64,000 nt of DNA, taken from positions 259,970 through 323,969 of the forward strand of contig JAFLBX010000001.1 in assembly GCA_017303675.1 (NCBI GenBank). The letters run 5' to 3'. Shown here in pieces: positions 1 to 64,000 of the stretch (position 1 is its first letter; every line of letters starts with the position of its first letter). The notes beneath the pieces are model-generated. The model was not told the DNA's origin. It did no database searches and saw nothing but the letters and a program-made list of their open reading frames with translations. A program made the translations under genes and the position numbers. The stretch comes from Ignavibacteria bacterium. Its GTDB lineage: Bacteria; Bacteroidota; Ignavibacteria; Tepidaquicellales; OLB5.

Positions 1-2
1 AA

Positions 3-986
3 GTAAATTGGGCTAAAAAAGATGTTAAGGATAATTTTAATGATACATTGATTAAAGAATACTTGTACAGACCATTTGACAAAAGATACATTTATTATTC
101 TGGTATTTCTAAAGGTTTTGTTGGTACACCAGGCTATAAAAGGTTTGCAAATATGCTCAAAGAAAATATTGGTCTAATTTACCCTAGAATGTGTAAAGGT
201 AGAGGTGGTTTTCAACATGGATTTATTTCAAAGAATATTATTGATGTTGCAAGTGGTGATGCTTTTTCAGGTGCGGGTACTTTTTTCGCCCCATTATACT
301 TATATCCACTAACAAGCATTCAACAAAATGTTTTAGTATCCAAAGAAAGAACACCAAATCTTAATCCGGAAATTGTAAAGGAAATAGCAGAGAAATTGGG
401 ATTAACATTTGTGCATGAAAAGACCTCCCCAACCCCTCTAAAGGAGGGGCTCGAGAAGCAAACATCGGCTACCTTGAAGCAAGGTGAGACTTTTGCCCCG
501 ATTGATATTTTAGATTACATATACGCGGTGCTGCACTCACCAGCATACAGAGAAAAATACAAAGAATTCTTAAAGATAGATTTCCCGAGAGTTCCGTATC
601 CAAAAGATAAAAAAACATTTTGGAAATTAGTTAAGTTGGGCGGGGAATTGAGGGAAATACATTTGCTTGAGAGTCCCGAGGTAGATAAATTTAAAACTAA
701 ATATCCGGTCACTGGTGATAATGTTGTAGATAAGCCAAAATATATTGAGGTAAAATCGGGGGTAGGCAAAGTACATATTAACAGTTCGCAGTATTTTGAA
801 AATGTACCGGAAGCAGCATGGCATTTTTACATAGGCGGTTATCAGCCTGCACAGAAGTGGCTTAAAGACCGCAAAGGCAGAAAATTAGAGTTTGATGATA
901 TATTGCATTACCAAAAGATAATTGTTGCATTAACTGAAACGGGCCGGCTGATGAGTGAGATCGATAAGGTGGGGGTAGAGTGGTAA
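3..986 (+). CDS. Type ISP restriction-modification enzyme, C-terminal part (5' end outside window)
   Basis: The frame is open to the left edge (codons read V-N-W-A-K-K-D-V before the first possible TTG at 48), so this is the 3' part of a longer gene. The sequence resembles the C-terminal target-recognition region of single-chain type ISP (LlaBIII-like) restriction-modification enzymes: an early Y-R-P-F-D-K-R-Y segment, then A-P-I-D-I-L-D-Y-I-Y-A-V-L-H-S-P and F-P-R-V-P-Y-P. In this family one polypeptide carries the nuclease, translocase, adenine methylase and specificity parts; the first three would lie outside the window. About 25 residues around 125-150 of the visible part (after F-V-H-E-K) are encoded by a palindromic repeat that is also found between genes elsewhere in the window. 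Whether the enzyme is still active cannot be judged. Family call is fairly secure. Confidence 0.8.
   Translation, partial: VNWAKKDVKDNFNDTLIKEYLYRPFDKRYIYYSGISKGFVGTPGYKRFANMLKENIGLIYPRMCKGRGGFQHGFISKNIIDVASGDAFSGAGTFFAPLYLYPLTSIQQNVLVSKERTPNLNPEIVKEIAEKLGLTFVHEKTSPTPLKEGLEKQTSATLKQGETFAPIDILDYIYAVLHSPAYREKYKEFLKIDFPRVPYPKDKKTFWKLVKLGGELREIHLLESPEVDKFKTKYPVTGDNVVDKPKYIEVKSGVGKVHINSSQYFENVPEAAWHFYIGGYQPAQKWLKDRKGRKLEFDDILHYQKIIVALTETGRLMSEIDKVGVEW
420..458. repeat. Palindromic repeat inserted in frame in the restriction gene
   Basis: The element reads ACCTCCCC, AA, then a stem CCCCTC (433-438) paired with GAGGGG (444-449). It matches the intergenic copy at 11641-11680 in its leading ACCTCCCC and in the CCCCTC/GAGGGG stem, and resembles the pair at 20885-21008. 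Here it lies inside a coding frame without breaking it. Confidence 0.6.
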
Positions 987-1237
987 ACAAAACGCTACAA
1001 AAAAATCTGGAAATACTAAAGTTTAAAGAAAGTAATAATTACGGTTCAATGGTTGGCTATATTGATGATATCCGTTTCACGGCAATTGAACATCCATTTG
1101 GCAAGGTTTTTCTTTTAACGGCAGATTGCTCAATTACTCGTACAGTTTCACAAATTGAAGAAAATGTAACGGTAGAAGCTGATTTAAAAGAAATAGCAGA
1201 GGTAATGGTAAAAATGTATGAAAAAGTAAAATCATAA
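980..1237 (+). CDS. Small unknown protein (85 aa)
   Basis: The GTG start at 980 overlaps the last codons of the restriction gene by 7 bases, suggesting translational coupling; a G-rich stretch (GGGGGTAG) lies just upstream. The product is small and soluble, with no signal peptide or membrane segment. A central beta-rich stretch (G-Y-I-D-D-I-R-F-T-A-I-E-H-P) is followed by a C-terminal amphipathic helix. I do not recognise the family. Its position directly behind a restriction-modification gene suggests an accessory role, but nothing in the sequence proves it. Confidence 0.6.
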   Translation: MVNKTLQKNLEILKFKESNNYGSMVGYIDDIRFTAIEHPFGKVFLLTADCSITRTVSQIEENVTVEADLKEIAEVMVKMYEKVKS

Positions 1238-1282
1238 ATACTATTTTTAATAAATTCCGAAATACAATCAGTTTCACACTCT

Positions 1283-2731
1283 CTATTTTAGAAGTATCAT
1301 TTTCTTTATATCTGAAAAGTCCGGTGTAATTATCCGGTAAAAATATATACCACTTGCATGGCTTTCGGCATTCCAATTTATGGAATATACTCCAGGGTTA
1401 AGTACTTCATTAACTAAAACCTCAACTTCTTTTCCGGTTATATCTGTGACAATTATTTTTACCAAATCAGTTTTAGGTAAATCAAAATTAATATTAGTTA
1501 CAGGATTAAAAGGATTGGGAAAATTCTGCATTAATTCAAAATCACCTGGTATTTCATTTGATATTGGTATAATTCCAATTGGGTTAGCTGTTGGATTCTT
1601 TTTGTAATAAATTTCGCCATTGCCATGTCGTAAATCAGTCCACAGAATATTTAATGTAGAATTTGATACAGATAATGAAGTGTTATCAGAACTTAAAAGA
1701 TTATTAGTCAGGAATAAATCTGGATCCCAATTTATACCAGAGTCCGTAGAACGCTTGTAACATACATCAGTATGTCCAGAAGTAGATTTTGAAAAAACTA
1801 TATGCAGCGCATTTCCTGAAACCTCAATAAAAGGTTTTCGTGACGCAACTGTATTTGTAAGTCTCGTATCGGTTCCCCAACTTTCACCGTCATCTGAAGA
1901 AATTTTATAATATATTTCATAATTTGAACTTCTATAGTCATCCCAAGCTACATAAATATATTGACCCGAATGGGAAACAGTTGAATATTGAGAACTGCTG
2001 GTGTGATTTGTTAATCTGATATCAGATCCCCATGTTGTTCCATTGTTAGTTGACTTTTTATAATATATTTCTCCATTAATACCATCTCTGTTATCAGTCC
2101 ATGTAACATGTAGGGTTGTTGCATTTACGGTAAAACTTTGTTGGTATGAAGAAGCTGAATTATTTGTTAATCTTATATCATTTCCCCAATTTAGTCCTGA
2201 ATTTGTGGACCTTTTATAATAAACTTCATTGTTGCCGTCCCTATTGTCTATCCACAAAACATGTATATTTGTGTTATATACTTTAATACAAGGTTGTTGT
2301 GAAATATAAGCACTATTGGTTAATCTTGTATCAACTCCCCAGTCCAAACCGGCATTTGTTGAACTTTTGAAATATATTTCGTCATTGTTATTCCGCCTTT
2401 CAGCCCACACGATGTATATTTGCGAACCGTTTACCGCAATTGAAGGTGACGCAGAATTTTGCGGATCATTAGTTAATCTGGTATCTGCTTCCCAATTTGT
2501 TCCAACATCAATGGATCTCTTATAATATATCTCTGAATTTCCATCTCTCGTATCTTCCCAGACGACATGTACAAAATTTCCACTATTTGCAATACAGTTT
2601 GCATGTATTGAAGTTTGGGAAATATTTGTGTCATTAGTTAAACGAACATCAGGCAACCATTGTGTAAATATAGTTTTTGTTGAAATAATAGAAATAACAA
2701 TTAATATTGTAAAAGTAAATTTCATTATCAT
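1283..2731 (-). CDS. Secreted Asp-box (sialidase-like) propeller protein with T9SS sorting domain
   Basis: The N-terminus is a signal peptide (M-I-M-K then a hydrophobic run, probable cut near T-Q). The body has seven repeats of about 50 residues with a W-x-D-x-R-x-G-N-x-E-I-Y-Y-K core, and six Asp-box motifs of the S-T-D-x-G-x-x-W type, as in sialidase/BNR beta-propellers. The last 80 residues are a type A T9SS sorting domain (N-F-P-N-P-F-N-P, G-I-Y-F-Y-R, K-K-M-I-L-L-K). The protein is therefore expected to be exported by T9SS to the surface or medium. Catalytic sialidase residues (arginine triad, F/Y-R-I-P) are not evident, so a binding or scaffold role is as likely as an enzymatic one. 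It converges on the unknown gene at 980-1237. Confidence 0.85.
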   Translation of the reverse strand: MIMKFTFTILIVISIISTKTIFTQWLPDVRLTNDTNISQTSIHANCIANSGNFVHVVWEDTRDGNSEIYYKRSIDVGTNWEADTRLTNDPQNSASPSIAVNGSQIYIVWAERRNNNDEIYFKSSTNAGLDWGVDTRLTNSAYISQQPCIKVYNTNIHVLWIDNRDGNNEVYYKRSTNSGLNWGNDIRLTNNSASSYQQSFTVNATTLHVTWTDNRDGINGEIYYKKSTNNGTTWGSDIRLTNHTSSSQYSTVSHSGQYIYVAWDDYRSSNYEIYYKISSDDGESWGTDTRLTNTVASRKPFIEVSGNALHIVFSKSTSGHTDVCYKRSTDSGINWDPDLFLTNNLLSSDNTSLSVSNSTLNILWTDLRHGNGEIYYKKNPTANPIGIIPISNEIPGDFELMQNFPNPFNPVTNINFDLPKTDLVKIIVTDITGKEVEVLVNEVLNPGVYSINWNAESHASGIYFYRIITPDFSDIKKMILLK

Positions 2732-2914
2732 ATATTTTGTATAAATTTATTAAATATAATTGATTAACTTAATATTTAAAATCTTAATTCATCTTCGCAT
2801 TAGTTTATTTACCGTCGTAGGATTTAATTGACTGCACGCCCTTTTGCCAATGCCTTCCGCTTCTCGAGGACTCAGTGGATTGTGTCCAAATTTATTAAGA
2901 ATCAGTGGCGAATG

Positions 2915-2938
2915 GTTGTTGGTCACAAGACCAACAAC
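2915..2938. repeat. Perfect 10-bp hairpin in intergenic DNA
   Basis: GTTGTTGGTC (2915-2924), loop ACAA, then GACCAACAAC (2929-2938). It has no T-tract, so it is not a standard terminator. It sits in a 280-bp gap between two minus-strand secreted-protein genes and looks like part of a dispersed repeat, though no second copy was found in this window. Confidence 0.45.
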
Positions 2939-2961
2939 AGGGTGAAAAATTTAAAACAAAA

Positions 2962-2990
2962 AACCCCTGATTAAAAAATAAACAGGGGTT
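2962..2990 (-). terminator. Rho-independent terminator after the 136-aa sorting-domain gene
   Basis: AACCCCTG (2962-2969) pairs with CAGGGGTT (2983-2990); on the minus strand the stem is followed by a T-rich tail. It lies 22 bases after the stop of the gene ending at 3012. Confidence 0.75.
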
Positions 2991-3011
2991 GAAAATTTTT
3001 TTATTGTAATA

Positions 3012-3422
3012 TTATTTAATAATATTCAATCTTCTTATTTCTTTGTAATTTCCAATAACCAGGCGGTAATAATAAATGCCTTTGGTCAGTTTTGCCTTGT
3101 TAAGATCCGCAGAAAATTCACCGGCTTTTTTATTTTCATTTATCAGAACGGATATTTCATTTCCGTTCGTGCTGAAAACTGAAAACCTTACGTAATCATT
3201 TTTAGGAATTGAAAAACTGAACAGTGTATTTGATGCCACTGAGAGATCAGTAGCTGAAGATAATTCTTCAGAGGTTAATAAAGCTGAAAGTGTTGTGGCT
3301 CCGGCTGCCCTGTTATCAGAATTTGATGCTGTTACAGTTCCGGCGGAAAATAAAAAAACAAATACCAGCAAAATTGCTGAAATTTGTCTTATAGAATTAT
3401 TTCGGGGATCCATTGCTTTCAT
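3012..3422 (-). CDS. Secreted mini-protein consisting mostly of a sorting-domain-like fold
   Basis: An N-terminal signal peptide (hydrophobic I-L-L-V-F-V-F-L-F-S-A-G) is followed by a short Ser/Thr-rich linker and then, from about residue 70 to the end, a domain that looks like the second half of a T9SS type A sorting domain (Y-V-R-F-S-V-F, A-G-E-F-S-A-D-L, G-I-Y-Y-Y-R-L-V-I, R-L-N-I-I-K). The usual N-P-F-N-P segment is missing and there is no cargo domain. It is a paralog of the 144-residue protein at 3865-4299 and shares that gene's upstream region. Function unknown: it might be a surface or secretion accessory protein, or a decoy for the sorting machinery. Confidence 0.75.
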   Translation of the reverse strand: MKAMDPRNNSIRQISAILLVFVFLFSAGTVTASNSDNRAAGATTLSALLTSEELSSATDLSVASNTLFSFSIPKNDYVRFSVFSTNGNEISVLINENKKAGEFSADLNKAKLTKGIYYYRLVIGNYKEIRRLNIIK

Positions 3423-3493
3423 TTTAAATATAACCTTTCCTGTGAAATAGAATTAAATTCTTCTCTTCTGCTTTTCCCCTACTAATTGTATTA

Positions 3494-3586
3494 CAAATAT
3501 AGTTTTTATGATGCCCCCTAAACAATCGTAAACGTAAGTAAATATGGAATTACCTGTTAAACCCAAATGCTCCACTATTCACTGTA
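3494..3586 (-). promoter_or_regulatory. Conserved promoter/operator block, copy 1
   Basis: On the gene strand the -7 box is TATATTTG (complement of 3494-3501), with TTG (complement of 3523-3525) 21 bases upstream. GGTAATT (complement of 3548-3554) and TACAGTGAA (complement of 3578-3586) lie further upstream. The same four elements at almost identical spacing precede the genes starting at 4299 and 7493. Confidence 0.7.
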
Positions 3587-3806
3587 GGAAAAAATTTTGA
3601 TAAAATCTAACGTGATATCGGTAGATGAACTGCCAAATTATTGATAATTATACAGAATTAATGGTAAAAATATAGCTATAAAATTTAAGAATTATATCTG
3701 ATTAAATTAAATTTAAGTGAGGAAGGTAATATTTTAAAATTGTAACCGCTTCGGGTGATATAATTTCTGTAGTTATTAAAAGAAAATGAAAAAATATAAT
3801 AAAAAA

Positions 3807-3828
3807 ACCCCGGCAATTAGACCGGGGT
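3807..3828 (-). terminator. Rho-independent terminator after the 144-aa sorting-domain gene
   Basis: ACCCCGG (3807-3813) pairs with CCGGGGT (3822-3828), with a run of seven A on the plus strand at 3801-3807 giving the T-tail on the minus strand. It lies 36 bases past the stop at 3865. Between here and the promoter block ending at 3586 I see nothing else. Confidence 0.8.
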
Positions 3829-3864
3829 AAACTTATTCGTTAAAACTGGATATTTTGTTATTTA

Positions 3865-4299
3865 TTAATATATAACGTTCAATTTTCTGATCTCTTTGTG
3901 CTTTCCAACAACCAGGCGGTAATAGTATGTACCTGTTGAAAGGTTAGCGGGGCTGATATCTGCGCTGAAATCACCGGCATTTAATATTTCATCCATTAAA
4001 ACTTTAATTTCTTTGCCTTTTGAGTCAAAAATTGAAAATCTAACATAATCACCTTTTTGAATAGCAAAGCTGAATATCATATTGCTTTCAATTGTGATCA
4101 TTTCACTGTTAGAAAGCTCGCTGGAGGTTAATGTTGCAGTTTCAGAAGATTTTACTGTGGATGGGTTTTTTGCGCTGTTTTCATCAGCCAATGCTGCTGA
4201 AGTGCATAAAAAAAGAAGCATGAATGATAAAATAACCATTTGCTTCAGTGTTGAGCGGTTTGAGAAATTGATAGCTTTCATTTTTAAATATCCTTTCAC
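3865..4299 (-). CDS. Secreted mini-protein consisting mostly of a sorting-domain-like fold (paralog)
   Basis: The signal peptide is followed by a Ser/Thr/Lys-rich linker and a C-terminal domain parallel to that of the 136-residue neighbour: S-F-A-I-Q-K-G-D-Y-V-R-F-S-I-F, A-G-D-F-S-A-D-I, G-T-Y-Y-Y-R-L-V-V-G, R-K-L-N-V-I-Y. A later ATG (M-K-A-I-N-F-S at residue 7) gives a more usual signal peptide length and may be the true start. The two genes are tandem paralogs with similar promoters and separate terminators, so they are probably co-regulated but separately transcribed. No cargo domain is present. Function unknown. Confidence 0.75.
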   Translation of the reverse strand: MKGYLKMKAINFSNRSTLKQMVILSFMLLFLCTSAALADENSAKNPSTVKSSETATLTSSELSNSEMITIESNMIFSFAIQKGDYVRFSIFDSKGKEIKVLMDEILNAGDFSADISPANLSTGTYYYRLVVGKHKEIRKLNVIY

Positions 4300-4359
4300 G
4301 AATTAGTTTGTTTTAAACTTAACTCTGCTATCCTGGTTTTCCCTACCGAATTAGTAATA

Positions 4360-4452
4360 CAAATATAGCTGTTGGGGTGACCCTAAAACAATCGTAAATG
4401 CATGTAAATACATAATTACCCTCAAAACCGAATACTTCAACCTTTCACTGTA
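4360..4452 (-). promoter_or_regulatory. Conserved promoter/operator block, copy 2
   Basis: -7 box TATATTTG (complement of 4360-4367), TTG 21 bases upstream (4389-4391), GGTAATT (4414-4420) and TACAGTGAA (4444-4452), all read on the minus strand. The spacings (21, then 25 and 55 bases from the TTG to the outer motifs) match copy 1. The predicted leader is about 55 nt. Confidence 0.7.
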
Positions 4453-4745
4453 GAGGCTTTTAGCCTGTTCACTCCATTCAAAAATGGCGGATATAATTAA
4501 GCCGATTTACCCAATATCCCTACCGGGATTTGGGGTATTCACGGTAGCCGGATTTTGGGGTAATTTGTTGATTTTTAGCATTTTTTGGGATTTTTTGAAG
4601 GTTTTAATGTACTGGTATCGGTTGGAAGATAGCATTTCGCACATAGGGAGCTGTTTAGAGAGAATTAAGGAAGTACAGGGTTTATGGGAATTTTGATCAG
4701 ATGATTAGTTACAATTTCGCAAGCATAATTGAATTTTTGTTATTT

Positions 4746-4887
4746 CGCCCCTTCGGGGCTAATTTAAATTGTTCTGTCCTGTCTTGTACAACGCCTGGAT
4801 ATTGTCGCCCATCCAGAGATACCATTAGTTATTATAATTTTCCGATGGGCTTTGCCCATCGCTGTGATATTTCGCCCCCTCGGGGCT
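4746..4887. repeat. Cluster of GCCCC/GGGGC palindromic repeats
   Basis: Three hairpins in a gene-free stretch: GCCCC(TTC)GGGGC at 4747-4759, CGATGGGC/GCCCATCG at 4843-4861, and a second GCCCC/GGGGC at 4874-4886. A single copy of the GCCCC/GGGGC hairpin recurs at 42678-42692. They resemble dispersed REP-like repeats. Plus-strand frames crossing this region lack any protein-like character. The rest of 4453-4966 shows nothing I can assign. Confidence 0.5.
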
Positions 4888-4966
4888 CTTGCGGAGCTAT
4901 GATAGATAAAAATTGTACTTTACCCCCTCCGGATTCCCCTAACAGGGAAAGGTATATATAAAAATA

Positions 4967-4989
4967 CCCCGGTCTTTACAAGACCGGGG
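4967..4989 (-). terminator. Rho-independent terminator after the putative 28-aa gene
   Basis: CCCCGGTCT (4967-4975) and AGACCGGGG (4981-4989) form a 9-bp stem; the minus-strand transcript then runs into TATTTTTATATA. It lies 70 bases past the stop of the small frame at 5060 and 450 bases past the end of the S15 peptidase gene, so it supports a transcript covering the small frame. Confidence 0.7.
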
Positions 4990-5059
4990 CAATTTAAGCT
5001 GTTTACTCGCTTCAGTGATATCCTTCGTTATTTATCCCTGAAGTTTGGGGGTAACAGCA

Positions 5060-5146
5060 TTAATCTGCGAAATAAATTCTTATGCCTTCTGCTGCAAACG
5101 GTAATATTGCGAACATTGTGAAAGCTAATATTATTATTGTACTCAT
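5060..5146 (-). CDS. Putative 28-aa hydrophobic peptide
   Basis: ATG at 5144-5146 on the minus strand starts a 28-codon frame reading M-S-T-I-I-I-L-A-F-T-M-F-A-I-L-P, then F-A-A-E-G-I-R-I-Y-F-A-D and TAA. Residues 4-19 could form one membrane helix. A purine-rich stretch with two AAGGAAAA-type sites sits just before the ATG, and a terminator follows 70 bases after the stop. Upstream is a 19-bp tandem repeat. It is either a genuine small membrane peptide or the tail of the untranslated region of the peptidase mRNA. Unknown function. Confidence 0.4.
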   Translation of the reverse strand: MSTIIILAFTMFAILPFAAEGIRIYFAD

Positions 5147-5243
5147 TTTATTTTCCTTTTTCCTTTTTTATTGTTATCTGCTTTTTTTGCTGCTTAAATT
5201 TTACTGCTTTTTTTTGTTGCTGCTTTTTTTTGTTGCTGCTTTT

Positions 5244-5319
5244 TTCTTTTGCTGCTGCTTATTTCTGTTGCTGCTGCTTATTTCTGTTGCTGCTGCTTAT
5301 TTCTGTTGTTGCTGCTCTT
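5244..5319. repeat. 19-bp tandem repeat (four units)
   Basis: Units at 5244-5262, 5263-5281, 5282-5300 and 5301-5319; the two central units are identical (TTCTGTTGCTGCTGCTTAT) and the outer two differ at a few positions. Flanking DNA (5185-5243) has looser GTTGCTGC/T-run repeats. Each unit carries a stop codon in at least one frame, so it does not extend the 28-residue frame. It lies between the peptidase gene and that frame. Confidence 0.8.
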
Positions 5320-5441
5320 CTTTTTTTAAGTTAACGGGCTCACGTTTCATAGATTTCTTTAGTGGTGAGCCCTTTAACTTTCGGCTTAAACAGACCAGCT
5401 TCCCTTTTTTCCGGTCTGCTTATTTGCGAGATGAATGCAAA

Positions 5442-7493
5442 TTATTTAACCAATGTCATTTTCTTTATGTCAGTAAAGCTTCCTGAAGTCAGCCTGTAGA
5501 AATACACACCGCTTGAGAGGTTCTGAGCATTGAACATTACATTATATGAACCGGGGTTTTTAACTTCGTTAACAAGTGTCTGTACTTCTTTGCCTAAGAT
5601 ATCATAAACTTTTATTGATACGTTTTCTGATTTAGCAACTGAATAGCTTATAACAGTATTCGGGTTGAACGGATTAGGGAAATTCTGTTTAAGCTCAAAT
5701 TTCTCAGGAATATTGCTGCTGATGGTGCTGTTATCTTTTTCGAACAGGTTATCTGCATTGGGTCTGCCGCTGCCGTTATTTACGAACGGAAGATCAACGT
5801 AGAATTTGTTTGTTAACAGCATTATAGATGTACCTTTTTTCATTGAAGGCAGAACGAACGGGTTAGTTCCGAAGAACGCTGTTTCTTCAGCAGTTCTATC
5901 GAAATTGGTAACCTTAATTCTGATCCTGCTTCCTGCTGAAAAAATATGTGAGTGAGCTGAACCGCGGAAAGTAACATCTTTCCTTGAAGGAAGGAAACCA
6001 TAATTGTTATTTCTATCCTGGTAGTTCAGTCTTGTTACGAATCTCTGTGTACCGTTTGGAAATACTTCATAGATATGGAAATTGAACTGAACGAACGGTT
6101 TTGCTGTTGAAATGTAATCCATTTTAATTACCGGTGTACCGGTCATTTCAGTGTTTGCTGTGAGCGGTGTTGTTTCATAAACAACGTCATCTATCTTGAA
6201 GTTATTTGTGAAGTTTGTTCCTTTGAATTCATCGAGTACAGCCTGCTGAATAGTATAGTTATTTCTTACATCATTGCTTAACATGTCAACATCAGGCAGC
6301 CAGCAGTTATTATTTGCTGTGGTTTTAAGCTTGTTATTGCTGTTAAAGTAAAGCCTTGTTGGTGTTGAAATGCTTTTTACAAGAACTTCTGAGCTGTCAT
6401 GAGCGAAGGTCCAAGCATTATTTACAACAGGAGCTTTTGTTGAAGCGTATTGATATTTATCGATAGTAAAGATATTTGTCTGCATTCCCCATAAATTCTG
6501 GAAGAAGAAATTATTGAACCAGTCCATATGCCAGATATCTTCTGTTGATGAGTGCTCGCCGCCGTGACCCTGAACTGCGCCCATGTATGATGACATAGGT
6601 GAGTTGATGAGGTGTATGTTCTGCAGCCAGCCATCAGCGTTAAAGAACTTATCCTGCCATGAAGCTTCAACTAAAAGAGGAACTGTGTTGTTATGTAAAA
6701 TTGTTGTGAAGTCTCTATCTTTAGGCAGCCAGTAAGCAAGGCTATCCCAATACTGTTTATTTTCTGCATAGATCCAGTCAGACATACGGTTAACCTGTCC
6801 GTTATATCTTGCTGTATCGTTTGTATATTCAATTGTCCATAATAAAGTCATTTTAACGCAGCCGTTCTCTATCCAGCTTGATGCGAAGTTTGGAGGAGCA
6901 ACTGAGTTAATGATTCCTTTTACCGGAAGTCCGCCGGGCATACAGGCTGCCATAAGCGGTAAAGCGCCGCCCTGTGAACCGCCCATAATTAATATTTTAT
7001 CTCTGCCAACGCCGTTTGCAGTATCGTTTCTAACAAAGTTCACTATTTCCTGAAGGTCCTGCGCTTCTATTCTGCTTATCAGATTTGAAACACCGCCTGA
7101 GAGGCCCTGACCGCGTACGCTGAAGGTCATAGTATAATAACCATATTCAGCCTGCATGCGGCAGAATTCTGAAAGTGTGCCTTTATGATCGCCGTAGCCA
7201 TGAACCATGATAACTGTGGGCCATCCGCCTGCGGGAGCCGGAGCATCGGGGATCCATTTAAGACAGTCAATTACAACGCCGTCTCTCATTGTGATGGTAA
7301 AATCGGTTTTGGTAGCTGTGTAAGGATTATCGCCCGGAGAAGCGGGTAAATAATTTGGTTTCCATGTATTAACACCGCCGGGAATAGTTATTTCCTGGGC
7401 AGTTGTTGTGTAAACTGTAACAAATAAAAAAAGAAGCCCTGATAATAAACTGATCAATTGCTTCTTGCTGAACTGGGAAGTTATAGCATTCAT
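5442..7493 (-). CDS. Secreted S15/CocE-type alpha/beta hydrolase with T9SS sorting domain
   Basis: A signal peptide (cut near T-T-A-Q, residue 33) is followed by an alpha/beta-hydrolase domain of the X-Pro dipeptidyl-peptidase (S15)/CocE group. The oxyanion-side motif is M-V-H-G-Y-G, the nucleophile is Ser173 in G-G-S-Q-G-G, and a likely catalytic His is in Q-G-H-G-G-E-H. A jelly-roll-like C-terminal domain covers about 340-590, and a type A sorting domain ends the protein (N-F-P-N-P-F-N-P, G-V-Y-F-Y-R-L, K-K-M-T-L-V-K). Family members cleave X-Pro peptides or acyl esters outside the cytoplasm; the substrate cannot be told here. It is controlled by the third copy of the conserved promoter block, shared with the two cargo-less proteins downstream. 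Confidence 0.85.
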   Translation of the reverse strand: MNAITSQFSKKQLISLLSGLLFLFVTVYTTTAQEITIPGGVNTWKPNYLPASPGDNPYTATKTDFTITMRDGVVIDCLKWIPDAPAPAGGWPTVIMVHGYGDHKGTLSEFCRMQAEYGYYTMTFSVRGQGLSGGVSNLISRIEAQDLQEIVNFVRNDTANGVGRDKILIMGGSQGGALPLMAACMPGGLPVKGIINSVAPPNFASSWIENGCVKMTLLWTIEYTNDTARYNGQVNRMSDWIYAENKQYWDSLAYWLPKDRDFTTILHNNTVPLLVEASWQDKFFNADGWLQNIHLINSPMSSYMGAVQGHGGEHSSTEDIWHMDWFNNFFFQNLWGMQTNIFTIDKYQYASTKAPVVNNAWTFAHDSSEVLVKSISTPTRLYFNSNNKLKTTANNNCWLPDVDMLSNDVRNNYTIQQAVLDEFKGTNFTNNFKIDDVVYETTPLTANTEMTGTPVIKMDYISTAKPFVQFNFHIYEVFPNGTQRFVTRLNYQDRNNNYGFLPSRKDVTFRGSAHSHIFSAGSRIRIKVTNFDRTAEETAFFGTNPFVLPSMKKGTSIMLLTNKFYVDLPFVNNGSGRPNADNLFEKDNSTISSNIPEKFELKQNFPNPFNPNTVISYSVAKSENVSIKVYDILGKEVQTLVNEVKNPGSYNVMFNAQNLSSGVYFYRLTSGSFTDIKKMTLVK

Positions 7494-7582
7494 CTTATGT
7501 AGATTTCCTTTCTGAGGAGTTTTTTAAATTAGTTGATTTAAAAATCTTCTCTGCTACAATTTTCCCTACCGAATTAGTGATA

Positions 7583-7676
7583 CAAATATAGCCGGCGGGC
7601 GAACCCTAAAACAATCGGTTTTGTGCAGTATAAATGAAATTACCATTTAAACCGAAAATTTAATGTATTCACTGTA
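7583..7676 (-). promoter_or_regulatory. Conserved promoter/operator block, copy 3
   Basis: -7 box TATATTTG (complement of 7583-7590), TTG 21 bases upstream (7612-7614), GGTAATT (7638-7644) and TACAGTGAA (7668-7676). The spacing equals copies 1 and 2 within one base. The predicted leader to the ATG at 7493 is about 85 nt. Confidence 0.7.
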
Positions 7677-7746
7677 TCAGGGTAAACCCGAAATCTTCTA
7701 ACGTATTTCCACTAGAAAGGGTTTGCAGAGTATTACTTCTTAAATT

Positions 7747-7781
7747 AAAAATGCCGATTATTGTTAATAAACGGCATTTTT
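7747..7781. terminator. Bidirectional-type terminator hairpin
   Basis: AAAAATGCCG (7747-7756) pairs with CGGCATTTTT (7772-7781). It lies in the 424-bp gap between the TonB receptor gene (ending at 7918) and the peptidase promoter, and probably ends the four-gene minus-strand operon. Confidence 0.65.
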
Positions 7782-7796
7782 GGGGACTTTGTTTAC

Positions 7797-7831
7797 ATTC
7801 CCAAAATGGTCCGCCTTGGCGGATTGGGAAT
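7797..7831. repeat. Nested palindrome ATTCCCAA/TCCGCC
   Basis: Outer arms ATTCCCAA (7797-7804) and TTGGGAAT (7824-7831) enclose inner arms TCCGCC and GGCGGA separated by two T. A further imperfect palindrome built on ACGAG/CTCGT follows to about 7895. These look like dispersed repeat debris; no function is evident. Confidence 0.5.
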
Positions 7832-7917
7832 GAGAATTATTGAAGCAAGTTTAGTAATACTACAACTCAACGAGTCAAAAACTCGTAGAGTAGTTGACCA
7901 GCTCCCAGGGAGAGTTT

Positions 7918-10203
7918 TTAAAATTGGATGCTGAAGCCGCCGACGGGCAGGAATTTCCATTGGTAAATTGTGCCCTGCTCGTTTTTGTATTCATTCCAGA
8001 AGTATGAATATACATTTTCTGTGTTGAATGTATTTTGAAGCTCTATATATGTCACAATGCTCATATTCTTGAAATTCCATTTTTTATCAACTCTTAAGTC
8101 AAGCCTGTTATAATCTTTATACCTGAAGCCGTTAAAGTTATTGAAGTCACTGACTCCCCTGCCAACAACGGTAGAAGCGTTAATGTCAAAAGGCGTATAG
8201 GGTCTGCCGGTAGTATAGCGGAATTTCAGCCCAACGAGCCAGTCGTTGGTTAGCTGGTAACCTGCAATAATTGTTAAATTATGCCTGTAATCAAAGGAAC
8301 CGGGTTTTTCTCCGCCTTCGAGTCCTGTAACCCGGCTATCTGCAAGCGAATAATTTATCATACCGTAAAAACCGTTGCCTGTAAGCTTTTTGTGCAGGGA
8401 AAAATCAATACCGCGAGAAAAACCTTTACCTTCGCTCACTGCTTCACCGAACATCAGGTTGGGGCCGTTCTCGGTTCCACCACTTATGAGCACATAAGTG
8501 GGTATAACTGTGCTTACCGGGTAATTTTTGTAATCCTTGTAATAAGCTTCTATTGACATGCGCAGCTCAGGTGAAAAAAGGTGCTCGATACCAACTACAA
8601 AATGATTTGCCTGTATGAATTTCAGGTTTTCGTTGCGTGGGTCTGCAGTTAGCCAAATGTATTCAGGTGACTGGTAATACATACCAGTTGATGCGCTGAG
8701 AGTTGTATTTGCAAATAAGCTGTAGCTTATGCCAAACCTGGGAGATGCAGCAATATTTTTTTTAATTCCTGAAAAATAATCAACCCTGGCGCCTGCATTA
8801 AGTATTACCCTGTTACCCGGTAATTTTAGGGTATACTGGGCAAATCCGGATGCTTTGTAATAGCTATCTTTTACATTTACGTTTGTTTCAGGTATGGGGT
8901 CACCGAAAGAAGTTGTATCGGCTACATAAAATGTTTCATTTTTAAATTTTATGTAGCGGGCGCTGCCGCCAAGTATTAAATTATTGGATTTATTCAGCTG
9001 GTAAAATACCTCTGATTTAAAATTAAAATCGCTTTCGTAGGAATCATACTTGAACTTCAGCTCATCTGTCCGCAGGTCATAATTAGTATAATTAAAAAAC
9101 GCAGAAGAATTCGCAAGTACGGTTTGCCAGTAACCTTTTTTGAAAAGTTTCTTCAGATTAAATCCTGCAGTAAACTGCTGCTGATCTCCTTTAGCTTTAC
9201 CATACGGATTATCATCGCTTATTTCGGGTGATTCACCTTCAAAGCTGATCTTATCCAGGCCGCCTATACCAACAAAATTCAGCCTGGTATTTTTATCAAT
9301 ATCATACACAGCTTTCAGATTAAAATCCCAGTAATCAGGCACGGCAGCAAGTCTTATAGCGCCTTTTATAAGATTGAGGTAACTTTTCCTGACCGAAAAA
9401 ATGAATGAACCTTTTTTGGTGAAAAGCGGTCCTTCAAAAATTCCGCCAAAACCAGCGGTAGAAAGATTGATATCACTCAGAAAGCTTTTACGGTAACCTT
9501 CACGGAATTTGACATCCATAACAGATGAAAGCTTATCGCCGTAGCGGGCGGAAAATCCGCCGGTAGAAAAATTAACATCATCAATGAATTTTACATTTAT
9601 CATACCAATTGGCCCGCTTGATGAGCCCTGAGTAGGGAAATGGTTGACATTGGGTATTTCAATACCGTCAATCATAGTAAGGTTTTCAGCCGGTGAGCCG
9701 CCGCGTACTATAAGATCATTACGCTGATCGTTGGCAGGAGATACACCGGGCATTATCTGCAGCATTCTGGAAATATCCTCAACAGCGCCGGGTGCGCGGC
9801 GTACCTCTTCAAAATCAAGGTTATAGCTGCTGGTGCTTACATCAGTGTTCTTCTGGAAATATTTGCCTTCGACATCAATTTGTTCTGTGGTGATATTTGA
9901 AAGCAGCAATTCAATTTCAACATTTGCCGGGCGCGAAGAATTCACGACAACATCTGTATGAATAAAAGCTTCATAGCCAAGGCAGGTAACTTTAATTTCA
10001 TAAGTCCCCAGCGGAATATTTATAAACTGAAAATTGCCCCTTGAATCGGTAACGGTTTTTAGATCAGTATTCAAAACCGTAACGGTTGCTTCAGGAACCG
10101 GGTTTGTTGTTTCTTTATCAGTTACTTTTCCGTTTATTATTCCTTTATCCTGAGCGAAAACCGCTGCTGTAAAAATCATCAGGAATACAATAATTCTCTT
10201 CAT
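7918..10203 (-). CDS. TonB-dependent outer-membrane receptor with carboxypeptidase-regulatory-like domain
   Basis: A signal peptide (M-K-R-I-I-V-F-L-M-I-F, cut after F-A-Q) leads to a carboxypeptidase D regulatory-like beta-sandwich (about 22-105: G-K-V-T-D, D-S-R-G-N-F-Q-F). A plug domain follows (about 130-240: M-P-G-V, R-G-G, M-I-D-G-I-E-I), then a long beta-barrel ending in aromatic F-S-I-Q-F. Such receptors import a bound ligand across the outer membrane using TonB energy. No SusD-like partner is adjacent, so a glycan utilisation locus is not indicated. It is the last gene of a probable operon with a TetR regulator, a DUF4188 protein and an epimerase (gap to the epimerase 20 bases). Ligand unknown. 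Confidence 0.88.
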   Translation of the reverse strand: MKRIIVFLMIFTAAVFAQDKGIINGKVTDKETTNPVPEATVTVLNTDLKTVTDSRGNFQFINIPLGTYEIKVTCLGYEAFIHTDVVVNSSRPANVEIELLLSNITTEQIDVEGKYFQKNTDVSTSSYNLDFEEVRRAPGAVEDISRMLQIMPGVSPANDQRNDLIVRGGSPAENLTMIDGIEIPNVNHFPTQGSSSGPIGMINVKFIDDVNFSTGGFSARYGDKLSSVMDVKFREGYRKSFLSDINLSTAGFGGIFEGPLFTKKGSFIFSVRKSYLNLIKGAIRLAAVPDYWDFNLKAVYDIDKNTRLNFVGIGGLDKISFEGESPEISDDNPYGKAKGDQQQFTAGFNLKKLFKKGYWQTVLANSSAFFNYTNYDLRTDELKFKYDSYESDFNFKSEVFYQLNKSNNLILGGSARYIKFKNETFYVADTTSFGDPIPETNVNVKDSYYKASGFAQYTLKLPGNRVILNAGARVDYFSGIKKNIAASPRFGISYSLFANTTLSASTGMYYQSPEYIWLTADPRNENLKFIQANHFVVGIEHLFSPELRMSIEAYYKDYKNYPVSTVIPTYVLISGGTENGPNLMFGEAVSEGKGFSRGIDFSLHKKLTGNGFYGMINYSLADSRVTGLEGGEKPGSFDYRHNLTIIAGYQLTNDWLVGLKFRYTTGRPYTPFDINASTVVGRGVSDFNNFNGFRYKDYNRLDLRVDKKWNFKNMSIVTYIELQNTFNTENVYSYFWNEYKNEQGTIYQWKFLPVGGFSIQF

Positions 10204-10223
10204 ATAGCTTTAATATTTTTAAA

Positions 10224-11150
10224 TTATTTATTCAGTTTCATTTTCTTTGCTGTATCTTTTATTCCCGTTAAATAAGGTGCAGGTTTCAGGTTAAATGTTT
10301 TTTCAAACTTTTCTGATGAAAAAAGATAATCACTATCGTTTTGATAAAGCATTTCGATCGATTCTCTGATATTGGAATTAAACAAACCGATAATGCGAAG
10401 CATCCATTTAGGAACATTCATGTATTTGGGCACTACACCAAATTCACGTGCTATTAATGAAATAATTTCCTTTCCCGTCAAAACATTTTTATCTGTTGGC
10501 AGGTGCCAAACCTGGTTGTATGCAGCGGGTGTATTGCCCAGGAGGGCTGTCCCTTTGGCTGCATCAGCAGCGTAAGTGAATGAATGCCTGAATTTATCGC
10601 TGATAAGCCACTGCGCTTTTTTACCTTTGGCAAAATTCTTAAACACGGTTTCAGTGATAACCGCAAGAGTATCTGCCCCGTAAAAATCAGCTGCGCGAAC
10701 AATCATTGCATTAAGATTACCTGCTTTTACATCATTCATAAGCATTTCAGCAATATGTTTACGCACTTCGCCCTTTTTGCTCACCGGGTTATAAGGAGTT
10801 TCTTCGGTCATCCATCCGTTCACTTTGCCGTAGGCGTAAACATTATCAAAGAAAACAAGCTTACTTCCGGTAGCTTTGCATGCATCAATGACATTTCGCA
10901 TAATAACAGGCCATTCAGCCTGCCACACTTTAGTATCATATTTTAAACCGGCTGTCAGATAAACAACATCAGATCCTTTAACGGCATCAAATACCTGCTG
11001 CCTGTTCAATAGATCTGCTTTAAAAAGCTCATCAGACGGATTTACTTTTTTGGGGTTACGGCTGACTAGCCTGATTTTACCCGTATATTTCACCAGCTCG
11101 TTAGCCAGCAATCTGCCTATTATACCAGTTGAGCCTAATATTGTATGCAT
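10224..11150 (-). CDS. NAD(P)-dependent epimerase/dehydratase (extended SDR)
   Basis: The N-terminal dinucleotide motif is L-G-S-T-G-I-I-G (residues 5-12), and the chain follows the extended short-chain dehydrogenase plan: D-V-V-Y-L-T-A-G-L after beta-4, then F-F-D-N-V-Y-A-Y-G at the active-site strand. A Y-x-x-x-K motif is not clear: G-E-V-R-K-H-I-A-E occupies the region, so the catalytic dyad may differ, as in atypical SDRs of the NmrA or sugar-epimerase-like type. Cytoplasmic, no signal peptide. The start is 17 bases after the DUF4188 gene, in the same operon. The substrate cannot be assigned; a role in modifying a small molecule sensed by the TetR regulator is inference. Confidence 0.8.
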   Translation of the reverse strand: MHTILGSTGIIGRLLANELVKYTGKIRLVSRNPKKVNPSDELFKADLLNRQQVFDAVKGSDVVYLTAGLKYDTKVWQAEWPVIMRNVIDACKATGSKLVFFDNVYAYGKVNGWMTEETPYNPVSKKGEVRKHIAEMLMNDVKAGNLNAMIVRAADFYGADTLAVITETVFKNFAKGKKAQWLISDKFRHSFTYAADAAKGTALLGNTPAAYNQVWHLPTDKNVLTGKEIISLIAREFGVVPKYMNVPKWMLRIIGLFNSNIRESIEMLYQNDSDYLFSSEKFEKTFNLKPAPYLTGIKDTAKKMKLNK

Positions 11151-11167
11151 ATAAATTTAATTAAAAT

Positions 11168-11632
11168 TTAAAACCTTCCTTTTGCGTTTTCATTTTTCCC
11201 TGTAGCTTCATTTAAAAACCCGGCTTTACCCAAGCCAAAGAGAGGCATATTTACATATATGTTTTCATAATTCCCCCTGGAAACCTTGTAGGTTTCATGC
11301 CACACTCCAACTACTCCGCTTTGCCTTGCCTTCAGGTTAAAGGCTTTCCATGCGGGGAAGTGTTCCATATCTTTATTCTTCGCATATGCTTCCAGATGTT
11401 CGAATGATTTCCAGTACTGCACGGATATTGTTGTCCTGCCAAACCAGCTTTGCTCGCCCATAAATCCGCTTAATGGATTTTTATACAGCTCCTTTATCAT
11501 CTTAGGCATAGCCATTGCTACGGGAAACCATTTGTGTATCATAAACCAGTTGTTCACCCTCATTCCAATTAAGAAGACAACAAAATCCCCTTCTAAACTT
11601 CCGAATTTTCTTCCTTTGATTATTTGTGCCAT
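11168..11632 (-). CDS. DUF4188-type protein (monooxygenase-like fold)
   Basis: A 154-residue soluble protein with the pattern of DUF4188: F-V-V-F-L-I-G-M-R-V-N, M-I-H-K-W-F-P-V, Q-Y-W-K-S-F-E-H-L-E-A-Y-A and V-G-V-W-H-E-T-Y. The family has a dimeric alpha/beta-barrel-like fold related to small heme or cofactor-free monooxygenases and is often encoded beside TetR/MarR regulators. Biochemical activity of the family is not firmly known to me. It is the second gene of the TetR-led operon (54-base gap to the regulator). Confidence 0.7.
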   Translation of the reverse strand: MAQIIKGRKFGSLEGDFVVFLIGMRVNNWFMIHKWFPVAMAMPKMIKELYKNPLSGFMGEQSWFGRTTISVQYWKSFEHLEAYAKNKDMEHFPAWKAFNLKARQSGVVGVWHETYKVSRGNYENIYVNMPLFGLGKAGFLNEATGKNENAKGRF

Positions 11633-11640
11633 GTTTTCAG

Positions 11641-11680
11641 ACCTCCCCTAAATCCCCTCCTTGGTAAGGAGGGGACTTGA
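11641..11680. repeat. CCCCTCCTT palindromic repeat between operon genes
   Basis: ACCTCCCC at 11641, then CCCCTCCTT (11654-11662), loop GGT, AAGGAGGGG (11666-11674). It is related to the in-gene copy at 420-458. It sits between the TetR and DUF4188 genes on their transcript and could form a strong mRNA hairpin there. Confidence 0.65.
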
Positions 11681-11686
11681 GGATAG

Positions 11687-12304
11687 TTATTTGTTATTTG
11701 TAATTAAATGTGTGTACATAAAATTCAAACTTCCGTTCACAGTATGCTCAATTACATCTTCAGGCATCATTGCGCACCTGCCGCGGATAATTAAAGCTGC
11801 CATTCCGTGCACAAAGCCCCATATACCAAATGTCACAGCATCAACATTTGGATCATTGATATATCCCTGCTCAATGCACTCTTTAACAGTATCTCTCAGG
11901 TAATCATATGAACGCTGACCAACCTCCCACTCCTGCTTTTCCGTAATTTTTTCTGCGACACCTTTTGCTATGAACATGAGGTCGTAGTAATCGCGGTTTT
12001 CCAGTGCGAATTTCATGTAAAGCCTGCCCATTTGCGCAAGCTTATCAACCGGATTATTGACGCCATCAAGAGTTTTTTGCAGCGCGTATAATTTTTCAAA
12101 TCCTTCAGTATGTATAGCGTGAATTATTTCACCCTTATCTTTAAAATATGAATATATTGAACCCGGTGAGTATTCTATTTTTTCGGCAATGGCACGTATT
12201 GAAACATTATCCATACCTTTTTCAATAAAAAGCTGCATGGCAGTTTTAATTATCAGTTGACGCATTTGCAGCTTTTCACGTTCTTTTCTATCTTCTGTAC
12301 CCAT
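11687..12304 (-). CDS. TetR/AcrR-family transcriptional regulator
   Basis: The N-terminal helix-turn-helix is typical: A-M-Q-L-F-I-E-K-G-M-D-N-V-S-I-R-A-I-A-E, then S-P-G-S-I-Y-S-Y-F-K-D-K. A helical ligand domain follows. I place the start at the ATG at 12302-12304 (205 aa, M-G-T-E-D-R-K) because the frame upstream to 12385 adds 27 residues with no regulator-like character. As the first gene of the operon it probably represses itself and the DUF4188, epimerase and TonB receptor genes. The A+T-rich leader contains repeated ATTGAA-type half-sites (about 12335-12360) that could be its operator, but this is weak. Confidence 0.85.
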   Translation of the reverse strand: MGTEDRKEREKLQMRQLIIKTAMQLFIEKGMDNVSIRAIAEKIEYSPGSIYSYFKDKGEIIHAIHTEGFEKLYALQKTLDGVNNPVDKLAQMGRLYMKFALENRDYYDLMFIAKGVAEKITEKQEWEVGQRSYDYLRDTVKECIEQGYINDPNVDAVTFGIWGFVHGMAALIIRGRCAMMPEDVIEHTVNGSLNFMYTHLITNNK

Positions 12305-12508
12305 TTTACCCGATAAACTTCGTTTATTTATTGAACATTGTTTAATTATTGAATGCAATTTAATATATGATTTGGTAAATGTCAATCATTTATTTAAAAA
12401 TATTTTCATAATTAATTATAAATCAGTGGGATATCTCTTGTAAAATTTGAAATAAATTAGACTTTAAAATTTCGAACTAAATAACAATCTTTACTATTAT
12501 AAAAACTG

Positions 12509-14491
12509 ATGTCAGAGGAAACAGAAGAAAATACAGCAATTGAGGTTCCAAGAAGTCCACTGGAAATAAAACTTGGTAATCTCCCCCCCAATCCGGGAAT
12601 TTACCAGTTTAAGGATAAAAGCGGGAAGATAATATATGTAGGTAAGGCTAAGAACCTGCGCAATCGCGTTCGCTCATATTTTATGTCCAAGCCTGTTGGT
12701 CCGCGGTTAACTAAAATGATCTCTCTTATCCGCGATGTTGAAATAATAAATACCGACAGTGAAGTTGAATCTCTAATACTCGAGATGAACATGATAAAGC
12801 AGCTTAAGCCGCGGTATAATGTTAATCTTAAGGATGATAAATCTTTCCCATATATAGTAATTACCAATGAACCGTATCCGAGAGTTTTCCCCACCCGCAA
12901 AAGGCGCAATGACGGCTCGAAATATTTCGGTCCATACACCGATGTGGGTAACATGAAGTTCTCTCTAAAAATGCTTCGAGAGCTGTTTATGATAAGGACA
13001 TGCAGCCTAAACATTACACAGGAAGCCATCGAAAAAAAGAAATTCAAAGTTTGCCTGGAATACCATATACATAAATGCGAGGGTCCGTGCGAAGGCCTTG
13101 TTTCGCAGGCGAAGTATAATGAAATGACCGGTGAGATTGAGAAGGTGCTGCATGGCAAAACGACATCACTTATAAAAGAGCTTGAAGCAAAAATGCGGGA
13201 AGCTGCTGCAAGCGAACGGTTTGAAGAAGCTGCGCTGATAAGGAACAGGATTGAATCGCTGACTGTATATACCGAAAAGCAGAAGATTGTATCGGAAGAC
13301 TTCATGGATAAAGATATAATCAATTTTGTTAAGGAAGGTGATGATGCCTGCGCTATGATATTAAATATCCGTGACGGCAAAGTGATAGGCAAACGGCATT
13401 ATTACATTGATACCGTTGAAGATAAAGAGCCCGGTGAGATACTGGAAAATGTGATATTCAGGTATTACAGTGAGAACTCATTTATACCGGATGAAATTCA
13501 TTTACCAGAAGATGCCGATACCAGCGAGAACAGCATTGAAGCTTTCAGTGAGTGGTTCATTAAAAATTTTAGCAAGAAAGTTGATTTCAAGATCCCAAAA
13601 CGAGGCGAAAAAGTGCAGCTGCTGGCAATGGTTAAGACAAACGCCAGATATATGCTTGATGAGCTGAAGCTTCAGCGATTAAAACGCGAGTTTATACCTA
13701 ACTCCGTTACTTCGCTGAAACGTGACCTAAGGCTCACAAAGCTTCCCCGCAGGATAGAGTGTTACGATATTTCCAATATCCAGGGCACGGATACTGTTGC
13801 AAGCATGGTGGTTTTTTATGACGGCAGGCCGAAAAAAAATGATTACCGGAAGTTTAAGATTCAGAGTGCCCTGAACGAAGTGGGCAGGCCCGATGACTTT
13901 GCTTCAATGCGCGAAGTGATATTCCGCAGATTCAGGAAGCTTGCTGAGAAGAAGATAGCTGAATCACCTGAAACGCACCAGAGTAATGTGCCTGATGGCG
14001 AAGCGCCGCAGGATATGAGCTTTGACGCAATGCCTGATCTTATAGTAATAGATGGCGGAAAGGGGCAGCTTTCAAGCGCTGTTAAGGTTCTGGGTGATAT
14101 CGGATTGGGTGAGCTTAATATTATCGGTCTGGCAAAAAGGCTTGAAGAAGTATTTCTGCCGGGGGCTCATGAGGCGCAATCAATACCCAAAACATCAAGC
14201 GGAATTAAGCTGCTACAGCGCGTCCGCGATGAAGCGCACAGGTTCGCAATAACTTTCCACCGCTCGTTAAGAGATAAGCGCACACTCCGCAGTGAGCTGG
14301 AAGATATCAAAGGCATTGGTAAAACCACAGCTCAAAAGCTGCTGAAAGAGTTCGGCTCAGTTGATAATATTAAAATTATGATAAAAAATGATTACGATGA
14401 GTTTGCAAAACGAGCCGGTAAAAAAGCTGCTGAGAGAATTAAGGAGTGGGTAGAGAGTCCAGAGAAATTACCTGATGAGTCTGCTTCTTAG
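12509..14491 (+). CDS. uvrC: UvrABC excinuclease subunit C
   Basis: UvrC makes the two incisions in nucleotide excision repair together with UvrB. Visible parts in order: GIY-YIG nuclease (about 26-105; G-I-Y-Q-F, Y-V-G-K-A-K-N-L-R-N-R-V), a cysteine cluster (C-L-E-Y-H-I-H-K-C-E-G-P-C, 182-194) that in the family can hold an Fe-S cluster, a UVR motif that binds UvrB (about 220-255), the RNase H-like second nuclease (C-Y-D-I-S-N at 418-423, V-I-D-G-G-K-G-Q near 514, D-E-A-H-R-F-A near 577), and tandem helix-hairpin-helix motifs (I-K-G-I-G-K-T-T-A near 600). A low-complexity insert of about 25 residues lies near 480-507. The length is normal. Its 3' end overlaps the convergent toxin gene by 24 bases. 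Confidence 0.97.
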   Translation: MSEETEENTAIEVPRSPLEIKLGNLPPNPGIYQFKDKSGKIIYVGKAKNLRNRVRSYFMSKPVGPRLTKMISLIRDVEIINTDSEVESLILEMNMIKQLKPRYNVNLKDDKSFPYIVITNEPYPRVFPTRKRRNDGSKYFGPYTDVGNMKFSLKMLRELFMIRTCSLNITQEAIEKKKFKVCLEYHIHKCEGPCEGLVSQAKYNEMTGEIEKVLHGKTTSLIKELEAKMREAAASERFEEAALIRNRIESLTVYTEKQKIVSEDFMDKDIINFVKEGDDACAMILNIRDGKVIGKRHYYIDTVEDKEPGEILENVIFRYYSENSFIPDEIHLPEDADTSENSIEAFSEWFIKNFSKKVDFKIPKRGEKVQLLAMVKTNARYMLDELKLQRLKREFIPNSVTSLKRDLRLTKLPRRIECYDISNIQGTDTVASMVVFYDGRPKKNDYRKFKIQSALNEVGRPDDFASMREVIFRRFRKLAEKKIAESPETHQSNVPDGEAPQDMSFDAMPDLIVIDGGKGQLSSAVKVLGDIGLGELNIIGLAKRLEEVFLPGAHEAQSIPKTSSGIKLLQRVRDEAHRFAITFHRSLRDKRTLRSELEDIKGIGKTTAQKLLKEFGSVDNIKIMIKNDYDEFAKRAGKKAAERIKEWVESPEKLPDESAS

Positions 14492-14788
14492 CTCATCTTC
14501 AAGATTTCTTCGGCCATCAAGAACTGCCAACACATATACAATTTGCTTTTGAATTTTGTATATGATCCTGTAGGGCTTGAAATAAACCTGTTTTATATCC
14601 GGCTGTTCATCATAAATTTCATTTATCCGGCTGCCCCTCTCGGGATACTTCGAAAGAGAAAAGACTCTTTCTTTTATTTTTTCGATTACTTTCTCAGCAT
14701 TTTCAAAACTATCATTCATTGAAATATAATAATATATTTCAAACATATCATCGATGGCTGTTTCAGTAAGCTCTATCCTGAAATCCAC
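14468..14788 (-). CDS. ParE/RelE-family toxin
   Basis: A 106-residue protein with the ParE/RelE toxin plan: T-E-T-A-I-D-D-M near the start, a two-helix hairpin, then Y-P-E-R-G-S-R, Y-F-K-P-Y-R-I-I-Y-K-I and V-Y-V-L-A-V-L-D-G-R-R-N. The Y-R-I-I-Y signature favours ParE-like toxins (gyrase poison) over ribosome-dependent RelE, but this is not decisive. Translation starts at a GTG overlapping the TAG stop of the upstream antitoxin (TAGTG), so the pair is translationally coupled. The C-terminus overlaps the end of uvrC on the opposite strand. Confidence 0.85.
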   Translation of the reverse strand: MDFRIELTETAIDDMFEIYYYISMNDSFENAEKVIEKIKERVFSLSKYPERGSRINEIYDEQPDIKQVYFKPYRIIYKIQKQIVYVLAVLDGRRNLEDELRSRLIR

Positions 14789-15087
14789 TATCTTTTGTAA
14801 TTTCTTTGTTTCTTAAGTGTCTTAATCTTTTTGTACAATTCCTTAAATGCACGGTCAAAAGGCAGAGTTTTCCCTTCCGAAATTTCTTTTTCGGATATAG
14901 CTATGATCTTCTGAAATGTAAGCTTATCCTGCAGCCTTTGATATTCTTTAATATCCATAAGTGCAGATTTAGCTTCACCATTCTTTGTAATGATATAAGT
15001 ACTTCCATTTTCAAAAGTATCTTCAATCATTTCAGAAGCATGAGATTTAAGGAAACTGATTGGTTTAATATTACTGCTGTATTTCAT
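14788..15087 (-). CDS. Phd/YefM-family antitoxin
   Basis: The N-terminal half is the Phd/YefM DNA-binding domain: I-K-P-I-S-F-L-K-S-H-A-S-E-M-I, then Y-I-I-T-K-N-G-E-A-K-S-A-L-M. The lysine-rich C-terminal tail would wrap the toxin. I prefer the ATG at 15085-15087 (99 aa, M-K-Y-S-S-N) to a TTG at 15111 because family members begin just before the I-x-x-x-x-L motif. It should neutralise the ParE-like toxin and repress the operon from the A+T-rich leader. Confidence 0.85.
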   Translation of the reverse strand: MKYSSNIKPISFLKSHASEMIEDTFENGSTYIITKNGEAKSALMDIKEYQRLQDKLTFQKIIAISEKEISEGKTLPFDRAFKELYKKIKTLKKQRNYKR

Positions 15088-15199
15088 AATTTTATAATTA
15101 ACTAGATCCAAATATAGACTAAATTCAGACCTGTTTCAAATCAATTATATATACATTTTTCACTGCTAAAAAGTTTCAATTCTATTTTTAATTATTCCC

Positions 15200-15228
15200 T
15201 TGACAAAATCTGAAATCATCATTAAAAT
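15200..15228 (+). promoter_or_regulatory. Sigma-70-like promoter upstream of the 228-aa gene
   Basis: TTGACA (15200-15205), 17 bases, TAAAAT (15223-15228). This is close to the enterobacterial-type consensus and unlike the TAnnTTTG boxes elsewhere in the window. AAGGAG follows at 15235-15240 but no ATG stands at a useful distance behind it. Confidence 0.35.
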
Positions 15229-15336
15229 TACACCAAGGAGATATACAATAAGAATATACAGGTAACACTTTTAACGGTCACGGCTTTTGCAGGCAGTCAT
15301 TTATTTTTTGTTAACTTAACTATTAATTAAATTGAT

Positions 15337-16023
15337 ATGGATAACAGATTATTTGACATCACCATTAAAGATTTTACCGGCATAAACGATCTTGAAAGCT
15401 CCAAATACCTTTTGCTGAATAAATTCAAATACTGCGAAAAGGAATTTAACGAAACACGGCTCTACCCTACTTACCAAATGCTGATCAATATATACATGCA
15501 GCTTGGCGATATAATGAAAAACCATAACAGGATTTTCAATAAAGAATATACTGATGCCATTTGTGAGGAGGAAATGGATGAGAAGATGATGCTCATTAAC
15601 AATGAGCTGGAAAAAAGCTTTGAGCTTATGCACTGGGCATTTGCACATTTAAACCGTGTTATGGAACAGGGCAAGGCAATATATGATTTTGTTGATGAGA
15701 GCATTAAGATAGAATCAATTGGCATATTGAGCAAACATAACACTGAAGGGTATTTTATTCTTCCGGATAACAGGGACAGGCTGCTAAGGATAATAAAGTA
15801 CAGCAGGAATCTGTATAAAATTTTAAAGACCAAAGAAGTTGGCAACCGCGAAATGAAGCTGATAACAATTCCGAATGAAGTGTTGAGAAATTACATGATA
15901 TCAGATGATATAATTAACCAGATAATATATATGCTGGATACTGAGCTGAATTTTTCATATCAGCAAACCATACTGCCCGTTGCGAAGCGGAAGTTTCTGG
16001 GATTTTTGGAGGGGGTTGCATAA
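15337..16023 (+). CDS. Unknown soluble helical protein (228 aa)
   Basis: I do not recognise this protein. It is acidic to neutral, predicted mostly alpha-helical, without signal peptide or membrane segment. Features include a run of alternating charged residues (C-E-E-E-M-D-E-K-M) near the middle and Y-S-R-N-L-Y-K-I-L-K further on. It sits alone between the toxin-antitoxin pair and the helicase unit, with about 250 bases of upstream DNA holding a possible sigma-70-like promoter. A role connected with the neighbouring defence-like genes is possible only by position. Confidence 0.65.
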   Translation: MDNRLFDITIKDFTGINDLESSKYLLLNKFKYCEKEFNETRLYPTYQMLINIYMQLGDIMKNHNRIFNKEYTDAICEEEMDEKMMLINNELEKSFELMHWAFAHLNRVMEQGKAIYDFVDESIKIESIGILSKHNTEGYFILPDNRDRLLRIIKYSRNLYKILKTKEVGNREMKLITIPNEVLRNYMISDDIINQIIYMLDTELNFSYQQTILPVAKRKFLGFLEGVA

Positions 16024-16085
16024 TTCATCAAGACCGAAGGCCTGATGAAAAAATTAAAAAAAGGATCAGGATTTGAGTAAGATTT

Positions 16086-19000
16086 TTAAAACAATTTGTA
16101 ATCAAGTTCCCGATATAGTCTATTTATCTCATTTTTAAAATATTGATTGCTCTCATCTGTTAACCAACCATTATCCCACCAATTAAAATACTTAATATTT
16201 AATATTTGCCAACCTGCACGTTTCAATACTGCAATTCTATTTAAATGAGCTTCAGTATATTTTGTAGAACCATTAATAAAGTGATCTTTCCCATCAACTT
16301 CAACAGCACAAGTTTTCTTTGTGATTTTATTATATAATACAAAATCTATTCTTTTTTGACCGCAAGCATTTACCTGGTTATAGATATCAATGCCCTTTTT
16401 GTCATCAACATATTTTAATAGATATTTATATACATAATGTTCAAAATCAGATTCCATTTTTGCAACATTGAACTCCCATTTGTCATATTGAGGTTCAATA
16501 TTTTCTTCTCTAACATTTAAATCTGCATCTACAATTATATCATAACCGTAATGCAAAAAGTACTTTTTAATTAAGTTAATATTTGTTGGTAAACCTGCAT
16601 ATATTAAATATGTATAAAACTTAGCTCTGCTTGTAGCGACATTAAACCTATTTTTATTTTCATAGAATGCCTTGCCCCATTTAGAAACAGAATCTAGACC
16701 TAGGGTTATAAACATAACATCTCTTTCGTTCCCTTGAAATTCCTCAGGAGTTGCGACAAAAATATCATGTTTCTCTTTTAAATCTTCATATTTGTTTTCT
16801 ATTAATTCTCTAATTGCTGCTACTTGATGGGTCAAAAATGACAAAATCCCTATTGAATATTTCTCTTTATTTTTAAAATAGTCTTGAAATTGAATAATTT
16901 CTGGTAAGTAATGGATTCTTCTTATTTCATCTAATATTCTTGATATTTCATTAACTTCATTCCAAATTAACTTTTTAATATTATCCCTTACTCCACCTAC
17001 TTTAATAGCTTTAAAACAATCCTTCTCCATATTCTCTCCATTTTGAGTCATTATCTTCCAATTACTATCATAGAATTGTTTATTAGTGAATGAAGCTAAA
17101 GGAGGTAACGATCGAAAATGTTCATCCAAACTCGTAAATGGTATATTAAAATCATTTGATTCAGAACTTACGAAATCTAATATAGATGATTCAGTAACTA
17201 ATAAGTTCATACTTTTAGCACGTTCATAGCTGATTATACCGGCATGTTTAGACATAACATTCTGCCAAGTTATCTTTTCAAAGGATTTACTTACACTGAA
17301 ACCAACTCCCGTTGCATTTAAATTCAATTGATTTTTATCACCAACGATACAGTATTTTTTACCTCGATAATATGCCGGTATAATTTCGGCAATATTAACT
17401 TGAGATGCTTCATCCACTATAACCAAATCGAACAATTCATTTTTCATAGGCAGAACTTTTCCTAAATCCCTTAATTCCGAACACCAAAAGGGTAAAATTT
17501 CTAATAATTGTTGATAATTTATGCTCTCCATTTTACTTTTCAAAATGTCTGCTTTTTTGAAATGAAGCATTTTTCTGAATGAACTTATATTTTCCCTTTT
17601 AAATCTGTTTTCGACACCAGTTAACTTTGCCATAATATTATATTTATAAAAATATGGCAAATATTTTCCTAAAGTCTCTTTAATCTCAATATCAAGATTG
17701 GATATGTTTTTTCTTAATTGAATAACAACTTCTCTATTTATTGCTTTTAGAGTTAATGACAATTTTGAGAATAAATTGTTCAGATGTAATAAATCTTCAG
17801 CATATAAAGGATTTTCTTTTATGCTAAACAAATCAGCGCTAAACTTATTAATAAAATGTTTAGTGAACTTTATTTTGTATAATTTTTCAATTCTATTTAC
17901 AGTATCCTTTTCAATATACTTACGGAATTTATATATAGCTTTTAGATAATCCTCTAGTTTTATTTTATTTGTAGTCCAGTTAAATTCTTTAATGTTATCT
18001 ACACTATAGGTTTTCTCAAAGATTCCCCTCTTATCAAGAAATTCCTTGTGTAAATTAAAGTATTCGTTTTCAAGTTTTAGAACTTCATTAATCCTTTTGT
18101 TAGCTTCTGAATATTTTTTTAATAGATCCTTTATTTTTCGTTCATATTTCTCAACAATTACGGATAGTTGTTTGAGACTACCTGTATTTTCAAATAGATT
18201 CAATCTATAACTATCTGCTTCAGCAACAATGTTGCTTAAATATTCTTTAGTATTCGTTTTATCTTCTGTACCGAGATATAAAAGTGAGTTCTTTCCAAGT
18301 ATTGAATCAACCATATCTTTTACAACAGTCAAAGCTGCCTTTTTATGGGATACTAAAAGAACTTTTTTTTTGAAAAATAGTGCATTTAAAATAATCGCTG
18401 TAATTGTATATGACTTACCCGTACCTGGAGGTCCTTGAATGTATGATATCTCTGAAGTTAAGCCCTTTATAATTGCTGTTCTTTGATTTTCAGATAACGA
18501 CAAAGGTATAAAATTATTTAATACTTCTAAAATTCTATTTTCATTTAATTCTGTATCATATTTTATATCAAATTTCTCAGTTGTTAATATATTCTTAAAT
18601 AATCTCTCCAATAATTGATTATTTATGGGTTTTTGTTTTAAAAGACTATTTAGCGCCTCATAAGTTGAAAGCTGGTGAGGTACTTGAGACAGAAATAAGA
18701 AAGGGAATGGATAAAACTTGTTTGTAGAAATTAGTTCTTTATTTAGTCTTTTTTTATAGTCAAACTTTTCTTCTGTATATTCAATATTACTAAATTCCGA
18801 TACTTTGATAGCTAACTCATTAAATATTGTATTAGGATTTTTTAAGTATTTAATAATATTACTATCAAAATTATCTGAATATAATTTATTCTCTATGACG
18901 TCTATATTATTATATTTTTCAAGAATATTATCTGGAATTAAGTAATTTTCCAACTCTTCATTTTCATCATTAATCTGTAAATCAAACATTCTTGAAATCA

Positions 19001-19403
19001 AATCGTGATTTAATTGAGTTGCCTCATAATCTATTTCTACGATTATTTCGTTATCTTCTTTATCTAAATTAATGAAAGTATATAATAAGGGTGCACATAC
19101 ATATGTTTTTCTGTTTCGACCCAATAAAATTCCATGTATTAAGCCGCTTCCGCAAAATAACTTATATTCTGAGTTACTATCTATTTGTTTATAGACTAAA
19201 TTAAAAGTTTTGTATAAAGGATTGTCTGGTTTTAGTATTATTTGTTGATCTCGAATTACTTCATTCTTTAAAAGTGTAAGATCAAAATAATAATTGAACT
19301 TGGATTTAGTTTCATTTGGTAATACATCAATAAAACCATTACGTGTGGTTATCTTACGACTAACATTTCGTAGGTATTCAATATAAGCATCTACTATTTG
19401 CAT
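16086..19403 (-). CDS. SF1 helicase with C-terminal PD-(D/E)XK (Vsr/DUF559-like) nuclease
   Basis: A 1105-residue protein. After a roughly 300-residue N-terminal region of unknown type comes a split superfamily 1 helicase core: Walker A G-P-P-G-T-G-K-S (324-331), an inserted helical region (about 410-640), D-E-A-S (664-667), G-D-K-N-Q-L (688-693), E-H-F-R-S (761-765), E-F-Q-G-N-E-R-D-V (888-896) and N-V-A-T-S-R-A-K (921-928). The last 120 residues carry R-I-D-F-V-L (1018-1023) and V-E-V-D-G-K-D-H (1034-1041), matching a small very-short-patch-repair/DUF559-type endonuclease. The plan resembles COG1112-type helicase-nucleases found in anti-phage systems such as Hhe and Mokosh. It overlaps the upstream membrane coiled-coil gene by one base. 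The DNA is visibly more A+T-rich than its flanks, suggesting transfer. A defence role is inference. Confidence 0.85.
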   Translation of the reverse strand: MQIVDAYIEYLRNVSRKITTRNGFIDVLPNETKSKFNYYFDLTLLKNEVIRDQQIILKPDNPLYKTFNLVYKQIDSNSEYKLFCGSGLIHGILLGRNRKTYVCAPLLYTFINLDKEDNEIIVEIDYEATQLNHDLISRMFDLQINDENEELENYLIPDNILEKYNNIDVIENKLYSDNFDSNIIKYLKNPNTIFNELAIKVSEFSNIEYTEEKFDYKKRLNKELISTNKFYPFPFLFLSQVPHQLSTYEALNSLLKQKPINNQLLERLFKNILTTEKFDIKYDTELNENRILEVLNNFIPLSLSENQRTAIIKGLTSEISYIQGPPGTGKSYTITAIILNALFFKKKVLLVSHKKAALTVVKDMVDSILGKNSLLYLGTEDKTNTKEYLSNIVAEADSYRLNLFENTGSLKQLSVIVEKYERKIKDLLKKYSEANKRINEVLKLENEYFNLHKEFLDKRGIFEKTYSVDNIKEFNWTTNKIKLEDYLKAIYKFRKYIEKDTVNRIEKLYKIKFTKHFINKFSADLFSIKENPLYAEDLLHLNNLFSKLSLTLKAINREVVIQLRKNISNLDIEIKETLGKYLPYFYKYNIMAKLTGVENRFKRENISSFRKMLHFKKADILKSKMESINYQQLLEILPFWCSELRDLGKVLPMKNELFDLVIVDEASQVNIAEIIPAYYRGKKYCIVGDKNQLNLNATGVGFSVSKSFEKITWQNVMSKHAGIISYERAKSMNLLVTESSILDFVSSESNDFNIPFTSLDEHFRSLPPLASFTNKQFYDSNWKIMTQNGENMEKDCFKAIKVGGVRDNIKKLIWNEVNEISRILDEIRRIHYLPEIIQFQDYFKNKEKYSIGILSFLTHQVAAIRELIENKYEDLKEKHDIFVATPEEFQGNERDVMFITLGLDSVSKWGKAFYENKNRFNVATSRAKFYTYLIYAGLPTNINLIKKYFLHYGYDIIVDADLNVREENIEPQYDKWEFNVAKMESDFEHYVYKYLLKYVDDKKGIDIYNQVNACGQKRIDFVLYNKITKKTCAVEVDGKDHFINGSTKYTEAHLNRIAVLKRAGWQILNIKYFNWWDNGWLTDESNQYFKNEINRLYRELDYKLF

Positions 19404-19924
19404 TATTCTAAGGTTATTGTTTCCTTCAATGTACTGTCTATGTTATCAAGTCCTTTTTTTAAATTAAGGTTCATTTCTTTTAGTTTAATATCATTCAATT
19501 CTTTAAATTCTTTAATATTAAGTACTAAATTTGTCAAATGAATCTCGAGTAATTTATTAAATTCATCAAACCTTTTATCATTGCTAGATTTAAAATCTTT
19601 AATATTAAAAACAAAATTGTTCAAATGTGAATCTATTATTTCATTATTCTTAACAAAAGCACCTTTAAGTTCAATAATCTCACTAGATGTAATTTTTTCA
19701 AATTCTTTAAAATTTAAACTAACATTATCTACGATTCGCTTTGTACTCTCAGAAATATTCAAATTGATGCTATTGTTACTATCACTTAACTTCTGAAAAT
19801 TTAAATTGTTCTGCTCTATTAGGGAATTAAATACCTTATTTAGCTTATTTGCCTGCATTATTAAAAGGAGTAAGAGAAGAGAGATAAAGATTAAAATTAT
19901 AGAAATTGTAAGTAAATTATCCAT
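19403..19924 (-). CDS. Membrane-anchored coiled-coil protein, partner of the helicase-nuclease
   Basis: A 173-residue protein. Residues 5-24 form one strong hydrophobic helix (I-S-I-I-L-I-F-I-S-L-L-L-L-L-L-I-M), and the rest is polar, low in complexity and predicted coiled coil. A 24-residue unit is repeated: H-L-N-N-F-V-F-N-I-K-D-F-K and H-L-T-N-L-V-L-N-I-K-E-F-K. No enzyme motif is seen. The stop overlaps the helicase-nuclease start by one base, so the two form a coupled unit with this gene first. By analogy with other membrane plus nuclease systems it may anchor or gate the helicase at the membrane; this is inference. I do not know the family. Confidence 0.75.
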   Translation of the reverse strand: MDNLLTISIILIFISLLLLLLIMQANKLNKVFNSLIEQNNLNFQKLSDSNNSINLNISESTKRIVDNVSLNFKEFEKITSSEIIELKGAFVKNNEIIDSHLNNFVFNIKDFKSSNDKRFDEFNKLLEIHLTNLVLNIKEFKELNDIKLKEMNLNLKKGLDNIDSTLKETITLE

Positions 19925-20038
19925 AAAATTGTAAGTTTATATTTAGAATTATGTAATTTCATAATTTTATTACAATTAATCAATTGAGTAAATTATACTA
20001 TTAAATTTTTAGAGTCTAATAAGGTGTAATTTCAACTC

Positions 20039-20878
20039 TCATTCCACCAGCAGTTCAGGTCTGTATTCAAAATGCATAGTATCGTAGTGATACCATTTGC
20101 CGCCCCAGATGAAGCCGTGTTTTTCGAATATCTCAACAATTTCTATCGGTATCTGATTTTTCCAGGTCATGTTGCCATCCCACTGCCAGTAATTGCTGTA
20201 TTTTGTATTGATATCAATTGCAGTGCCGAAGGCGTGCGTGCTGATGCGGTTGGTTCCCGCAATTTTGCGCCAGTTGAAGGTACCGGCAGTTTTGCTTACA
20301 TACTTATGGAACTCCGCCCCGAGTGTTGCTTCAATTTCATCAGAAACTTCCCGCATTTTATCCGCTGCGCCGTTAATGTTATTGAACTGTATTGTACATC
20401 CGCAGATCGAGGGCAGCCAGCTAACGCTCACAAGATTACGCTTCACTTCGCCTGAAGATGAGCCATACATTTTTGTGAAAAAGGGTTCATACCTAACCCT
20501 GCCAGGCTCAAAATTTTCGGCGGGGGGTGAATCCCACTCAGCCCCTTTGGTATATTTTTGTGACATCATATCTTCAAGGTCGGGGTTATCAAGCTTCTCA
20601 TCATGTGATTTGCCTGTGATACCGTCATCATACTGCATAACAGTGCCGTCATGCCAATAGAGATTATTTTCATCGGCTGTTTTAAGGAAATCAGGGTATG
20701 CCTTAAGGAGTCTTTTTAAGCCTTCGGGAACATTTTTTAAGCTATCAGAACTCTTTACCTTTTTATTTTGCTCATAATTTGTTTTATTTACCTCATTATT
20801 TTTCAGATCCTGCTTCAAATCTGAATCATTGCAGGCAAAAAAACTGAAAAAAGAGATAATATAGATCAGTAGATTCAT
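20039..20878 (-). CDS. Lipoprotein M15-family peptidase (D-Ala-D-Ala carboxypeptidase-like)
   Basis: The signal ends in a lipobox F-F-A-C with Cys16, so the protein is a lipoprotein. The C-terminal domain has the zinc-binding pattern of M15 peptidases: S-T-H-A-F-G-T-A-I-D-I-N (His and Asp ligands) and W-Y-H-Y-D-T-M-H-F-E-Y-R (catalytic and third ligand His). Such enzymes trim peptidoglycan stem peptides in the periplasm. The region before it (about 60-170) has little similarity that I can name. Downstream neighbours are unrelated and two palindromic repeats separate its start from the plus-strand methylase gene. Confidence 0.85.
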   Translation of the reverse strand: MNLLIYIISFFSFFACNDSDLKQDLKNNEVNKTNYEQNKKVKSSDSLKNVPEGLKRLLKAYPDFLKTADENNLYWHDGTVMQYDDGITGKSHDEKLDNPDLEDMMSQKYTKGAEWDSPPAENFEPGRVRYEPFFTKMYGSSSGEVKRNLVSVSWLPSICGCTIQFNNINGAADKMREVSDEIEATLGAEFHKYVSKTAGTFNWRKIAGTNRISTHAFGTAIDINTKYSNYWQWDGNMTWKNQIPIEIVEIFEKHGFIWGGKWYHYDTMHFEYRPELLVE

Positions 20879-20884
20879 GTTGGT

Positions 20885-21008
20885 AACCTCACCCCCATCC
20901 CCTCTCCTAAAAGGAGAGGGGGGAGAAAATTCGTTATTTTATGTTAATGGATAATTTGTTTTTATAACCTCACCCCAGCCCCTATCCTAAAAGGAGAGGG
21001 GGGAGAAA
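20885..21008. repeat. Two direct copies of a CCCCTCTCC/GGAGAGGGG palindromic repeat
   Basis: Copy 1 at 20885-20928 and copy 2 at 20965-21008 share AACCTCACCCC, CCCCT(C/A)TCC, TAAAA, GGAGAGGGGGGAGAAA. They are separated by 36 bases and lie between two divergent genes (M15 peptidase and methylase). They are related to the elements at 420 and 11641. Confidence 0.8.
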
Positions 21009-21062
21009 GATTTTAATTTATCGTTTAATTTGTAAATATACTTCAATGTGGCAAATTCTATA

Positions 21063-21770
21063 ATGCAAAAAGGAAAACTGTATTTAATACCCAATACTCT
21101 TGGCAGCGATGACTTAAACAGGGTTATTCCGCCGTATATTAAAGAGGTAATAAATACGATAGATAACTATATAGTAGAGAACATTCAGACTGCGGCTAAG
21201 TTCCTCAAGCTGGCAGGTATTAAAAAAACGCTGCGTGAGCTTACTTTTTATGTGCTTAATGCCAAAACCGTGGATTCTGATATAATGACATACCTTGACG
21301 AAACAGAAAAAGGAAAGGATACGGGGCTGATCTCCGAAGCAGGGCTGCCGTGTATTGCTGACCCGGGAAGTGTAATTGTAAAACTGGCGCATCAAAAAGG
21401 GATACAGGTTGTGCCTTTAAGCGGCCCCTCATCGATTATGCTTGCCCTGATGGCATCGGGGGTAAACGGGCAGAATTTTGCATTCATAGGCTACCTGCCA
21501 ATAGATAAAGCCGCAAGAGCAAAAAAAATTAAGGGACTTGGAAGCAAAATTAAGCAGGAAGGTCAAACCCAGATTTTTATCGAGGCTCCCCACCGCAATG
21601 ATAAACTGCTTACAGATATACTGAGCAATTCACCCGGCGATATTACTCTTTCAATTTCAAAGAATCTGACCATGGATACTGAGCAGATAATTTCAGGAAC
21701 AATTGAGCAGTTAAAAAGTAAGAACATTACACTTGGCAAAGAGCCGGTAATATTTGTAATGGGAAAATAG
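21063..21770 (+). CDS. SAM-dependent tetrapyrrole-methylase-fold protein (RsmI-like)
   Basis: The chain matches the tetrapyrrole methylase/RsmI fold: G-K-L-Y-L-I-P-N-T-L-G at the start, G-L-I-S-E-A-G-L-P-C-I-A-D-P-G in the middle, P-L-S-G-P-S-S-I, and F-I-E-A-P-H-R-N-D. Canonical RsmI methylates the 2'-O of C1402 in 16S rRNA, but this shorter variant lacks the usual N-terminal G-N-L-x-D segment. It matches the second RsmI-like paralog common in Bacteroidota, whose target I do not know. I choose the ATG at 21063 over a GTG at 21048 because family members begin M-x-x-G-K-L-Y-L-I-P. A lipoprotein gene follows 24 bases later. Confidence 0.85.
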   Translation: MQKGKLYLIPNTLGSDDLNRVIPPYIKEVINTIDNYIVENIQTAAKFLKLAGIKKTLRELTFYVLNAKTVDSDIMTYLDETEKGKDTGLISEAGLPCIADPGSVIVKLAHQKGIQVVPLSGPSSIMLALMASGVNGQNFAFIGYLPIDKAARAKKIKGLGSKIKQEGQTQIFIEAPHRNDKLLTDILSNSPGDITLSISKNLTMDTEQIISGTIEQLKSKNITLGKEPVIFVMGK

Positions 21771-21794
21771 TTTAATTATAAATACTTAAGAAAA

Positions 21795-22346
21795 ATGCTG
21801 AACAAAATAAAATTTTTAACTGGGCTTGTTATTATTACTGCAATTTTTTTTGCATGCGGGAAGTCAGATAAAACCGAAACAACAGAAAAGGAAAAGACTA
21901 CAACCACTCAGGATAATAAACAGGAAACAGGCAGCAGCACTCAAAAAAAAGATGAAGCGGGTTCAACAGGCGCAAATGAAAACACAAAGCCCGGCAAACC
22001 TGAGCTGAGGTGGGAATTCAAGCGGGTTGGAACCGGCGAGTATGATACACCGATCAACGATGTAAACATAACGGTGAACGGCAAAAAACACTTTCTTGCA
22101 AAAGAATATTACAGCTTCAGTGAAATGCCGGTATCAGACTATAAGGCATATGAAATTCCCCCTGACGCCATAATTGCAGCACGCGGATGGTGGGCAGGTA
22201 CCGGAATAGATTACTGGGCACTGCAGAAGGGAAATGAAATAATTGTTATGAAAAGAGAGATCGGTGAAACAACGAGTGAAGACGGTGAACCCGGTGATTT
22301 TGTTGGAAAACCCGAAAAAGTGATATCAATAAAACTTGATCAATAA
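21795..22346 (+). CDS. Lipoprotein of unknown function
   Basis: A lipoprotein signal (I-I-T-A-I-F-F-A-C, Cys21) is followed by a long Thr/Glu/Lys/Gln-rich low-complexity linker (about 25-70) and a C-terminal beta-rich domain with N-D-V-N-I-T-V-N-G-K-K and A-A-R-G-W-W-A-G. I do not recognise the domain. It lies 24 bases after the methylase gene and is probably co-transcribed with it and with the 43-residue frame downstream. Confidence 0.75.
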   Translation: MLNKIKFLTGLVIITAIFFACGKSDKTETTEKEKTTTTQDNKQETGSSTQKKDEAGSTGANENTKPGKPELRWEFKRVGTGEYDTPINDVNITVNGKKHFLAKEYYSFSEMPVSDYKAYEIPPDAIIAARGWWAGTGIDYWALQKGNEIIVMKREIGETTSEDGEPGDFVGKPEKVISIKLDQ

Positions 22347-22366
22347 CTAAATATACTATTTTCATT

Positions 22367-22498
22367 ATGGATGGATCAACAAAAAAAACCAGCCTTCTTT
22401 CCAAAGCGCTGATATGGTTCCTGGTTCTTTCAACAGCAGTTGTTATTTACATGACCGTTAAGCTATTAGTAGTCAGCGCAACTTTCAGGGAAATGTAG
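22367..22498 (+). CDS. Putative small membrane protein (43 aa)
   Basis: An ATG 20 bases after the lipoprotein stop opens a 43-codon frame: M-D-G-S-T-K-K-T-S-L-L-S-K-A, then a hydrophobic helix (L-I-W-F-L-V-L-S-T-A-V-V-I-Y-M) and a short tail ending F-R-E-M. A charged N-terminus followed by one membrane span is typical of small membrane proteins. A terminator stands 50 bases after the stop. No good ribosome-binding site is seen. Function unknown. Confidence 0.5.
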   Translation: MDGSTKKTSLLSKALIWFLVLSTAVVIYMTVKLLVVSATFREM

Positions 22499-22547
22499 TT
22501 TAACTGTAAAATTGTTTAACAGGTAACTTGTTATGTATAACAAAAAA

Positions 22548-22564
22548 GGACGGCAATGCCGTCC
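22548..22564. terminator. Bidirectional terminator between the 43-aa frame and HU
   Basis: GGACGGCA (22548-22555) and TGCCGTCC (22557-22564), flanked by A-run on the left and T-run on the right, so it can serve both convergent genes. Confidence 0.85.
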
Positions 22565-22585
22565 TTTTTTTAAACGTTAAAAAAA

Positions 22586-22864
22586 TTATTTACCGTTAAC
22601 TGTATCTGAAAGACCTTTACCTGCTTTGAACTTAGCAACTTTTCTTGCAGGAATATTGATAGCAGCGCCTGTCTGCGGATTTCTGCCGGTTCTTGCACCG
22701 CGTTTTGAAACTGAAAATGTTCCGAAACCAACGAGTGATACTTTACCGCCTTTTTTTAAAGTCTTTGTAACACAGCCTATAAATGAATCCAGTGCGGCTT
22801 TAGCAGCAACTTTTGTTGTATCTGCATCTTCAGCCATTTTTGCAATAATTTCTTCTCTTGTCAT
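22586..22864 (-). CDS. HU-family DNA-binding protein
   Basis: A 92-residue histone-like protein with the whole HU pattern: helical N-terminal dimerisation part (A-A-K-A-A-L-D-S-F-I), G-K-V-S-L-V-G-F-G-T-F, the R-x-G-R-N-P-Q-T-G arm, I-P-A-R-K-V-A-K-F-K-A-G-K-G-L. HU bends and compacts DNA in the nucleoid. It is a single-gene unit with its own promoter (22910-22917) and terminator. Confidence 0.96.
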   Translation of the reverse strand: MTREEIIAKMAEDADTTKVAAKAALDSFIGCVTKTLKKGGKVSLVGFGTFSVSKRGARTGRNPQTGAAINIPARKVAKFKAGKGLSDTVNGK

Positions 22865-22909
22865 TTGATTGAAAGTTAAATTGTTATTAATTATTTATTG
22901 GAAGTTCTA

Positions 22910-22917
22910 CAAAGATA
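22910..22917 (-). promoter_or_regulatory. -7 box of the HU gene
   Basis: TATCTTTG on the minus strand (complement of CAAAGATA) fits TAnnTTTG. It lies about 46 bases before the start codon. A well-spaced -33 element is not obvious. Confidence 0.5.
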
Positions 22918-23102
22918 ACTAATTCTTAACAAAATAAAAAATAGTTAATTACGTCTTAAATGATATACAGCAAGGTTTTGACCCCACTTTCCACCGGGAA
23001 AGCGGGTTAATTTTATTTAAAATTTCTTTATTGAAAGATAAATATGTAATACCTTTTTTAGTTAAAATAATTTAGTTAAAATTGCAGCCTAACCATATAT
23101 AG

Positions 23103-24902
23103 ATGAAATTACTTCTTTCGTATCTCAAAAATTACAGGGGATTTATAATCCTTGCCCTCGTTTTAGCAGCCATAAACCAGATGTTTTCAATGATGGACCC
23201 GCTGATCGTAAGGTACATAATTGATGATTATGCCACAAAATTCGATAAATATACCTCTGAGCAGTTCTTTAAGGGGGTTGGACTTTTGCTTGGACTGGGC
23301 ATTGGAGCAGCCTTTGTATCAAGGGTAGCCAAGAATTTCCAGGATTATTATATAAACCTGATAACCCAGAAGCTTGGCGCAAGAATGTACGCTGACGGCA
23401 TAAAACACTCCCTCGAGCTGCCTTACCAGGTATTTGAAGATAAGCGAAGCGGTGAAACTCTTGGCGTTCTGCAGAAAGTAAGAACAGATGTTGAAAAGCT
23501 AATTGCCCTGGCAATAAATATAGTATATACTACTTTGATCGGGCTCATTTTTGTAACCATTTATTCATTTTCGATACATTGGGTTATTTTCCCGGTTTAC
23601 GCATTAACAGCTCCATTGATAGCATTTATCAGCTCGAAGCTTAGCAAAAGGATAAAGCTGATACAGAAAAAGATTGTCGGTGAAACAACAGCACTTGCGG
23701 GCACAACTACAGAATCGTTAAGAAATATTGAACTTGTTAAAAGCTTAGGTCTTGCAGGACAGGAAATCAACAGGCTGAACACTACGACGGAAAAAATTCT
23801 TGCCTTAGAGCTTAAAAAAGTCAGGTTTGTAAGAAGCCTTAGCTTCATTCAGGGTACAATTGTGAATTTTCTACGGACATCAATTCTGTTTTTGATGATG
23901 TACCTTATTTTTTCACGTGTAATAACGGCGGGTGAATTCTTTTCTCTCTATATATATTCATTTTTTATCTTCGGTCCCCTGCAGGAGCTTGGCAACATCA
24001 TAAATGTATACAGGGAAACCGAAGTATCGCTGAATAACTTTAAAGATATAATTGAAACACCACTTGAAAAAAGACCGGATAATCCTGTATCGATAGGTAA
24101 AATAGAAACATTCGAGTTCGAGAACGTTACATTCAAACATCAAAGCGCATCAACTCACGCACTTGAGGATATTTCATTCAAAACAAGCGTGGGGCAGACA
24201 GTTGCGTTTGTGGGTCCTTCAGGCGCAGGAAAAACAACTCTCGTAAAGCTGCTGGTGGGTCTATACACACCGCAAAGCGGCACTGTGTATTACAATGGTG
24301 TGCCGGGTAAGGAAATAGAGTTTGATAACCTGCGCAACCAGATAGGATTTGTTACACAGGATACACAATTGTTTGCCGGAACAATTAAGGAAAATCTTTT
24401 ATTTGTAAACCCTAAGGCTACAGATGAAGAGATAATGGATGCACTTAACAAAGCCGCCTGCCAGAATCTGCTTGCGCGGGCTGATAAAGGTATTGATACC
24501 GTTATAGGCGAAGGCGGTGTAAAGGTATCGGGGGGCGAAAAACAGCGCCTATCCATAGCGCGCGCATTACTAAGGCACCCAAGGCTGCTGGTGTTTGATG
24601 AGGCAACATCAGCACTGGATTCATTAACCGAAGAAGAGATAAGCCAGACTATCCGTGACGTTTCAGCAAGGACAGATCATATCACAATACTTATAGCGCA
24701 CAGGCTTTCAACAATAATGCACGCAGATAGAATTTACGTGCTTGAAAAAGGAAGTATGGTAGAAGAAGGCAGACATGAAGAATTGATCGCAATGAAAGGT
24801 TTGTATTATGCAATGTGGCGCCAGCAGATCGGTGAACGCCACAGGCGTGAGGGAAACGGCTTGCCGGAAGAAAAAAAGCAAAAAGAGCTTGTAAAAGGTT
24901 AG
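23103..24902 (+). CDS. ABC transporter, fused membrane and ATPase domains (exporter type)
   Basis: A half-transporter of the MsbA/lipid and drug exporter type. Six predicted membrane helices cover residues 10-310; the ATPase domain follows with Walker A G-P-S-G-A-G-K-T (371-378), Q-loop near 419, signature V-S-G-G-E-K-Q (475-481), Walker B L-L-V-F-D-E (495-500) and H-loop His533. It acts as a homodimer or pairs with another half-transporter. The substrate cannot be predicted. It is probably a single transcription unit; ApaG follows 70 bases later. The 238-bp gap before it holds only a weak hairpin (22982-23005). Confidence 0.92.
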   Translation: MKLLLSYLKNYRGFIILALVLAAINQMFSMMDPLIVRYIIDDYATKFDKYTSEQFFKGVGLLLGLGIGAAFVSRVAKNFQDYYINLITQKLGARMYADGIKHSLELPYQVFEDKRSGETLGVLQKVRTDVEKLIALAINIVYTTLIGLIFVTIYSFSIHWVIFPVYALTAPLIAFISSKLSKRIKLIQKKIVGETTALAGTTTESLRNIELVKSLGLAGQEINRLNTTTEKILALELKKVRFVRSLSFIQGTIVNFLRTSILFLMMYLIFSRVITAGEFFSLYIYSFFIFGPLQELGNIINVYRETEVSLNNFKDIIETPLEKRPDNPVSIGKIETFEFENVTFKHQSASTHALEDISFKTSVGQTVAFVGPSGAGKTTLVKLLVGLYTPQSGTVYYNGVPGKEIEFDNLRNQIGFVTQDTQLFAGTIKENLLFVNPKATDEEIMDALNKAACQNLLARADKGIDTVIGEGGVKVSGGEKQRLSIARALLRHPRLLVFDEATSALDSLTEEEISQTIRDVSARTDHITILIAHRLSTIMHADRIYVLEKGSMVEEGRHEELIAMKGLYYAMWRQQIGERHRREGNGLPEEKKQKELVKG

Positions 24903-24974
24903 ATTTTTTATCCAAAAATTTGTCACTCGTTTTAAACCCATTGATTATATCCAAATATTGTGTTAAAATTACAC

Positions 24975-25388
24975 ATGCAAAACGTAACTACCGCTCATCA
25001 GATAGGTTCTGATACAACTACCGAAGGAGTAAGGGTTCAGGTATTCCCTGAATATATCCCCGAACAATCAAGCCCCGAAGTTAACCGTTATTCTTTCGGT
25101 TACAGGGTTATAATAACCAATACAGGCGAACGCAAGGTTAAGCTGCTTTCGCGGCACTGGCTTATAATTAATTCCGATGGTGACCAGGAAACTGTCGACG
25201 GCCCGGGCGTTGTGGGCTATACACCGGAGCTTGAAGCCGGCGAATCTTTTGAATACTCAAGCCACTGCCCGCTGAACACCAACTGGGGCACAATGGAAGG
25301 CAGCTATACCATGATGCGGAGTGACGGTACCCGTTTTGAGGCTAAAATTGAAAGATTTTACCTTGTAAGCGATGAAGTACTGGCTTAA
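24975..25388 (+). CDS. apaG: ApaG (DUF525) protein
   Basis: The ApaG beta-sandwich is clear: Y-S-F-G-Y-R-V-I-I-T-N-T-G, L-L-S-R-H-W-L-I-I-N-S-D-G, V-D-G-P-G-V-V-G-Y-T-P and Y-S-S-H-C-P-L-N-T-N-W-G-T-M-E-G. I choose the ATG at 24975 (137 aa) rather than a GTG five codons earlier, as the family is about 125 residues. ApaG has a fibronectin-III-like fold and in enterobacteria is linked genetically with ApaH; no apaH is present here. Molecular role uncertain. A terminator follows at 25411. Confidence 0.93.
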   Translation: MQNVTTAHQIGSDTTTEGVRVQVFPEYIPEQSSPEVNRYSFGYRVIITNTGERKVKLLSRHWLIINSDGDQETVDGPGVVGYTPELEAGESFEYSSHCPLNTNWGTMEGSYTMMRSDGTRFEAKIERFYLVSDEVLA

Positions 25389-25410
25389 TATATTTTGAAC
25401 ATGAACAAAA

Positions 25411-25429
25411 AGGCAGATTTATTCTGCCT
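25411..25429 (+). terminator. Terminator after apaG
   Basis: AGGCAGA (25411-25417) and TCTGCCT (25423-25429) followed by a run of T. Confidence 0.85.
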
Positions 25430-25487
25430 TTTTTTGTATGTGAATAATTCAGAGGCAAATTTTAATGAGAATTACCTGTTTTTCTAT

Positions 25488-25547
25488 AAACCGTTAAAAC
25501 GGTTTATAATGTTATAATTTTATTGTTCCCACGACTGAAGTCGTGGG
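25488..25547. repeat. Two adjacent palindromes, REP-like
   Basis: AAACCGTT/AACGGTTT (25488-25505) and CCCACGAC, TGAA, GTCGTGGG (25528-25547), separated by an A+T-rich spacer. The second lacks a T-tail of terminator type. This tandem arrangement is typical of dispersed REP-like elements. No other copy is in the window. Confidence 0.55.
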
Positions 25548-25571
25548 CTGTTTTATGATAAATATGCAACT

Positions 25572-25579
25572 TAACTTTG
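25572..25579 (+). promoter_or_regulatory. -7 box upstream of the DUF427 gene
   Basis: TAACTTTG, followed by TAT, identical over 11 bases to the box in front of the mtaB gene at 39736. The predicted leader to 25688 is about 100 nt. Confidence 0.45.
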
Positions 25580-25687
25580 TATCATTTAAAATTTGGGCGG
25601 TTGAATTATCAGGCACAAATAATAGCTCTGAGCTTTAGCCTGACTTTCGCTTTTGGAAAGTTGCCTGTGTGTTAGAAAAGAAAAATT

Positions 25688-26179
25688 ATGAAACCGATAA
25701 AACCAAAAGCCGGTGAAGAAAGTGTGTGGGATTACCCAAGGCCTCCTCGAATAGAAGATTTTAAAGGTAATATAAAAATAATCCATAACGGTATTATTAT
25801 CGCTGAATCTAAAAATGCCAAACGTGTCCTTGAAACTTCACACCCGCCGGTATATTACCTGCCGCCTGAGGATGTAAAAATGAAGATGTTTGAAAAGGCT
25901 CAGAATCACTCTTTTTGCGAATGGAAAGGCGAGGCAAGCTATTACCATCTGGATACAGGCGGTGATAATCAGGTAAGGTATGTTTGCTGGTACTACCCTG
26001 ACCCGGTACCGGAATTTGCGAAATTGAAAGATCATTTGGCGTTCTACGCACAGAAGCTGGATGAATGTTATGTAAATGATGAGCTTGTTACACCGCAGCC
26101 CGGCAAATTTTACGGAGGGTGGATAACGAAGAATATTGTAGGACCGTTTAAGGGTGAAGAGGGTTCTGAAGGATGGTAG
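25688..26179 (+). CDS. DUF427 domain protein
   Basis: A soluble 163-residue protein with the DUF427 pattern: P-R-P-P-R-I-E, V-Y-Y-L-P-P-E-D-V, C-E-W-K-G-E-A-S-Y-Y, C-W-Y-Y-P-D-P and L-A-F-Y-A. The domain is small and beta-rich; I know of no established biochemical role. Transcribed on its own from the TAACTTTG promoter; the next gene is 128 bases away. Confidence 0.85.
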   Translation: MKPIKPKAGEESVWDYPRPPRIEDFKGNIKIIHNGIIIAESKNAKRVLETSHPPVYYLPPEDVKMKMFEKAQNHSFCEWKGEASYYHLDTGGDNQVRYVCWYYPDPVPEFAKLKDHLAFYAQKLDECYVNDELVTPQPGKFYGGWITKNIVGPFKGEEGSEGW

Positions 26180-26242
26180 AAAAGCAGACTAACACGGAGA
26201 CAGGGAAACAATAAATCAATTATATTAAATGTATATAGAAAG

Positions 26243-26299
26243 ACTGAGATCCTTCGCTTACTGCCTGCGCTATCGCTTCGGCAGTCAGGCGCTCAGGAT
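26243..26299. repeat. Possible dispersed repeat with CTGAGATCCTTCGC motif
   Basis: CTGAGATCCTTCGC and GCTCAGGAT flank inner arms CTGCC/GGCAG, forming an imperfect palindrome just before the dehydrogenase start. It resembles dispersed CTTCGCTTCGCTCAG-type repeats of related genomes. Only one copy is present here, so this is tentative. Confidence 0.35.
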
Positions 26300-26307
26300 T
26301 TAAAATT

Positions 26308-27252
26308 ATGAAAATATTATTTTTAAGCAAGCTTAGTAAAGACTGGGATGCGCCTTTAAAAAGATTAAAGGATGAATTTCCGGGGATTGAATTTAAAATT
26401 AATGATAATCCCGCAGACCGTATTGATGAGCTGGGTACATCAGATGCCGTTATAGCAGGGAGGCTTACAGCCGGGGAAATAGAATCAGCAAAAAAGCTGA
26501 AGGCAGTAATTGTTCCATTTACGGGATTGAATAATTTTCCGTTAGATGTTATCAACCAAAACAGCATTACACTTTATAACACCCATGCAAACGCTCCATA
26601 TGTTGCAGAACACTCTGTTTCGCTTGCACTGGCTCTGCTTGGAAAAATTAATGAATTTCACAATGATCTAAAAAACGGAAAATGGAACCGCACCAAAGAA
26701 GCTGATGATATGTGGACAACTATAAGAAACAAAAGAATCGGAATACTTGGTTACGGGCATATAGGTAGATTTATTTCAAAATATCTGAAGGTATTTGATT
26801 GTTATACGATAGGTTTTAAAAGAAACGTTGATGGCGTAAAAGATTATCATGCTGATGAAATAACGAACAAATTAGATGAGGTAATTGCCAAAAGTGATGT
26901 ATTATTCAATATTTTGCCTTTAAATCCGGAAACAAAGCATATAATAAATGCTGAAAAAATTGCTCAAATGAAGGGAAAATATTTAATTACTGTTGGAAGG
27001 GGTGAAACAATTTCTGAAGAAGCGCTGTATAACGGATTAAAGGATGGAACATTGGCAGGTGCAGCAATTGATGTTTGGTATAAATACCCGGGCAAAAGTG
27101 AAGGGCCTGTAATGCCGGCAAATTACCCGTTTTGGGAGCTGCCGAATGTAATTATGTCTCCGCATAAATCTGCTCACACATCAGAAGCTGTGAATGCAAT
27201 GATAGAAGATACCTGCAATAACATCCGGAATTTCATAATTTCGAACAGGTAA
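26308..27252 (+). CDS. D-isomer-specific 2-hydroxyacid dehydrogenase
   Basis: The NAD-binding motif is G-Y-G-H-I-G (148-153). The catalytic Arg lies in T-V-G-R-G-E-T-I, the Glu region is near A-A-I-D-V-W-Y, and the catalytic His is in M-S-P-H-K-S-A-H. This fits the 2-hydroxyacid dehydrogenase superfamily (glyoxylate, glycerate or phosphoglycerate-type enzymes), at normal length for a short member. The exact substrate is not determinable; there is no ACT domain, so SerA of the long type is unlikely. The next gene starts two bases after its stop. Confidence 0.88.
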   Translation: MKILFLSKLSKDWDAPLKRLKDEFPGIEFKINDNPADRIDELGTSDAVIAGRLTAGEIESAKKLKAVIVPFTGLNNFPLDVINQNSITLYNTHANAPYVAEHSVSLALALLGKINEFHNDLKNGKWNRTKEADDMWTTIRNKRIGILGYGHIGRFISKYLKVFDCYTIGFKRNVDGVKDYHADEITNKLDEVIAKSDVLFNILPLNPETKHIINAEKIAQMKGKYLITVGRGETISEEALYNGLKDGTLAGAAIDVWYKYPGKSEGPVMPANYPFWELPNVIMSPHKSAHTSEAVNAMIEDTCNNIRNFIISNR

Positions 27253-27254
27253 AA

Positions 27255-27821
27255 ATGAAAATAATAATTTTAATACTGCTTACAGTATCGATAAATATTT
27301 TATCACAGGATGTAACGGTTAAAATTTCTTCTAACAAAAGTGAATACAGGAAAATTTATTCACTGAATGAAAATACTGACCCCATATTGATAAATTACAC
27401 ATTGTATAACAATACTGCTGATTCAATACTGATCAAATACGAGCCGTTCTTTGAACTTAGCCGCAGAAGCGATGAATATGAAGGATATAGCCATTGTTTC
27501 CGTTTGCAACCGGTTAAAATTAATGGTGAAAAGGTTGAGTGGTATTTCAAATTCAATCAATACAGCTCATTTGTAAAAGTAGCTCCATATGATTCACTGG
27601 TTCACACCGGAGAGTTTGATATTTTCTGGCCATGCCGCAGCGCCCCGCCCCGGGGTGACTGGAATTTTAATATAACATACCGCAATACTTTTACAAAAGA
27701 AGGAAATTATTATTTAGTTAACAGCAGGTATACTGATTTCGCAAGCAAAGAGTTCATAAAAGCCTGGGAAGGCGAGCTGGTTTCAAATTCAATAAATATA
27801 ACTATCCTTAGAGAATACTAA
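27255..27821 (+). CDS. Exported protein of unknown function (188 aa)
   Basis: A short signal peptide (M-K-I-I-I-L-I-L-L, cut near L-S-Q) is followed by a beta-rich domain (K-I-S-S-N-K-S-E-Y, I-L-I-N-Y-T-L-Y-N-N, D-W-N-F-N-I-T-Y-R). The arrangement resembles an immunoglobulin-like exported protein but I cannot name a family. The start is two bases after the dehydrogenase stop, so both are on one transcript. It converges on the CapA-like gene. Confidence 0.75.
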   Translation: MKIIILILLTVSINILSQDVTVKISSNKSEYRKIYSLNENTDPILINYTLYNNTADSILIKYEPFFELSRRSDEYEGYSHCFRLQPVKINGEKVEWYFKFNQYSSFVKVAPYDSLVHTGEFDIFWPCRSAPPRGDWNFNITYRNTFTKEGNYYLVNSRYTDFASKEFIKAWEGELVSNSINITILREY

Positions 27822-28880
27822 TTATTTAAGCTCAAAGTATTCATTTTCATAAGCGGAATATTCTAACTTCCCTTTCAATAGAAACTCTTCCAGTTCCGTG
27901 AATTCATCATCGCCCAGCTCCCTTACCTGGTAATCATTTGTTTTGTTGTTTGTATATATTGGATACATATATATTTTTTCAGAATTATTTTCTATTGTAA
28001 GCTTCAGGATAGCGCTGTAAGGTTTGGCACCGGTTGTTCTGTACCTTCCGGGGGCGTTGAAGATAAAATTCCCGACATTATAAATAATCCATTTTCCGTT
28101 AAACTTCTCAATTTGCTGCAAAGTATGAGCGCCGTGTCCAACAATTAAATCAGCCCCGGCATTAATCCAGCTTCTTGCAAATGTTATTTGCCTTTGGTTA
28201 GCCTGTTTATAATTACTTCCCCAATGCGGGAAAATGATTATTTTAGCCGATGGGTATTCATTTCTGTATTTTGAGATCTCTGGATTCATTCTCAGGGTAT
28301 CCAGTATATTAACTCCGGGAGTAATGGAATCAGCATAGAATTTATACATAGTATCATAGCTGGCACGGTATTCAAACCCGCCAAAAACTATCAATTTCAT
28401 TCCTTTTTCATCTATGATTAAGGGTTTTATGGCTTCAATTGAGTTATTACCCGCGCCGAAATAATTAATTGCGTTATTTTGGAGCGATGTAATTGTTTCG
28501 GTAAATCCCGTAATACCCTGATCAAATACATGGTTATTGCCAAGACTGACATTTTTAATATTATTAAGGCTGAGATATTTTATGGTATTAACAGGATCAG
28601 ACCAGTGAAGATAAGGCTTCTTTGAACTTACGGGAGTGAGATTTTTTGTCAGCGGTGTTTCAAGATTGCAGAAAGAAATATCTGATGAGAGGAGAATATC
28701 TTTTACATTTTCGAAGAAGTAATCATATCCATATTCATTAATTATGTTCACTCCCCTGCTGAATTTCGGGTCATATTGGTAATTATCGCCAAAGTGAGTA
28801 TCACCTAAAAATAAAATGTTAAGGGTATCACAAGAGACTGTGGCTGTAAAAAGAAAAAGCAGTATTAAAGATCTGTACAC
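27822..28880 (-). CDS. CapA/PgsA-family metallophosphatase-like protein
   Basis: The protein has a short signal sequence and the CapA (poly-gamma-glutamate synthesis/capsule) fold: L-F-L-G-D-T-H-F-G, F-C-N-L-E-T-P-L, L-G-N-N-H-V-F-D-Q-G, F-P-H-W-G-S-N-Y and V-G-H-G-A-H-T-L-Q with I-Y-N-V-G-N-F-I-F-N. These residues match the metallophosphoesterase-like metal site. No pgsB/pgsC or capB/capC genes are adjacent, so a polymer role is not supported; a phosphatase role outside the cytoplasm is as likely. It lies 12 bases after the ChaA-like gene in a three-gene minus-strand unit. Confidence 0.85.
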   Translation of the reverse strand: MYRSLILLFLFTATVSCDTLNILFLGDTHFGDNYQYDPKFSRGVNIINEYGYDYFFENVKDILLSSDISFCNLETPLTKNLTPVSSKKPYLHWSDPVNTIKYLSLNNIKNVSLGNNHVFDQGITGFTETITSLQNNAINYFGAGNNSIEAIKPLIIDEKGMKLIVFGGFEYRASYDTMYKFYADSITPGVNILDTLRMNPEISKYRNEYPSAKIIIFPHWGSNYKQANQRQITFARSWINAGADLIVGHGAHTLQQIEKFNGKWIIYNVGNFIFNAPGRYRTTGAKPYSAILKLTIENNSEKIYMYPIYTNNKTNDYQVRELGDDEFTELEEFLLKGKLEYSAYENEYFELK

Positions 28881-28892
28881 GGGTGTTTTATT

Positions 28893-29990
28893 TCAGACAA
28901 AAATAAGGAAAACGAATGTAATGAAAAGAATAAAATGAATAAATCCCTGCAGCGCATTAGATTCCCCATCTTTACAGCTGAGTATTCCCACAAGAAGTGA
29001 AACGATAACCATTACGGATTGCAGCGGAGTTAACCCAAGCATTACATCCTGGCTTATCAGCAGACCGACAATAAGTACTGCCGGTATAGTTAAGCTTACA
29101 GTAGAAAGCATGGAGCCAAGGGAAATATTAATTACCCGCTGCATATCATCATTCAGCCCCGCACGTATAGCTGTGAGCGCTTCGGGTGAAACTATGATGA
29201 TTGCAATTATCAAACCTGCAGCAGCAGAAGGTAAATGCAGCTTTGCTATACCGTCATCGACAAAAACCGAGAGGCTTTCAGCCAAAACAGATATAACTGC
29301 AATTGTTGCAATAAGCATTATAAAGTTATAAAAAGTGCTGATATCCTTCTTCGGAGGAAGGTGCTCATGCTCTCCGGAAATATTTTTTTTGGCACCTTCG
29401 AATTTAAAATAATAATTATGCTCTTTAGACTGCATTCTGAGAAAGAAAATATAAAGCAGCAGGCATATGATCACAAGAAAAATTTCATAAACATCATAAC
29501 TCACCTGCGGAATTACCAGCGGCAGAAACAGCCCTATACCTACTATCCCGAATATCATTGAAAAGAAGGAGTTGGTGCTTTTTATGTTGTATTTTTGCTC
29601 ACCGTATTTAAGTCCACCTATCAGCATAATAAGCCCTGTTAGTCCGTTAAGCAGGATCATCAGGGTTGAAAATATTGTATCCCTGGCAATAGCCGGATCT
29701 GAATCTCCATGCGTCATCATTGATGCTATCATGATAATTTCAACTGTTACAGCTGAAAGCGTCAATATCATCGTTCCGTATGGCTCACCGAATTTATAAG
29801 CAAGCAGCTCTGCGTGATGCACTACTCCCAAAGCCGCATATATTATTACGCTAAATACCAGTACAAATAATACGGCTTCAAGAAGTAATGATTCTTTAAT
29901 AACAGGGTGACTGCCAAAAGCAGATAAGGCTGCAATTGCCGTCAAGGCAAGCAGAAAGGAGAGTTCTTTCCTGAGAAATTTTACTATCAT
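28893..29990 (-). CDS. ChaA-like Ca2+(Na+)/H+ antiporter
   Basis: About eleven membrane helices in two halves. Each half has the CaCA-family acidic motif: first A-V-T-V-E-I-I-M-I-A-S-M-M near residue 81, second I-I-V-S-P-E-A-L-T-A-I-R-A-G near 260. A His/Glu-rich cytoplasmic loop (G-E-H-E-H-L-P-P) joins them. The family exports Ca2+, Na+ or K+ in exchange for protons across the inner membrane. Length is normal for ChaA. Co-transcribed with the nitroreductase and the CapA-like gene. Confidence 0.88.
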   Translation of the reverse strand: MIVKFLRKELSFLLALTAIAALSAFGSHPVIKESLLLEAVLFVLVFSVIIYAALGVVHHAELLAYKFGEPYGTMILTLSAVTVEIIMIASMMTHGDSDPAIARDTIFSTLMILLNGLTGLIMLIGGLKYGEQKYNIKSTNSFFSMIFGIVGIGLFLPLVIPQVSYDVYEIFLVIICLLLYIFFLRMQSKEHNYYFKFEGAKKNISGEHEHLPPKKDISTFYNFIMLIATIAVISVLAESLSVFVDDGIAKLHLPSAAAGLIIAIIIVSPEALTAIRAGLNDDMQRVINISLGSMLSTVSLTIPAVLIVGLLISQDVMLGLTPLQSVMVIVSLLVGILSCKDGESNALQGFIHFILFITFVFLIFV

Positions 29991-30058
29991 CAGGGTAAAA
30001 TAACAATTTAAGAATTAAAATAGGGTAACGAATTTAATATTTCAGACAAGCTGCAGCA

Positions 30059-30967
30059 TCAGGTATAATCTACTTTTGCAAATGAGCGTTTTATTGCTTT
30101 TCTGTATTTATATTTCGGATATCCGAAAATGAGGAACAATCCCTCTTTAGATTCTCGGGGTATGTTGTATTTCTTTTTTAAAGCCTTCATATGTTTAAGG
30201 AAAGGCGCAATGCTCCCGATCATGCAGCAGCCGAGTCCCAGTGAATGTGCAGCCAACATTGCATATGTTGAAGCTATATAGGGGTCAGCGGGATCAGCAT
30301 AACCGGAATTATAAAAATATACAGCCAGCGGGGCATCATAAAGCAGGTAATTTTTCTGCGAGGATCTGCTTTTTTCAAAAAAATCTATCAAAGGAGCAAT
30401 AAAACCTTTGGTTAGCTCATAATCAGCTTTTTTAAGAAATGGTTTCATTAGGGCAGCCATAAAAGGTGAAAAGTATTTTTTCATCTTCTTCAGTTCATCA
30501 ATAAAATCAAACGAAAAAGCTCGTACTTTTTCTTTACCGCTGAAAATCAGTATACCTACATCTGAAGGCGGCAATCCCATTGGCGCGGTAACAGCAGCAT
30601 CAAGAATTTTCTGAATTAGCTCTTCGGGTACTTCCTTATCTTTAAAATCCCTGATGCTTCTTCTTGATACCAGAAGGTTCAGAAGAGAATCATATTTAGC
30701 TCTTACCTGTTTTATAGGCTGGTTTATAAAATCATGCGGGCTAAGAGTTCTGCCATCGACAATAATTGCGCCGGTAGGGCACACAGCGGCGCACTGGCCG
30801 CAGGCCATACATCCAAAAAGGGGTTTATTGCTTACAAGCAGCTTATCACCTTCGATAAATAATGAAAAATCCTTGCAAACTTCAACACATGCCCCGCATA
30901 AATTACATTTGCTTTGATCTATAGTAAGCGCAGCTGTTTCATTTGTCCTGCTGGTCGGGATCGGCAC
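30059..30967 (-). CDS. Nitroreductase-family flavoprotein with N-terminal 2[4Fe-4S] ferredoxin domain
   Basis: Residues 1-70 hold two ferredoxin motifs, C-x-x-C-x-x-C-x-x-x-C (C-N-L-C-G-A-C-V-E-V-C-K and C-M-A-C-G-Q-C-A-A-V-C-P). The rest is a nitroreductase domain: S-R-R-S-I-R-D-F for FMN binding, A-P-M-G-L-P-P-S, and G-L-G-C-C-M-I-G near the end. Fusions of this kind reduce small compounds using ferredoxin-type electron input; the physiological substrate is unknown. It is the first gene of the three-gene minus-strand unit (68-base gap to the antiporter). Confidence 0.92.
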   Translation of the reverse strand: MPIPTSRTNETAALTIDQSKCNLCGACVEVCKDFSLFIEGDKLLVSNKPLFGCMACGQCAAVCPTGAIIVDGRTLSPHDFINQPIKQVRAKYDSLLNLLVSRRSIRDFKDKEVPEELIQKILDAAVTAPMGLPPSDVGILIFSGKEKVRAFSFDFIDELKKMKKYFSPFMAALMKPFLKKADYELTKGFIAPLIDFFEKSRSSQKNYLLYDAPLAVYFYNSGYADPADPYIASTYAMLAAHSLGLGCCMIGSIAPFLKHMKALKKKYNIPRESKEGLFLIFGYPKYKYRKAIKRSFAKVDYT

Positions 30968-31036
30968 TTTCAGCCTCCTTTTTTAATCAAAAATAACCAT
31001 GATCAAAAAATTATAATATGACCTGAGTCATTAAAA

Positions 31037-31063
31037 AAGCCGTTTTAAAATCAAAACGGCTTT
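31037..31063. terminator. Terminator between the exported protein gene and the nitroreductase
   Basis: AAGCCGTTTT and AAAACGGCTT form a stem flanked by an A-run on the left, so it serves the minus-strand gene ending at 31095. Confidence 0.75.
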
Positions 31064-31094
31064 AGTGTTAAAAATATGAATTTTTTTTGAGGGG

Positions 31095-31451
31095 TCAGCT
31101 TCCAAGCATGGGATCCATAGTCATCACAACGTCCATTTTCCGGGTATCTGATCTATCCTGCTGAATCCTTACTTCACACTCCCATGAATGCGCATTTTCA
31201 TCCTTAAATTTGAAGCGGCTGGTATATGTTTCATCCGGTGTAACTTCTGCGCCTATCTTTTCCCACTTATGTTTTGTACTCAGGCGTTTACAGAATACAT
31301 CTGAAAATTTTTCCGCAGTAAGATCAGTTTCGACCTTATATTCATATCTAAGCTTTTGGGGCTCTACACGGATTTCCCCTGAATGTAACATAGACCCGAA
31401 TATGAAGCTATGAAGGGCAAAGACAAATGCTGCTAAGAGAACTTTTTGCAT
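31095..31451 (-). CDS. Exported protein of unknown function (118 aa)
   Basis: The signal peptide M-Q-K-V-L-L-A-A-F-V-F-A-L-H is followed by an 85-residue beta-rich domain with one Cys (D-V-F-C-K-R-L-S) and another (W-E-C-E-V-R-I) that might pair. I do not recognise it. It lies 55 bases after the DUF5916 gene on the same strand and may be co-transcribed with it; its own terminator follows. Confidence 0.7.
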   Translation of the reverse strand: MQKVLLAAFVFALHSFIFGSMLHSGEIRVEPQKLRYEYKVETDLTAEKFSDVFCKRLSTKHKWEKIGAEVTPDETYTSRFKFKDENAHSWECEVRIQQDRSDTRKMDVVMTMDPMLGS

Positions 31452-31506
31452 AGCTGTTCAATTTGATTTATGGAAAAGAATGTTAATTAAAACTTATATT
31501 TATGAA

Positions 31507-33579
31507 CTAAAAATTAAATTCATAACTGACCTTAAAATATCTCCTTGTGTACTGCAGGCGGTCACCATCAAGATTAAGCACTAGATAAACATTGCTTCCG
31601 CCGAAAAACTCATACTGCACCATCGTATTCCATAAAGCGCGTTTGCCGTAAGTATCTTTCTGAAAATATGACCTGAGGTAAAGCTTATCAAAAACCTTTA
31701 AATCAAGCTTAACGCTGTAAATTGATTGCTTTACGTCAGCAAATTCACGGTAGTTATAACTTCCAATAAGCCTTAACCTTCCGAAAAACGAGAGGTCAAT
31801 ATTTGCGTATGGGTTATATAGAGTAGAGCCAAAATATTTACCGCCATAGAAACCTGCGCTTATAGAATTGCTGCCAAAAAGAACTTTTGCGAATGTTTCT
31901 CCTAACACATTATCGTAAGTAATTTTTTCATTATTGGCATCAAAATCATTTGGCCTGTCGTAAGAAAGATAATGTGAAATGTTAAGCCAGCCATTTACCT
32001 TATAAAAAGCGTTGAGGTTAAAACCGTTTTGATAATTAAAGCCATCACTTAACCTGCGGGCACGGTAAAAGCCGGCATTCACTGATATATTGCTGAAAGT
32101 TTTTGTATTTCTCACAAACTGGTATCCTCCGCTCACACTTATTTCATCGTAATCATTTCCGTAATTATTAAATAACGTTGATGCGTTAAAGTTGGAATCA
32201 TACCTGGTATAGCTTGCATCCATGAACGGACCGCCATTGCTGTTCGATTCATAGAACAGGTAAGCATTATACATATTACCGCCTGAACCATCAGCATTAA
32301 AGCTGTGAGCGATCTGGGGAATAAACCAGAACCTGGATGGCCCTTTGATCTTTGCATCAACATCAACAACAGTTTCTTTGAAATTATTGAGTGTATCTCT
32401 GGTATGAACTATAAGCCCGCCGATATTAAAATCCTGGAAGTTGAATTTGGGACGGGCGGCAATGAACGAACGTTTAGAGCCGGGAGCGAACGGAAGAGTA
32501 TCTTCCTGAACGTAAACTGCGCCGAGCTTGAACTTATCGCTGCGGTAGGTATAGTTAAAACCGTAATCAATATTGGAAATAGCCCTTGTGTAGAACAGGT
32601 TTATTGGTGTATTAAAAAGATCAAGATCCTTGCTGAAAAACGGGCGTTTTTCCTGAAGGAAGATCGGCCTGCCGTAGAATGAGAACCTGAAGGGATCAGC
32701 TTCAAGTGTTGATTCATCTGTATGGAATGTACTTTTTAATTTATGTTTATCAAGGCTAATTGCAAATTCACCGCCGTATTTAAATGCGCCATCCAGGTTA
32801 TTGAATTTGTTAGCCATCAGGTATGGGGTTAAATTAAACCTAAGATTTAATTTTTCATCAAACGGTGTTGTAATATCGTATTTATAGAGATTCTTCAGGT
32901 TCAGCAATTCCGCATCTTTTGCTATAGAGTAGTAATAATAATTTCCGTCAGGCTTATATGAAAAAAGCTGCAGATCTATGCCAAACTGTTTTTTATTCTT
33001 ATTCTGGATCCTGTCAACCGGAATCTTTATTTCCAGCTCAACATAGCCGGGTTGTCCGTCTTTAGGCTCACGGATAATTTTTGACTTATTTTCCCATTGC
33101 CAGTCCCACTCATATGACTGGTTGCGCTGGTTATACACAAGCGCATCGCGCTGGTTATCAAGAAAGCTTACTACAAAAATGTAACCGTTCTGAGATTTAT
33201 TTTCCAGGTCCAGCAGTATAAAAAATTCGTTCTCTTCTTCAGTGCTTCTGTCACGGGTTAAGGATTGCCTGATGAGCTTTCCTTTAGGCCAGTATTTTAT
33301 AGCAATGTATATAGCCTGTCTATCCTGTTTTACATAAGCAATGGTACTGTCATAATCTTTGCTTTCAGATTTAGGTATCATCATGTTAAAATCAGTGAAA
33401 ACTTTAGCGCCGGACCATTCGCTTTCATTGATAATACCGTCAACTTTTGTATCAGATGTTTTTTTCGGAGAGGTTTTTTCATCGCCGGCAATTTCATTTC
33501 CTGCCTGCGCGTACAAGGATACGGCAAAAAAGAAAAGAAATAACAGGTTCAGAAATATTTTTGTAAAAAATTTTAACAT
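31507..33579 (-). CDS. DUF5916/CBM9-like outer-membrane beta-barrel protein
   Basis: A signal peptide (cut near L-Y-A-Q-A) is followed by a CBM9-like beta-sandwich (about 45-235: V-D-G-I-I-N-E-S-E-W, R-S-T-E-E-E-N-E-F-F-I-L-L-D, E-L-E-I-K-I-P) and a C-terminal DUF5916-type region with many alternating strands (about 245-690) ending in Y-E-F-N-F, the aromatic end expected of a beta-barrel. The protein probably sits in the outer membrane with the sandwich in the periplasm. Carbohydrate binding is not shown. The divergent structured RNA begins 70 bases upstream of its start. Confidence 0.85.
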   Translation of the reverse strand: MLKFFTKIFLNLLFLFFFAVSLYAQAGNEIAGDEKTSPKKTSDTKVDGIINESEWSGAKVFTDFNMMIPKSESKDYDSTIAYVKQDRQAIYIAIKYWPKGKLIRQSLTRDRSTEEENEFFILLDLENKSQNGYIFVVSFLDNQRDALVYNQRNQSYEWDWQWENKSKIIREPKDGQPGYVELEIKIPVDRIQNKNKKQFGIDLQLFSYKPDGNYYYYSIAKDAELLNLKNLYKYDITTPFDEKLNLRFNLTPYLMANKFNNLDGAFKYGGEFAISLDKHKLKSTFHTDESTLEADPFRFSFYGRPIFLQEKRPFFSKDLDLFNTPINLFYTRAISNIDYGFNYTYRSDKFKLGAVYVQEDTLPFAPGSKRSFIAARPKFNFQDFNIGGLIVHTRDTLNNFKETVVDVDAKIKGPSRFWFIPQIAHSFNADGSGGNMYNAYLFYESNSNGGPFMDASYTRYDSNFNASTLFNNYGNDYDEISVSGGYQFVRNTKTFSNISVNAGFYRARRLSDGFNYQNGFNLNAFYKVNGWLNISHYLSYDRPNDFDANNEKITYDNVLGETFAKVLFGSNSISAGFYGGKYFGSTLYNPYANIDLSFFGRLRLIGSYNYREFADVKQSIYSVKLDLKVFDKLYLRSYFQKDTYGKRALWNTMVQYEFFGGSNVYLVLNLDGDRLQYTRRYFKVSYEFNF

Positions 33580-33648
33580 TAACTTAAATTAAATCATTTT
33601 TAGAAATATCATTTATTGAAAATTGCTTTTTTAAACGGAGGAGATATA

Positions 33649-33799
33649 AAAGAGCCTGTGCGATGCCTGTCTCAAAAAATATTGCCTATGGGTCAAATAC
33701 AGGTTAACACTTTCAGAGACAGGCGGCAGCCTACTTTTAACTAAGCCGCCTTCACGCTTGAGCCCTCAAAACAAGCGTCGCCCAATCGCACTGCTCTTT
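33649..33799 (+). ncRNA. Candidate structured non-coding RNA (multi-branch, class unassigned)
   Basis: A 151-nt element closed by a long outer stem: AAAGAGC (33649-33655) with GCTCTTT (33793-33799) and GTGCGAT (33658-33664) with ATCGCAC (33785-33791). Inside are three hairpins: GCCTGTCTC/GAGACAGGC (33665-33673/33716-33724), GCGGC/GCCGC (33723-33749) and ACGCTTG/CAAGCGT (33754-33778). On the plus strand TTGCTT, 16 bases, TATAAA (33642-33650 region) ends at the first bases of the outer stem, which favours plus-strand transcription. No protein frame crosses it. 6S-like RNA is one possibility, but the branched interior is not the classic 6S shape. The rest of the 576-bp gap (33800-34155) shows nothing. 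Confidence 0.6.
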
Positions 33800-34155
33800 C
33801 ATTCTTTTCCAGAAGGAGAAATTCTATAGTCTGTTTAACCAAACTGAATTTACCTTTTGATGCTCCTGTTTTTAAAAAGGTTTACTTCCTTTAAATGATT
33901 ATTTAAATTAATGATACGTTTATGCTTATGATAACTTAGACAATTATTTATCCTGCAGTGTGACTATAAATATAGTTATTCAGAAAATTTAAACATTGCA
34001 GGACCTTTTTGATATTAACGCACCATTAATATTCTATTACAAATTTATAAAAATATATATAATAAACAATATAACTGCTTATACATAATTTGGATGATTG
34101 AGGTTATCAATTGGTTTAAAATTATATATTGTTGTTTTTATGTGATTTATATAAT

Positions 34156-35979
34156 TCATTTAAGCAGGATCATTTTTTTGGTTATGGAATATTTATCACT
34201 ATTTAGCACATAAAAATAAATCCCGCTGGGATTGCTGCCGGCTTCCCAGCTAATTTCATATTCACCGGCCAAAAACCGGCGGTTAGCCAAAACGGCAACT
34301 TCTTTGCCGGTTATATCATATACAACAAGCTTAGTAATATTTTCACTCAATCCCGCCGGAATATTGAACCTTATAGTAGTTTCGGGATTAAAAGGGTTCG
34401 GATAGTTCTGCTGAAGATCAAAGCCTTCCGGCAGCTCAATTCCGTTATTCTGGATACCGATTATACCTGTTCCCTGAACAATGCGTATTATCTGGTTCAC
34501 CTGTACGCCTGTATAAACTTCAGTGCTGCCGGAAGACCATTCAACAACAATACTATCTATAACTGCTGTGTTACCGAGACCAAAATGCAGGTCCATATTC
34601 TGCCCGCAATAACCTGACTGCCCTTCAACAGTTCTGATCAGCCATACAGGATTTCCGTTTAGCACTGCCCTTACTTTTACTTTAGACGATATAGGAGAGA
34701 TATTAGTTGCATTTGCCCCTGATAATTTTACTATGAGCCATTTATTTGAATTTCCGTTATTTAAGTATGCTGTGTTGTTTTCATTTTCTCCGAAAGTCCT
34801 TGCAGTAAAAAGATCCAGGTCGCCATCAGCATCCCAGTCAGCCCAGGCAAAACCGTATGAATATCCAAGATCATTAACAATTTCGCCATCAGTTATCTTC
34901 TCAAATGAAGGAGTACCTGATTCAACCAAAAGATTTTTATACAGACAGTTTGTAAGCGGTACATTGGCGGGACCGTAAGCCTGGGTAACATACATATCAA
35001 GATCGCCGTCATTATCATAATCTCCCCAGCCTGAGCAGGCAAAATAACCATTTTCATTAACAATGGGATCATTTACAATACGTGTAAAATTAAAATTACC
35101 GTCATTTCTGAAAAGAAAATTCTTTTGATTTTCAGAATTTGTTACAAAGAGATCGAGATCACCGTCATTATCATAATCTCCCCAGCTTGAGCTCCATGAA
35201 ACACCTCCGCTTGTTGTGGGCGGAATGCCTGTAACAGAAGTAAAGTACCCGGCTCCGTTATTTTTATACATATAATCAACAGCTCCTGATTCATTTGCGA
35301 TGAAAAGATCAATATCACGGTCATTATCAATATCTACCCAGTTGGCTCCCCTTGAAAGAAGACCAAGACTGTTAAACACAGCTCCTGAATCCACACTTAC
35401 AAAAGTATTATTTCCTGTATTTTTATAAAGCCTGTTCCGTGAATTATTTGACCTGCTGTTGGTTACTATTATATCAAGTAAACCGTCATTATCATAATCT
35501 CCCCAGCTGCATGTTTCTGAAAATCCGCGGTTGGTTACTATTGGTGAATTACCAAGGTAGGTAAAATTACCGCCGCCATCATTTTTATACAGAACGCTTA
35601 CGGAATCATACCATGTAACAGTGCAGAAATCCAGGAGTCCGTCGTTGTTAAAATCACCCCAGCTTGAACCGTCAAAGGGAAGGCTGTCGTTAACGGGGCC
35701 GGTGTTAAAGATTCGGGTAAAGCTGCCGCCATTATTCTGATATAAAAAGCTGCGCTGACCGAACCTTTTGCCGTTACTTACGTACAGGTCAAGATCTCCA
35801 TCGTTATCATAATCAATAAAGTTCACGCTTCTGGATGCTCCGCCATCATTAACAAATGAGCCTGATGTTATTTTTGTGAAGCTTTGCGATACAGCATCAC
35901 CGCAAGGAAGCAAAAGCAGAGTAAATACAAAAAAGAAAAATAAATTTTTGAGGGCGAATACGTTCATCTCAATTTTCAT
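34156..35979 (-). CDS. Secreted FG-GAP/VCBS propeller protein with ASPIC/UnbV and T9SS sorting domains
   Basis: A signal peptide (V-F-T-L-L-L-L-P-C-G) is followed by seven calcium-loop repeats of the D-Y-D-N-D-G-D-L-D-L type (about 40-400), as in FG-GAP/VCBS beta-propellers. An ASPIC/UnbV domain follows (about 415-505: W-L-I-V-K-L, V-E-G-Q-S-G-Y-C-G-Q, H-F-G-L-G, V-E-W-S-S-G), then a type A sorting domain (N-Y-P-N-P-F-N-P, K-K-M-I-L-L-K). A surface adhesion or binding role is likely. Its start is 170 bases from the divergent helical-protein gene at 36150, the first of three such pairs. Confidence 0.88.
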   Translation of the reverse strand: MKIEMNVFALKNLFFFFVFTLLLLPCGDAVSQSFTKITSGSFVNDGGASRSVNFIDYDNDGDLDLYVSNGKRFGQRSFLYQNNGGSFTRIFNTGPVNDSLPFDGSSWGDFNNDGLLDFCTVTWYDSVSVLYKNDGGGNFTYLGNSPIVTNRGFSETCSWGDYDNDGLLDIIVTNSRSNNSRNRLYKNTGNNTFVSVDSGAVFNSLGLLSRGANWVDIDNDRDIDLFIANESGAVDYMYKNNGAGYFTSVTGIPPTTSGGVSWSSSWGDYDNDGDLDLFVTNSENQKNFLFRNDGNFNFTRIVNDPIVNENGYFACSGWGDYDNDGDLDMYVTQAYGPANVPLTNCLYKNLLVESGTPSFEKITDGEIVNDLGYSYGFAWADWDADGDLDLFTARTFGENENNTAYLNNGNSNKWLIVKLSGANATNISPISSKVKVRAVLNGNPVWLIRTVEGQSGYCGQNMDLHFGLGNTAVIDSIVVEWSSGSTEVYTGVQVNQIIRIVQGTGIIGIQNNGIELPEGFDLQQNYPNPFNPETTIRFNIPAGLSENITKLVVYDITGKEVAVLANRRFLAGEYEISWEAGSNPSGIYFYVLNSDKYSITKKMILLK

Positions 35980-36149
35980 AATTTTAATTTGATTAATAAA
36001 TATTATATCAATTTAATATATTAAACTGTTATAACTCTACCAAAGCCAAAAATGCCTGTAATATTTGATTTCTATTTATATTGGATTTATTGATAATATT
36101 CATAATATTGCTGTAATATATAATAATTCAGATAAATCATTAGATTTCT

Positions 36150-37628
36150 ATGAAGGTTTCAAACGATCTTTTTGAACTGATCCGTTCAATGGATAAAACC
36201 GAGAAGCGTTATTTTGTTTTGAATTCAGGCAAAGTTAATCGCAGCAGCAAATTATATCTAGAGTTGTTCAAGGCTTTAGATAAAGAAAAAATTTACAATG
36301 AAAAAGAATTCAGAAGAAAATATAAAAACGAAAAGTTTTGCAGGAATTTTGCATTCAATAAAAATCACCTTTACGGATTGATAATCAGCAGTTTAACAGA
36401 CTATAGTTACTCATCAAAGGCAGACGGAAGGATGCATGCAATGATAGCAGAATGCTGGGTACTGTTCAATAAAGCTCTTTACCCTAAATATTTCAGGGCA
36501 ATTGCCAAGGCTAAAGAATTTGCATACCGCCATGAAAAATTCGGATACCTGCTGCAGATACTTGATATGGAAAGAATTATCATTCCCAAAAAGCTTATAC
36601 AGGTTCAAAAAGCCGATGAAATCATGAATGAAGCTTCTGAAGCTGCCGGTAAAATGCTGAAAATATTTGAATACGGAAAAACCTCAAGCCTGCTCTTGAA
36701 TAATTTCAGGTATTACGGCCTGAGCCGCGATAAAGAACAATCACTGGTGCTGGACAGAATATTAAAGGAAAATTTACCGGAAGCTGAAAATGAGGTTCAC
36801 AGCAACAGGGCACTGGAAGGATACTGGAGAGTAATTGAAATATTATCAGGCATCAAGGGAGATAATGAAAAAAGATATGAAGCTTTATTAAAAAGATATG
36901 AAATTGTACAGAAAGATCCATACCCCTTTAAAGATTATATACTAAATTACCCTGTCAATATTCTGTATGCTTTAATAGAGTGCTGCCTTCCTCTGAATAA
37001 AGCAGAAGAAGCTGAATACTTTATGTCTAAGCTTTACGGGGAAATAAAAAATGAAAAATACAGCATTGATGATTTTGAAATATTCAGGGAATACCTGAAT
37101 TTAAGGATATATTTAAAAAAGGGAGAGCAGGATAAAGCCGTTAAATTAATCCCGAAGCTAGAAAAAATTCTGATAAAATATAAAGATAAACTACAGATAG
37201 ATACAGAGCTTTCAATAATGTACCATATTACAGTATGCCGGCTTGAGGAAAAAAATTACACAAAAGCATTACATGCGGCTAATAAGCTGATAAGCCACCC
37301 TTTACTGAACAAAAGATCAGATTATGAATGTTACATAAAAATTATCTACCTCATCATTCATTTTGAGCTCAAAAATTTTGAGCTTTTGAAACATCTGCTT
37401 ATAAGCACATACCGATATCTCTGTAAACATGAAAAGCTGTTCAAAACTGAACAGCTTGTAATTGATTTTATACGCAAGCTTCAGAAAGTAAAAACAGATG
37501 ATGACCTAATATTCAACTTCAGTATACTGAGCAAAAATCTCTCACAGATAAAAGAAGATAAATACGAAAAAAATGCATTTGAATATTTTGACCTTTTAAA
37601 ATGGGTAAACGGAAAACTGAAGAAGTAA
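36150..37628 (+). CDS. Unknown ~490-aa helical repeat protein, divergent-pair partner 1
   Basis: A cytoplasmic, almost all-helical protein without signal peptide. The N-terminal 90 residues (L-F-E-L-I-R-S-M-D-K-T-E-K-R-Y-F, K-N-H-L-Y-G-L-I-I-S-S-L) match in layout the start of the two proteins at 48964 and 52989, though similarity is low. The rest is Leu/Lys/Glu-rich helical hairpins resembling TPR-like repeats. I recognise the type as an unnamed family frequent in Bacteroidota, with no known function. It stands head-to-head with a T9SS-exported protein gene and ends 9 bases from the convergent GH97 gene. A regulatory or scaffold role towards the exported partner is inference. Confidence 0.8.
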   Translation: MKVSNDLFELIRSMDKTEKRYFVLNSGKVNRSSKLYLELFKALDKEKIYNEKEFRRKYKNEKFCRNFAFNKNHLYGLIISSLTDYSYSSKADGRMHAMIAECWVLFNKALYPKYFRAIAKAKEFAYRHEKFGYLLQILDMERIIIPKKLIQVQKADEIMNEASEAAGKMLKIFEYGKTSSLLLNNFRYYGLSRDKEQSLVLDRILKENLPEAENEVHSNRALEGYWRVIEILSGIKGDNEKRYEALLKRYEIVQKDPYPFKDYILNYPVNILYALIECCLPLNKAEEAEYFMSKLYGEIKNEKYSIDDFEIFREYLNLRIYLKKGEQDKAVKLIPKLEKILIKYKDKLQIDTELSIMYHITVCRLEEKNYTKALHAANKLISHPLLNKRSDYECYIKIIYLIIHFELKNFELLKHLLISTYRYLCKHEKLFKTEQLVIDFIRKLQKVKTDDDLIFNFSILSKNLSQIKEDKYEKNAFEYFDLLKWVNGKLKK

Positions 37629-37636
37629 AAAACTTA

Positions 37637-39631
37637 TCATTTGATTTTATTAAAAATTGCGGCAAAGCCGCCCCCTTTAACCATTTTAAGAGCTATTTTA
37701 TTTGATGAACCGGTATTCAGCTTTGAAATTATGACTTTTTCAGGATTGGTGCTGCCATCTGAAGCATCAGAATAGATCATTGCGTCATATCTGCCGCTGC
37801 CCAGGAAACTTAACCCAAAATTAACATCTCTTGAATCAGAATTTGTCATACCGCCAATGAACCATGAATCCTTAAATTTCCTGGCAATTATTATATACTC
37901 CCCTATTTTACCATCAATTACAATTGTGGAATCCCATGTACCGGGAAGCTGCCTGTAAAGATCAAATTCAGGATACATCTCATAAATTTTGGGAGATTCA
38001 CACAGCGATTGAATGCCGGTTTCATATACAATGGGCATTGCAAGCTGCTGGCAGCGGGTACCTTTTGTCATGGGGTGCCGCCACCTGCCTTCGAACTTTT
38101 CTTCGGGAACATTAGTAAATGAACCGGGGGTATAATCCATCGGCCCTGCAACCATACGTGTAAAAGCAAGCGTTACGTTATGCTTGGGGTGAGGGAAGCC
38201 GGTTATCCATCTTGCGTTTTCATTTCCAAGCACTCCTTCGTATGTTAAAATATTTGGATAAGTTCTGCTAAGTCCGTCCGGTTTATATGCTCCGTGGTAA
38301 GTAACAATCATCTTTCTTGCTGCGCATTCTTCGGCAGTTCTTTTATAAAAATCGGTCATATACTGGTCGTCTCTATCCATAAAATCAACTTTAATTCCTT
38401 TAACACCGAGCGATTGGTAATAATTCAAAGCTTCGGTCATTTGCCTTTCAAGCTCATACCACACAACCCAAAGGATAATTCCAACTCCTTTTGATGCGGC
38501 ATACCTTGTTACTTCCGGCAGGTCAAGCTCTGGCAGTGATTTAGTGATATCATGAACGGCGTCATCTTTAGTAGCATCAAACCAGCCGTACCAGCCGCCA
38601 TCAAGGGTTACATACTGAAAATTATTGGCGGCGGCAAAATCGATATAATATTTTACGGTTTTTGTAGCAAGTATCTGGTAACCGAAATCCTGGGGAAATC
38701 CCCTGTCTTCAGCCCACCAGCTCCATGTAGATTTGCCGGGTTTTATCCAGCTTTCTGCATCAGGAATTTTATTGGGATCATTTAAATTCATTATTAAATT
38801 TGATTCAATAAGATCGCCGGCGTTTTCGCCAATAATAAATAACCGCCACGGGCTGAAAGCCGGAGCGCTGCCTCTTACGGAAATATCTTTGTAAACTGTA
38901 TCAGGCGCAAGCTTTGACCTTAATGTTTTACCTGATGTTTTTACAAGATGCATACCCGGATAATTTGTAATGTTAGCTTCTGAAACACAAACATAAAGAT
39001 CTTCATTCATTTTCATAGTAAGAGGAAGTGTTATGTACGGGAAGTAACTTGTTGAATCACCGGGTTTGTTATCGATATTGCTTAGCCTGTACTCTCTGTA
39101 TTCACCTTCATAACTGTGCCTGAAGCGGTCTTTCTTCATAGCCCAACACTGATAATCGCCGGCAAAGCTGAAATAGGTTTCTTCTGTAGAAATTATGAAC
39201 GGGCTCATGCTCTTTTGCGCAGGGATACCATATCTTACAGCTGCTCCATCATTATATGCCCTGAAATACAGATCGAGTTTTCTGTTTGGCGAACTGCTTT
39301 CTTCGAGAGAAATTTTTATTTCATTGCAGTAATTTCTTGAAAACGCAGATTTACCGGAATATATTCTGAAAGTTTCATCTATTGAATTGGTTTCAGTACC
39401 TGAAATTTTAAAGCCACTGTTAAGCTCACCTGATTCTTTGAAATTCAGACCCAGGTTTGACCAGTTTAAAAATCCATTTGTTTTGTACGAAATTCTGTAT
39501 TGAGGTTCACCATCGGAATTCAACCTGAAATTTACTTTTACATTTCCGTCAGGTGAAGTAACGGAATACTGCGAAAAGGCTGGATAAACACCGAATAAGA
39601 CTATAAATGTTATTACAATATATAATTTCAT
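37637..39631 (-). CDS. Glycoside hydrolase family 97 enzyme
   Basis: A signal peptide (cut after A-F-S-Q) is followed by the GH97 layout: N-terminal beta-sandwich (about 22-280: S-P-D-G-N-V-K-V, F-R-A-Y-N-D-G-A-A-V-R-Y), a central barrel (about 295-560: W-S-W-W-A-E-D-R, Y-V-T-L-D-G-G-W-Y-G-W, G-V-K-G-I-K-V-D-F-M-D) and a C-terminal beta domain. The Asp in K-V-D-F-M is placed like the nucleophile of retaining (alpha-galactosidase-type) members, so this may be a retaining enzyme rather than a SusB-type inverting alpha-glucosidase. No T9SS tail, so probably periplasmic. It stands alone, without susC/susD neighbours. Confidence 0.9.
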   Translation of the reverse strand: MKLYIVITFIVLFGVYPAFSQYSVTSPDGNVKVNFRLNSDGEPQYRISYKTNGFLNWSNLGLNFKESGELNSGFKISGTETNSIDETFRIYSGKSAFSRNYCNEIKISLEESSSPNRKLDLYFRAYNDGAAVRYGIPAQKSMSPFIISTEETYFSFAGDYQCWAMKKDRFRHSYEGEYREYRLSNIDNKPGDSTSYFPYITLPLTMKMNEDLYVCVSEANITNYPGMHLVKTSGKTLRSKLAPDTVYKDISVRGSAPAFSPWRLFIIGENAGDLIESNLIMNLNDPNKIPDAESWIKPGKSTWSWWAEDRGFPQDFGYQILATKTVKYYIDFAAANNFQYVTLDGGWYGWFDATKDDAVHDITKSLPELDLPEVTRYAASKGVGIILWVVWYELERQMTEALNYYQSLGVKGIKVDFMDRDDQYMTDFYKRTAEECAARKMIVTYHGAYKPDGLSRTYPNILTYEGVLGNENARWITGFPHPKHNVTLAFTRMVAGPMDYTPGSFTNVPEEKFEGRWRHPMTKGTRCQQLAMPIVYETGIQSLCESPKIYEMYPEFDLYRQLPGTWDSTIVIDGKIGEYIIIARKFKDSWFIGGMTNSDSRDVNFGLSFLGSGRYDAMIYSDASDGSTNPEKVIISKLNTGSSNKIALKMVKGGGFAAIFNKIK

Positions 39632-39735
39632 ACAAACTGTTTTTAATTGCTAAAAATGCAACAATTTAGTGTAATATACACTATAATTAATAATTCTGTA
39701 AATAAAATTCCATTATATATGTATCAATTTGTTAT

Positions 39736-39743
39736 TAACTTTG
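39736..39743 (+). promoter_or_regulatory. -7 box of mtaB, predicted leaderless start
   Basis: TAACTTTG ends five bases before the ATG at 39748, so the transcript should begin at or next to the start codon. The same 11 bases (TAACTTTGTAT) occur at 25572. Confidence 0.5.
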
Positions 39744-39747
39744 TATA

Positions 39748-41055
39748 ATGGCTAAATCTGTATCATTACATACTCTGGGCTGCAAGCTAAACTACTCAGA
39801 AACATCGACGTTAGCGGGAAAATTCCATTCAAACGGGTTTAACCTGAAGGAATACGGCGAGGCTTCTGATATATTTGTGCTTAACACATGCAGCGTTACT
39901 GAAAATGCCGATAAGGAATGCAGGCAGATAATAAGAAGTGTGCTTAACAGGAATCCGGAAACTTATATTATTGTAACAGGATGTTATGCACAGCTTCAGC
40001 CGAATGAAATAGCGGAAATTCACGGAGTAGACCTTGTACTTGGTGCCAATGAAAAATTCAGATTGTTTGATTACATTAACGGTTTTGAAAAGAAGGATCT
40101 TTCTTGTGTATTTACATCACCTGCAGATGAGATAACAAACCTGGATTATGCGTATTCAAGCGATGTTGAATCAAGAACGCGGGCATTCCTAAAGATACAG
40201 GATGGCTGTGATTATAACTGTTCATTCTGCACCATCCCGCTTGCCCGCGGAAAGTCCAGAAGCCTGCCGGTAAATACTGTAATAGAAAATGCCATAAAGT
40301 TACTGGATCTTGGCTACAAAGAAATAGTACTTACAGGGGTTAATACCGGTGACTATACTTATCAGAACGGAACACCGAAAGTAAATAAGCTGGCAGATAT
40401 ACTTTATGAGCTTGAAAAGCTTAACATTCCCAGGATACGGATAAGCTCTATTGAACCAAACCTTTTGAATGACGAGATCATCGAACTTACAGGCTCATCG
40501 GATAAATTCTGCAAACATTTCCATATTCCGCTTCAAAGCGGCGATCCGGATACATTAAAGCTGATGAGAAGAAGGTATAACAGGGATTTCTATGAGGGCT
40601 TAATAGAAAAATTAAATTCTAAAATTCCGGGTATTGGCATAGGCGTTGATGTTATTATAGGTTTCCCGGGTGAAACCGCTGAACGTTTCGGGAATACTTT
40701 AAGCTTCCTTGAAAACCTGCAGATAAGCTACCTGCATGTATTCACATATTCTGAACGCAGGAATACTTATGCTGTAACTTTGCCCGGCAGGGTTGAAATG
40801 AAAGACAGGAAAGAACGAAGCAGGATATTGAGAGAGCTTTCCAATAAGAAGAAGATGCAGTTTTATTCAGTTAACAAAGGGAAAAAACATAAGGTCCTTT
40901 TTGAAACTGCCAAAGAAGATGACCACATATACGGATTCACGGATAACTACATAAAAGTAAGAACAAAGCATAAGGCTGAACTTGAAAATAAAATTACAGA
41001 TTTTGAAATAACAGGTTCAGAAAATTATATGTTTGCTGAAGGAAAAATAATTTAA
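39748..41055 (+). CDS. mtaB: tRNA t6A37 methylthiotransferase (MtaB type)
   Basis: A radical-SAM methylthiotransferase that turns t6A into ms2t6A at position 37 of certain tRNAs. The N-terminal domain has the three cysteines for the auxiliary cluster (Cys12 in L-G-C-K-L-N, Cys48 in N-T-C-S-V-T, Cys79 in T-G-C-Y-A-Q); the radical-SAM motif is C-D-Y-N-C-S-F-C (Cys154, 158, 161). A TRAM-like RNA-binding tail follows. The C-K-L-N signature and K-E-C-R motif favour MtaB over MiaB or RimO. Length normal. The next gene begins directly after its stop. Confidence 0.93.
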   Translation: MAKSVSLHTLGCKLNYSETSTLAGKFHSNGFNLKEYGEASDIFVLNTCSVTENADKECRQIIRSVLNRNPETYIIVTGCYAQLQPNEIAEIHGVDLVLGANEKFRLFDYINGFEKKDLSCVFTSPADEITNLDYAYSSDVESRTRAFLKIQDGCDYNCSFCTIPLARGKSRSLPVNTVIENAIKLLDLGYKEIVLTGVNTGDYTYQNGTPKVNKLADILYELEKLNIPRIRISSIEPNLLNDEIIELTGSSDKFCKHFHIPLQSGDPDTLKLMRRRYNRDFYEGLIEKLNSKIPGIGIGVDVIIGFPGETAERFGNTLSFLENLQISYLHVFTYSERRNTYAVTLPGRVEMKDRKERSRILRELSNKKKMQFYSVNKGKKHKVLFETAKEDDHIYGFTDNYIKVRTKHKAELENKITDFEITGSENYMFAEGKII

Positions 41056-41559
41056 ATGGATATTTATATAATAAGGCACGGTGTGGCAGCTGATCTTGAC
41101 AGTGAAATTGTTGAAGAAAGCTTCCGTTATTTAACTATACACGGAAGGAACCACTGCAGGATAGTAGCCCAGAGGCTGAAAGATATGAAAATTCGTTTCG
41201 ACTGTATTTTATCCAGTCCTTTGGTAAGAGCGGTACAAACCGCTGAGGTTTTTGCTTCTGTGATGAAATATGATGAGGAGATCAAAACAGCTATTGAACT
41301 TATAGGCGGCAGCACTTATAATCGCTTTCACCAGCTAATTAAAAGGTATTCACATCATAATAGTTTAGCTGTTTTCGGACATGCGCCTGATGTAAATTTA
41401 TATTCATTAAGCCTGATAAAGGATAACCCGGTAAAAGACCTTCAGCTTAACTTTAAAAACGCGAGTGTTTGCAAAGTAAAGTTTGATCCTTCAACAGCCG
41501 AGGGAAACTTTGAATGGTTTCTGAATTCAGAGAATATGAAGCTGATAGAAAAGCCTTAA
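41056..41559 (+). CDS. SixA-like histidine phosphatase
   Basis: A 167-residue protein of the histidine phosphatase superfamily. The phospho-acceptor motif is R-H-G (residues 7-9), followed by I-L-S-S-P-L-V-R-A-V-Q-T-A and the second catalytic His in V-F-G-H-A-P-D-V-N. SixA removes phosphate from phosphohistidine in HPt domains, but close relatives have other substrates. The start codon follows the mtaB stop with no gap, so the two are co-translated. It converges on the protease gene. Confidence 0.85.
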   Translation: MDIYIIRHGVAADLDSEIVEESFRYLTIHGRNHCRIVAQRLKDMKIRFDCILSSPLVRAVQTAEVFASVMKYDEEIKTAIELIGGSTYNRFHQLIKRYSHHNSLAVFGHAPDVNLYSLSLIKDNPVKDLQLNFKNASVCKVKFDPSTAEGNFEWFLNSENMKLIEKP

Positions 41560-41566
41560 CAAAGAT

Positions 41567-42586
41567 CTAAAAATCCTTTATCGGCGCGGGAGTAAAAGAG
41601 CTTATGAACATTATAAAAGCAAACATTCCCAGCATTTTTCTTCCAAATCCAAGCTTACCCTGATCATAGAACGGCGGGTGATCTATTTTAATCACAAAGA
41701 ACAGCACCACAACCCATATAACCCACATAGGTGAACCAAGATCAGGATAATTTATAACTTCCATATAATTCATAATCCCGATAACTGACATAATAACCAG
41801 TAACCCGAAAAATATCCTTGTTACAATTTTATGCTTATTACCAAGCAATGCGTAAATAATGTGACCTCCGTCAAGCTGTCCTATAGGCATTAAATTCAGT
41901 GAGGTAACAAACAGCCCGAACCATCCTGCGCATAAGAAAGGATAATGATAGATCTCATTCATTGGCGGAATAAAAGCATTTTGAGGAAGCGGTAAAATTG
42001 CTTTCAAAACTGAATAGATGAGAGTATTTGAAAAAGTAAGTCCGGATACGGGCGGGATACCGCCGGTAACATATTCAGGGTGTATTGCATACAGGTAATC
42101 TATAGAAGGAAGCGTGAGTAAGCCGTATATAATAGATGCTACTGCAACTACAAATCCGGCAATGGGTCCTGCAATTCCGATATCAAAAAGCGCCTTTTTC
42201 GTTTTTATCGGTTCACGGATCCTGATAACTGCTCCCATTGTTCCGAATGGGTTAAGCATTTCGGGCATAGGGATATAAAAAGGAAGTGTAGTATCAATTT
42301 TATGAATCCGCGCGGCAAAGTAATGCCCGAATTCATGGAATGAGAGGAACATTATAACCAGCGCCGCATAAGTAATACCAAGATGGAAATTGCTGATATC
42401 GTAGGGATCTTTTCCCAGCCAGTATACACCTCCCATAGTTGTTGTAACGCAGGTAGCAAGGAACATTATAATATAAAGCCATGGGCCAATGGTTTTCTTT
42501 CTTAACGGGATAAAATTATAGTTTTTATCCCAGTTTTGTTCACCCGGCTGCTGAGGGTTTCCGTAGTTAGGTATGTTTTCCTGCAA
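41567..42586 (-). CDS. Site-2 protease family (M50) membrane metalloprotease
   Basis: A 339-residue protein with several membrane helices. The zinc site is H-E-F-G-H (84-88), and the third ligand lies in M-P-I-G-Q-L-D-G-G-H (an LDG motif). No PDZ domain is seen, and the N-terminal 35 residues are polar (N-P-Q-Q-P-G-E-Q). Such proteases cut membrane-spanning regulators such as anti-sigma factors. The neighbouring divergent gene is an ECF sigma factor with a membrane partner, which makes a functional link plausible but unproven. Confidence 0.88.
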   Translation of the reverse strand: MQENIPNYGNPQQPGEQNWDKNYNFIPLRKKTIGPWLYIIMFLATCVTTTMGGVYWLGKDPYDISNFHLGITYAALVIMFLSFHEFGHYFAARIHKIDTTLPFYIPMPEMLNPFGTMGAVIRIREPIKTKKALFDIGIAGPIAGFVVAVASIIYGLLTLPSIDYLYAIHPEYVTGGIPPVSGLTFSNTLIYSVLKAILPLPQNAFIPPMNEIYHYPFLCAGWFGLFVTSLNLMPIGQLDGGHIIYALLGNKHKIVTRIFFGLLVIMSVIGIMNYMEVINYPDLGSPMWVIWVVVLFFVIKIDHPPFYDQGKLGFGRKMLGMFAFIMFISSFTPAPIKDF

Positions 42587-42677
42587 AATAAATTGATAGT
42601 TTGGTACAAATTTAATGCTGATTACCGGTGATTAAAAAGGAAATAATTATTCTTGGATGGGTTTTTAATTATATAAC

Positions 42678-42692
42678 GCCCCCCTGCGGGGC
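42678..42692. repeat. Single GCCCC/GGGGC palindrome
   Basis: GCCCCCCTGCGGGGC-type hairpin in the gap between the protease and the sigma factor; same kind as the cluster at 4746-4887. Confidence 0.4.
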
Positions 42693-42796
42693 TGAAAAAA
42701 AATGGTTTGATTAATAAAACTTAAAATAAATTTTTTTAATACCCGTCTAACTAATTAGAAAGAAATAATGTTATTAACGCAAAACAAACCATTTAA

Positions 42797-43411
42797 ATGG
42801 AAATTGCTGTTGCCGGGGAGCTGAGTAAAGATCTGACTTTGAAAGAAAATCTTGAAAAACAAAACTCCCTTTTAAAGGAAGTTATCGAAAAAGAAAGCCC
42901 CAGGCTGCTTGGCTTTATTAAGCGCAGAGTAGCGGTGGAATCAGACGCGGAGGATATCCTTCAGGATGTATTCTACCAGTTCACTAAAACTATGCGTGAA
43001 GACCCTGTGGAAAAGGCGGCATCATGGCTGTTCAAAGCTGCTTCAAACAAAATAATAGACTGGTACCGCAAGATAAAGCCTGTTTCACTGGATAAAATCA
43101 ATGAATCTCTTTTTGATGAAGATGTTAATACTTCATATGGCATTGAGGATGAAAATTATACAGATACCCAGTCACAGGATATACTTTACAACAGGCAGGA
43201 ATTCTGGCCAATGATGGAGGAATTACTCAATAAGCTTCCGGAGAAACAGCGTGAAGTTTTTATAATGCATGAATTTGAAGGAAAAAGCTTTAAGGAAATA
43301 TCAGAGATAACAGGTACAGGCATTAATACACTTCTTTCAAGAAAACGCTATGCAGAGATATTTCTTAGGGAAGAATTAAAAGAGCTTTATGATGAAATTA
43401 CATCAAATTAA
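42797..43411 (+). CDS. ECF-type RNA polymerase sigma factor
   Basis: Sigma region 2 is seen at about 30-100 (L-G-F-I-K-R-R-V, D-A-E-D-I-L-Q-D-V-F, A-S-W-L-F-K-A-A-S-N-K-I-I-D-W-Y-R) and region 4 at about 145-195 (L-P-E-K-Q-R-E-V-F, F-K-E-I-S-E-I-T-G, L-S-R-K-R-Y-A). Such factors bind -35/-10 sites of a small regulon. It is 58 bases ahead of a gene for a membrane protein that may control it, and then a small HMA-like gene. Typical length. Confidence 0.9.
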   Translation: MEIAVAGELSKDLTLKENLEKQNSLLKEVIEKESPRLLGFIKRRVAVESDAEDILQDVFYQFTKTMREDPVEKAASWLFKAASNKIIDWYRKIKPVSLDKINESLFDEDVNTSYGIEDENYTDTQSQDILYNRQEFWPMMEELLNKLPEKQREVFIMHEFEGKSFKEISEITGTGINTLLSRKRYAEIFLREELKELYDEITSN

Positions 43412-43469
43412 AAACAAAAATTTTCAGTGAAACTGAAAAAAATTATAAATACAAATTCCGGGTAACAAA

Positions 43470-43880
43470 ATGAAACACAGAAAGATCATCAGAGGACCGC
43501 TTTTTTTGCTAAAACTTATTCTGATACTTGCATTCACCTCAGCAGTATTAATGTTTTTATGGAACGCGCTTATTCCGCAATTATTTAACGGTCCGCAATT
43601 AAATTACTGGCAGTCTGCCGGACTGCTTTTGCTAGCAAAAATACTGTTTGGTTCTATTGGCAGAGGATTCGGAAGGAGAACACATTACCGCTACCCTGAA
43701 GAGATGTGGAAGCAAAAACTTCGCGCAAAATATGAAGCAATGACACCTGAAGAAAAAGAGAAGTTCAATAAAAAATGCAAAAGCAGGTTTGTATTCACTT
43801 TCAGCGATGATAACAACGAATCAGAAGCTGCCAAGGCAGAAGCAAAGGAAGAGCCACTAAATAAGAATAAAGAAAATTAA
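43470..43880 (+). CDS. Small membrane protein behind the sigma factor (possible anti-sigma)
   Basis: Two hydrophobic helices (about 10-32: L-L-K-L-I-L-I-L-A-F-T-S-A-V-L, and 46-66: A-G-L-L-L-L-A-K-I-L-F-G) are followed by a basic cytoplasmic tail with E-M-W-K-Q-K-L-R-A-K-Y-E-A-M-T-P-E-E-K-E-K and an Ala/Glu/Lys-rich end. The layout, directly behind an ECF sigma factor, suggests a regulator of it, but no zinc-type or other named anti-sigma domain is present. I do not recognise the family. Confidence 0.7.
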   Translation: MKHRKIIRGPLFLLKLILILAFTSAVLMFLWNALIPQLFNGPQLNYWQSAGLLLLAKILFGSIGRGFGRRTHYRYPEEMWKQKLRAKYEAMTPEEKEKFNKKCKSRFVFTFSDDNNESEAAKAEAKEEPLNKNKEN

Positions 43881-43919
43881 TAATAATTTTTTAAATAAGA
43901 GCTAAATAATACTCAGAAT

Positions 43920-44135
43920 ATGGAAATATTCGTTTTTCGAACAGGAGTAATTGATCACACAGGTATAAGTAAAATAGCACCGCAGCTTAATTCAATGACC
44001 GGTATTTACAAATGGAACTTTGACCTGGATGACCACGAAAAAATTTTAAGAGTAGAAGCAGCAGGAATATTACCCGGACAGATAGTAAAAGTGCTTGAAG
44101 GCATGAATTACCATTGCGAAGAGCTGCCTGATTAA
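43920..44135 (+). CDS. HMA-like small protein without metal-binding cysteines
   Basis: A 71-residue protein with a ferredoxin-like beta-alpha-beta-beta-alpha-beta pattern similar to heavy-metal-associated domains: M-E-I-F-V-F-R-T-G-V, L-N-S-M-T-G-I-Y-K-W-N-F, L-R-V-E-A-A-G-I, I-V-K-V-L-E-G-M-N-Y-H-C-E-E-L. The C-x-x-C metal site is absent, and only one Cys remains near the end. It therefore probably does not carry copper. It is 39 bases behind the membrane protein and may belong to the sigma operon. Confidence 0.65.
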   Translation: MEIFVFRTGVIDHTGISKIAPQLNSMTGIYKWNFDLDDHEKILRVEAAGILPGQIVKVLEGMNYHCEELPD

Positions 44136-44345
44136 TAAAAAATAATGATTTAAAAATAATCGAATATCTATAAGTAATTCAGAATTTTTGTTAAAATTTG
44201 CCAAAACTTAATACCTTTACTGAATGTTCACTATTTAAAGTTGCATTAAGTTAGAATAAATGTTATTTTAAGATATCACCGAATATATTAAGATAACTTT
44301 TTTACGGTCAGCTAAACCGATCCTGGCCAGAAAGGAGTACCAACC

Positions 44346-44777
44346 ATGAAATCACTTCGCGATATCTGCACACACAAACCTATGCACTATGTAAATACAG
44401 GTATGACTGTATATGAAGTTGCTGGAGAAATGGCAAAGAATAATATTGGCGCTGTACCGGTTCTGGATGAAGGTGGAAAGCTCAAGGGGATTTTTTCAGA
44501 GCGTGACCTGATGACAAGGTGTGCTGCAAAAAAGCTGAATATGGAAGAAACCAAAATTGACGACGTTATGACAAAAGGAGTGATTTTAATGGAAGCCCAT
44601 GATTCTTATAATGACTGTATGAACATTATGAAGCAGGAAAATATCAGGCATATGCCGGTAAGAGATGGTGAAAAGCTGATTGGTGTTGTATCAATGCGTG
44701 ACCTGATGGCTGAAGATGCGGAAGAGAAGAAACAGGAAATTGAAAATCTGAATTCATATATTTACTATTATAAATAA
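44346..44777 (+). CDS. Two-CBS-domain protein
   Basis: Two CBS domains span residues 8-60 and 73-130 (N-I-G-A-V-P-V-L-D-E-G-G-K-L-K-G-I-F-S-E-R-D and I-R-H-M-P-V-R-D-G-E-K-L-I-G-V-V-S-M-R-D-L). CBS pairs bind adenosyl ligands (ATP, AMP, SAM) and act as cytoplasmic sensors. The start is set by a strong ribosome-binding site AAAGGAG eight bases before the ATG, and a small hairpin GGTCAG/CTGGCC (44306-44328) lies just in front of it. A terminator follows. Single-gene unit; target unknown. Confidence 0.9.
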   Translation: MKSLRDICTHKPMHYVNTGMTVYEVAGEMAKNNIGAVPVLDEGGKLKGIFSERDLMTRCAAKKLNMEETKIDDVMTKGVILMEAHDSYNDCMNIMKQENIRHMPVRDGEKLIGVVSMRDLMAEDAEEKKQEIENLNSYIYYYK

Positions 44778-44792
44778 ACAATTTTAAATCGC

Positions 44793-44825
44793 AAAAGCCG
44801 GAAGAGGATTTCCCTTCCGGCTTTT
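44793..44825. terminator. Terminator shared by the CBS gene and the S74 gene
   Basis: AAAAGCCGGAAG (44793-44804) pairs with CTTCCGGCTTTT (44814-44825); it has A-run and T-run flanks and lies between two convergent genes. Confidence 0.9.
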
Positions 44826-44834
44826 TTATTTTTT

Positions 44835-46325
44835 TTACTCTTCTGATAACTTTAACTGTTCTGATAACTTAATCTGCTTTATATCATCTTTGCTGTTTTT
44901 GATGGTGCTGATTAGTTCTTTTATTGAGGATAACTCATTTCTTAAACTTTCAATTTCATTTTTCAATATTGTAGTTTCAGCAATTTTCTGATCTTCGAGT
45001 TCCCGGTTTTCTTGTTTCAGCTCCTGTATTGCTTTAATTATGGGGGCGAAGAGATCATTATACCTGATCTCATAATTTCCGTTCTCATCTATATTCAGCA
45101 TTCCTAAAATTTTTGTATCTGTACCGCATTCATTTAATGCTTTTTCAAAATCCTGTGCAATTAAGCCAAGCTCTGTTTTTTGAGTGTTATCATTTTTCCT
45201 TGTATAAGAAACTGGTTTTAGCTTTGAAATAAATTCCAAACCGAGGTTAAGCGGCTTGATATTTTCTTTCCACCTTTCATCTGAAGTAATGCTCCACGCA
45301 ACCTGGATCCCTGCATAAGTAATATTAGTATTACCAATGCGAACCTGGTTGTTTCCGGATGGCGAAGGTACATATGCATCATATCCAAGTGTAATATTAT
45401 TGTTACCGGTAGTAATGTTTGCACCTGATTGATATCCAACAGTTGTATTTTGGTTGCCTAAAATGTTATTATAAAGCGCTAAGGGTCCAATTGCTACATT
45501 GTTGCTGCCAATGGTGTTACTGTTAAGCGCTGTACGCCCAAATGCGCAGTTATTTGTGCCTGTGGTATTATTATAAAGTGACCCTGTGCCAAAAGCCGAA
45601 TTATTGCTGCCTATGAGGTTAAAACAAAGAGCTCCATAGCCGAAAGCATCATTATTAAAACCTGTTGTATTGTTATAAAGTGAACGGCTTCCGAATGATG
45701 AGTTAAAAAATCCCGAACTGTTAAAGTGCAGACTTTTATTCCCGAAAGCAGAATTGGAAAACCCGGATGTATTGCTGAAAAGCGAGTGAAAACCATGAGC
45801 AGAATTACTATCACCAGTGGTATTAAACGTCATAGAAAGATTTCCGTAGGCTGCATTATACTTTCCGGAGGTATTGTTAAACATGGTTCCCGCGCCAAAT
45901 GAACAGTTAAAACTGCCTGTTGTATTTGAGTACAAAGCCTGAAGCCCATAAGCAGAGTTATGGCTTCCGGTAGTTAAACCTGATAATGTTTGGTAACCCG
46001 TTCCAGTATTTGCTGTACTTTCCTGCCCCGTACCTGTCATTGTGAAATTACCTGACTCTATCCCGAGAAAAGTATTAAAACCTGCAGAACCTGTAGGGAA
46101 ATAAGTATGCAGGAACCTGGCAGAGCCTTTTAGAAGCGTACCATATTGGCTTCCCTGCAAAGGTTCAAACAGGTTCAATGAACCGTTAACCTGGTTAACG
46201 GTAAAAAAAGTATTTGAAGTATCCCTGATTATAAATTTTCCCCCAGTACCAAGCTTACCGTTGATATCCTGTGATAAAATAGCAGAAACTGAAAGTAACA
46301 AAGTGAGAATTATAAATTTTTTCAT
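44835..46325 (-). CDS. Exported 17-residue-repeat protein with S74 self-cleaving C-terminal chaperone domain
   Basis: The signal peptide ends near L-S-Q. Residues about 90-320 form about eleven near-regular 17-residue repeats (T-G-S-x-N-S-A-F-G-x-x-S-L-Y-N-N-T), a pattern of trimeric left-handed beta-helix or tail-fibre shafts. From Ser348 the S74 intramolecular chaperone domain begins, with the catalytic dyad Ser348/Lys353 in S-D-E-R-W-K-E-N-I and later L-G-L-I-A-Q-D-F-E. The C-terminal 60 residues form a coiled coil. In phage tail spikes and in metazoan MYRF this domain trims itself off after trimer assembly. Here it should yield a surface fibre. No T9SS tail is present, so its route out is unclear. 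Last gene of the four-gene minus-strand unit. Confidence 0.85.
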   Translation of the reverse strand: MKKFIILTLLLSVSAILSQDINGKLGTGGKFIIRDTSNTFFTVNQVNGSLNLFEPLQGSQYGTLLKGSARFLHTYFPTGSAGFNTFLGIESGNFTMTGTGQESTANTGTGYQTLSGLTTGSHNSAYGLQALYSNTTGSFNCSFGAGTMFNNTSGKYNAAYGNLSMTFNTTGDSNSAHGFHSLFSNTSGFSNSAFGNKSLHFNSSGFFNSSFGSRSLYNNTTGFNNDAFGYGALCFNLIGSNNSAFGTGSLYNNTTGTNNCAFGRTALNSNTIGSNNVAIGPLALYNNILGNQNTTVGYQSGANITTGNNNITLGYDAYVPSPSGNNQVRIGNTNITYAGIQVAWSITSDERWKENIKPLNLGLEFISKLKPVSYTRKNDNTQKTELGLIAQDFEKALNECGTDTKILGMLNIDENGNYEIRYNDLFAPIIKAIQELKQENRELEDQKIAETTILKNEIESLRNELSSIKELISTIKNSKDDIKQIKLSEQLKLSEE

Positions 46326-46337
46326 AAATTTATTATT

Positions 46338-46835
46338 TTATTTAATTAAGCTTAATTTAATTGTCTTTGTAAAATCACCTGCAGTAAACATGAGGAAATA
46401 AACACCAGAAGCCATACCGGTCCCGTCTATTGAAAGATCATAGTAGCCCGCATTCTGAGTTCCGGCAAAAAGCTCAGTGGCTCTGCCTAAAACATCAAAC
46501 AGCATAACAGATACCTGAGACCTTGCAGGAAGCTGGTATTTTACAACAGTAGAAGGATTAAACGGATTGGGGTAATTTTGACCCAGGTCATATTTTACAG
46601 GCAGGTTAACTGCCTGTGGGTCCTGTTCAATTCCAATCACAAAGCTGCATAAAGTACCGCTGCCGTATATTAACCCGGTTCCGTTAAATATATTAGCGCA
46701 AAGATCAGATTGTACCAGGACACCCATGGATGTACCGGGTTCAAATGTAAGTACACTTTGAGAGCTCAGCTTTGCTGAGAAAATCAGAAAGATAATTATT
46801 ATATATTTCATAAATTTCATTTTTAAAAATTTCAT
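46338..46835 (-). CDS. Small secreted T9SS-sorted protein
   Basis: The signal peptide lies at about 8-26 (M-K-Y-I-I-I-I-F-L-I-F), followed by only about 50 residues of mature sequence with two Cys (D-L-C-A-N-I, G-T-L-C-S-F) and then a complete type A sorting domain (N-Y-P-N-P-F-N-P, G-V-Y-F-L-M-F, K-L-S-L-I-K). The mature part before the tail is so short that it resembles a peptide cargo. The start overlaps the stop of the 55-residue membrane gene upstream (ATGA), so translation is coupled. Function unknown. Confidence 0.8.
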   Translation of the reverse strand: MKFLKMKFMKYIIIIFLIFSAKLSSQSVLTFEPGTSMGVLVQSDLCANIFNGTGLIYGSGTLCSFVIGIEQDPQAVNLPVKYDLGQNYPNPFNPSTVVKYQLPARSQVSVMLFDVLGRATELFAGTQNAGYYDLSIDGTGMASGVYFLMFTAGDFTKTIKLSLIK

Positions 46836-46999
46836 TTATTTTTTTTGTAAAAAAACACAAATGAACCGCCAATTACACCGCCAAGAGTGAAAGCGGGAAT
46901 ATTATTGAATAAATATCCTATCCCAAATCCAACAGCAGCAACAAGCAGCACCCAAAGAATTTTCTGTAACAGCAGATTTGAAGATTTAATGTTTTCCAT
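46832..46999 (-). CDS. Small membrane protein (55 aa)
   Basis: ATG at 46997-46999 opens a 55-codon frame: M-E-N-I-K-S-S-N-L-L-L-Q-K, then a first membrane helix (I-L-W-V-L-L-V-A-A-V-G-F-G-I-G-Y-L) and a second Gly-rich one (F-T-L-G-G-V-I-G-G-S-F-V-F-F), ending Y-K-K-N-K. Its stop overlaps the next gene's ATG as ATGA, and it starts 20 bases after the SBBP protein stop. It is therefore a genuine member of the operon, not noise. No family recognised; a helper for export or anchoring of its neighbours is possible. Confidence 0.75.
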   Translation of the reverse strand: MENIKSSNLLLQKILWVLLVAAVGFGIGYLFNNIPAFTLGGVIGGSFVFFYKKNK

Positions 47000-47018
47000 T
47001 TTCTATATTTTAATTTTT

Positions 47019-48629
47019 TTATTTAACAAGAATCATCTTTTTTGTCTCTGTATAACTGCCCGCGGTAAGCCTGTAAAAATATATACCGCTTGTAAGCCCT
47101 GAGGCATTGAAATTATAATTATAGGTCCCGGCATTTAAGTAATTATCAATCAGCTTAGCAGATTCTTTTCCTGAAACATCATAAACAGCAAGCTTTACTG
47201 AGCCATGTACAAGGATATTAAAGCTTATATTGGTTTCAGGATTAAAGGGATTGGGATAATTCTGGCTTAAAGAAAAATGCCCGGGAATTTCATTGTTCAA
47301 AGACTGGATACCTGTAACTGAAGTATATTTTACTGTAGCATAATCATTAGCTCCCCCATTACTTGCGCCGGTAACATATACATTACCTGCAGCATCTGTG
47401 ATAATTTTTGAAGCATAATCATTTCCGTTTGTCGGGGCATTATTATAAGCCATAAGCCATCTGAAATCACCGTTGGAATTGTACGAACATGTTAAGAAAT
47501 CATCTGCGGTACCGTAAGCATTGGTTTTACCTGTAAGGAAAACATTACCGGCCGCATCCAGCGTCATATCGTATGCCCTGTCATCACCCCCAACATTCAG
47601 AGCTCTTACCCACTGTTCAGCACCTGAAGAGTTATATTTAATTGTCAGTACGTCAAATCCGGTAGCACCCTGGTTACTGAATCCTGTTACATAAACATTG
47701 CCTGAAGGATCTGTAATTATTCCCTGTGGTCTGTCTTCTGCATTTGCGCCTCCATTATACCTGTAAAGCCACCTGTAACTTCCCGCAGGAGTAAGTGAGT
47801 ATGTAAAGAAGTCGAAACCTGTTCCGTAAGCGTCAGTATAACCTGAAATATACGCATTACCGGAAGCGTCAACTGCAATTTCAGTTCCTATATCATCACC
47901 TCCTGCATTCAAAGTATAAGCATACTGCAGGATGCCGGCTGAGTTATATTTTACAGTTACAAAATCGCTGCTGTTGCCCGGTACATAACTGGAGCCTGTA
48001 ACATATACATTTCCGGAAACATCAACAGTCATATTTGAAAGATAATCGTTATTATTGCCGCTGTTGTTATAAGTTCTTGCCCATTGCAGCTGTCCGGCTG
48101 AATTATATTTTAAGATAACAAAATCCTTTTGCGTTGCTGTATAAGTTGAAATTCCGCCCACATAAATATTTCCTGCAGCATCAACTATCATTTTAATAAT
48201 TTCATCTTCGCGCGCTTCAGGGTTTGTATATCTAACTTCCCATATTACGGAGCCCGTATTGCTGTATTTAACAATCATTATATCAAGGCTTGTACCGCCG
48301 CCAAAGCTGGTTCCGCCAACATAAACATTTCCTGAAGCATCAAGTCCGATTGAATACGCCTCATCGTTGTTAAAGCCGCCATTGCCAATGAACCTGGACT
48401 CCCATTGCTGCACACCGGCGGCATTGTATTTAATGGTTAAAAAATCAGAGCTGGTTGCGTTTACAATGCTTATACCTGTAACATATACATTACCGGATGC
48501 ATCAACTGCCATATCGGTAGGAGTATCGTTTCCTCCTGAAGCGCTGTATCTGGCAATCCACTGTTGAGAAACCTGAGAATATGAAGATACAACACCTGCA
48601 AACATTAATAGAATTAATAACTTTTTCAT
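47019..48629 (-). CDS. Secreted SBBP-repeat propeller protein with T9SS sorting domain, divergent-pair member 2
   Basis: A short signal peptide (V-S-S-Y-S-Q) is followed by eight SBBP-type repeats with the core D-A-S-G-N-V-Y-V-T-G spaced about 50 residues, forming a beta-propeller-like chain, and a type A sorting domain (N-Y-P-N-P-F-N-P, G-I-Y-F-Y-R-L, K-K-M-I-L-V-K). Expression depends on the TATCTTTG promoter at 48825 and the structured leader; a ribosome-binding site AAGGAG lies six bases before the ATG. Downstream in the same unit come the 55-residue membrane protein, the small sorted protein and the S74 fibre. It stands head-to-head with the helical protein at 48964. Confidence 0.88.
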   Translation of the reverse strand: MKKLLILLMFAGVVSSYSQVSQQWIARYSASGGNDTPTDMAVDASGNVYVTGISIVNATSSDFLTIKYNAAGVQQWESRFIGNGGFNNDEAYSIGLDASGNVYVGGTSFGGGTSLDIMIVKYSNTGSVIWEVRYTNPEAREDEIIKMIVDAAGNIYVGGISTYTATQKDFVILKYNSAGQLQWARTYNNSGNNNDYLSNMTVDVSGNVYVTGSSYVPGNSSDFVTVKYNSAGILQYAYTLNAGGDDIGTEIAVDASGNAYISGYTDAYGTGFDFFTYSLTPAGSYRWLYRYNGGANAEDRPQGIITDPSGNVYVTGFSNQGATGFDVLTIKYNSSGAEQWVRALNVGGDDRAYDMTLDAAGNVFLTGKTNAYGTADDFLTCSYNSNGDFRWLMAYNNAPTNGNDYASKIITDAAGNVYVTGASNGGANDYATVKYTSVTGIQSLNNEIPGHFSLSQNYPNPFNPETNISFNILVHGSVKLAVYDVSGKESAKLIDNYLNAGTYNYNFNASGLTSGIYFYRLTAGSYTETKKMILVK

Positions 48630-48820
48630 TTTACTCTCCTTATTATTTTATAAATTTTCTGAATTTTATTATGATCAGGAGAAGCACCCTGTAAAACAGA
48701 GTGCCTTCCTTAGTTAGCGCACGGTAAAAAAGAATTCACCAATGCGGGATAGCCGGTATGAACAATTTTCCTGAATTTTTGAATGCGAGATTTCATGATC
48801 AATTCTTTATTTACGCTAAC
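48630..48820 (-). promoter_or_regulatory. Structured 5' leader RNA, copy A
   Basis: On the minus strand the leader begins with GTTAGCG (48820 to 48814), closed by CGCTAAC (48719 to 48713). Inside is a second pairing AAGAATT/AATTCTT (48807-48801 with 48736-48730). Right after the outer stem comes a 14-15 bp hairpin (48677-48710; arms GGCACTCTGT and ACAGGGTGC plus flanks), then an A+T-rich run to AAGGAG and the start codon. The matching leader at 52646-52856 has the same plan with changed bases. Confidence 0.7.
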
Positions 48821-48824
48821 GATG

Positions 48825-48855
48825 CAAAGATATATTTTAGACTATGGCGATACAA
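48825..48855 (-). promoter_or_regulatory. Promoter of the SBBP-protein operon
   Basis: TTG (complement of 48853-48855), 20 bases, TATCTTTG (complement of 48825-48832). The predicted start of transcription is close to 48820, the first base of the leader stem. Confidence 0.65.
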
Positions 48856-48963
48856 GAATATTTTAATAAAAATAAATCACTTAATATTGAACTTATTTTA
48901 CCATATATTGCATTTTCTTAAAAAAATACTAAAAATATTGCTTTAAAATAAATCACCAATAAT

Positions 48964-50400
48964 ATGAATAATCTCATTTCATTAATTAATTCATTTGACA
49001 CGCAAACACTTGATAAATTTGGTGATTACATAAAATCGCCCTTTTTTAACAACAGGGGTGATATACAGCGTTTTTATAAATATTTCATAAACAAAATTCC
49101 ATTAACAGAAATAAACCGCCGTGAGGTTTATGAAACAGTTTATAAAGGAAACGAATACAATGAACAGGTGATAGTTAATCTTTTCAGCAGGACAAAAAAT
49201 CATTTATATGGTTTTTTAACAATAACCGGTTTGATGAACGATGAAATGGCTAAAACAAATGCACTGGCATTTGAACTGGCTAAAAAAGGATTGAATAAAC
49301 AAACTGAAAAGGTAATTGAAGAAGCAATGGAAAATCTGAAAAATGAATTTTACACAGTAGAATATTTAAAAAAATATTATGATTACACTGAACTTAGGGA
49401 ATCTCTGGCTGTAAGCTTAAGAAATTTCAGGCAGAAGGCTGAAAACGCATTGAACAGAGGTGAAGCATTTGTAAACTACTATATTCTAAATCTGCTTAGA
49501 ATAGCAAATGATTTTATTGTATATAAATATGTAAACTCAGTGATAGAAAATGATGAGATATTTAACGGCTATTTTAAATATTTTGATTTCGAAAAATACA
49601 TAAATAATCTTAAACAGATACAGTCTCCGTATTATGCAATTACTGCCGTTTTCTACTACGGGCTTCAAAGTAAAATGAATGATCCTGAAGGCAAGTTCAG
49701 AAATGAACTGAAGAAAATAGTTTTTGAAAATCTGGATTCCATGAAATACCAGGACCAGGCATCATGCTGGACAATGTTATTTGGCGCATACATTTTTTCT
49801 AATACTCCTCCCAAATATGATCCAAGCAGCGAGATACATGAAATAAATAAATATTTTGTTTCAATGGATATACTAACAAGGGATGAACTGGGCTATATAA
49901 TGGAAAACAACTATCATAATATTGCATTCCAGGCGATCAACGCTAAAGATTACCAATGGGCTGAAAAATTCCTGAATGATTACAGATCAAAGCTGCCTCC
50001 GGGCACTAATGATGATACATATAATATATGTATGGCAAGATGCAGCTTCGATACAAAAAAATATGAAAGCTGTTTACAATATATCAGCAGGATGAAAATT
50101 GATAATGTTATGACAAGAACTACTATCGCGACCCTTTCGATAAGGTGCTATTATGAACTGGGGTATTATGAAGAAGCGCTTTCAGGCACAGAAGCTCTCA
50201 GGCAGTTTCACAAGAAGAACAAAGTTCTGCCGATGCATTTAAAAAAACCCTTATTTGATTTTGCCGGGTATGCTTCAAGGTTAATTAAGCATAAAGCGTC
50301 TCATAAAAAATTTCCAGAAGATATCTACCTGAAAGCTTTAAACGGTATACCGTTCAATTCCAAAATATGGGTAATTGAAAAGATGAAGGAATTGATCTAA
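48964..50400 (+). CDS. Unknown ~480-aa helical repeat protein, divergent-pair partner 2
   Basis: Close paralog of the protein at 52989-54440: shared Y-x-x-S-P-F-F-N near residue 25, N-L-F-S-R-T-K-N-H-L near 75, L-L-R-I-A-N-D near 180, Y-Y-G-L-Q-S-K-M-N-D-P, N-N-Y-H-N-I, and an identical end type (K-x-W-V-I-E-K-M-K-E-L). All-helical, cytoplasmic, TPR-like in the C-terminal half; no catalytic motif. The N-terminal 100 residues could form a small DNA- or protein-binding domain, but this is only a guess. It faces the SBBP-protein gene across 334 bases. Function unknown. Confidence 0.82.
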   Translation: MNNLISLINSFDTQTLDKFGDYIKSPFFNNRGDIQRFYKYFINKIPLTEINRREVYETVYKGNEYNEQVIVNLFSRTKNHLYGFLTITGLMNDEMAKTNALAFELAKKGLNKQTEKVIEEAMENLKNEFYTVEYLKKYYDYTELRESLAVSLRNFRQKAENALNRGEAFVNYYILNLLRIANDFIVYKYVNSVIENDEIFNGYFKYFDFEKYINNLKQIQSPYYAITAVFYYGLQSKMNDPEGKFRNELKKIVFENLDSMKYQDQASCWTMLFGAYIFSNTPPKYDPSSEIHEINKYFVSMDILTRDELGYIMENNYHNIAFQAINAKDYQWAEKFLNDYRSKLPPGTNDDTYNICMARCSFDTKKYESCLQYISRMKIDNVMTRTTIATLSIRCYYELGYYEEALSGTEALRQFHKKNKVLPMHLKKPLFDFAGYASRLIKHKASHKKFPEDIYLKALNGIPFNSKIWVIEKMKELI

Positions 50401-50453
50401 TTAATTTTTTAGATTGAAGCGAAGAAAAATAATGCAATATTAACTTAAAGTAA

Positions 50454-50483
50454 TTCCCGGGAATAAATAATATCCCCGGGAAA
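50454..50483. terminator. Terminator between the helical-protein gene and the exported 145-aa gene
   Basis: TTCCCGGG and CCCGGGAA arms separated by an A+T-rich loop, serving convergent genes that end at 50400 and 50496. Confidence 0.6.
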
Positions 50484-50495
50484 TAAAAATTTAAC

Positions 50496-50933
50496 TCAAT
50501 TTATTGTAACTTCACCTTTTGCAAGATATTTTGACAAATTACCATATTTAAAGTTCGTTTCCTTATCATTTTCATACATAAAATATACACGGTAATTACC
50601 CGGCGCGAGATAGATCTTTTCGGTAGTGCAGAAAAATCTTGCGCCATTATGGACAATTTCATAACCTTCTTCAATTCTCATTACATATTCACCCGCAAAC
50701 TCTGCGTCCCTGCCATTTTCATCAGTTTTATATATACTCCATAAATAAAGCTGGTCATATACTTTCTCGGGCAGCTTTATAAGAAAATTCACACCGGACG
50801 CACCGTTCATGGAAGCTGAAGCGCCAACTGGGTTCCAGTTATCATCAACATATTCGCACATATAAAACTCCTGTGCGATTACTTTTACACAGAGAACCAT
50901 AATTATTATAAATACTGCAGATAGTTTTTTCAT
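50496..50933 (-). CDS. Exported protein of unknown function (145 aa)
   Basis: The signal peptide ends near V-I-A-Q. The mature part is beta-rich with two Cys (Y-M-C-E-Y and F-F-C-T-T) and aromatic residues (W-N-P-V-G, Y-L-W-S-I-Y, Y-R-V-Y-F-M-Y). I do not recognise the fold. It lies 29 bases after the sorted propeller gene at 50963-52645, on the same strand, so it is probably made from the same transcript. Confidence 0.75.
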   Translation of the reverse strand: MKKLSAVFIIIMVLCVKVIAQEFYMCEYVDDNWNPVGASASMNGASGVNFLIKLPEKVYDQLYLWSIYKTDENGRDAEFAGEYVMRIEEGYEIVHNGARFFCTTEKIYLAPGNYRVYFMYENDKETNFKYGNLSKYLAKGEVTIN

Positions 50934-50962
50934 TTTACTATTTCCTTTCGCGTGGTTTTTGT

Positions 50963-52645
50963 TTATTTAATCAGCATCATTTTTTTTGTTTCAGTATAGG
51001 ATGAAGTATGTATAGTATAAAAATATATACCGCTGCTAAGAGCAGAAGCATTGAATTCAGCAGAATAAGAACCGGCTGATTTATTTTCATTTACAAGCAC
51101 TGCAGCAAGTTTACCGGTGATATCGTAAACCATTAATGTAACCATTTCACTCTTAGGTATAGTGTAGTTAATAATAGTTGCAGGATTAAAAGGATTTGGG
51201 TAGTTCTGCCCAAGCTCATATTCAGTAGGAGCCGAATTATTATGATTAATACCTGTTAATCCTGAAGGCTGGATCTTATGTCCATACAGCTTAACATCAG
51301 GTGAATTCCTGCTGTCTTCCCAAACACATACCAAGCTGCCGGAACTTTCTACAGCAGCAGGATTAAAAGAAGTGCTCTTAGGACTTAAATATGATGATAC
51401 GGGTATATGATTTATGCCCCAGGGAAAAGTACCGGCACTGCCTATTTTCTGTGCGAACAGAAAAATATTAGGGTATGCAGTAGAAGTAGCGGTAACAATG
51501 TAAACAGAATTACTGTCACCGCATGAAAGTGAAACAAGTCCGCATGGATCAGGGTTAATCCTGATACCATTAGCCTGAAAATAAGTATTGCCTGCCATAT
51601 CGATCCTCTGAATGTACGGCCTGCTATCTGTATTTCTTTCATCATCCCAGGCAATATAAGCGCCGTAGTTATTATCATAAGTTATCTGCTGCTGCCACTG
51701 GCGTTCAGTTCCAATACCAATGGGTTTACCGGCAGCGCCCCACTGATTGCTTCCGTTCTTAACACGCTGAGCATAAATATCAAAATTGTTAGAGGGAACC
51801 CGTTGATCAATATTGGTAATTATCGCACCGCCAACACCATCATGGCAAATGCGGGGAAGAAACATATTTCCTACAGTGCCGCCGTAAGCGTCAAATCCTT
51901 CGCTTCCCCATTGTTTAACGCCTAGACTGTTAAGGCTTTGCGCTATAATTCTTTGGCCGCGTTGATAAACAATTATAGATGTCCCGGCCTGCCCGACACA
52001 TATCTGGGGATTATCAAAATAAATTGTTGAATTTGAAGTAGCTACTACAGAACCATTGCCGCTGTAGTTCCTTGTTCCATCGTGGGAAATATTTTGTGCA
52101 TGAATTTCAAATTTTGAAACCGCATTGTTATATCTTTTGTATGTTAACAGTATGCCGCCATTCTCATCAGAGGCGATCTTTCCCATTTCATCATCATTTG
52201 CTGCATTGTAAGGATCAGTAGCAGCAATATCGCCTGTCCATTGAGGAATACCGGCTGAATTAATTTTTCTGCAGTAATACATGGCAACAGAACCGCTTCT
52301 TGTTTCTTTCCAGCAGATAACAGCTCCGCCTGAACCATCCGGTATAGCCATTAATTCAGCAGCAAACTGCTGAGCTGAACTTAAAACCACACCGTTGGTT
52401 TGCCATTGGGGAATTCCGGAACTGTTAAATCTCTGCACATAGATCTTATCTGCTGATGCATTTCTTTTATCTATCCATGCTATAATAACTCCGCCGGATG
52501 CATCGCTTAAAACAACAGGGGAAAGCTTGCTTCCTGTTGCAGTGCATAACTGAGTATTTATACCCGGATTTGAAATCCACTGGCTGAACAGTGAAGCTGC
52601 GCTCAGTGTAATACAAGTGAGCAATGTAAAAATAAATTGTTTCAT
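50963..52645 (-). CDS. Secreted propeller-type repeat protein with T9SS sorting domain, divergent-pair member 3
   Basis: A signal peptide (L-S-A-A-S-L-F-S-Q) is followed by repeats of about 55 residues with the cores G-G-V-I-I-A-W-I-D-K-R and I-Y-V-Q-R-F-N-S-S-G-x-P-Q-W, seen about seven times, indicating a beta-propeller, and a type A sorting domain (N-Y-P-N-P-F-N-P, G-I-Y-F-Y-T-I, K-K-M-M-L-I-K). No enzyme motif is seen. It has the second copy of the structured leader and an AGGAGG ribosome-binding site. It stands head-to-head with the helical protein at 52989. Confidence 0.87.
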   Translation of the reverse strand: MKQFIFTLLTCITLSAASLFSQWISNPGINTQLCTATGSKLSPVVLSDASGGVIIAWIDKRNASADKIYVQRFNSSGIPQWQTNGVVLSSAQQFAAELMAIPDGSGGAVICWKETRSGSVAMYYCRKINSAGIPQWTGDIAATDPYNAANDDEMGKIASDENGGILLTYKRYNNAVSKFEIHAQNISHDGTRNYSGNGSVVATSNSTIYFDNPQICVGQAGTSIIVYQRGQRIIAQSLNSLGVKQWGSEGFDAYGGTVGNMFLPRICHDGVGGAIITNIDQRVPSNNFDIYAQRVKNGSNQWGAAGKPIGIGTERQWQQQITYDNNYGAYIAWDDERNTDSRPYIQRIDMAGNTYFQANGIRINPDPCGLVSLSCGDSNSVYIVTATSTAYPNIFLFAQKIGSAGTFPWGINHIPVSSYLSPKSTSFNPAAVESSGSLVCVWEDSRNSPDVKLYGHKIQPSGLTGINHNNSAPTEYELGQNYPNPFNPATIINYTIPKSEMVTLMVYDITGKLAAVLVNENKSAGSYSAEFNASALSSGIYFYTIHTSSYTETKKMMLIK

Positions 52646-52856
52646 TTTGTCCTCCTGAAATTTATAGTTTATTGTTGAATTATTTTCTTAAAAATTCAGG
52701 GAAAATCCGCAAAAGCAGATCTTCCCTGTTTTGATAGCGCAATAAAACGAACAACCGGTCCGTTTATTACAGCAGATAATTCAATTAACTTACTATTTAC
52801 AAAAAACTCAAAATTCAATTTTCTTCGGTTGTTTAAAGTTTTATTAATTCGCTATC
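52646..52856 (-). promoter_or_regulatory. Structured 5' leader RNA, copy B
   Basis: On the minus strand: GATAGCG (52856 to 52850) pairs with CGCTATC (52739 to 52733); AATAAAAC (52845 to 52838) with GTTTTATT (52748 to 52741); AACAACCG (52833 to 52826) with CGGTTGTT (52757 to 52750). A 14-bp hairpin with a TTTT loop follows (52697-52728, arms CAGGGAAGATCTGC and GCGGATTTTCCCTG). AGGAGG lies before the start codon. The outer stem differs from copy A by a compensating pair change. Confidence 0.75.
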
Positions 52857-52860
52857 GAGG

Positions 52861-52892
52861 CAAATATATTTTACAGCGTAAGGGGAACCAAA
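52861..52892 (-). promoter_or_regulatory. Promoter of the propeller-protein gene
   Basis: TTTG (complement of 52889-52892), 20 bases, TATATTTG (complement of 52861-52868): a full Bacteroidota-type promoter. The predicted start is at about 52856, the first base of the leader stem, at the same distance as in copy A. Confidence 0.7.
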
Positions 52893-52988
52893 AAGAAATT
52901 CAACATTAAGTAATCATTTTAGATTACTAAATTTATTGATTATAGAATAAATTAAGTATATTTTAGCTTAATTAGTAACTGCCATATT

Positions 52989-54440
52989 ATGCAAAGATCG
53001 ATATTCAGCCAAATTTCCACTTTGAAAAATTCTGAATTTGAGAGATTTTCGAAGTATGTTTCATCACCGTTTTTCAATACCCGGAATGATGTTATAAAGT
53101 TTGTAAACTATCTTGCAAAGAAGATTCCGCTCACTGCCGGGAATAATATCAGTGATGAAGAAATTTACAGGGAAATATACGGAGGTGCCGGTTTCAGCAG
53201 ACAGGTTGTAAAGAATCTGCTTAGCAGAACTTTGGCAATGCTGGACGGATTTTTTATTCAGCTTAGCCTGGAAGGCGACAAAGATATGCAGGTAACGGCA
53301 CTAACAAAAGAATTACAGAAAAGAAAATTGAACCGGAAGGCTGAAAAGATACTGAATGAAAGAATATTGGACCTTAAAAAAAGCTCAGAGTATACTTTAG
53401 AATACTATAAAAAAATAAGTGAGCTGAAGGAATTAAAGCATGGCAATTTATCTGAAAGCGATTCTAAACAAAGGATAATCAGTGACGGCGAAAGGTTTTC
53501 TGCGGTAATGAAGAGTTTTCTTGTCTCTTTGCTTAGAATAGCAAATGATTATGAAGTTTACAGCTTTGTTGAAAACGCGCCTCAAAGAAATGAATATATC
53601 GAAAACATTACAAAAATAATTGATCTTGAACGAGCCTTAAAATTAATAAAAGAAAATGAACCCAATGAATACGCGCTCATTGCATGTTATTACTTTGGTT
53701 TACTAAGTAAAACCAACGACCCGCAAAATATTTACAGGGAAAAGCTTAAGGAATTCAGCTTCAAAAATATTGAACACTTCAGACATAACGACAACATTGA
53801 ATTCTGGCAAATGATCTTTTCTTCTTATATATTTTCTAAGGCCCAAAAAGGGCCGGTTGATGTACAAACCTTGCACAGCATAAATAAAATGTATGTTGAA
53901 AAAAATGTGGCGCATAAAGATGAAAAAGGATATATTGATGAGAATAATTATCATAATATTATAATGCAGTCCATTGCAGCAAACGATTTTGAGTGGACAG
54001 AAAGCTTTATAAATAAATACAAAGATGAGCTGAACCCTGAAACCCGGGAAAATACTTACAATTTTTTAATGGGATACTTTATGCTTAATAAAGGTGAATA
54101 CAGCCGCGTCATTCCGTATCTAAGCAAGGTCAGGTCCGGAGATATTCCCGTACAATTGACTATCCGCTGGATGTACATAAGGGCTTATTATGAACTCGGG
54201 CATTATTTTGAAGCTGAGTCCACAATTCATGCATTCAAAAATTTTATATCAACCAGCGGCAGAGTAACAAAAGAAAGCCGCTCCACTTATCCTGCTTCTC
54301 TGGGATTTATTGATGCTGTGGTAAAAAGCAGGTTATCAGGCAAGAACCTTGATGAAGAAAAATACCTGAAAGCTAAAAATTCCTCATTTATTGCAAAAAA
54401 ATGGGTAATTGAAAAAATGGAAGAGCTGCTGAATATTTAA
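52989..54440 (+). CDS. Unknown ~480-aa helical repeat protein, divergent-pair partner 3
   Basis: Paralog of 48964-50400 over its whole length (Y-V-S-S-P-F-F-N, N-L-L-S-R-T, S-L-L-R-I-A-N-D-Y, Y-F-G-L-L-S-K-T-N-D-P, N-N-Y-H-N-I, W-V-I-E-K-M-E-E-L). All-helical and cytoplasmic. It faces the sorted propeller gene across 343 bases. No known domain. The two plus-strand paralogs and their minus-strand partners probably arose by duplication of one divergent pair. Confidence 0.82.
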   Translation: MQRSIFSQISTLKNSEFERFSKYVSSPFFNTRNDVIKFVNYLAKKIPLTAGNNISDEEIYREIYGGAGFSRQVVKNLLSRTLAMLDGFFIQLSLEGDKDMQVTALTKELQKRKLNRKAEKILNERILDLKKSSEYTLEYYKKISELKELKHGNLSESDSKQRIISDGERFSAVMKSFLVSLLRIANDYEVYSFVENAPQRNEYIENITKIIDLERALKLIKENEPNEYALIACYYFGLLSKTNDPQNIYREKLKEFSFKNIEHFRHNDNIEFWQMIFSSYIFSKAQKGPVDVQTLHSINKMYVEKNVAHKDEKGYIDENNYHNIIMQSIAANDFEWTESFINKYKDELNPETRENTYNFLMGYFMLNKGEYSRVIPYLSKVRSGDIPVQLTIRWMYIRAYYELGHYFEAESTIHAFKNFISTSGRVTKESRSTYPASLGFIDAVVKSRLSGKNLDEEKYLKAKNSSFIAKKWVIEKMEELLNI

Positions 54441-54558
54441 CAACTATTAACAGTATCAGAATGTTTATCAGTTAATGATGCACTAATTTTTATGAAATTG
54501 ATTTACATTATTTATTTGACTAATTTTTGAAAAATACATTTAGAAAGAATATTATTTA

Positions 54559-56112
54559 ATGCAGAAGGACCACAATCTTCCGAAAACACTTGGCGAGCTT
54601 AAGAGTGCCGGCTATAAAGTACCGGCAGTAAAAGATGAACTTAGAAAAAACCTGGTTGAAAAACTCCGCAACAAAGAAGAGATATTCCCCGGAATAATTG
54701 GGTATGAAAAAACAGTAATTCCGCAGGTAATTAATGCCATACTTGCAAAACATGATATTATTTTTCTCGGGCTGAGGGGTCAGGCAAAAACCAAAATGGC
54801 AAGGATGCTGGTGGACCTTCTGGATGAATTCACTCCCATAATTAAAGGTTCTGAAATTAACGATAACCCGTTTAACCCTATTTCCAAATTTGCTGTAGAT
54901 ACAGTCAACGAAAATGGCGATGAAACTGAGATTGAATGGATAGCGAGGGAAAGAAGGTTCGGAGAAAAGCTTGCAACCCCTGATGTGACAATTGCTGATC
55001 TTATAGGTGATATTGATCCAATTAAAGCTGCTACTCAAAGGCTGCATTACTCTCATGAAGGAGCAATACATTTTGGGATAGTACCAAGAACCAACAGGGG
55101 GATATTTGCAATTAATGAGCTGCCTGACCTGCAGCCAAGGATACAGGTTGGACTTCTTAATATAATGCAGGAGCGTGATATACAGATCCGCGGGTTTAAT
55201 ATCCGCTTTCCGCTTGATGTATTTATAGTTTACACGGCAAATCCTGAAGATTATACTAACAGGGGTAATATTATTACTCCACTGAAAGACAGGATAGATT
55301 CACAAATTTTAACACACTATCCAAAAAATATAGAAGACGGTATAAAGATCACCGAATCTCAAAGCTGGATAAAAAGACATATTGATAAGGAAGTTATCAT
55401 TCCCTATTATATGAAAGAAATAATTGAATCCGCAGCCCATGAAGCCCGTAAGAGCGAGTTTGTTGAGCAGAAATCAGGCGTAAGCGCAAGGATGACAATT
55501 TCAGCAATGGAAAACCTTGTAAGCAACGCAGAGCGAAGATCTATTGTAAACAATGAAACTATAATTTTCCCGAGAATCACAGACCTGGCATCAGTTCTGC
55601 CAGGAATGACAGGAAAAATTGAGCTTGTGTTTGAAGGTGAGCAGGAAGGTCCCGTAAAAGTAAGCAAAGCGCTGCTTGGAAGGAGTGTCCGCGAGGTATT
55701 CAGGAAATATTTCCCGGACCCATTGCAGAAAAAGCGCAGACAGGGTGAAGTTAAAGAGGGGCAAAAGCCTGCAATAAATCCATACGCAGAAATAGTAAAA
55801 TGGTTTGAGTCGGGAAATTATATTGAACTGAATGACGATATGAGATTTGAGGAATATTTTTCAGCGCTGAAGCGTGTTGAAGGACTTGAAAAAACAGTAA
55901 GAAAATTTATTCCAACGGTTGAAAACGATCACGAACTGGCTTCCCTGATGGAATTTATGCTTGACGGGCTTCACAATAATTCAAAAATAGCAAAGGATGA
56001 ACTTGAAGAAGGCATATCATATAAAGATATGGTCGGATCAATGCTCTTCAGCAAAGCAACCCGGGGTGCGGGAAGCTCGTCTTATGATTATGAAGCCGAC
56101 TGGAATTATTAA
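54559..56112 (+). CDS. MoxR/ChlI-type AAA+ ATPase
   Basis: AAA+ core of the MoxR/magnesium-chelatase type: Walker A variant G-L-R-G-Q-A-K-T-K (about 73-81), the pre-sensor loop with G-I-F-A-I-N-E-L-P-D-L (Walker B with Asn and Glu), sensor 1 in V-Y-T-A-N-P-E-D-Y, and R-D-R-I-D-S around 250. A helical lid and a C-terminal extension of about 120 residues follow. Such ATPases remodel or insert metal into partner complexes, usually with a VWA-domain protein; none is adjacent here. The name 'magnesium chelatase' does not imply chlorophyll synthesis. Starts about 118 bases after the helical-protein gene. Confidence 0.85.
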   Translation: MQKDHNLPKTLGELKSAGYKVPAVKDELRKNLVEKLRNKEEIFPGIIGYEKTVIPQVINAILAKHDIIFLGLRGQAKTKMARMLVDLLDEFTPIIKGSEINDNPFNPISKFAVDTVNENGDETEIEWIARERRFGEKLATPDVTIADLIGDIDPIKAATQRLHYSHEGAIHFGIVPRTNRGIFAINELPDLQPRIQVGLLNIMQERDIQIRGFNIRFPLDVFIVYTANPEDYTNRGNIITPLKDRIDSQILTHYPKNIEDGIKITESQSWIKRHIDKEVIIPYYMKEIIESAAHEARKSEFVEQKSGVSARMTISAMENLVSNAERRSIVNNETIIFPRITDLASVLPGMTGKIELVFEGEQEGPVKVSKALLGRSVREVFRKYFPDPLQKKRRQGEVKEGQKPAINPYAEIVKWFESGNYIELNDDMRFEEYFSALKRVEGLEKTVRKFIPTVENDHELASLMEFMLDGLHNNSKIAKDELEEGISYKDMVGSMLFSKATRGAGSSSYDYEADWNY

Positions 56113-56140
56113 TTATAACTTTTTGAAACTACAGACAAAA

Positions 56141-56422
56141 ATGCAGCAAACAGATGAATTAACTTCTCCCGTTGATATAGATACTACAACCAGCGGATTT
56201 ACGCTGATCTTATTCAATGACTCACATCATGAATTTGACGAAGTAATAAGCCAGATCATGCTGGCGACGGGATATGGTTATGATAAGGCTGAATCGATAA
56301 CACTGGAAGCACATAATAAGGGAAGAGCCGCGGTAATAACAGGTGAACTTGATAAATGCCTTTCGGTGCAATCAGTTCTCGAAGAGATAGCATTACGAAC
56401 ATCAATTGAAGTTAACGCCTGA
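56141..56422 (+). CDS. clpS: Clp protease adaptor ClpS
   Basis: The family pattern is clear: L-I-L-F-N-D-S-H-H-E-F-D-E-V-I, M-L-A-T-G-Y-G-Y-D-K-A, A-H-N-K-G-R-A-A-V and the C-terminal V-L-E-E-I-A-L. ClpS delivers N-degron substrates with bulky N-terminal residues to ClpAP. I choose the ATG at 56141 (93 aa): an upstream in-frame extension overlaps the ATPase gene and does not resemble ClpS. Six bases separate it from aat, so the two are co-transcribed. Confidence 0.93.
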   Translation: MQQTDELTSPVDIDTTTSGFTLILFNDSHHEFDEVISQIMLATGYGYDKAESITLEAHNKGRAAVITGELDKCLSVQSVLEEIALRTSIEVNA

Positions 56423-56428
56423 AGATCC

Positions 56429-57040
56429 TTGGGTTCCCAGGCTTACACATATCACACTCTGCACTGGCACCAGGTATTAAACGGTTATGCAATGGGTATT
56501 TTCCCGATGGGAGAAGATGCTGAATCAATAGCATGGTTTGAAGCCTCACCGCGGGCAATAATGCCTGTGGAGCTTGAAACTAGCGGCCTGAATATTACAC
56601 GATCTTTAAAGCAGGTATTAAATAAAAATATCTATGAAATAAGAGTAGATACTGCTTTTGAAAAAGTAATTTATGAATGCTCCTTAAGAGACAGCACCTG
56701 GATAAACAGCACCATCATGACCGCATACACGGAACTTTTCCACAGAGGGTACGCCCATTCGGTAGAGGCATGGGAAAATGAAAAACTTGCCGGCGGATTA
56801 TATGGTGTGGCATATAAAGGAGCTTTTTTCGGTGAATCGATGTTTTACAGAGCGAACAATGCATCAAAAGTATGCGTGGTTAAACTATATGAGATCTTAA
56901 AGAAAAATAAATTTATATTATTTGATATTCAGATGATGACACCTCATTTTGAAAAATTCGGTGCAATAGAAATTTCCAAAAGGTCTTATCTGGAAATACT
57001 TGAACGGGCAATGGATATTAAATGTGAATTTAAATATTAG
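56429..57040 (+). CDS. aat: Leucyl/phenylalanyl-tRNA-protein transferase
   Basis: Aat adds Leu or Phe to proteins with N-terminal Arg or Lys, producing N-degrons for ClpS. The sequence has the family pattern: Y-A-M-G-I-F-P-M-G, W-F-E-A-S-P-R-A-I-M-P, W-I-N-S-T-I, G-Y-A-H-S-V-E-A-W and G-V-A-Y-K-G-A-F-F-G-E-S-M-F. Length normal. The likely start is a TTG at 56429, as no ATG stands before the conserved H-W-H-Q-V-L-N-G. Directly behind clpS, it forms a complete recognition and tagging unit. Confidence 0.93.
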   Translation: MGSQAYTYHTLHWHQVLNGYAMGIFPMGEDAESIAWFEASPRAIMPVELETSGLNITRSLKQVLNKNIYEIRVDTAFEKVIYECSLRDSTWINSTIMTAYTELFHRGYAHSVEAWENEKLAGGLYGVAYKGAFFGESMFYRANNASKVCVVKLYEILKKNKFILFDIQMMTPHFEKFGAIEISKRSYLEILERAMDIKCEFKY

Positions 57041-57054
57041 ATACCCGGCAAACT

Positions 57055-57507
57055 TCAGTTCTTCTGAGAATCTTCAATCTTTTTAACTTTTTCAAGTCTT
57101 CTTACATATCTTTCTTCGGGCTTAAAGGCTGCATTTAGGAAAGAATTTATCACTTCAATTGCAAGAGATTCACCTACAATTCCGCCTCCAAGACATATAA
57201 CATTCATATCATCATCTTCAACTCCCTGGTGGGCAGAAAAAGCATCGTGACAAATTCCCGCACGAATACCCCTGAATTTATTTGCTGCAACACAAGCACC
57301 GACCCCGCTACCGCAAATGATGATTCCTTTTTTACCTGCCCCTCCCTGAATAGCTTTAGCGAGGGCTTCAGCAATATCAGGATAATCAACAGAAGCTTCT
57401 GAGTTAGTACCCACATCAATAATGTTATACTTTTTAGAAAGCAAAACTTTAAGTTTTTCCTTCAGGTTAAAACCTCTGTGATCTGCACCAATAATAATGT
57501 TTTCCAT
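57055..57507 (-). CDS. rpiB: Ribose-5-phosphate isomerase B
   Basis: Interconverts ribose-5-phosphate and ribulose-5-phosphate in the pentose phosphate pathway. Motifs: G-A-D-H-R-G-F at the start, D-V-G-T-N-S-E-A-S-V-D-Y-P-D, the active-site Cys in I-I-I-C-G-S-G-V-G, A-A-N-K-F-R-G-I-R-A and C-L-G-G-G-I-V-G. I choose the ATG at 57505-57507 (150 aa, M-E-N-I-I-I-G) because the family starts just before this strand. Single gene, converging on aat. Confidence 0.93.
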   Translation of the reverse strand: MENIIIGADHRGFNLKEKLKVLLSKKYNIIDVGTNSEASVDYPDIAEALAKAIQGGAGKKGIIICGSGVGACVAANKFRGIRAGICHDAFSAHQGVEDDDMNVICLGGGIVGESLAIEVINSFLNAAFKPEERYVRRLEKVKKIEDSQKN

Positions 57508-57691
57508 GCTGTAAATTAGCAAATTTTTAGCTAACTATCAATAAAATAAAGCTGTTAGTTTGTAGTCAAATTAATTATATGAATTATTTTATTAAATGAC
57601 TATATTAACACTATGATATTACCCAAAATACCGTAATAATCCATTCTGAGAGTTGATTGTATTATATTTATTTTTTTAAAAATTTGCCTGC

Positions 57692-60600
57692 ATGCAAGAA
57701 AAAAATAAAACGAAAAAAATCAGACCTGTCAACAACATCCTAACAAAAGCCAAAAAACATTACAGCGTTTTTTTTAAATCATTTTATTCAAGTCCGGTTG
57801 CTAAAGCCCTGATCGATTTTGATACTAACAGATATATTGAAGTCAACAGTAAATTTCTGAAATTATTTGAATGCAAAAAATCAGAAGTATTAAATCATAC
57901 TCCCATGGAACTGGGGTTTACTATTGAGAACGAACTATCAAAAAGGGTTTTAAAAAAATACTCAAAGAACAAAATTAACACTTTCAATTTTGATGTTTAT
58001 ACCAGGACAAAAAACATAAAAAATGTAATAATTACAACCGAAAAGATATCATTATTCAAAAAGAAGTATTTGATAGGTTATATAATTGATAATACATCAA
58101 AATCAGTTTATGAAAACAAAATAGAAGAAAGCGAACATAAATACAGCTTAGTATTAAAAAACACACCAAATGCAATTTACGAGTTTGATTTTAAAAAATC
58201 AGAATATACCTATATAAGCCCCTCTGTAAAAACGATACTGGGAATATCACCTGACATTTTCATTAAAAAAAGATTAAATATCATTACTCCCCTTTTAAGT
58301 ACTGAATACAGGAAAAAGATCAAAGATCATTATAAGTCGCTGAAATTTTCTACAGGCAAGAGGAGAAGAAATTTCAGCTTTGAATATCCGTTCACACAGA
58401 AAAATAAAGCTATAATCTGGATAAGTGACACTCAAACTGTCATTTATGATAAAAAAGGGAAAGCTGATAAAGTAATTGGCAATTTAAGCGATATTACCTT
58501 AAAGAAAACCAATGAATTCCTGTTAAAGCAAAGTGAAGAACAATACAAATATCTCTTCTACGGTAATCCGCTTCCTATGTGGATATATGATTCAGAAAGC
58601 TTAAAGATTCTGGCGGTAAATGATTCCGCAATTAAGCATTATGGATATTCGGAAGCAGAATTTCTTAATATGGATCTGACTGATATTCGCCCGAAAGAAG
58701 AAATTGCAAAATTTCTTCGACATCAAGAACGTATCAAACAAGAAAACAGAACAAATAAACCATTACATACGGGCATTTGGAAACATGTTAAAAAATCCGG
58801 GGAACTTATTGATGTAGAAATCACCAGAACTCCGATATCATTTGAAGGTCGTAAAGCAGTATTGATTCTTTCGAACGATATTACGGAAAGACTAAAGTCA
58901 GAAGCTGCTTTGATAAAGCGAAACAAAGAGATAAGTGAGCTTTACAGGGCAGGCAATGAGCTTTCTAAAACACTCAATCCGGATAAGATATACAATAGTA
59001 TATACAGTATCATCAGAAAGTTAATGCCGTGTGATTCAATGGTAATATCCGGTTACGATAAGAAAAGCGGTAAAATTACATGTAAAGCAGCATGGATAGG
59101 AAGAAAACGACTTGATGTTTCTGCTTTTCCATCAGTCCCGGTAAATTTTTCGGGTAACGGAATTCAAAGCAGAGCTATAAAAAGCGGGAAGGCTGAATTA
59201 TTGCTGGACTTTGAAAAATCAGTTTCACAATCCGGAACTAAATTTTATTATAAGCCGGATGGTTCTGTAGCCTCTAATCCCAATAATAAAAATCTTTCAG
59301 AAAGATCAGCAATAATTGTTCCACTTAAGCTAAAGAACAAAGTTATAGGGGTATTACAGGTAAAAAGCCTTAAAAAAAATGCATATACAGAAAATGATGT
59401 TAAGCTTGCCGAAGCACTGGCAGCACAAGCTGCTGTTTCAACTTCCAATGCCGATCTTTATCAGCAGGCGAAAGAAGAAATAAAAATCAGAAAAGAAACT
59501 GAATCAAAATTACTGAAAACATCTATTGAAATATCTAATATTTATGAAATTTCAAAGGATCTTTCAGGTGCATTAACAACTAAAGAAATAAACAGAAAAA
59601 TATTCAGAACCATAAACAGCTCATTTCCGGAATGCGATATTGGTATTTCTGTTCTTGATGAAAATGAGGAATATATAATACTTGAAGGATTGTTCACTAA
59701 CGGCAAGGAAATAAACACTTCTAATTTCCCGCCGATAAAATTTGATAAAACAGGCAAGGGCTTACAAAGCAGTGTTCTGTTTTCAAAAAAAACAAGAATT
59801 GTTGAAAATTACAGAGAATATATAAAAAAATCCGGAGCAAATTTTTATGTTAATGATGATGGTACTGTTTCATACAAAAAAGATGATACTTTTGAAATAG
59901 CTGAGACCGCAATAATAATACCGATGATATATGAGAAGAAAGTAATTGGAACTTTGCAACTGCTAAATTACAGCAAGAAGGTCTTTTCAGAAAATGCACT
60001 GAAAATACTTGAATCCCTGGCTACTCATATTGCGGTATCCATTGTAAATGCCCAATTGCACAGTAAATTACAAAATGAATTACAGGAAAAACAGCAAGCT
60101 GAAAAAGCGCTGCAGGCAAAAACAGAAGAACTCCAGATGCTATACGATGCCCAGCAGGTTTTATCAGGTTCTCTGGATATTGACAGCGTATATGATAATA
60201 CATACAAAATAATTTCTGCCAAAATCCCCTGCGACTCTATGATCATTTCCGAATATAACAAGGAAGCGAAAAATATAAAGATACTTTCTGTTTGGGCAGA
60301 TGGTGTTAAACCGGATATAAACATTTTTCCACTGATCCCTCTGGCGCCTGAAGGAAAAGGCATACAAAGTGAAGTTATAAGAAGCGGTAAACCTCTGCTT
60401 ATAGATAACTATAAGGAATATTATAAAAGAACGCAGACCCACATCAGCTACACAAACGATAAAATAAAAACGGAACCTGATGTATTGTACAATTCTGCTA
60501 TGCTTGTACCTATGATACATGATGGGAATATTATCGGAGTAATCCAGTTATTAAGTTATTCCAAAAATGTATATAATAAATTGAGTTTAAGTCTGCTTGA

Positions 60601-62329
60601 ATCACTTGCCAGCCCAATTTCAGCAGCAACATTTAACGCATCACTTTACAGGCAGGCTAAAACAGAAATTGCCGAAAAGCAAAAAGCGAGGGAAGAACTT
60701 GCCTTAAGAAACAAAGAAATTACTTTATTATACAGCGCCGGCAGAGAGCTTTTGAGCACGCTTAATCTTGAAGAAATTTACGACATTTTATACAGAAAAG
60801 TATTAGAGATCATTCCATGTGATTCAATGGTTATTGCTGAATATAATAAACAGGAAAATTTGATATTCTGTAAGGCTGCATGGGTTGGTAATACTAAACA
60901 TGATCCCGGTAATTTCCCGCATCTTAAAGTTGGCAATAATTACAAAGGAACTCAAGTTGAAGCTATAATTACAGGAATGCCTTTAATTGTTAATAACTTT
61001 TATGACCTGATAAAAGATCGTGATGATAAGTATTATTTTGATGAAGAAGGCAATGTAATTGACTATAAAGAAAAGAAAGATGAAATTATCAATGAAGATC
61101 CTGTAATTCAATCAGCAATGTATATACCTATGAAAATAGGTAAAAACGTAATTGGCGTAATTTCTGTGTTCAGCTATACAAAAAATGCATATACTGAGTA
61201 TGACCTTAAGATACTTGAATCTATTACAGTACATGTTTCGGTAGCGGCAGCAAATGCAGAGCTTTACAGGCGGGCACAAAAGGAAATTAGCGAAAGAATT
61301 CGTAAAGAAGAAGAGCTCAAACAAATTAGAAACAATCTTGAAGAAGCCCAAAGAATTGCACACATAGGGAGCTGGGTTTATAACCTCAAAGAAAATAAAA
61401 TTTATAATTCCAGTGAACTGTATAAAATACTTGGATTAAAAAATGAACCGGAAAGTTTTGAATTTAATGAAGCTATGAACCATATTTACTCAGAAGACAG
61501 GCAAAGAACAATTGATAAAATACTAAATGCAGTCAAAAATAAATCCTCATATGAAAATGAAGACAGAGTAGTTAGACCTGATGGTGAAATAAGAAACGTA
61601 AAAATAGTGGGAGAACCGATGTATGATAAGAACGGTTTATTTACAGGTATGCAGGGTACTTTACAGGATATCACAGAGATCAAAAGAATTAATAATGAGC
61701 TAATAAAATCTCTTAATGAAAAAGAACTGATCCTAAAAGAAATTCATCACAGGGTAAAAAATAATCTGCAGGTAGTTTCCAGCCTACTCAGGCTTCAGTC
61801 AGAAAGCATAAAAGATGAAACAGCAATCGGCTATCTGAAAATGAGCGAACAGAGGGTTAAATCAATGGCTCTGATTCACCAGCAGCTATACAGAACCAAG
61901 GATCTTTCAAGGATAGACTTCAGGGAATATATTGAAGACCTCTGTAATTACCTGTTTTTTGCTTATGATATTAGCTTTTCGAGAATAAATTTGAAACTCG
62001 AAGTAGAGGAAATATTTTTCGGAATCGATACAGCTTTACCATGCGGTTTAATAATAAACGAGCTTGTTACTAACTCTATAAAACATGCTTTCCCTGATTA
62101 CAGTATTGGTACTTTAACTGTAAAACTGTATAAGCTGGCAACCGGTAAGTACAGCCTGCAGGTTAAAGATGACGGAAAAGGAGCGGAGACAATTGATTTC
62201 GAAAAAACAACTTCATTGGGCATGGAGCTTGTAAAAACCCTTACAGAACAGCTTGAAGGTGAAATAAAAGTAAATTCAGATAACGGAACTGAAATTACGA
62301 TAGATTTTTATGATCAGTATTCCGATTAA
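57692..62329 (+). CDS. Large soluble sensor histidine kinase with PAS and four tandem GAF domains
   Basis: A 1545-residue protein without membrane segments. Three PAS domains occupy about 20-420 (L-K-I-L-A-V-N-D-S-A-I-K-H-Y-G-Y-S near 310). Four GAF domains follow to about 1240, each beginning like E-I-S-E-L-Y-R-A-G-N-E-L-S and with P-C-D-S-M-V-I-S in three of four. A fourth PAS covers about 1240-1340. The kinase core is of the HisKA_2 type: E-I-H-H-R-V-K-N-N-L-Q (His1352/1353), then an ATPase domain with N-E-L-V-T-N-S-I-K-H-A-F and D-D-G-K-G. GAF and PAS domains sense small molecules, light or redox state; the ligand is unknown. The next gene starts 23 bases later, on the same transcript. 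Confidence 0.9.
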   Translation: MQEKNKTKKIRPVNNILTKAKKHYSVFFKSFYSSPVAKALIDFDTNRYIEVNSKFLKLFECKKSEVLNHTPMELGFTIENELSKRVLKKYSKNKINTFNFDVYTRTKNIKNVIITTEKISLFKKKYLIGYIIDNTSKSVYENKIEESEHKYSLVLKNTPNAIYEFDFKKSEYTYISPSVKTILGISPDIFIKKRLNIITPLLSTEYRKKIKDHYKSLKFSTGKRRRNFSFEYPFTQKNKAIIWISDTQTVIYDKKGKADKVIGNLSDITLKKTNEFLLKQSEEQYKYLFYGNPLPMWIYDSESLKILAVNDSAIKHYGYSEAEFLNMDLTDIRPKEEIAKFLRHQERIKQENRTNKPLHTGIWKHVKKSGELIDVEITRTPISFEGRKAVLILSNDITERLKSEAALIKRNKEISELYRAGNELSKTLNPDKIYNSIYSIIRKLMPCDSMVISGYDKKSGKITCKAAWIGRKRLDVSAFPSVPVNFSGNGIQSRAIKSGKAELLLDFEKSVSQSGTKFYYKPDGSVASNPNNKNLSERSAIIVPLKLKNKVIGVLQVKSLKKNAYTENDVKLAEALAAQAAVSTSNADLYQQAKEEIKIRKETESKLLKTSIEISNIYEISKDLSGALTTKEINRKIFRTINSSFPECDIGISVLDENEEYIILEGLFTNGKEINTSNFPPIKFDKTGKGLQSSVLFSKKTRIVENYREYIKKSGANFYVNDDGTVSYKKDDTFEIAETAIIIPMIYEKKVIGTLQLLNYSKKVFSENALKILESLATHIAVSIVNAQLHSKLQNELQEKQQAEKALQAKTEELQMLYDAQQVLSGSLDIDSVYDNTYKIISAKIPCDSMIISEYNKEAKNIKILSVWADGVKPDINIFPLIPLAPEGKGIQSEVIRSGKPLLIDNYKEYYKRTQTHISYTNDKIKTEPDVLYNSAMLVPMIHDGNIIGVIQLLSYSKNVYNKLSLSLLESLASPISAATFNASLYRQAKTEIAEKQKAREELALRNKEITLLYSAGRELLSTLNLEEIYDILYRKVLEIIPCDSMVIAEYNKQENLIFCKAAWVGNTKHDPGNFPHLKVGNNYKGTQVEAIITGMPLIVNNFYDLIKDRDDKYYFDEEGNVIDYKEKKDEIINEDPVIQSAMYIPMKIGKNVIGVISVFSYTKNAYTEYDLKILESITVHVSVAAANAELYRRAQKEISERIRKEEELKQIRNNLEEAQRIAHIGSWVYNLKENKIYNSSELYKILGLKNEPESFEFNEAMNHIYSEDRQRTIDKILNAVKNKSSYENEDRVVRPDGEIRNVKIVGEPMYDKNGLFTGMQGTLQDITEIKRINNELIKSLNEKELILKEIHHRVKNNLQVVSSLLRLQSESIKDETAIGYLKMSEQRVKSMALIHQQLYRTKDLSRIDFREYIEDLCNYLFFAYDISFSRINLKLEVEEIFFGIDTALPCGLIINELVTNSIKHAFPDYSIGTLTVKLYKLATGKYSLQVKDDGKGAETIDFEKTTSLGMELVKTLTEQLEGEIKVNSDNGTEITIDFYDQYSD

Positions 62330-62352
62330 TAATAAAACATAATTTTGAGAGT

Positions 62353-63822
62353 ATGAACTTAATATTTAAAAAAGCAAAAGTACTTGTAGTAGAAGATGAA
62401 AAGATCATTGCCAAAGATATAGAAGCTACCTTAAAAAGGATCGGGCATGAGTCAGCGGGAAGTGTGGCCAAAGGTGAAGATGCAATAAATTTTGCAGAAA
62501 AGGAAAAGCCTGATCTCATTTTAATGGATATTACCTTAAAAGGTGAAATGGATGGTATTGAAGCTGCCAAAATTATAAATGATAAGTTCAGGATACCGAT
62601 AGTATATATTACCGCGCACCAGGATGAAGATACAATCGAAAAGACAAAAGAAACCAACCCATACGGCTATATTACAAAACCGCTGGATGACAGGGATCTT
62701 AGTACTGCTATCAATTCTGCAATGTACAGGGTTGATGTTGAATTAAGGCTAAAAGATGCTGAGGAAAAGTATTTCCGTCTTTCTGAAAACGCACCGGATA
62801 TGATCATAAGCCAGGATCTTAATACAAAAAAGTACAATTACGTTAACAAATCAGTTCAAAAACTTACCGGATATTCAATAGAAGAATTCTACAATAAACC
62901 GGGTTTGCTGGAATCCATTGTGGATGAGGAATGGAAGGAGCAATACCAATTTTCAATAAAGATGGTACTTGATTCTACAATTTCGATACCGTTTGAATTT
63001 ATGATTGTAAATAAAAATGGTAAAAAATTATGGCTTAACCAGAGAAGTGTTGTGTTAAGGGACTCACATAAAAAAGCTCAAACAATTGAAGCAATTTTAA
63101 CAGATATAACAGAAAGAAAAAACTACGAGACCAAGCTTGAAGAAACCACGCAAAAGCTGAGAGCTCTTACCAACTACCAGCAAAAAGTAAGAGAGGAAGA
63201 AAGGCTTCATATTTCAAGAGAGATCCATGACCAACTTGGCCAGGACCTGACAGTATTAAAAATGGACCTTTCAATGTTAGTAAAAAATATTGTAAAACAG
63301 AAAGATGAAAGTAAAAATAAATATCTGAATTCTATAACAGAAGAACTGAAAAAAATTACACCATACATTGACGATATAATTAACAAAGTTAGAAAAATTG
63401 CAACTGAATTAAGACCTGATATACTTGATAAATTAGGATTACTTGAAGCAATTGAATGGCATGCAGGAGAATTTGAAAAAAGATCAAACATAAAATGTAT
63501 TACAGAAGTGGGAGATGAAGAAATAAACCTGAACCCTGAAAAAGCTATATCTGTATTCAGAATATTCCAGGAAACGCTTACTAATACAGCAAGACACTCA
63601 GGAGCAACAGCAGTAAAGATCAAAACTGATATTCAGCACGGCTGGATGATATTAACAATTAACGATAACGGCAGAGGTATAACCAATGAAGAGATAGAAA
63701 AAAGTACATCTCTTGGAATCCTTGGAATGAAAGAAAGAGTATTGTTATTAGGCGGCATATGGGATATTAAGGGTTCAAAAGAAAACGGAACATCTGTTGA
63801 AATTAAAGTTCCATTAAGTTAA
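62353..63822 (+). CDS. Hybrid receiver-PAS-histidine kinase (NarX-like HisKA_3)
   Basis: Residues 8-120 are a receiver domain with phospho-acceptor Asp59 (L-I-L-M-D-I-T), the T/S switch in Y-I-T-A-H and Lys109 in Y-I-T-K-P. A PAS domain follows (about 135-255: R-L-S-E-N-A-P-D-M), then a HisKA_3 domain with His292 (S-R-E-I-H-D-Q-L-G-Q-D-L) and an ATPase domain ending at 489 (N-T-A-R-H-S-G-A, N-D-N-G-R-G-I, G-I-L-G-M-K-E-R). Its REC input can accept phosphate from the large kinase upstream, making a two-step relay whose final DNA-binding regulator is not in the window. Confidence 0.9.
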   Translation: MNLIFKKAKVLVVEDEKIIAKDIEATLKRIGHESAGSVAKGEDAINFAEKEKPDLILMDITLKGEMDGIEAAKIINDKFRIPIVYITAHQDEDTIEKTKETNPYGYITKPLDDRDLSTAINSAMYRVDVELRLKDAEEKYFRLSENAPDMIISQDLNTKKYNYVNKSVQKLTGYSIEEFYNKPGLLESIVDEEWKEQYQFSIKMVLDSTISIPFEFMIVNKNGKKLWLNQRSVVLRDSHKKAQTIEAILTDITERKNYETKLEETTQKLRALTNYQQKVREEERLHISREIHDQLGQDLTVLKMDLSMLVKNIVKQKDESKNKYLNSITEELKKITPYIDDIINKVRKIATELRPDILDKLGLLEAIEWHAGEFEKRSNIKCITEVGDEEINLNPEKAISVFRIFQETLTNTARHSGATAVKIKTDIQHGWMILTINDNGRGITNEEIEKSTSLGILGMKERVLLLGGIWDIKGSKENGTSVEIKVPLS

Positions 63823-63920
63823 TTTAATTACTACCCCGGTTATTCATTTCAGTTATTAAGGCATTTTTATTCAAAATTTCAGGTTCAAAATATTGAAGTG
63901 AACTTGGTTTTAATTTTGAT

Positions 63921-63928
63921 TAAATTTG
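63921..63928 (+). promoter_or_regulatory. -7 box of the gene at the right edge
   Basis: TAAATTTG, 22 bases before the ATG at 63951, giving a leader of about 18 nt. Confidence 0.4.
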
Positions 63929-63950
63929 CACTTATCATATAAAAATTACA

Positions 63951-64000
63951 ATGAAATTAGAAGATTTATCACAAGAGCAGCGCGAAAAACTCGCAGAATT
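63951..64000 (+). CDS. Unknown gene, first 16 codons only (cut by window edge)
   Basis: ATG at 63951 opens a frame reading M-K-L-E-D-L-S-Q-E-Q-R-E-K-L-A-E up to the edge. A TAAATTTG box stands 22 bases upstream and the codon use resembles its neighbours. The product cannot be identified from so few residues. Confidence 0.5.
   Translation, partial: MKLEDLSQEQREKLAE

Follow-up and report, generated by a model that had tools for sequence, protein, structure and literature searches.

The window analysed here, a 64,000-nucleotide stretch of a contig from an Ignavibacteria bacterium, carries between positions 34156 and 54440 three head-to-head gene pairs, each combining an exported protein encoded on the minus strand with a helical protein encoded on the plus strand; all six open reading frames were recovered with the positions and orientations given to them in an earlier sequence-only reading. 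Pair 1 consists of an exported protein with an FG-GAP and UnbV body and a type A sorting tail of the type IX secretion system (T9SS) (34156–35979) and of a helical protein of a BT2802/RusR-like branch (36150–37628), assigned through the NF058569 model and profile comparison. In pair 2, an exported protein with SBBP/delta-60 repeats and a T9SS tail (47019–48629) faces a helical protein of a second branch, SPFFN (48964–50400), and in pair 3 an exported protein with an unnamed body and a T9SS tail (50963–52645) faces another SPFFN protein (52989–54440). Each of the three helical proteins is a candidate local regulator. A sorting tail had been read on every exported protein, and TIGR04183, the type A tail model, indeed scored 39.6, 43.9 and 50.7 bits in the three against a cut-off of 23. 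The accompanying description of the cargo as repeat or propeller proteins held for the FG-GAP and SBBP bodies, whereas a Pfam search matched no family or repeat in the body of pair 3, whose propeller nature is thus unproven. Behind pair 3 lies a second gene, encoding a 145-amino-acid exported protein without a tail (50496–50933, minus strand), homologues of which form the first gene behind a pair-2-type leader in two relatives (L098 and L165).

The gaps between the divergent genes contain short direct repeats, termed boxes 1 and 2, and predicted promoter and leader elements, all given here on the minus strand. In pair 1, box 1 (AGAAATCTAAT, 36139–36149) abuts the start codon of the helical gene and lies 76 bp from box 2 (AGAAATCAAAT, 36063–36073), which is found about 17 bp upstream of a weak −33-like element. 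In pair 2, box 1 (48945–48955) adjoins the helical start codon and box 2 (48869–48879) follows at 76 bp, both reading TGATTTATTTT and both identical in L165. The predicted promoter of the exported gene comprises the TTG of a −33 element at about 48854–48856 and the −7 element TATCTTTG (48825–48832), and leads into a putative leader RNA element (48713–48820) closed by a helix P1 of GTTAGCG (48814–48820) and CGCTAAC (48713–48719) and followed by a 3′ hairpin, AGGAAGGCACTCTG-TTTT-ACAGGGTGCTTCTCCT (48677–48710). The corresponding features of pair 3 are a probable box 1 (TTACTAATT, 52970–52978), a probable box 2 of weaker match at 65 bp (TTACTTAAT, 52905–52913), the −7 element TATATTTG of the predicted promoter (52861–52868), a putative leader element (52733–52856) with the closing helix GATAGCG (52850–52856)/CGCTATC (52733–52739) and the inner helices TAATAAAAC/GTTTTATTG and AACAACCG/CGGTTGTT, and a 3′ hairpin, CAGGGAAGATCTGC-TTTT-GCGGATTTTCCCTG (52697–52728). 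Both the pair 2 gap and the pair 3 gap show strong conservation in L165.

One superfamily of helical proteins and its exported neighbours

The two SPFFN partners share 35% identity with each other, and the KTEKRYF-type protein of pair 1 shows at best marginal similarity to them by BLAST. Profile–profile comparison of the SPFFN and BT2802-like paralogues nevertheless gave a probability of 98.3 over 441 columns, so that all three partners belong to one superfamily. The pair 1 protein matched NCBIfam NF058569 in two stretches (E = 4e-37, 128.4 bits), which together with the profile comparison establishes full-length homology to the BT2802 family at a score below the curated cut-off of 550 bits; the SPFFN proteins did not match this model. 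BT2802 is taken here to be RusR, which agrees with the NCBIfam name 'BT2802 family ribose utilization protein'. A separate publication takes RusR to regulate the neighbouring ribose locus of Bacteroides thetaiotaomicron (PMC12596196).

The partners had been described as all-helical, which an AlphaFold2 model of one of them reproduced (TPR-like, pLDDT 75). Foldseek searches with this whole-protein model returned generic superhelices of the TPR kind only, the weak fold matches including a designed PPR–RNA complex and the type III secretion chaperone PcrH, and a sequence search of the PDB gave weak LapB TPR matches at most. The N-terminal 100 residues form a confidently modelled all-helical domain (pLDDT 88) with no structural match in the PDB, and neither Pfam helix-turn-helix families nor this model search revealed a recognisable DNA-binding domain. 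The proteins are basic, with a median pI of 8.8, most of all in their N-terminal part. PADLOC models of anti-phage defence did not match.

Searches of the 3.65 Mb genome yielded about 49 SPFFN and seven BT2802-like calls (56 in total, about 55 helical genes). Tandem copies and one helical fragment were seen among the family members. Large SPFFN sets are carried by most of the genus and by many genera of a second family. Fifteen sampled genomes from other families of the class yielded no SPFFN match at E ≤ 1e-5; within the sample, the expansion is confined to two families of one order. Of 148 genomes sampled from the phylum, 41 have BT2802-like homologues, mostly as one copy per genome. These statements on breadth are based on genome searches, since the narrow patterns used in a contig scan returned a single locus.

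A divergent gene for a T9SS-tailed protein stands directly upstream of 26 of the 56 helical genes, as compared with 4 of 338 control genes drawn from 20 stretches of 20 kb whose positions were fixed before looking (Fisher p = 4e-21), and the fraction rises to 40/55 when tandem copies are collapsed and three genes are examined; genes were called with a simple longest-ORF script, so these counts may err by a few. The T9SS-tail search of the genome scored at least 150 proteins. A divergent upstream neighbour of any kind is found for 45/56 helical genes and 88/338 controls. The preference is repeated in seven relatives, where 22 of 55 helical genes and 3 of 199 controls have a divergent T9SS neighbour (p = 7e-14). 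The prediction that helical genes diverge from sorting-domain genes more often than by chance, and that they prefer exported partners in other genomes too, was therefore borne out. Neighbours other than T9SS proteins are often lipoproteins or other proteins with signal peptides, and sometimes cytoplasmic proteins; the pairing is wider than propeller proteins or T9SS cargo.

Predicted promoters, paired boxes and putative leader RNAs in the shared gap

On the exported strand, the Bacteroidota-type promoter motif TTTG-N17-22-TAnnTTTG is present in 26 of 44 linked gaps against 12 of 325 others (p = 3e-19), and in relatives in 12/39 linked gaps against 3/85. An extended −33 word, TTTCTTTG, shows the same bias (14/44 versus 4/325; 12/39 versus 0/85 in relatives). 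These motifs are read as the putative promoters of the exported operons.

The boxes are locus-specific direct repeats with a preferred spacing of 63–66 or 75–77 bp. In nine orthologues of pair 1, an otherwise diverged gap keeps one copy of GRAATCWAAT beside the start codon of the helical gene and a second 75–77 bp away, and the layout returns with other sequences elsewhere, as in the repeated box of pair 2, in the TTTTCTAAAA-like boxes at 75–76 bp of seven orthologues of the unit designated 985018, and in the TCTAAAAA boxes at 63 bp of the 432592 type. With a repeat defined as a match of at least 9/11 at 75–77 bp whose first copy lies ≤12 nt from the helical start, 9 of 44 gaps in the genome contain one, as compared with 0.6 for shuffled gaps (maximum 5 in 40) and 1.15 for other spacings (maximum 3). 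The search parameters were set after the first examples had been seen, which makes the relatives the fairer test, and there 3/38 gaps against 0.55 give a signal that is weak beyond the genus. Clear box pairs are seen in part of the gaps only, and the signal is strong in one genus. Box 2 ends 12–17 bp upstream of the exported gene's −33 element. Boxes are alike where the helical proteins are related, with TTCTAAAA in sister clades and TGATT in the clade of pairs 2 and 3, a pattern that would be expected of a protein with diverging DNA specificity. BT2802-like units that lack a leader RNA also show related boxes.

About ten units of the genome have a predicted long-range helix that opens a short way downstream of the −7 element. 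In five leaders (432592, 549769, 651465, 661190 and 985018) this helix is crossed by another, giving the pseudoknot order a-b-a′-b′, and five others (pairs 2 and 3, 731334, 1673037 and 427355) have a hairpin after the long-range helix; in yet other units, small open reading frames stand where the RNA would be. The pair-2-type leader is kept in five loci of four genomes, and its 3′ hairpin varies in sequence among these orthologues while still pairing. For the 985018 type, an alignment from nine genomes has 92.6% of its cells paired as compared with 35–45% when slid, one U·G pair is kept in 8/9, and two pairs show two-sided changes, a modest number of changes among nine sequences; pairing and compensating changes, the marks of a structured cis-acting RNA, are thus both found. 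A covariance model of this leader matches exactly the 11 of 13 genomes of the genus that have the helical orthologue, nine of 12 matches directly adjoining the helical gene, two lying at contig ends and one, in G004, having no helical gene next to it. The model of the pair-2 type likewise matches only the four genomes with that helical type. Linked leaders fold more stably than other divergent gaps (p = 1e-4), but by fold energy they show no such advantage over leaders of T9SS genes whose upstream neighbour is on the same strand, perhaps because these leaders contain the terminators of that neighbour; the case for an RNA consequently rests on conservation among orthologues. The leaders resemble riboswitches and other structured leaders of Rfam in that the mRNA opens with a structured 5′ region whose helices cross, but no family of the Rfam 15 covariance models matched them, and units differ in leader sequence, with the order a-b-a′-b′ recurring in five. 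They are candidates for new cis-regulatory RNAs. Known elements were compared by reading the sequence: the order a-b-a′-b′ would suit an HDV-like ribozyme, which however has much shorter linkers than those seen here, and the arm order is wrong for an integron attC site. A U-run follows the last helix in some leaders and is absent in others, and for this reason an intrinsic attenuator is not claimed.

Exchange of cargo and a candidate local regulator

Orthologous helical genes keep their intergenic DNA while the exported gene is swapped. Behind the 985018-type leader and its helical orthologue lies a lipoprotein gene in most genomes, with T9SS-tailed cargo instead in G009 and G006; the 432592 type has an SBBP-like cargo in most genomes and different exported proteins in G002 and G001; and the pair-2 type is followed either by an SBBP T9SS protein or by a 145-amino-acid exported protein without a tail. 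On a tree of the 55 paralogues, leader type requires 5 changes against 8.7 when shuffled (0/400), a test that was not blind as the tree was known when leaders were sorted into classes, and cargo cluster requires 11 against 9.9, that is, cargo carries no tree signal.

These results bear directly on the nature of the link, for which the sequence-only reading had offered a cytoplasmic regulator or an export chaperone matched to each surface protein. The strong pairing with exported proteins, the TPR-like fold and the presence of PcrH among the weak fold matches would suit a cytoplasmic chaperone of the exported partner. Against this, the same helical protein and gap accompany different cargo between species, tail-less lipoproteins included, and cargo type also lacks signal on the protein tree, so that the fit between partner and cargo to be expected of a dedicated chaperone is missing; moreover, some neighbours are cytoplasmic, some homologues adjoin leuA/ilvD-like genes, and the conserved boxes would be left unexplained. 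A chaperone function is accordingly disfavoured and considered very improbable. Since the helical gene and the gap are inherited as one module with exchangeable cargo, a regulator placed in cis is favoured, and this half of the earlier proposal, like the functional link itself, is supported by the genome-wide enrichment, by the conserved promoter and repeat architecture and by the co-conservation of gap and helical gene.

The reading that we prefer, with a probability of roughly 0.6, is that the helical proteins are autoregulated local transcription regulators, each controlling the divergent exported-protein operon beside its own gene. Each would probably recognise a private pair of direct repeats in the gap, of which box 1, at the start of the helical gene, may serve autoregulation, and box 2, placed 12–17 bp before the −33 element, would control the exported gene, activation being the likelier sign. 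The exported operon would start from the TTTG-N17-22-TAnnTTTG promoter, and in about ten units the structured leader RNA may contribute a further level of control. The expression module formed by regulator and control region would persist while the cargo behind it is exchanged. The data show the linkage, the promoter class, the repeats at preferred spacings, the conservation of the leader and the exchange of cargo; binding of the boxes by the helical protein itself, the sign of control, what the leader does and the signal are inferred. The basic character of the proteins, the homologues divergent from leuA-like genes and the regulatory role given to RusR also speak for this reading. Several observations run against the regulator model: the proteins have no known DNA-binding domain and as a whole look like generic TPR superhelices, box pairs are clear in some gaps only and weak beyond the genus, some members lack an exported neighbour, and the G004 leader has no adjoining helical gene.

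The main rival to a DNA-binding regulator is a protein that reads RNA, acting on the leader of the exported mRNA through termination, translation or stability, the boxes then serving another factor or the promoter. It would account for the co-conservation of leader and helical orthologue, which occur in exactly matching sets of genomes, and for a leader type that tracks the helical-protein tree; helical-repeat proteins can bind RNA, as in the PPR–RNA complex among the weak fold matches. Many units, including pair 1 and those of the BT2802-like branch, however, have boxes but no such leader, and small open reading frames replace the RNA in others. We regard this explanation as unlikely, if the strongest of the rivals: as boxes occur with and without a leader RNA, binding of DNA, with the leader as an added layer, is more economical. 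A further alternative is a duplicating or mobile cassette in which the helical gene would travel with its control region and the surface gene, the pairing reflecting shared history and not present function. The expansion in two families of one order within the sample, the tandem copies and helical fragment, and the exchange of cargo itself fit such a history, but boxes, promoter and leader are retained, with compensating changes, among orthologues whose proteins share as little as about 50% identity; this implies that the control region is under selection and makes the cassette account improbable.

PorX, PorY and SigP regulate the T9SS machinery as a whole; the present system concerns the same secretion pathway, but here every cargo gene is linked to a protein of its own. 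In arrangement only, the units recall divergent regulators of the LysR kind, in which regulator and target share an intergenic region with sites for both promoters. They differ in that the long all-helical protein matches no helix-turn-helix family, in the box spacing of 63–66 or 75–77 bp, and in having one regulator per exported gene and dozens per genome. No description of the pairing was found in the literature searched, and to that extent the earlier statement that none was known holds, but one of the partners is close to the BT2802 (RusR) family of Bacteroides. The likeness to BT2802/RusR extends over the whole length of the protein, and the RusR gene, too, lies beside the operon thought to be under its control (PMC12596196). 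The differences lie in the score (128 bits against a cut-off of 550), in the exported-protein neighbours, and in the number of copies, usually one per genome elsewhere as compared with seven of that branch and 49 SPFFN genes here.

Mostly encoded back-to-back with an exported protein, the helical proteins have the appearance of a large and so far undescribed set of switches, each acting on a single gene of the cell surface. If this is correct, a function would be assigned to a very large paralogous family in these Ignavibacteria (some 55 genes in this genome), the little-understood BT2802/RusR-type proteins would be extended to a whole order, and it would be seen how bacteria with well over a hundred T9SS proteins could regulate them individually. 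A constant module with exchangeable cargo suggests that surface proteins can be swapped with their control retained. More tentatively, and with the odds rather against it, the proteins may constitute a new regulator superfamily with a DNA-binding domain unlike solved folds and some 55 private specificities in one genome, each member setting the expression of one exchangeable exported cargo through paired boxes at fixed spacing and, often, through a co-inherited leader of a new RNA class with the helix order a-b-a′-b′. Together they would form a modular system of surface expression.

In six loci of one family, a BT2802-like homologue is divergent from what is presumably a leuA-like gene followed by an ilvD-like gene, as recognised by sequence, which by analogy would again be a regulator-like position. 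The nearest named locus is that of the MAG UBA2360, with 76% protein identity.

Sorting-domain proteins and copies of the helical gene

The 3.65-Mb genome of this Ignavibacteria bacterium encodes at least 150 proteins with a T9SS type A tail, a lower bound, the candidates at first look having numbered 338. Genes of the ~480-aa all-helical family also occur there as tandem pairs, with one gap and one divergent unit common to both copies, on contig C1 at 427355/428761, 432592/434064, 729829/731334, 920911/922460, 1039879/1041377 and 1164710/1166215. A helical-gene fragment of ~220 aa (C1:676041-676712) adjoins a full copy and is probably a copy in decay.

Small ORFs in the gap and at the head of the divergent unit

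In six units, named by C1 position (566314, 826416, 1036443, 1039879, 1214665 and 1356471), the gap between helical and exported-protein genes is occupied by a small basic ORF of ~52-69 aa instead of a structured leader RNA (loci L047, L054, L061, L065 and L067). This ORF carries the motif GYRLKxxTHK, is preceded by GTGCAC palindromes and had no match in Pfam; judged by eye, its sequence looks ribbon-helix-helix-like, and in unit 1356471 it appears to be joined in frame to the T9SS ORF. At four other sites (C1:498740-499072, 727811-728080, 843733-844056 and 1345703-1346038), the first gene of the divergent unit is an ORF of ~90-110 aa without a signal peptide, followed by a T9SS gene in three of the four cases; one of the four scores as fn3 (E = 1.5e-10).

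Other arrangements of helical genes, leaders and cargo

In family f30 genomes of the phylum (L216-L221, positions 1-1500), the BT2802-like gene is present in a single copy and stands head-to-head with a leuA-like gene across a gap of ~200 bp that contains the conserved words TTGGGTGTCGTAATT and AATTACTTGAACTTTGACCAGA; an ilvD-like gene lies downstream. In genome G004, a leader of the conserved 985018 type accompanies a lipoprotein with no helical gene adjoining (L207, C71:20975-21115), and the closest helical orthologue sits on a different contig; this lone leader may reflect either action in trans or decay. A two-gene set, comprising an exported Peptidase_S74 protein and a neighbouring small T9SS-tailed protein, was seen repeatedly: in the window at 44835-46835, behind the exported gene of pair 2 (47019-48629), and at C1:715885-717662, directly divergent from the helical gene C1:717856.
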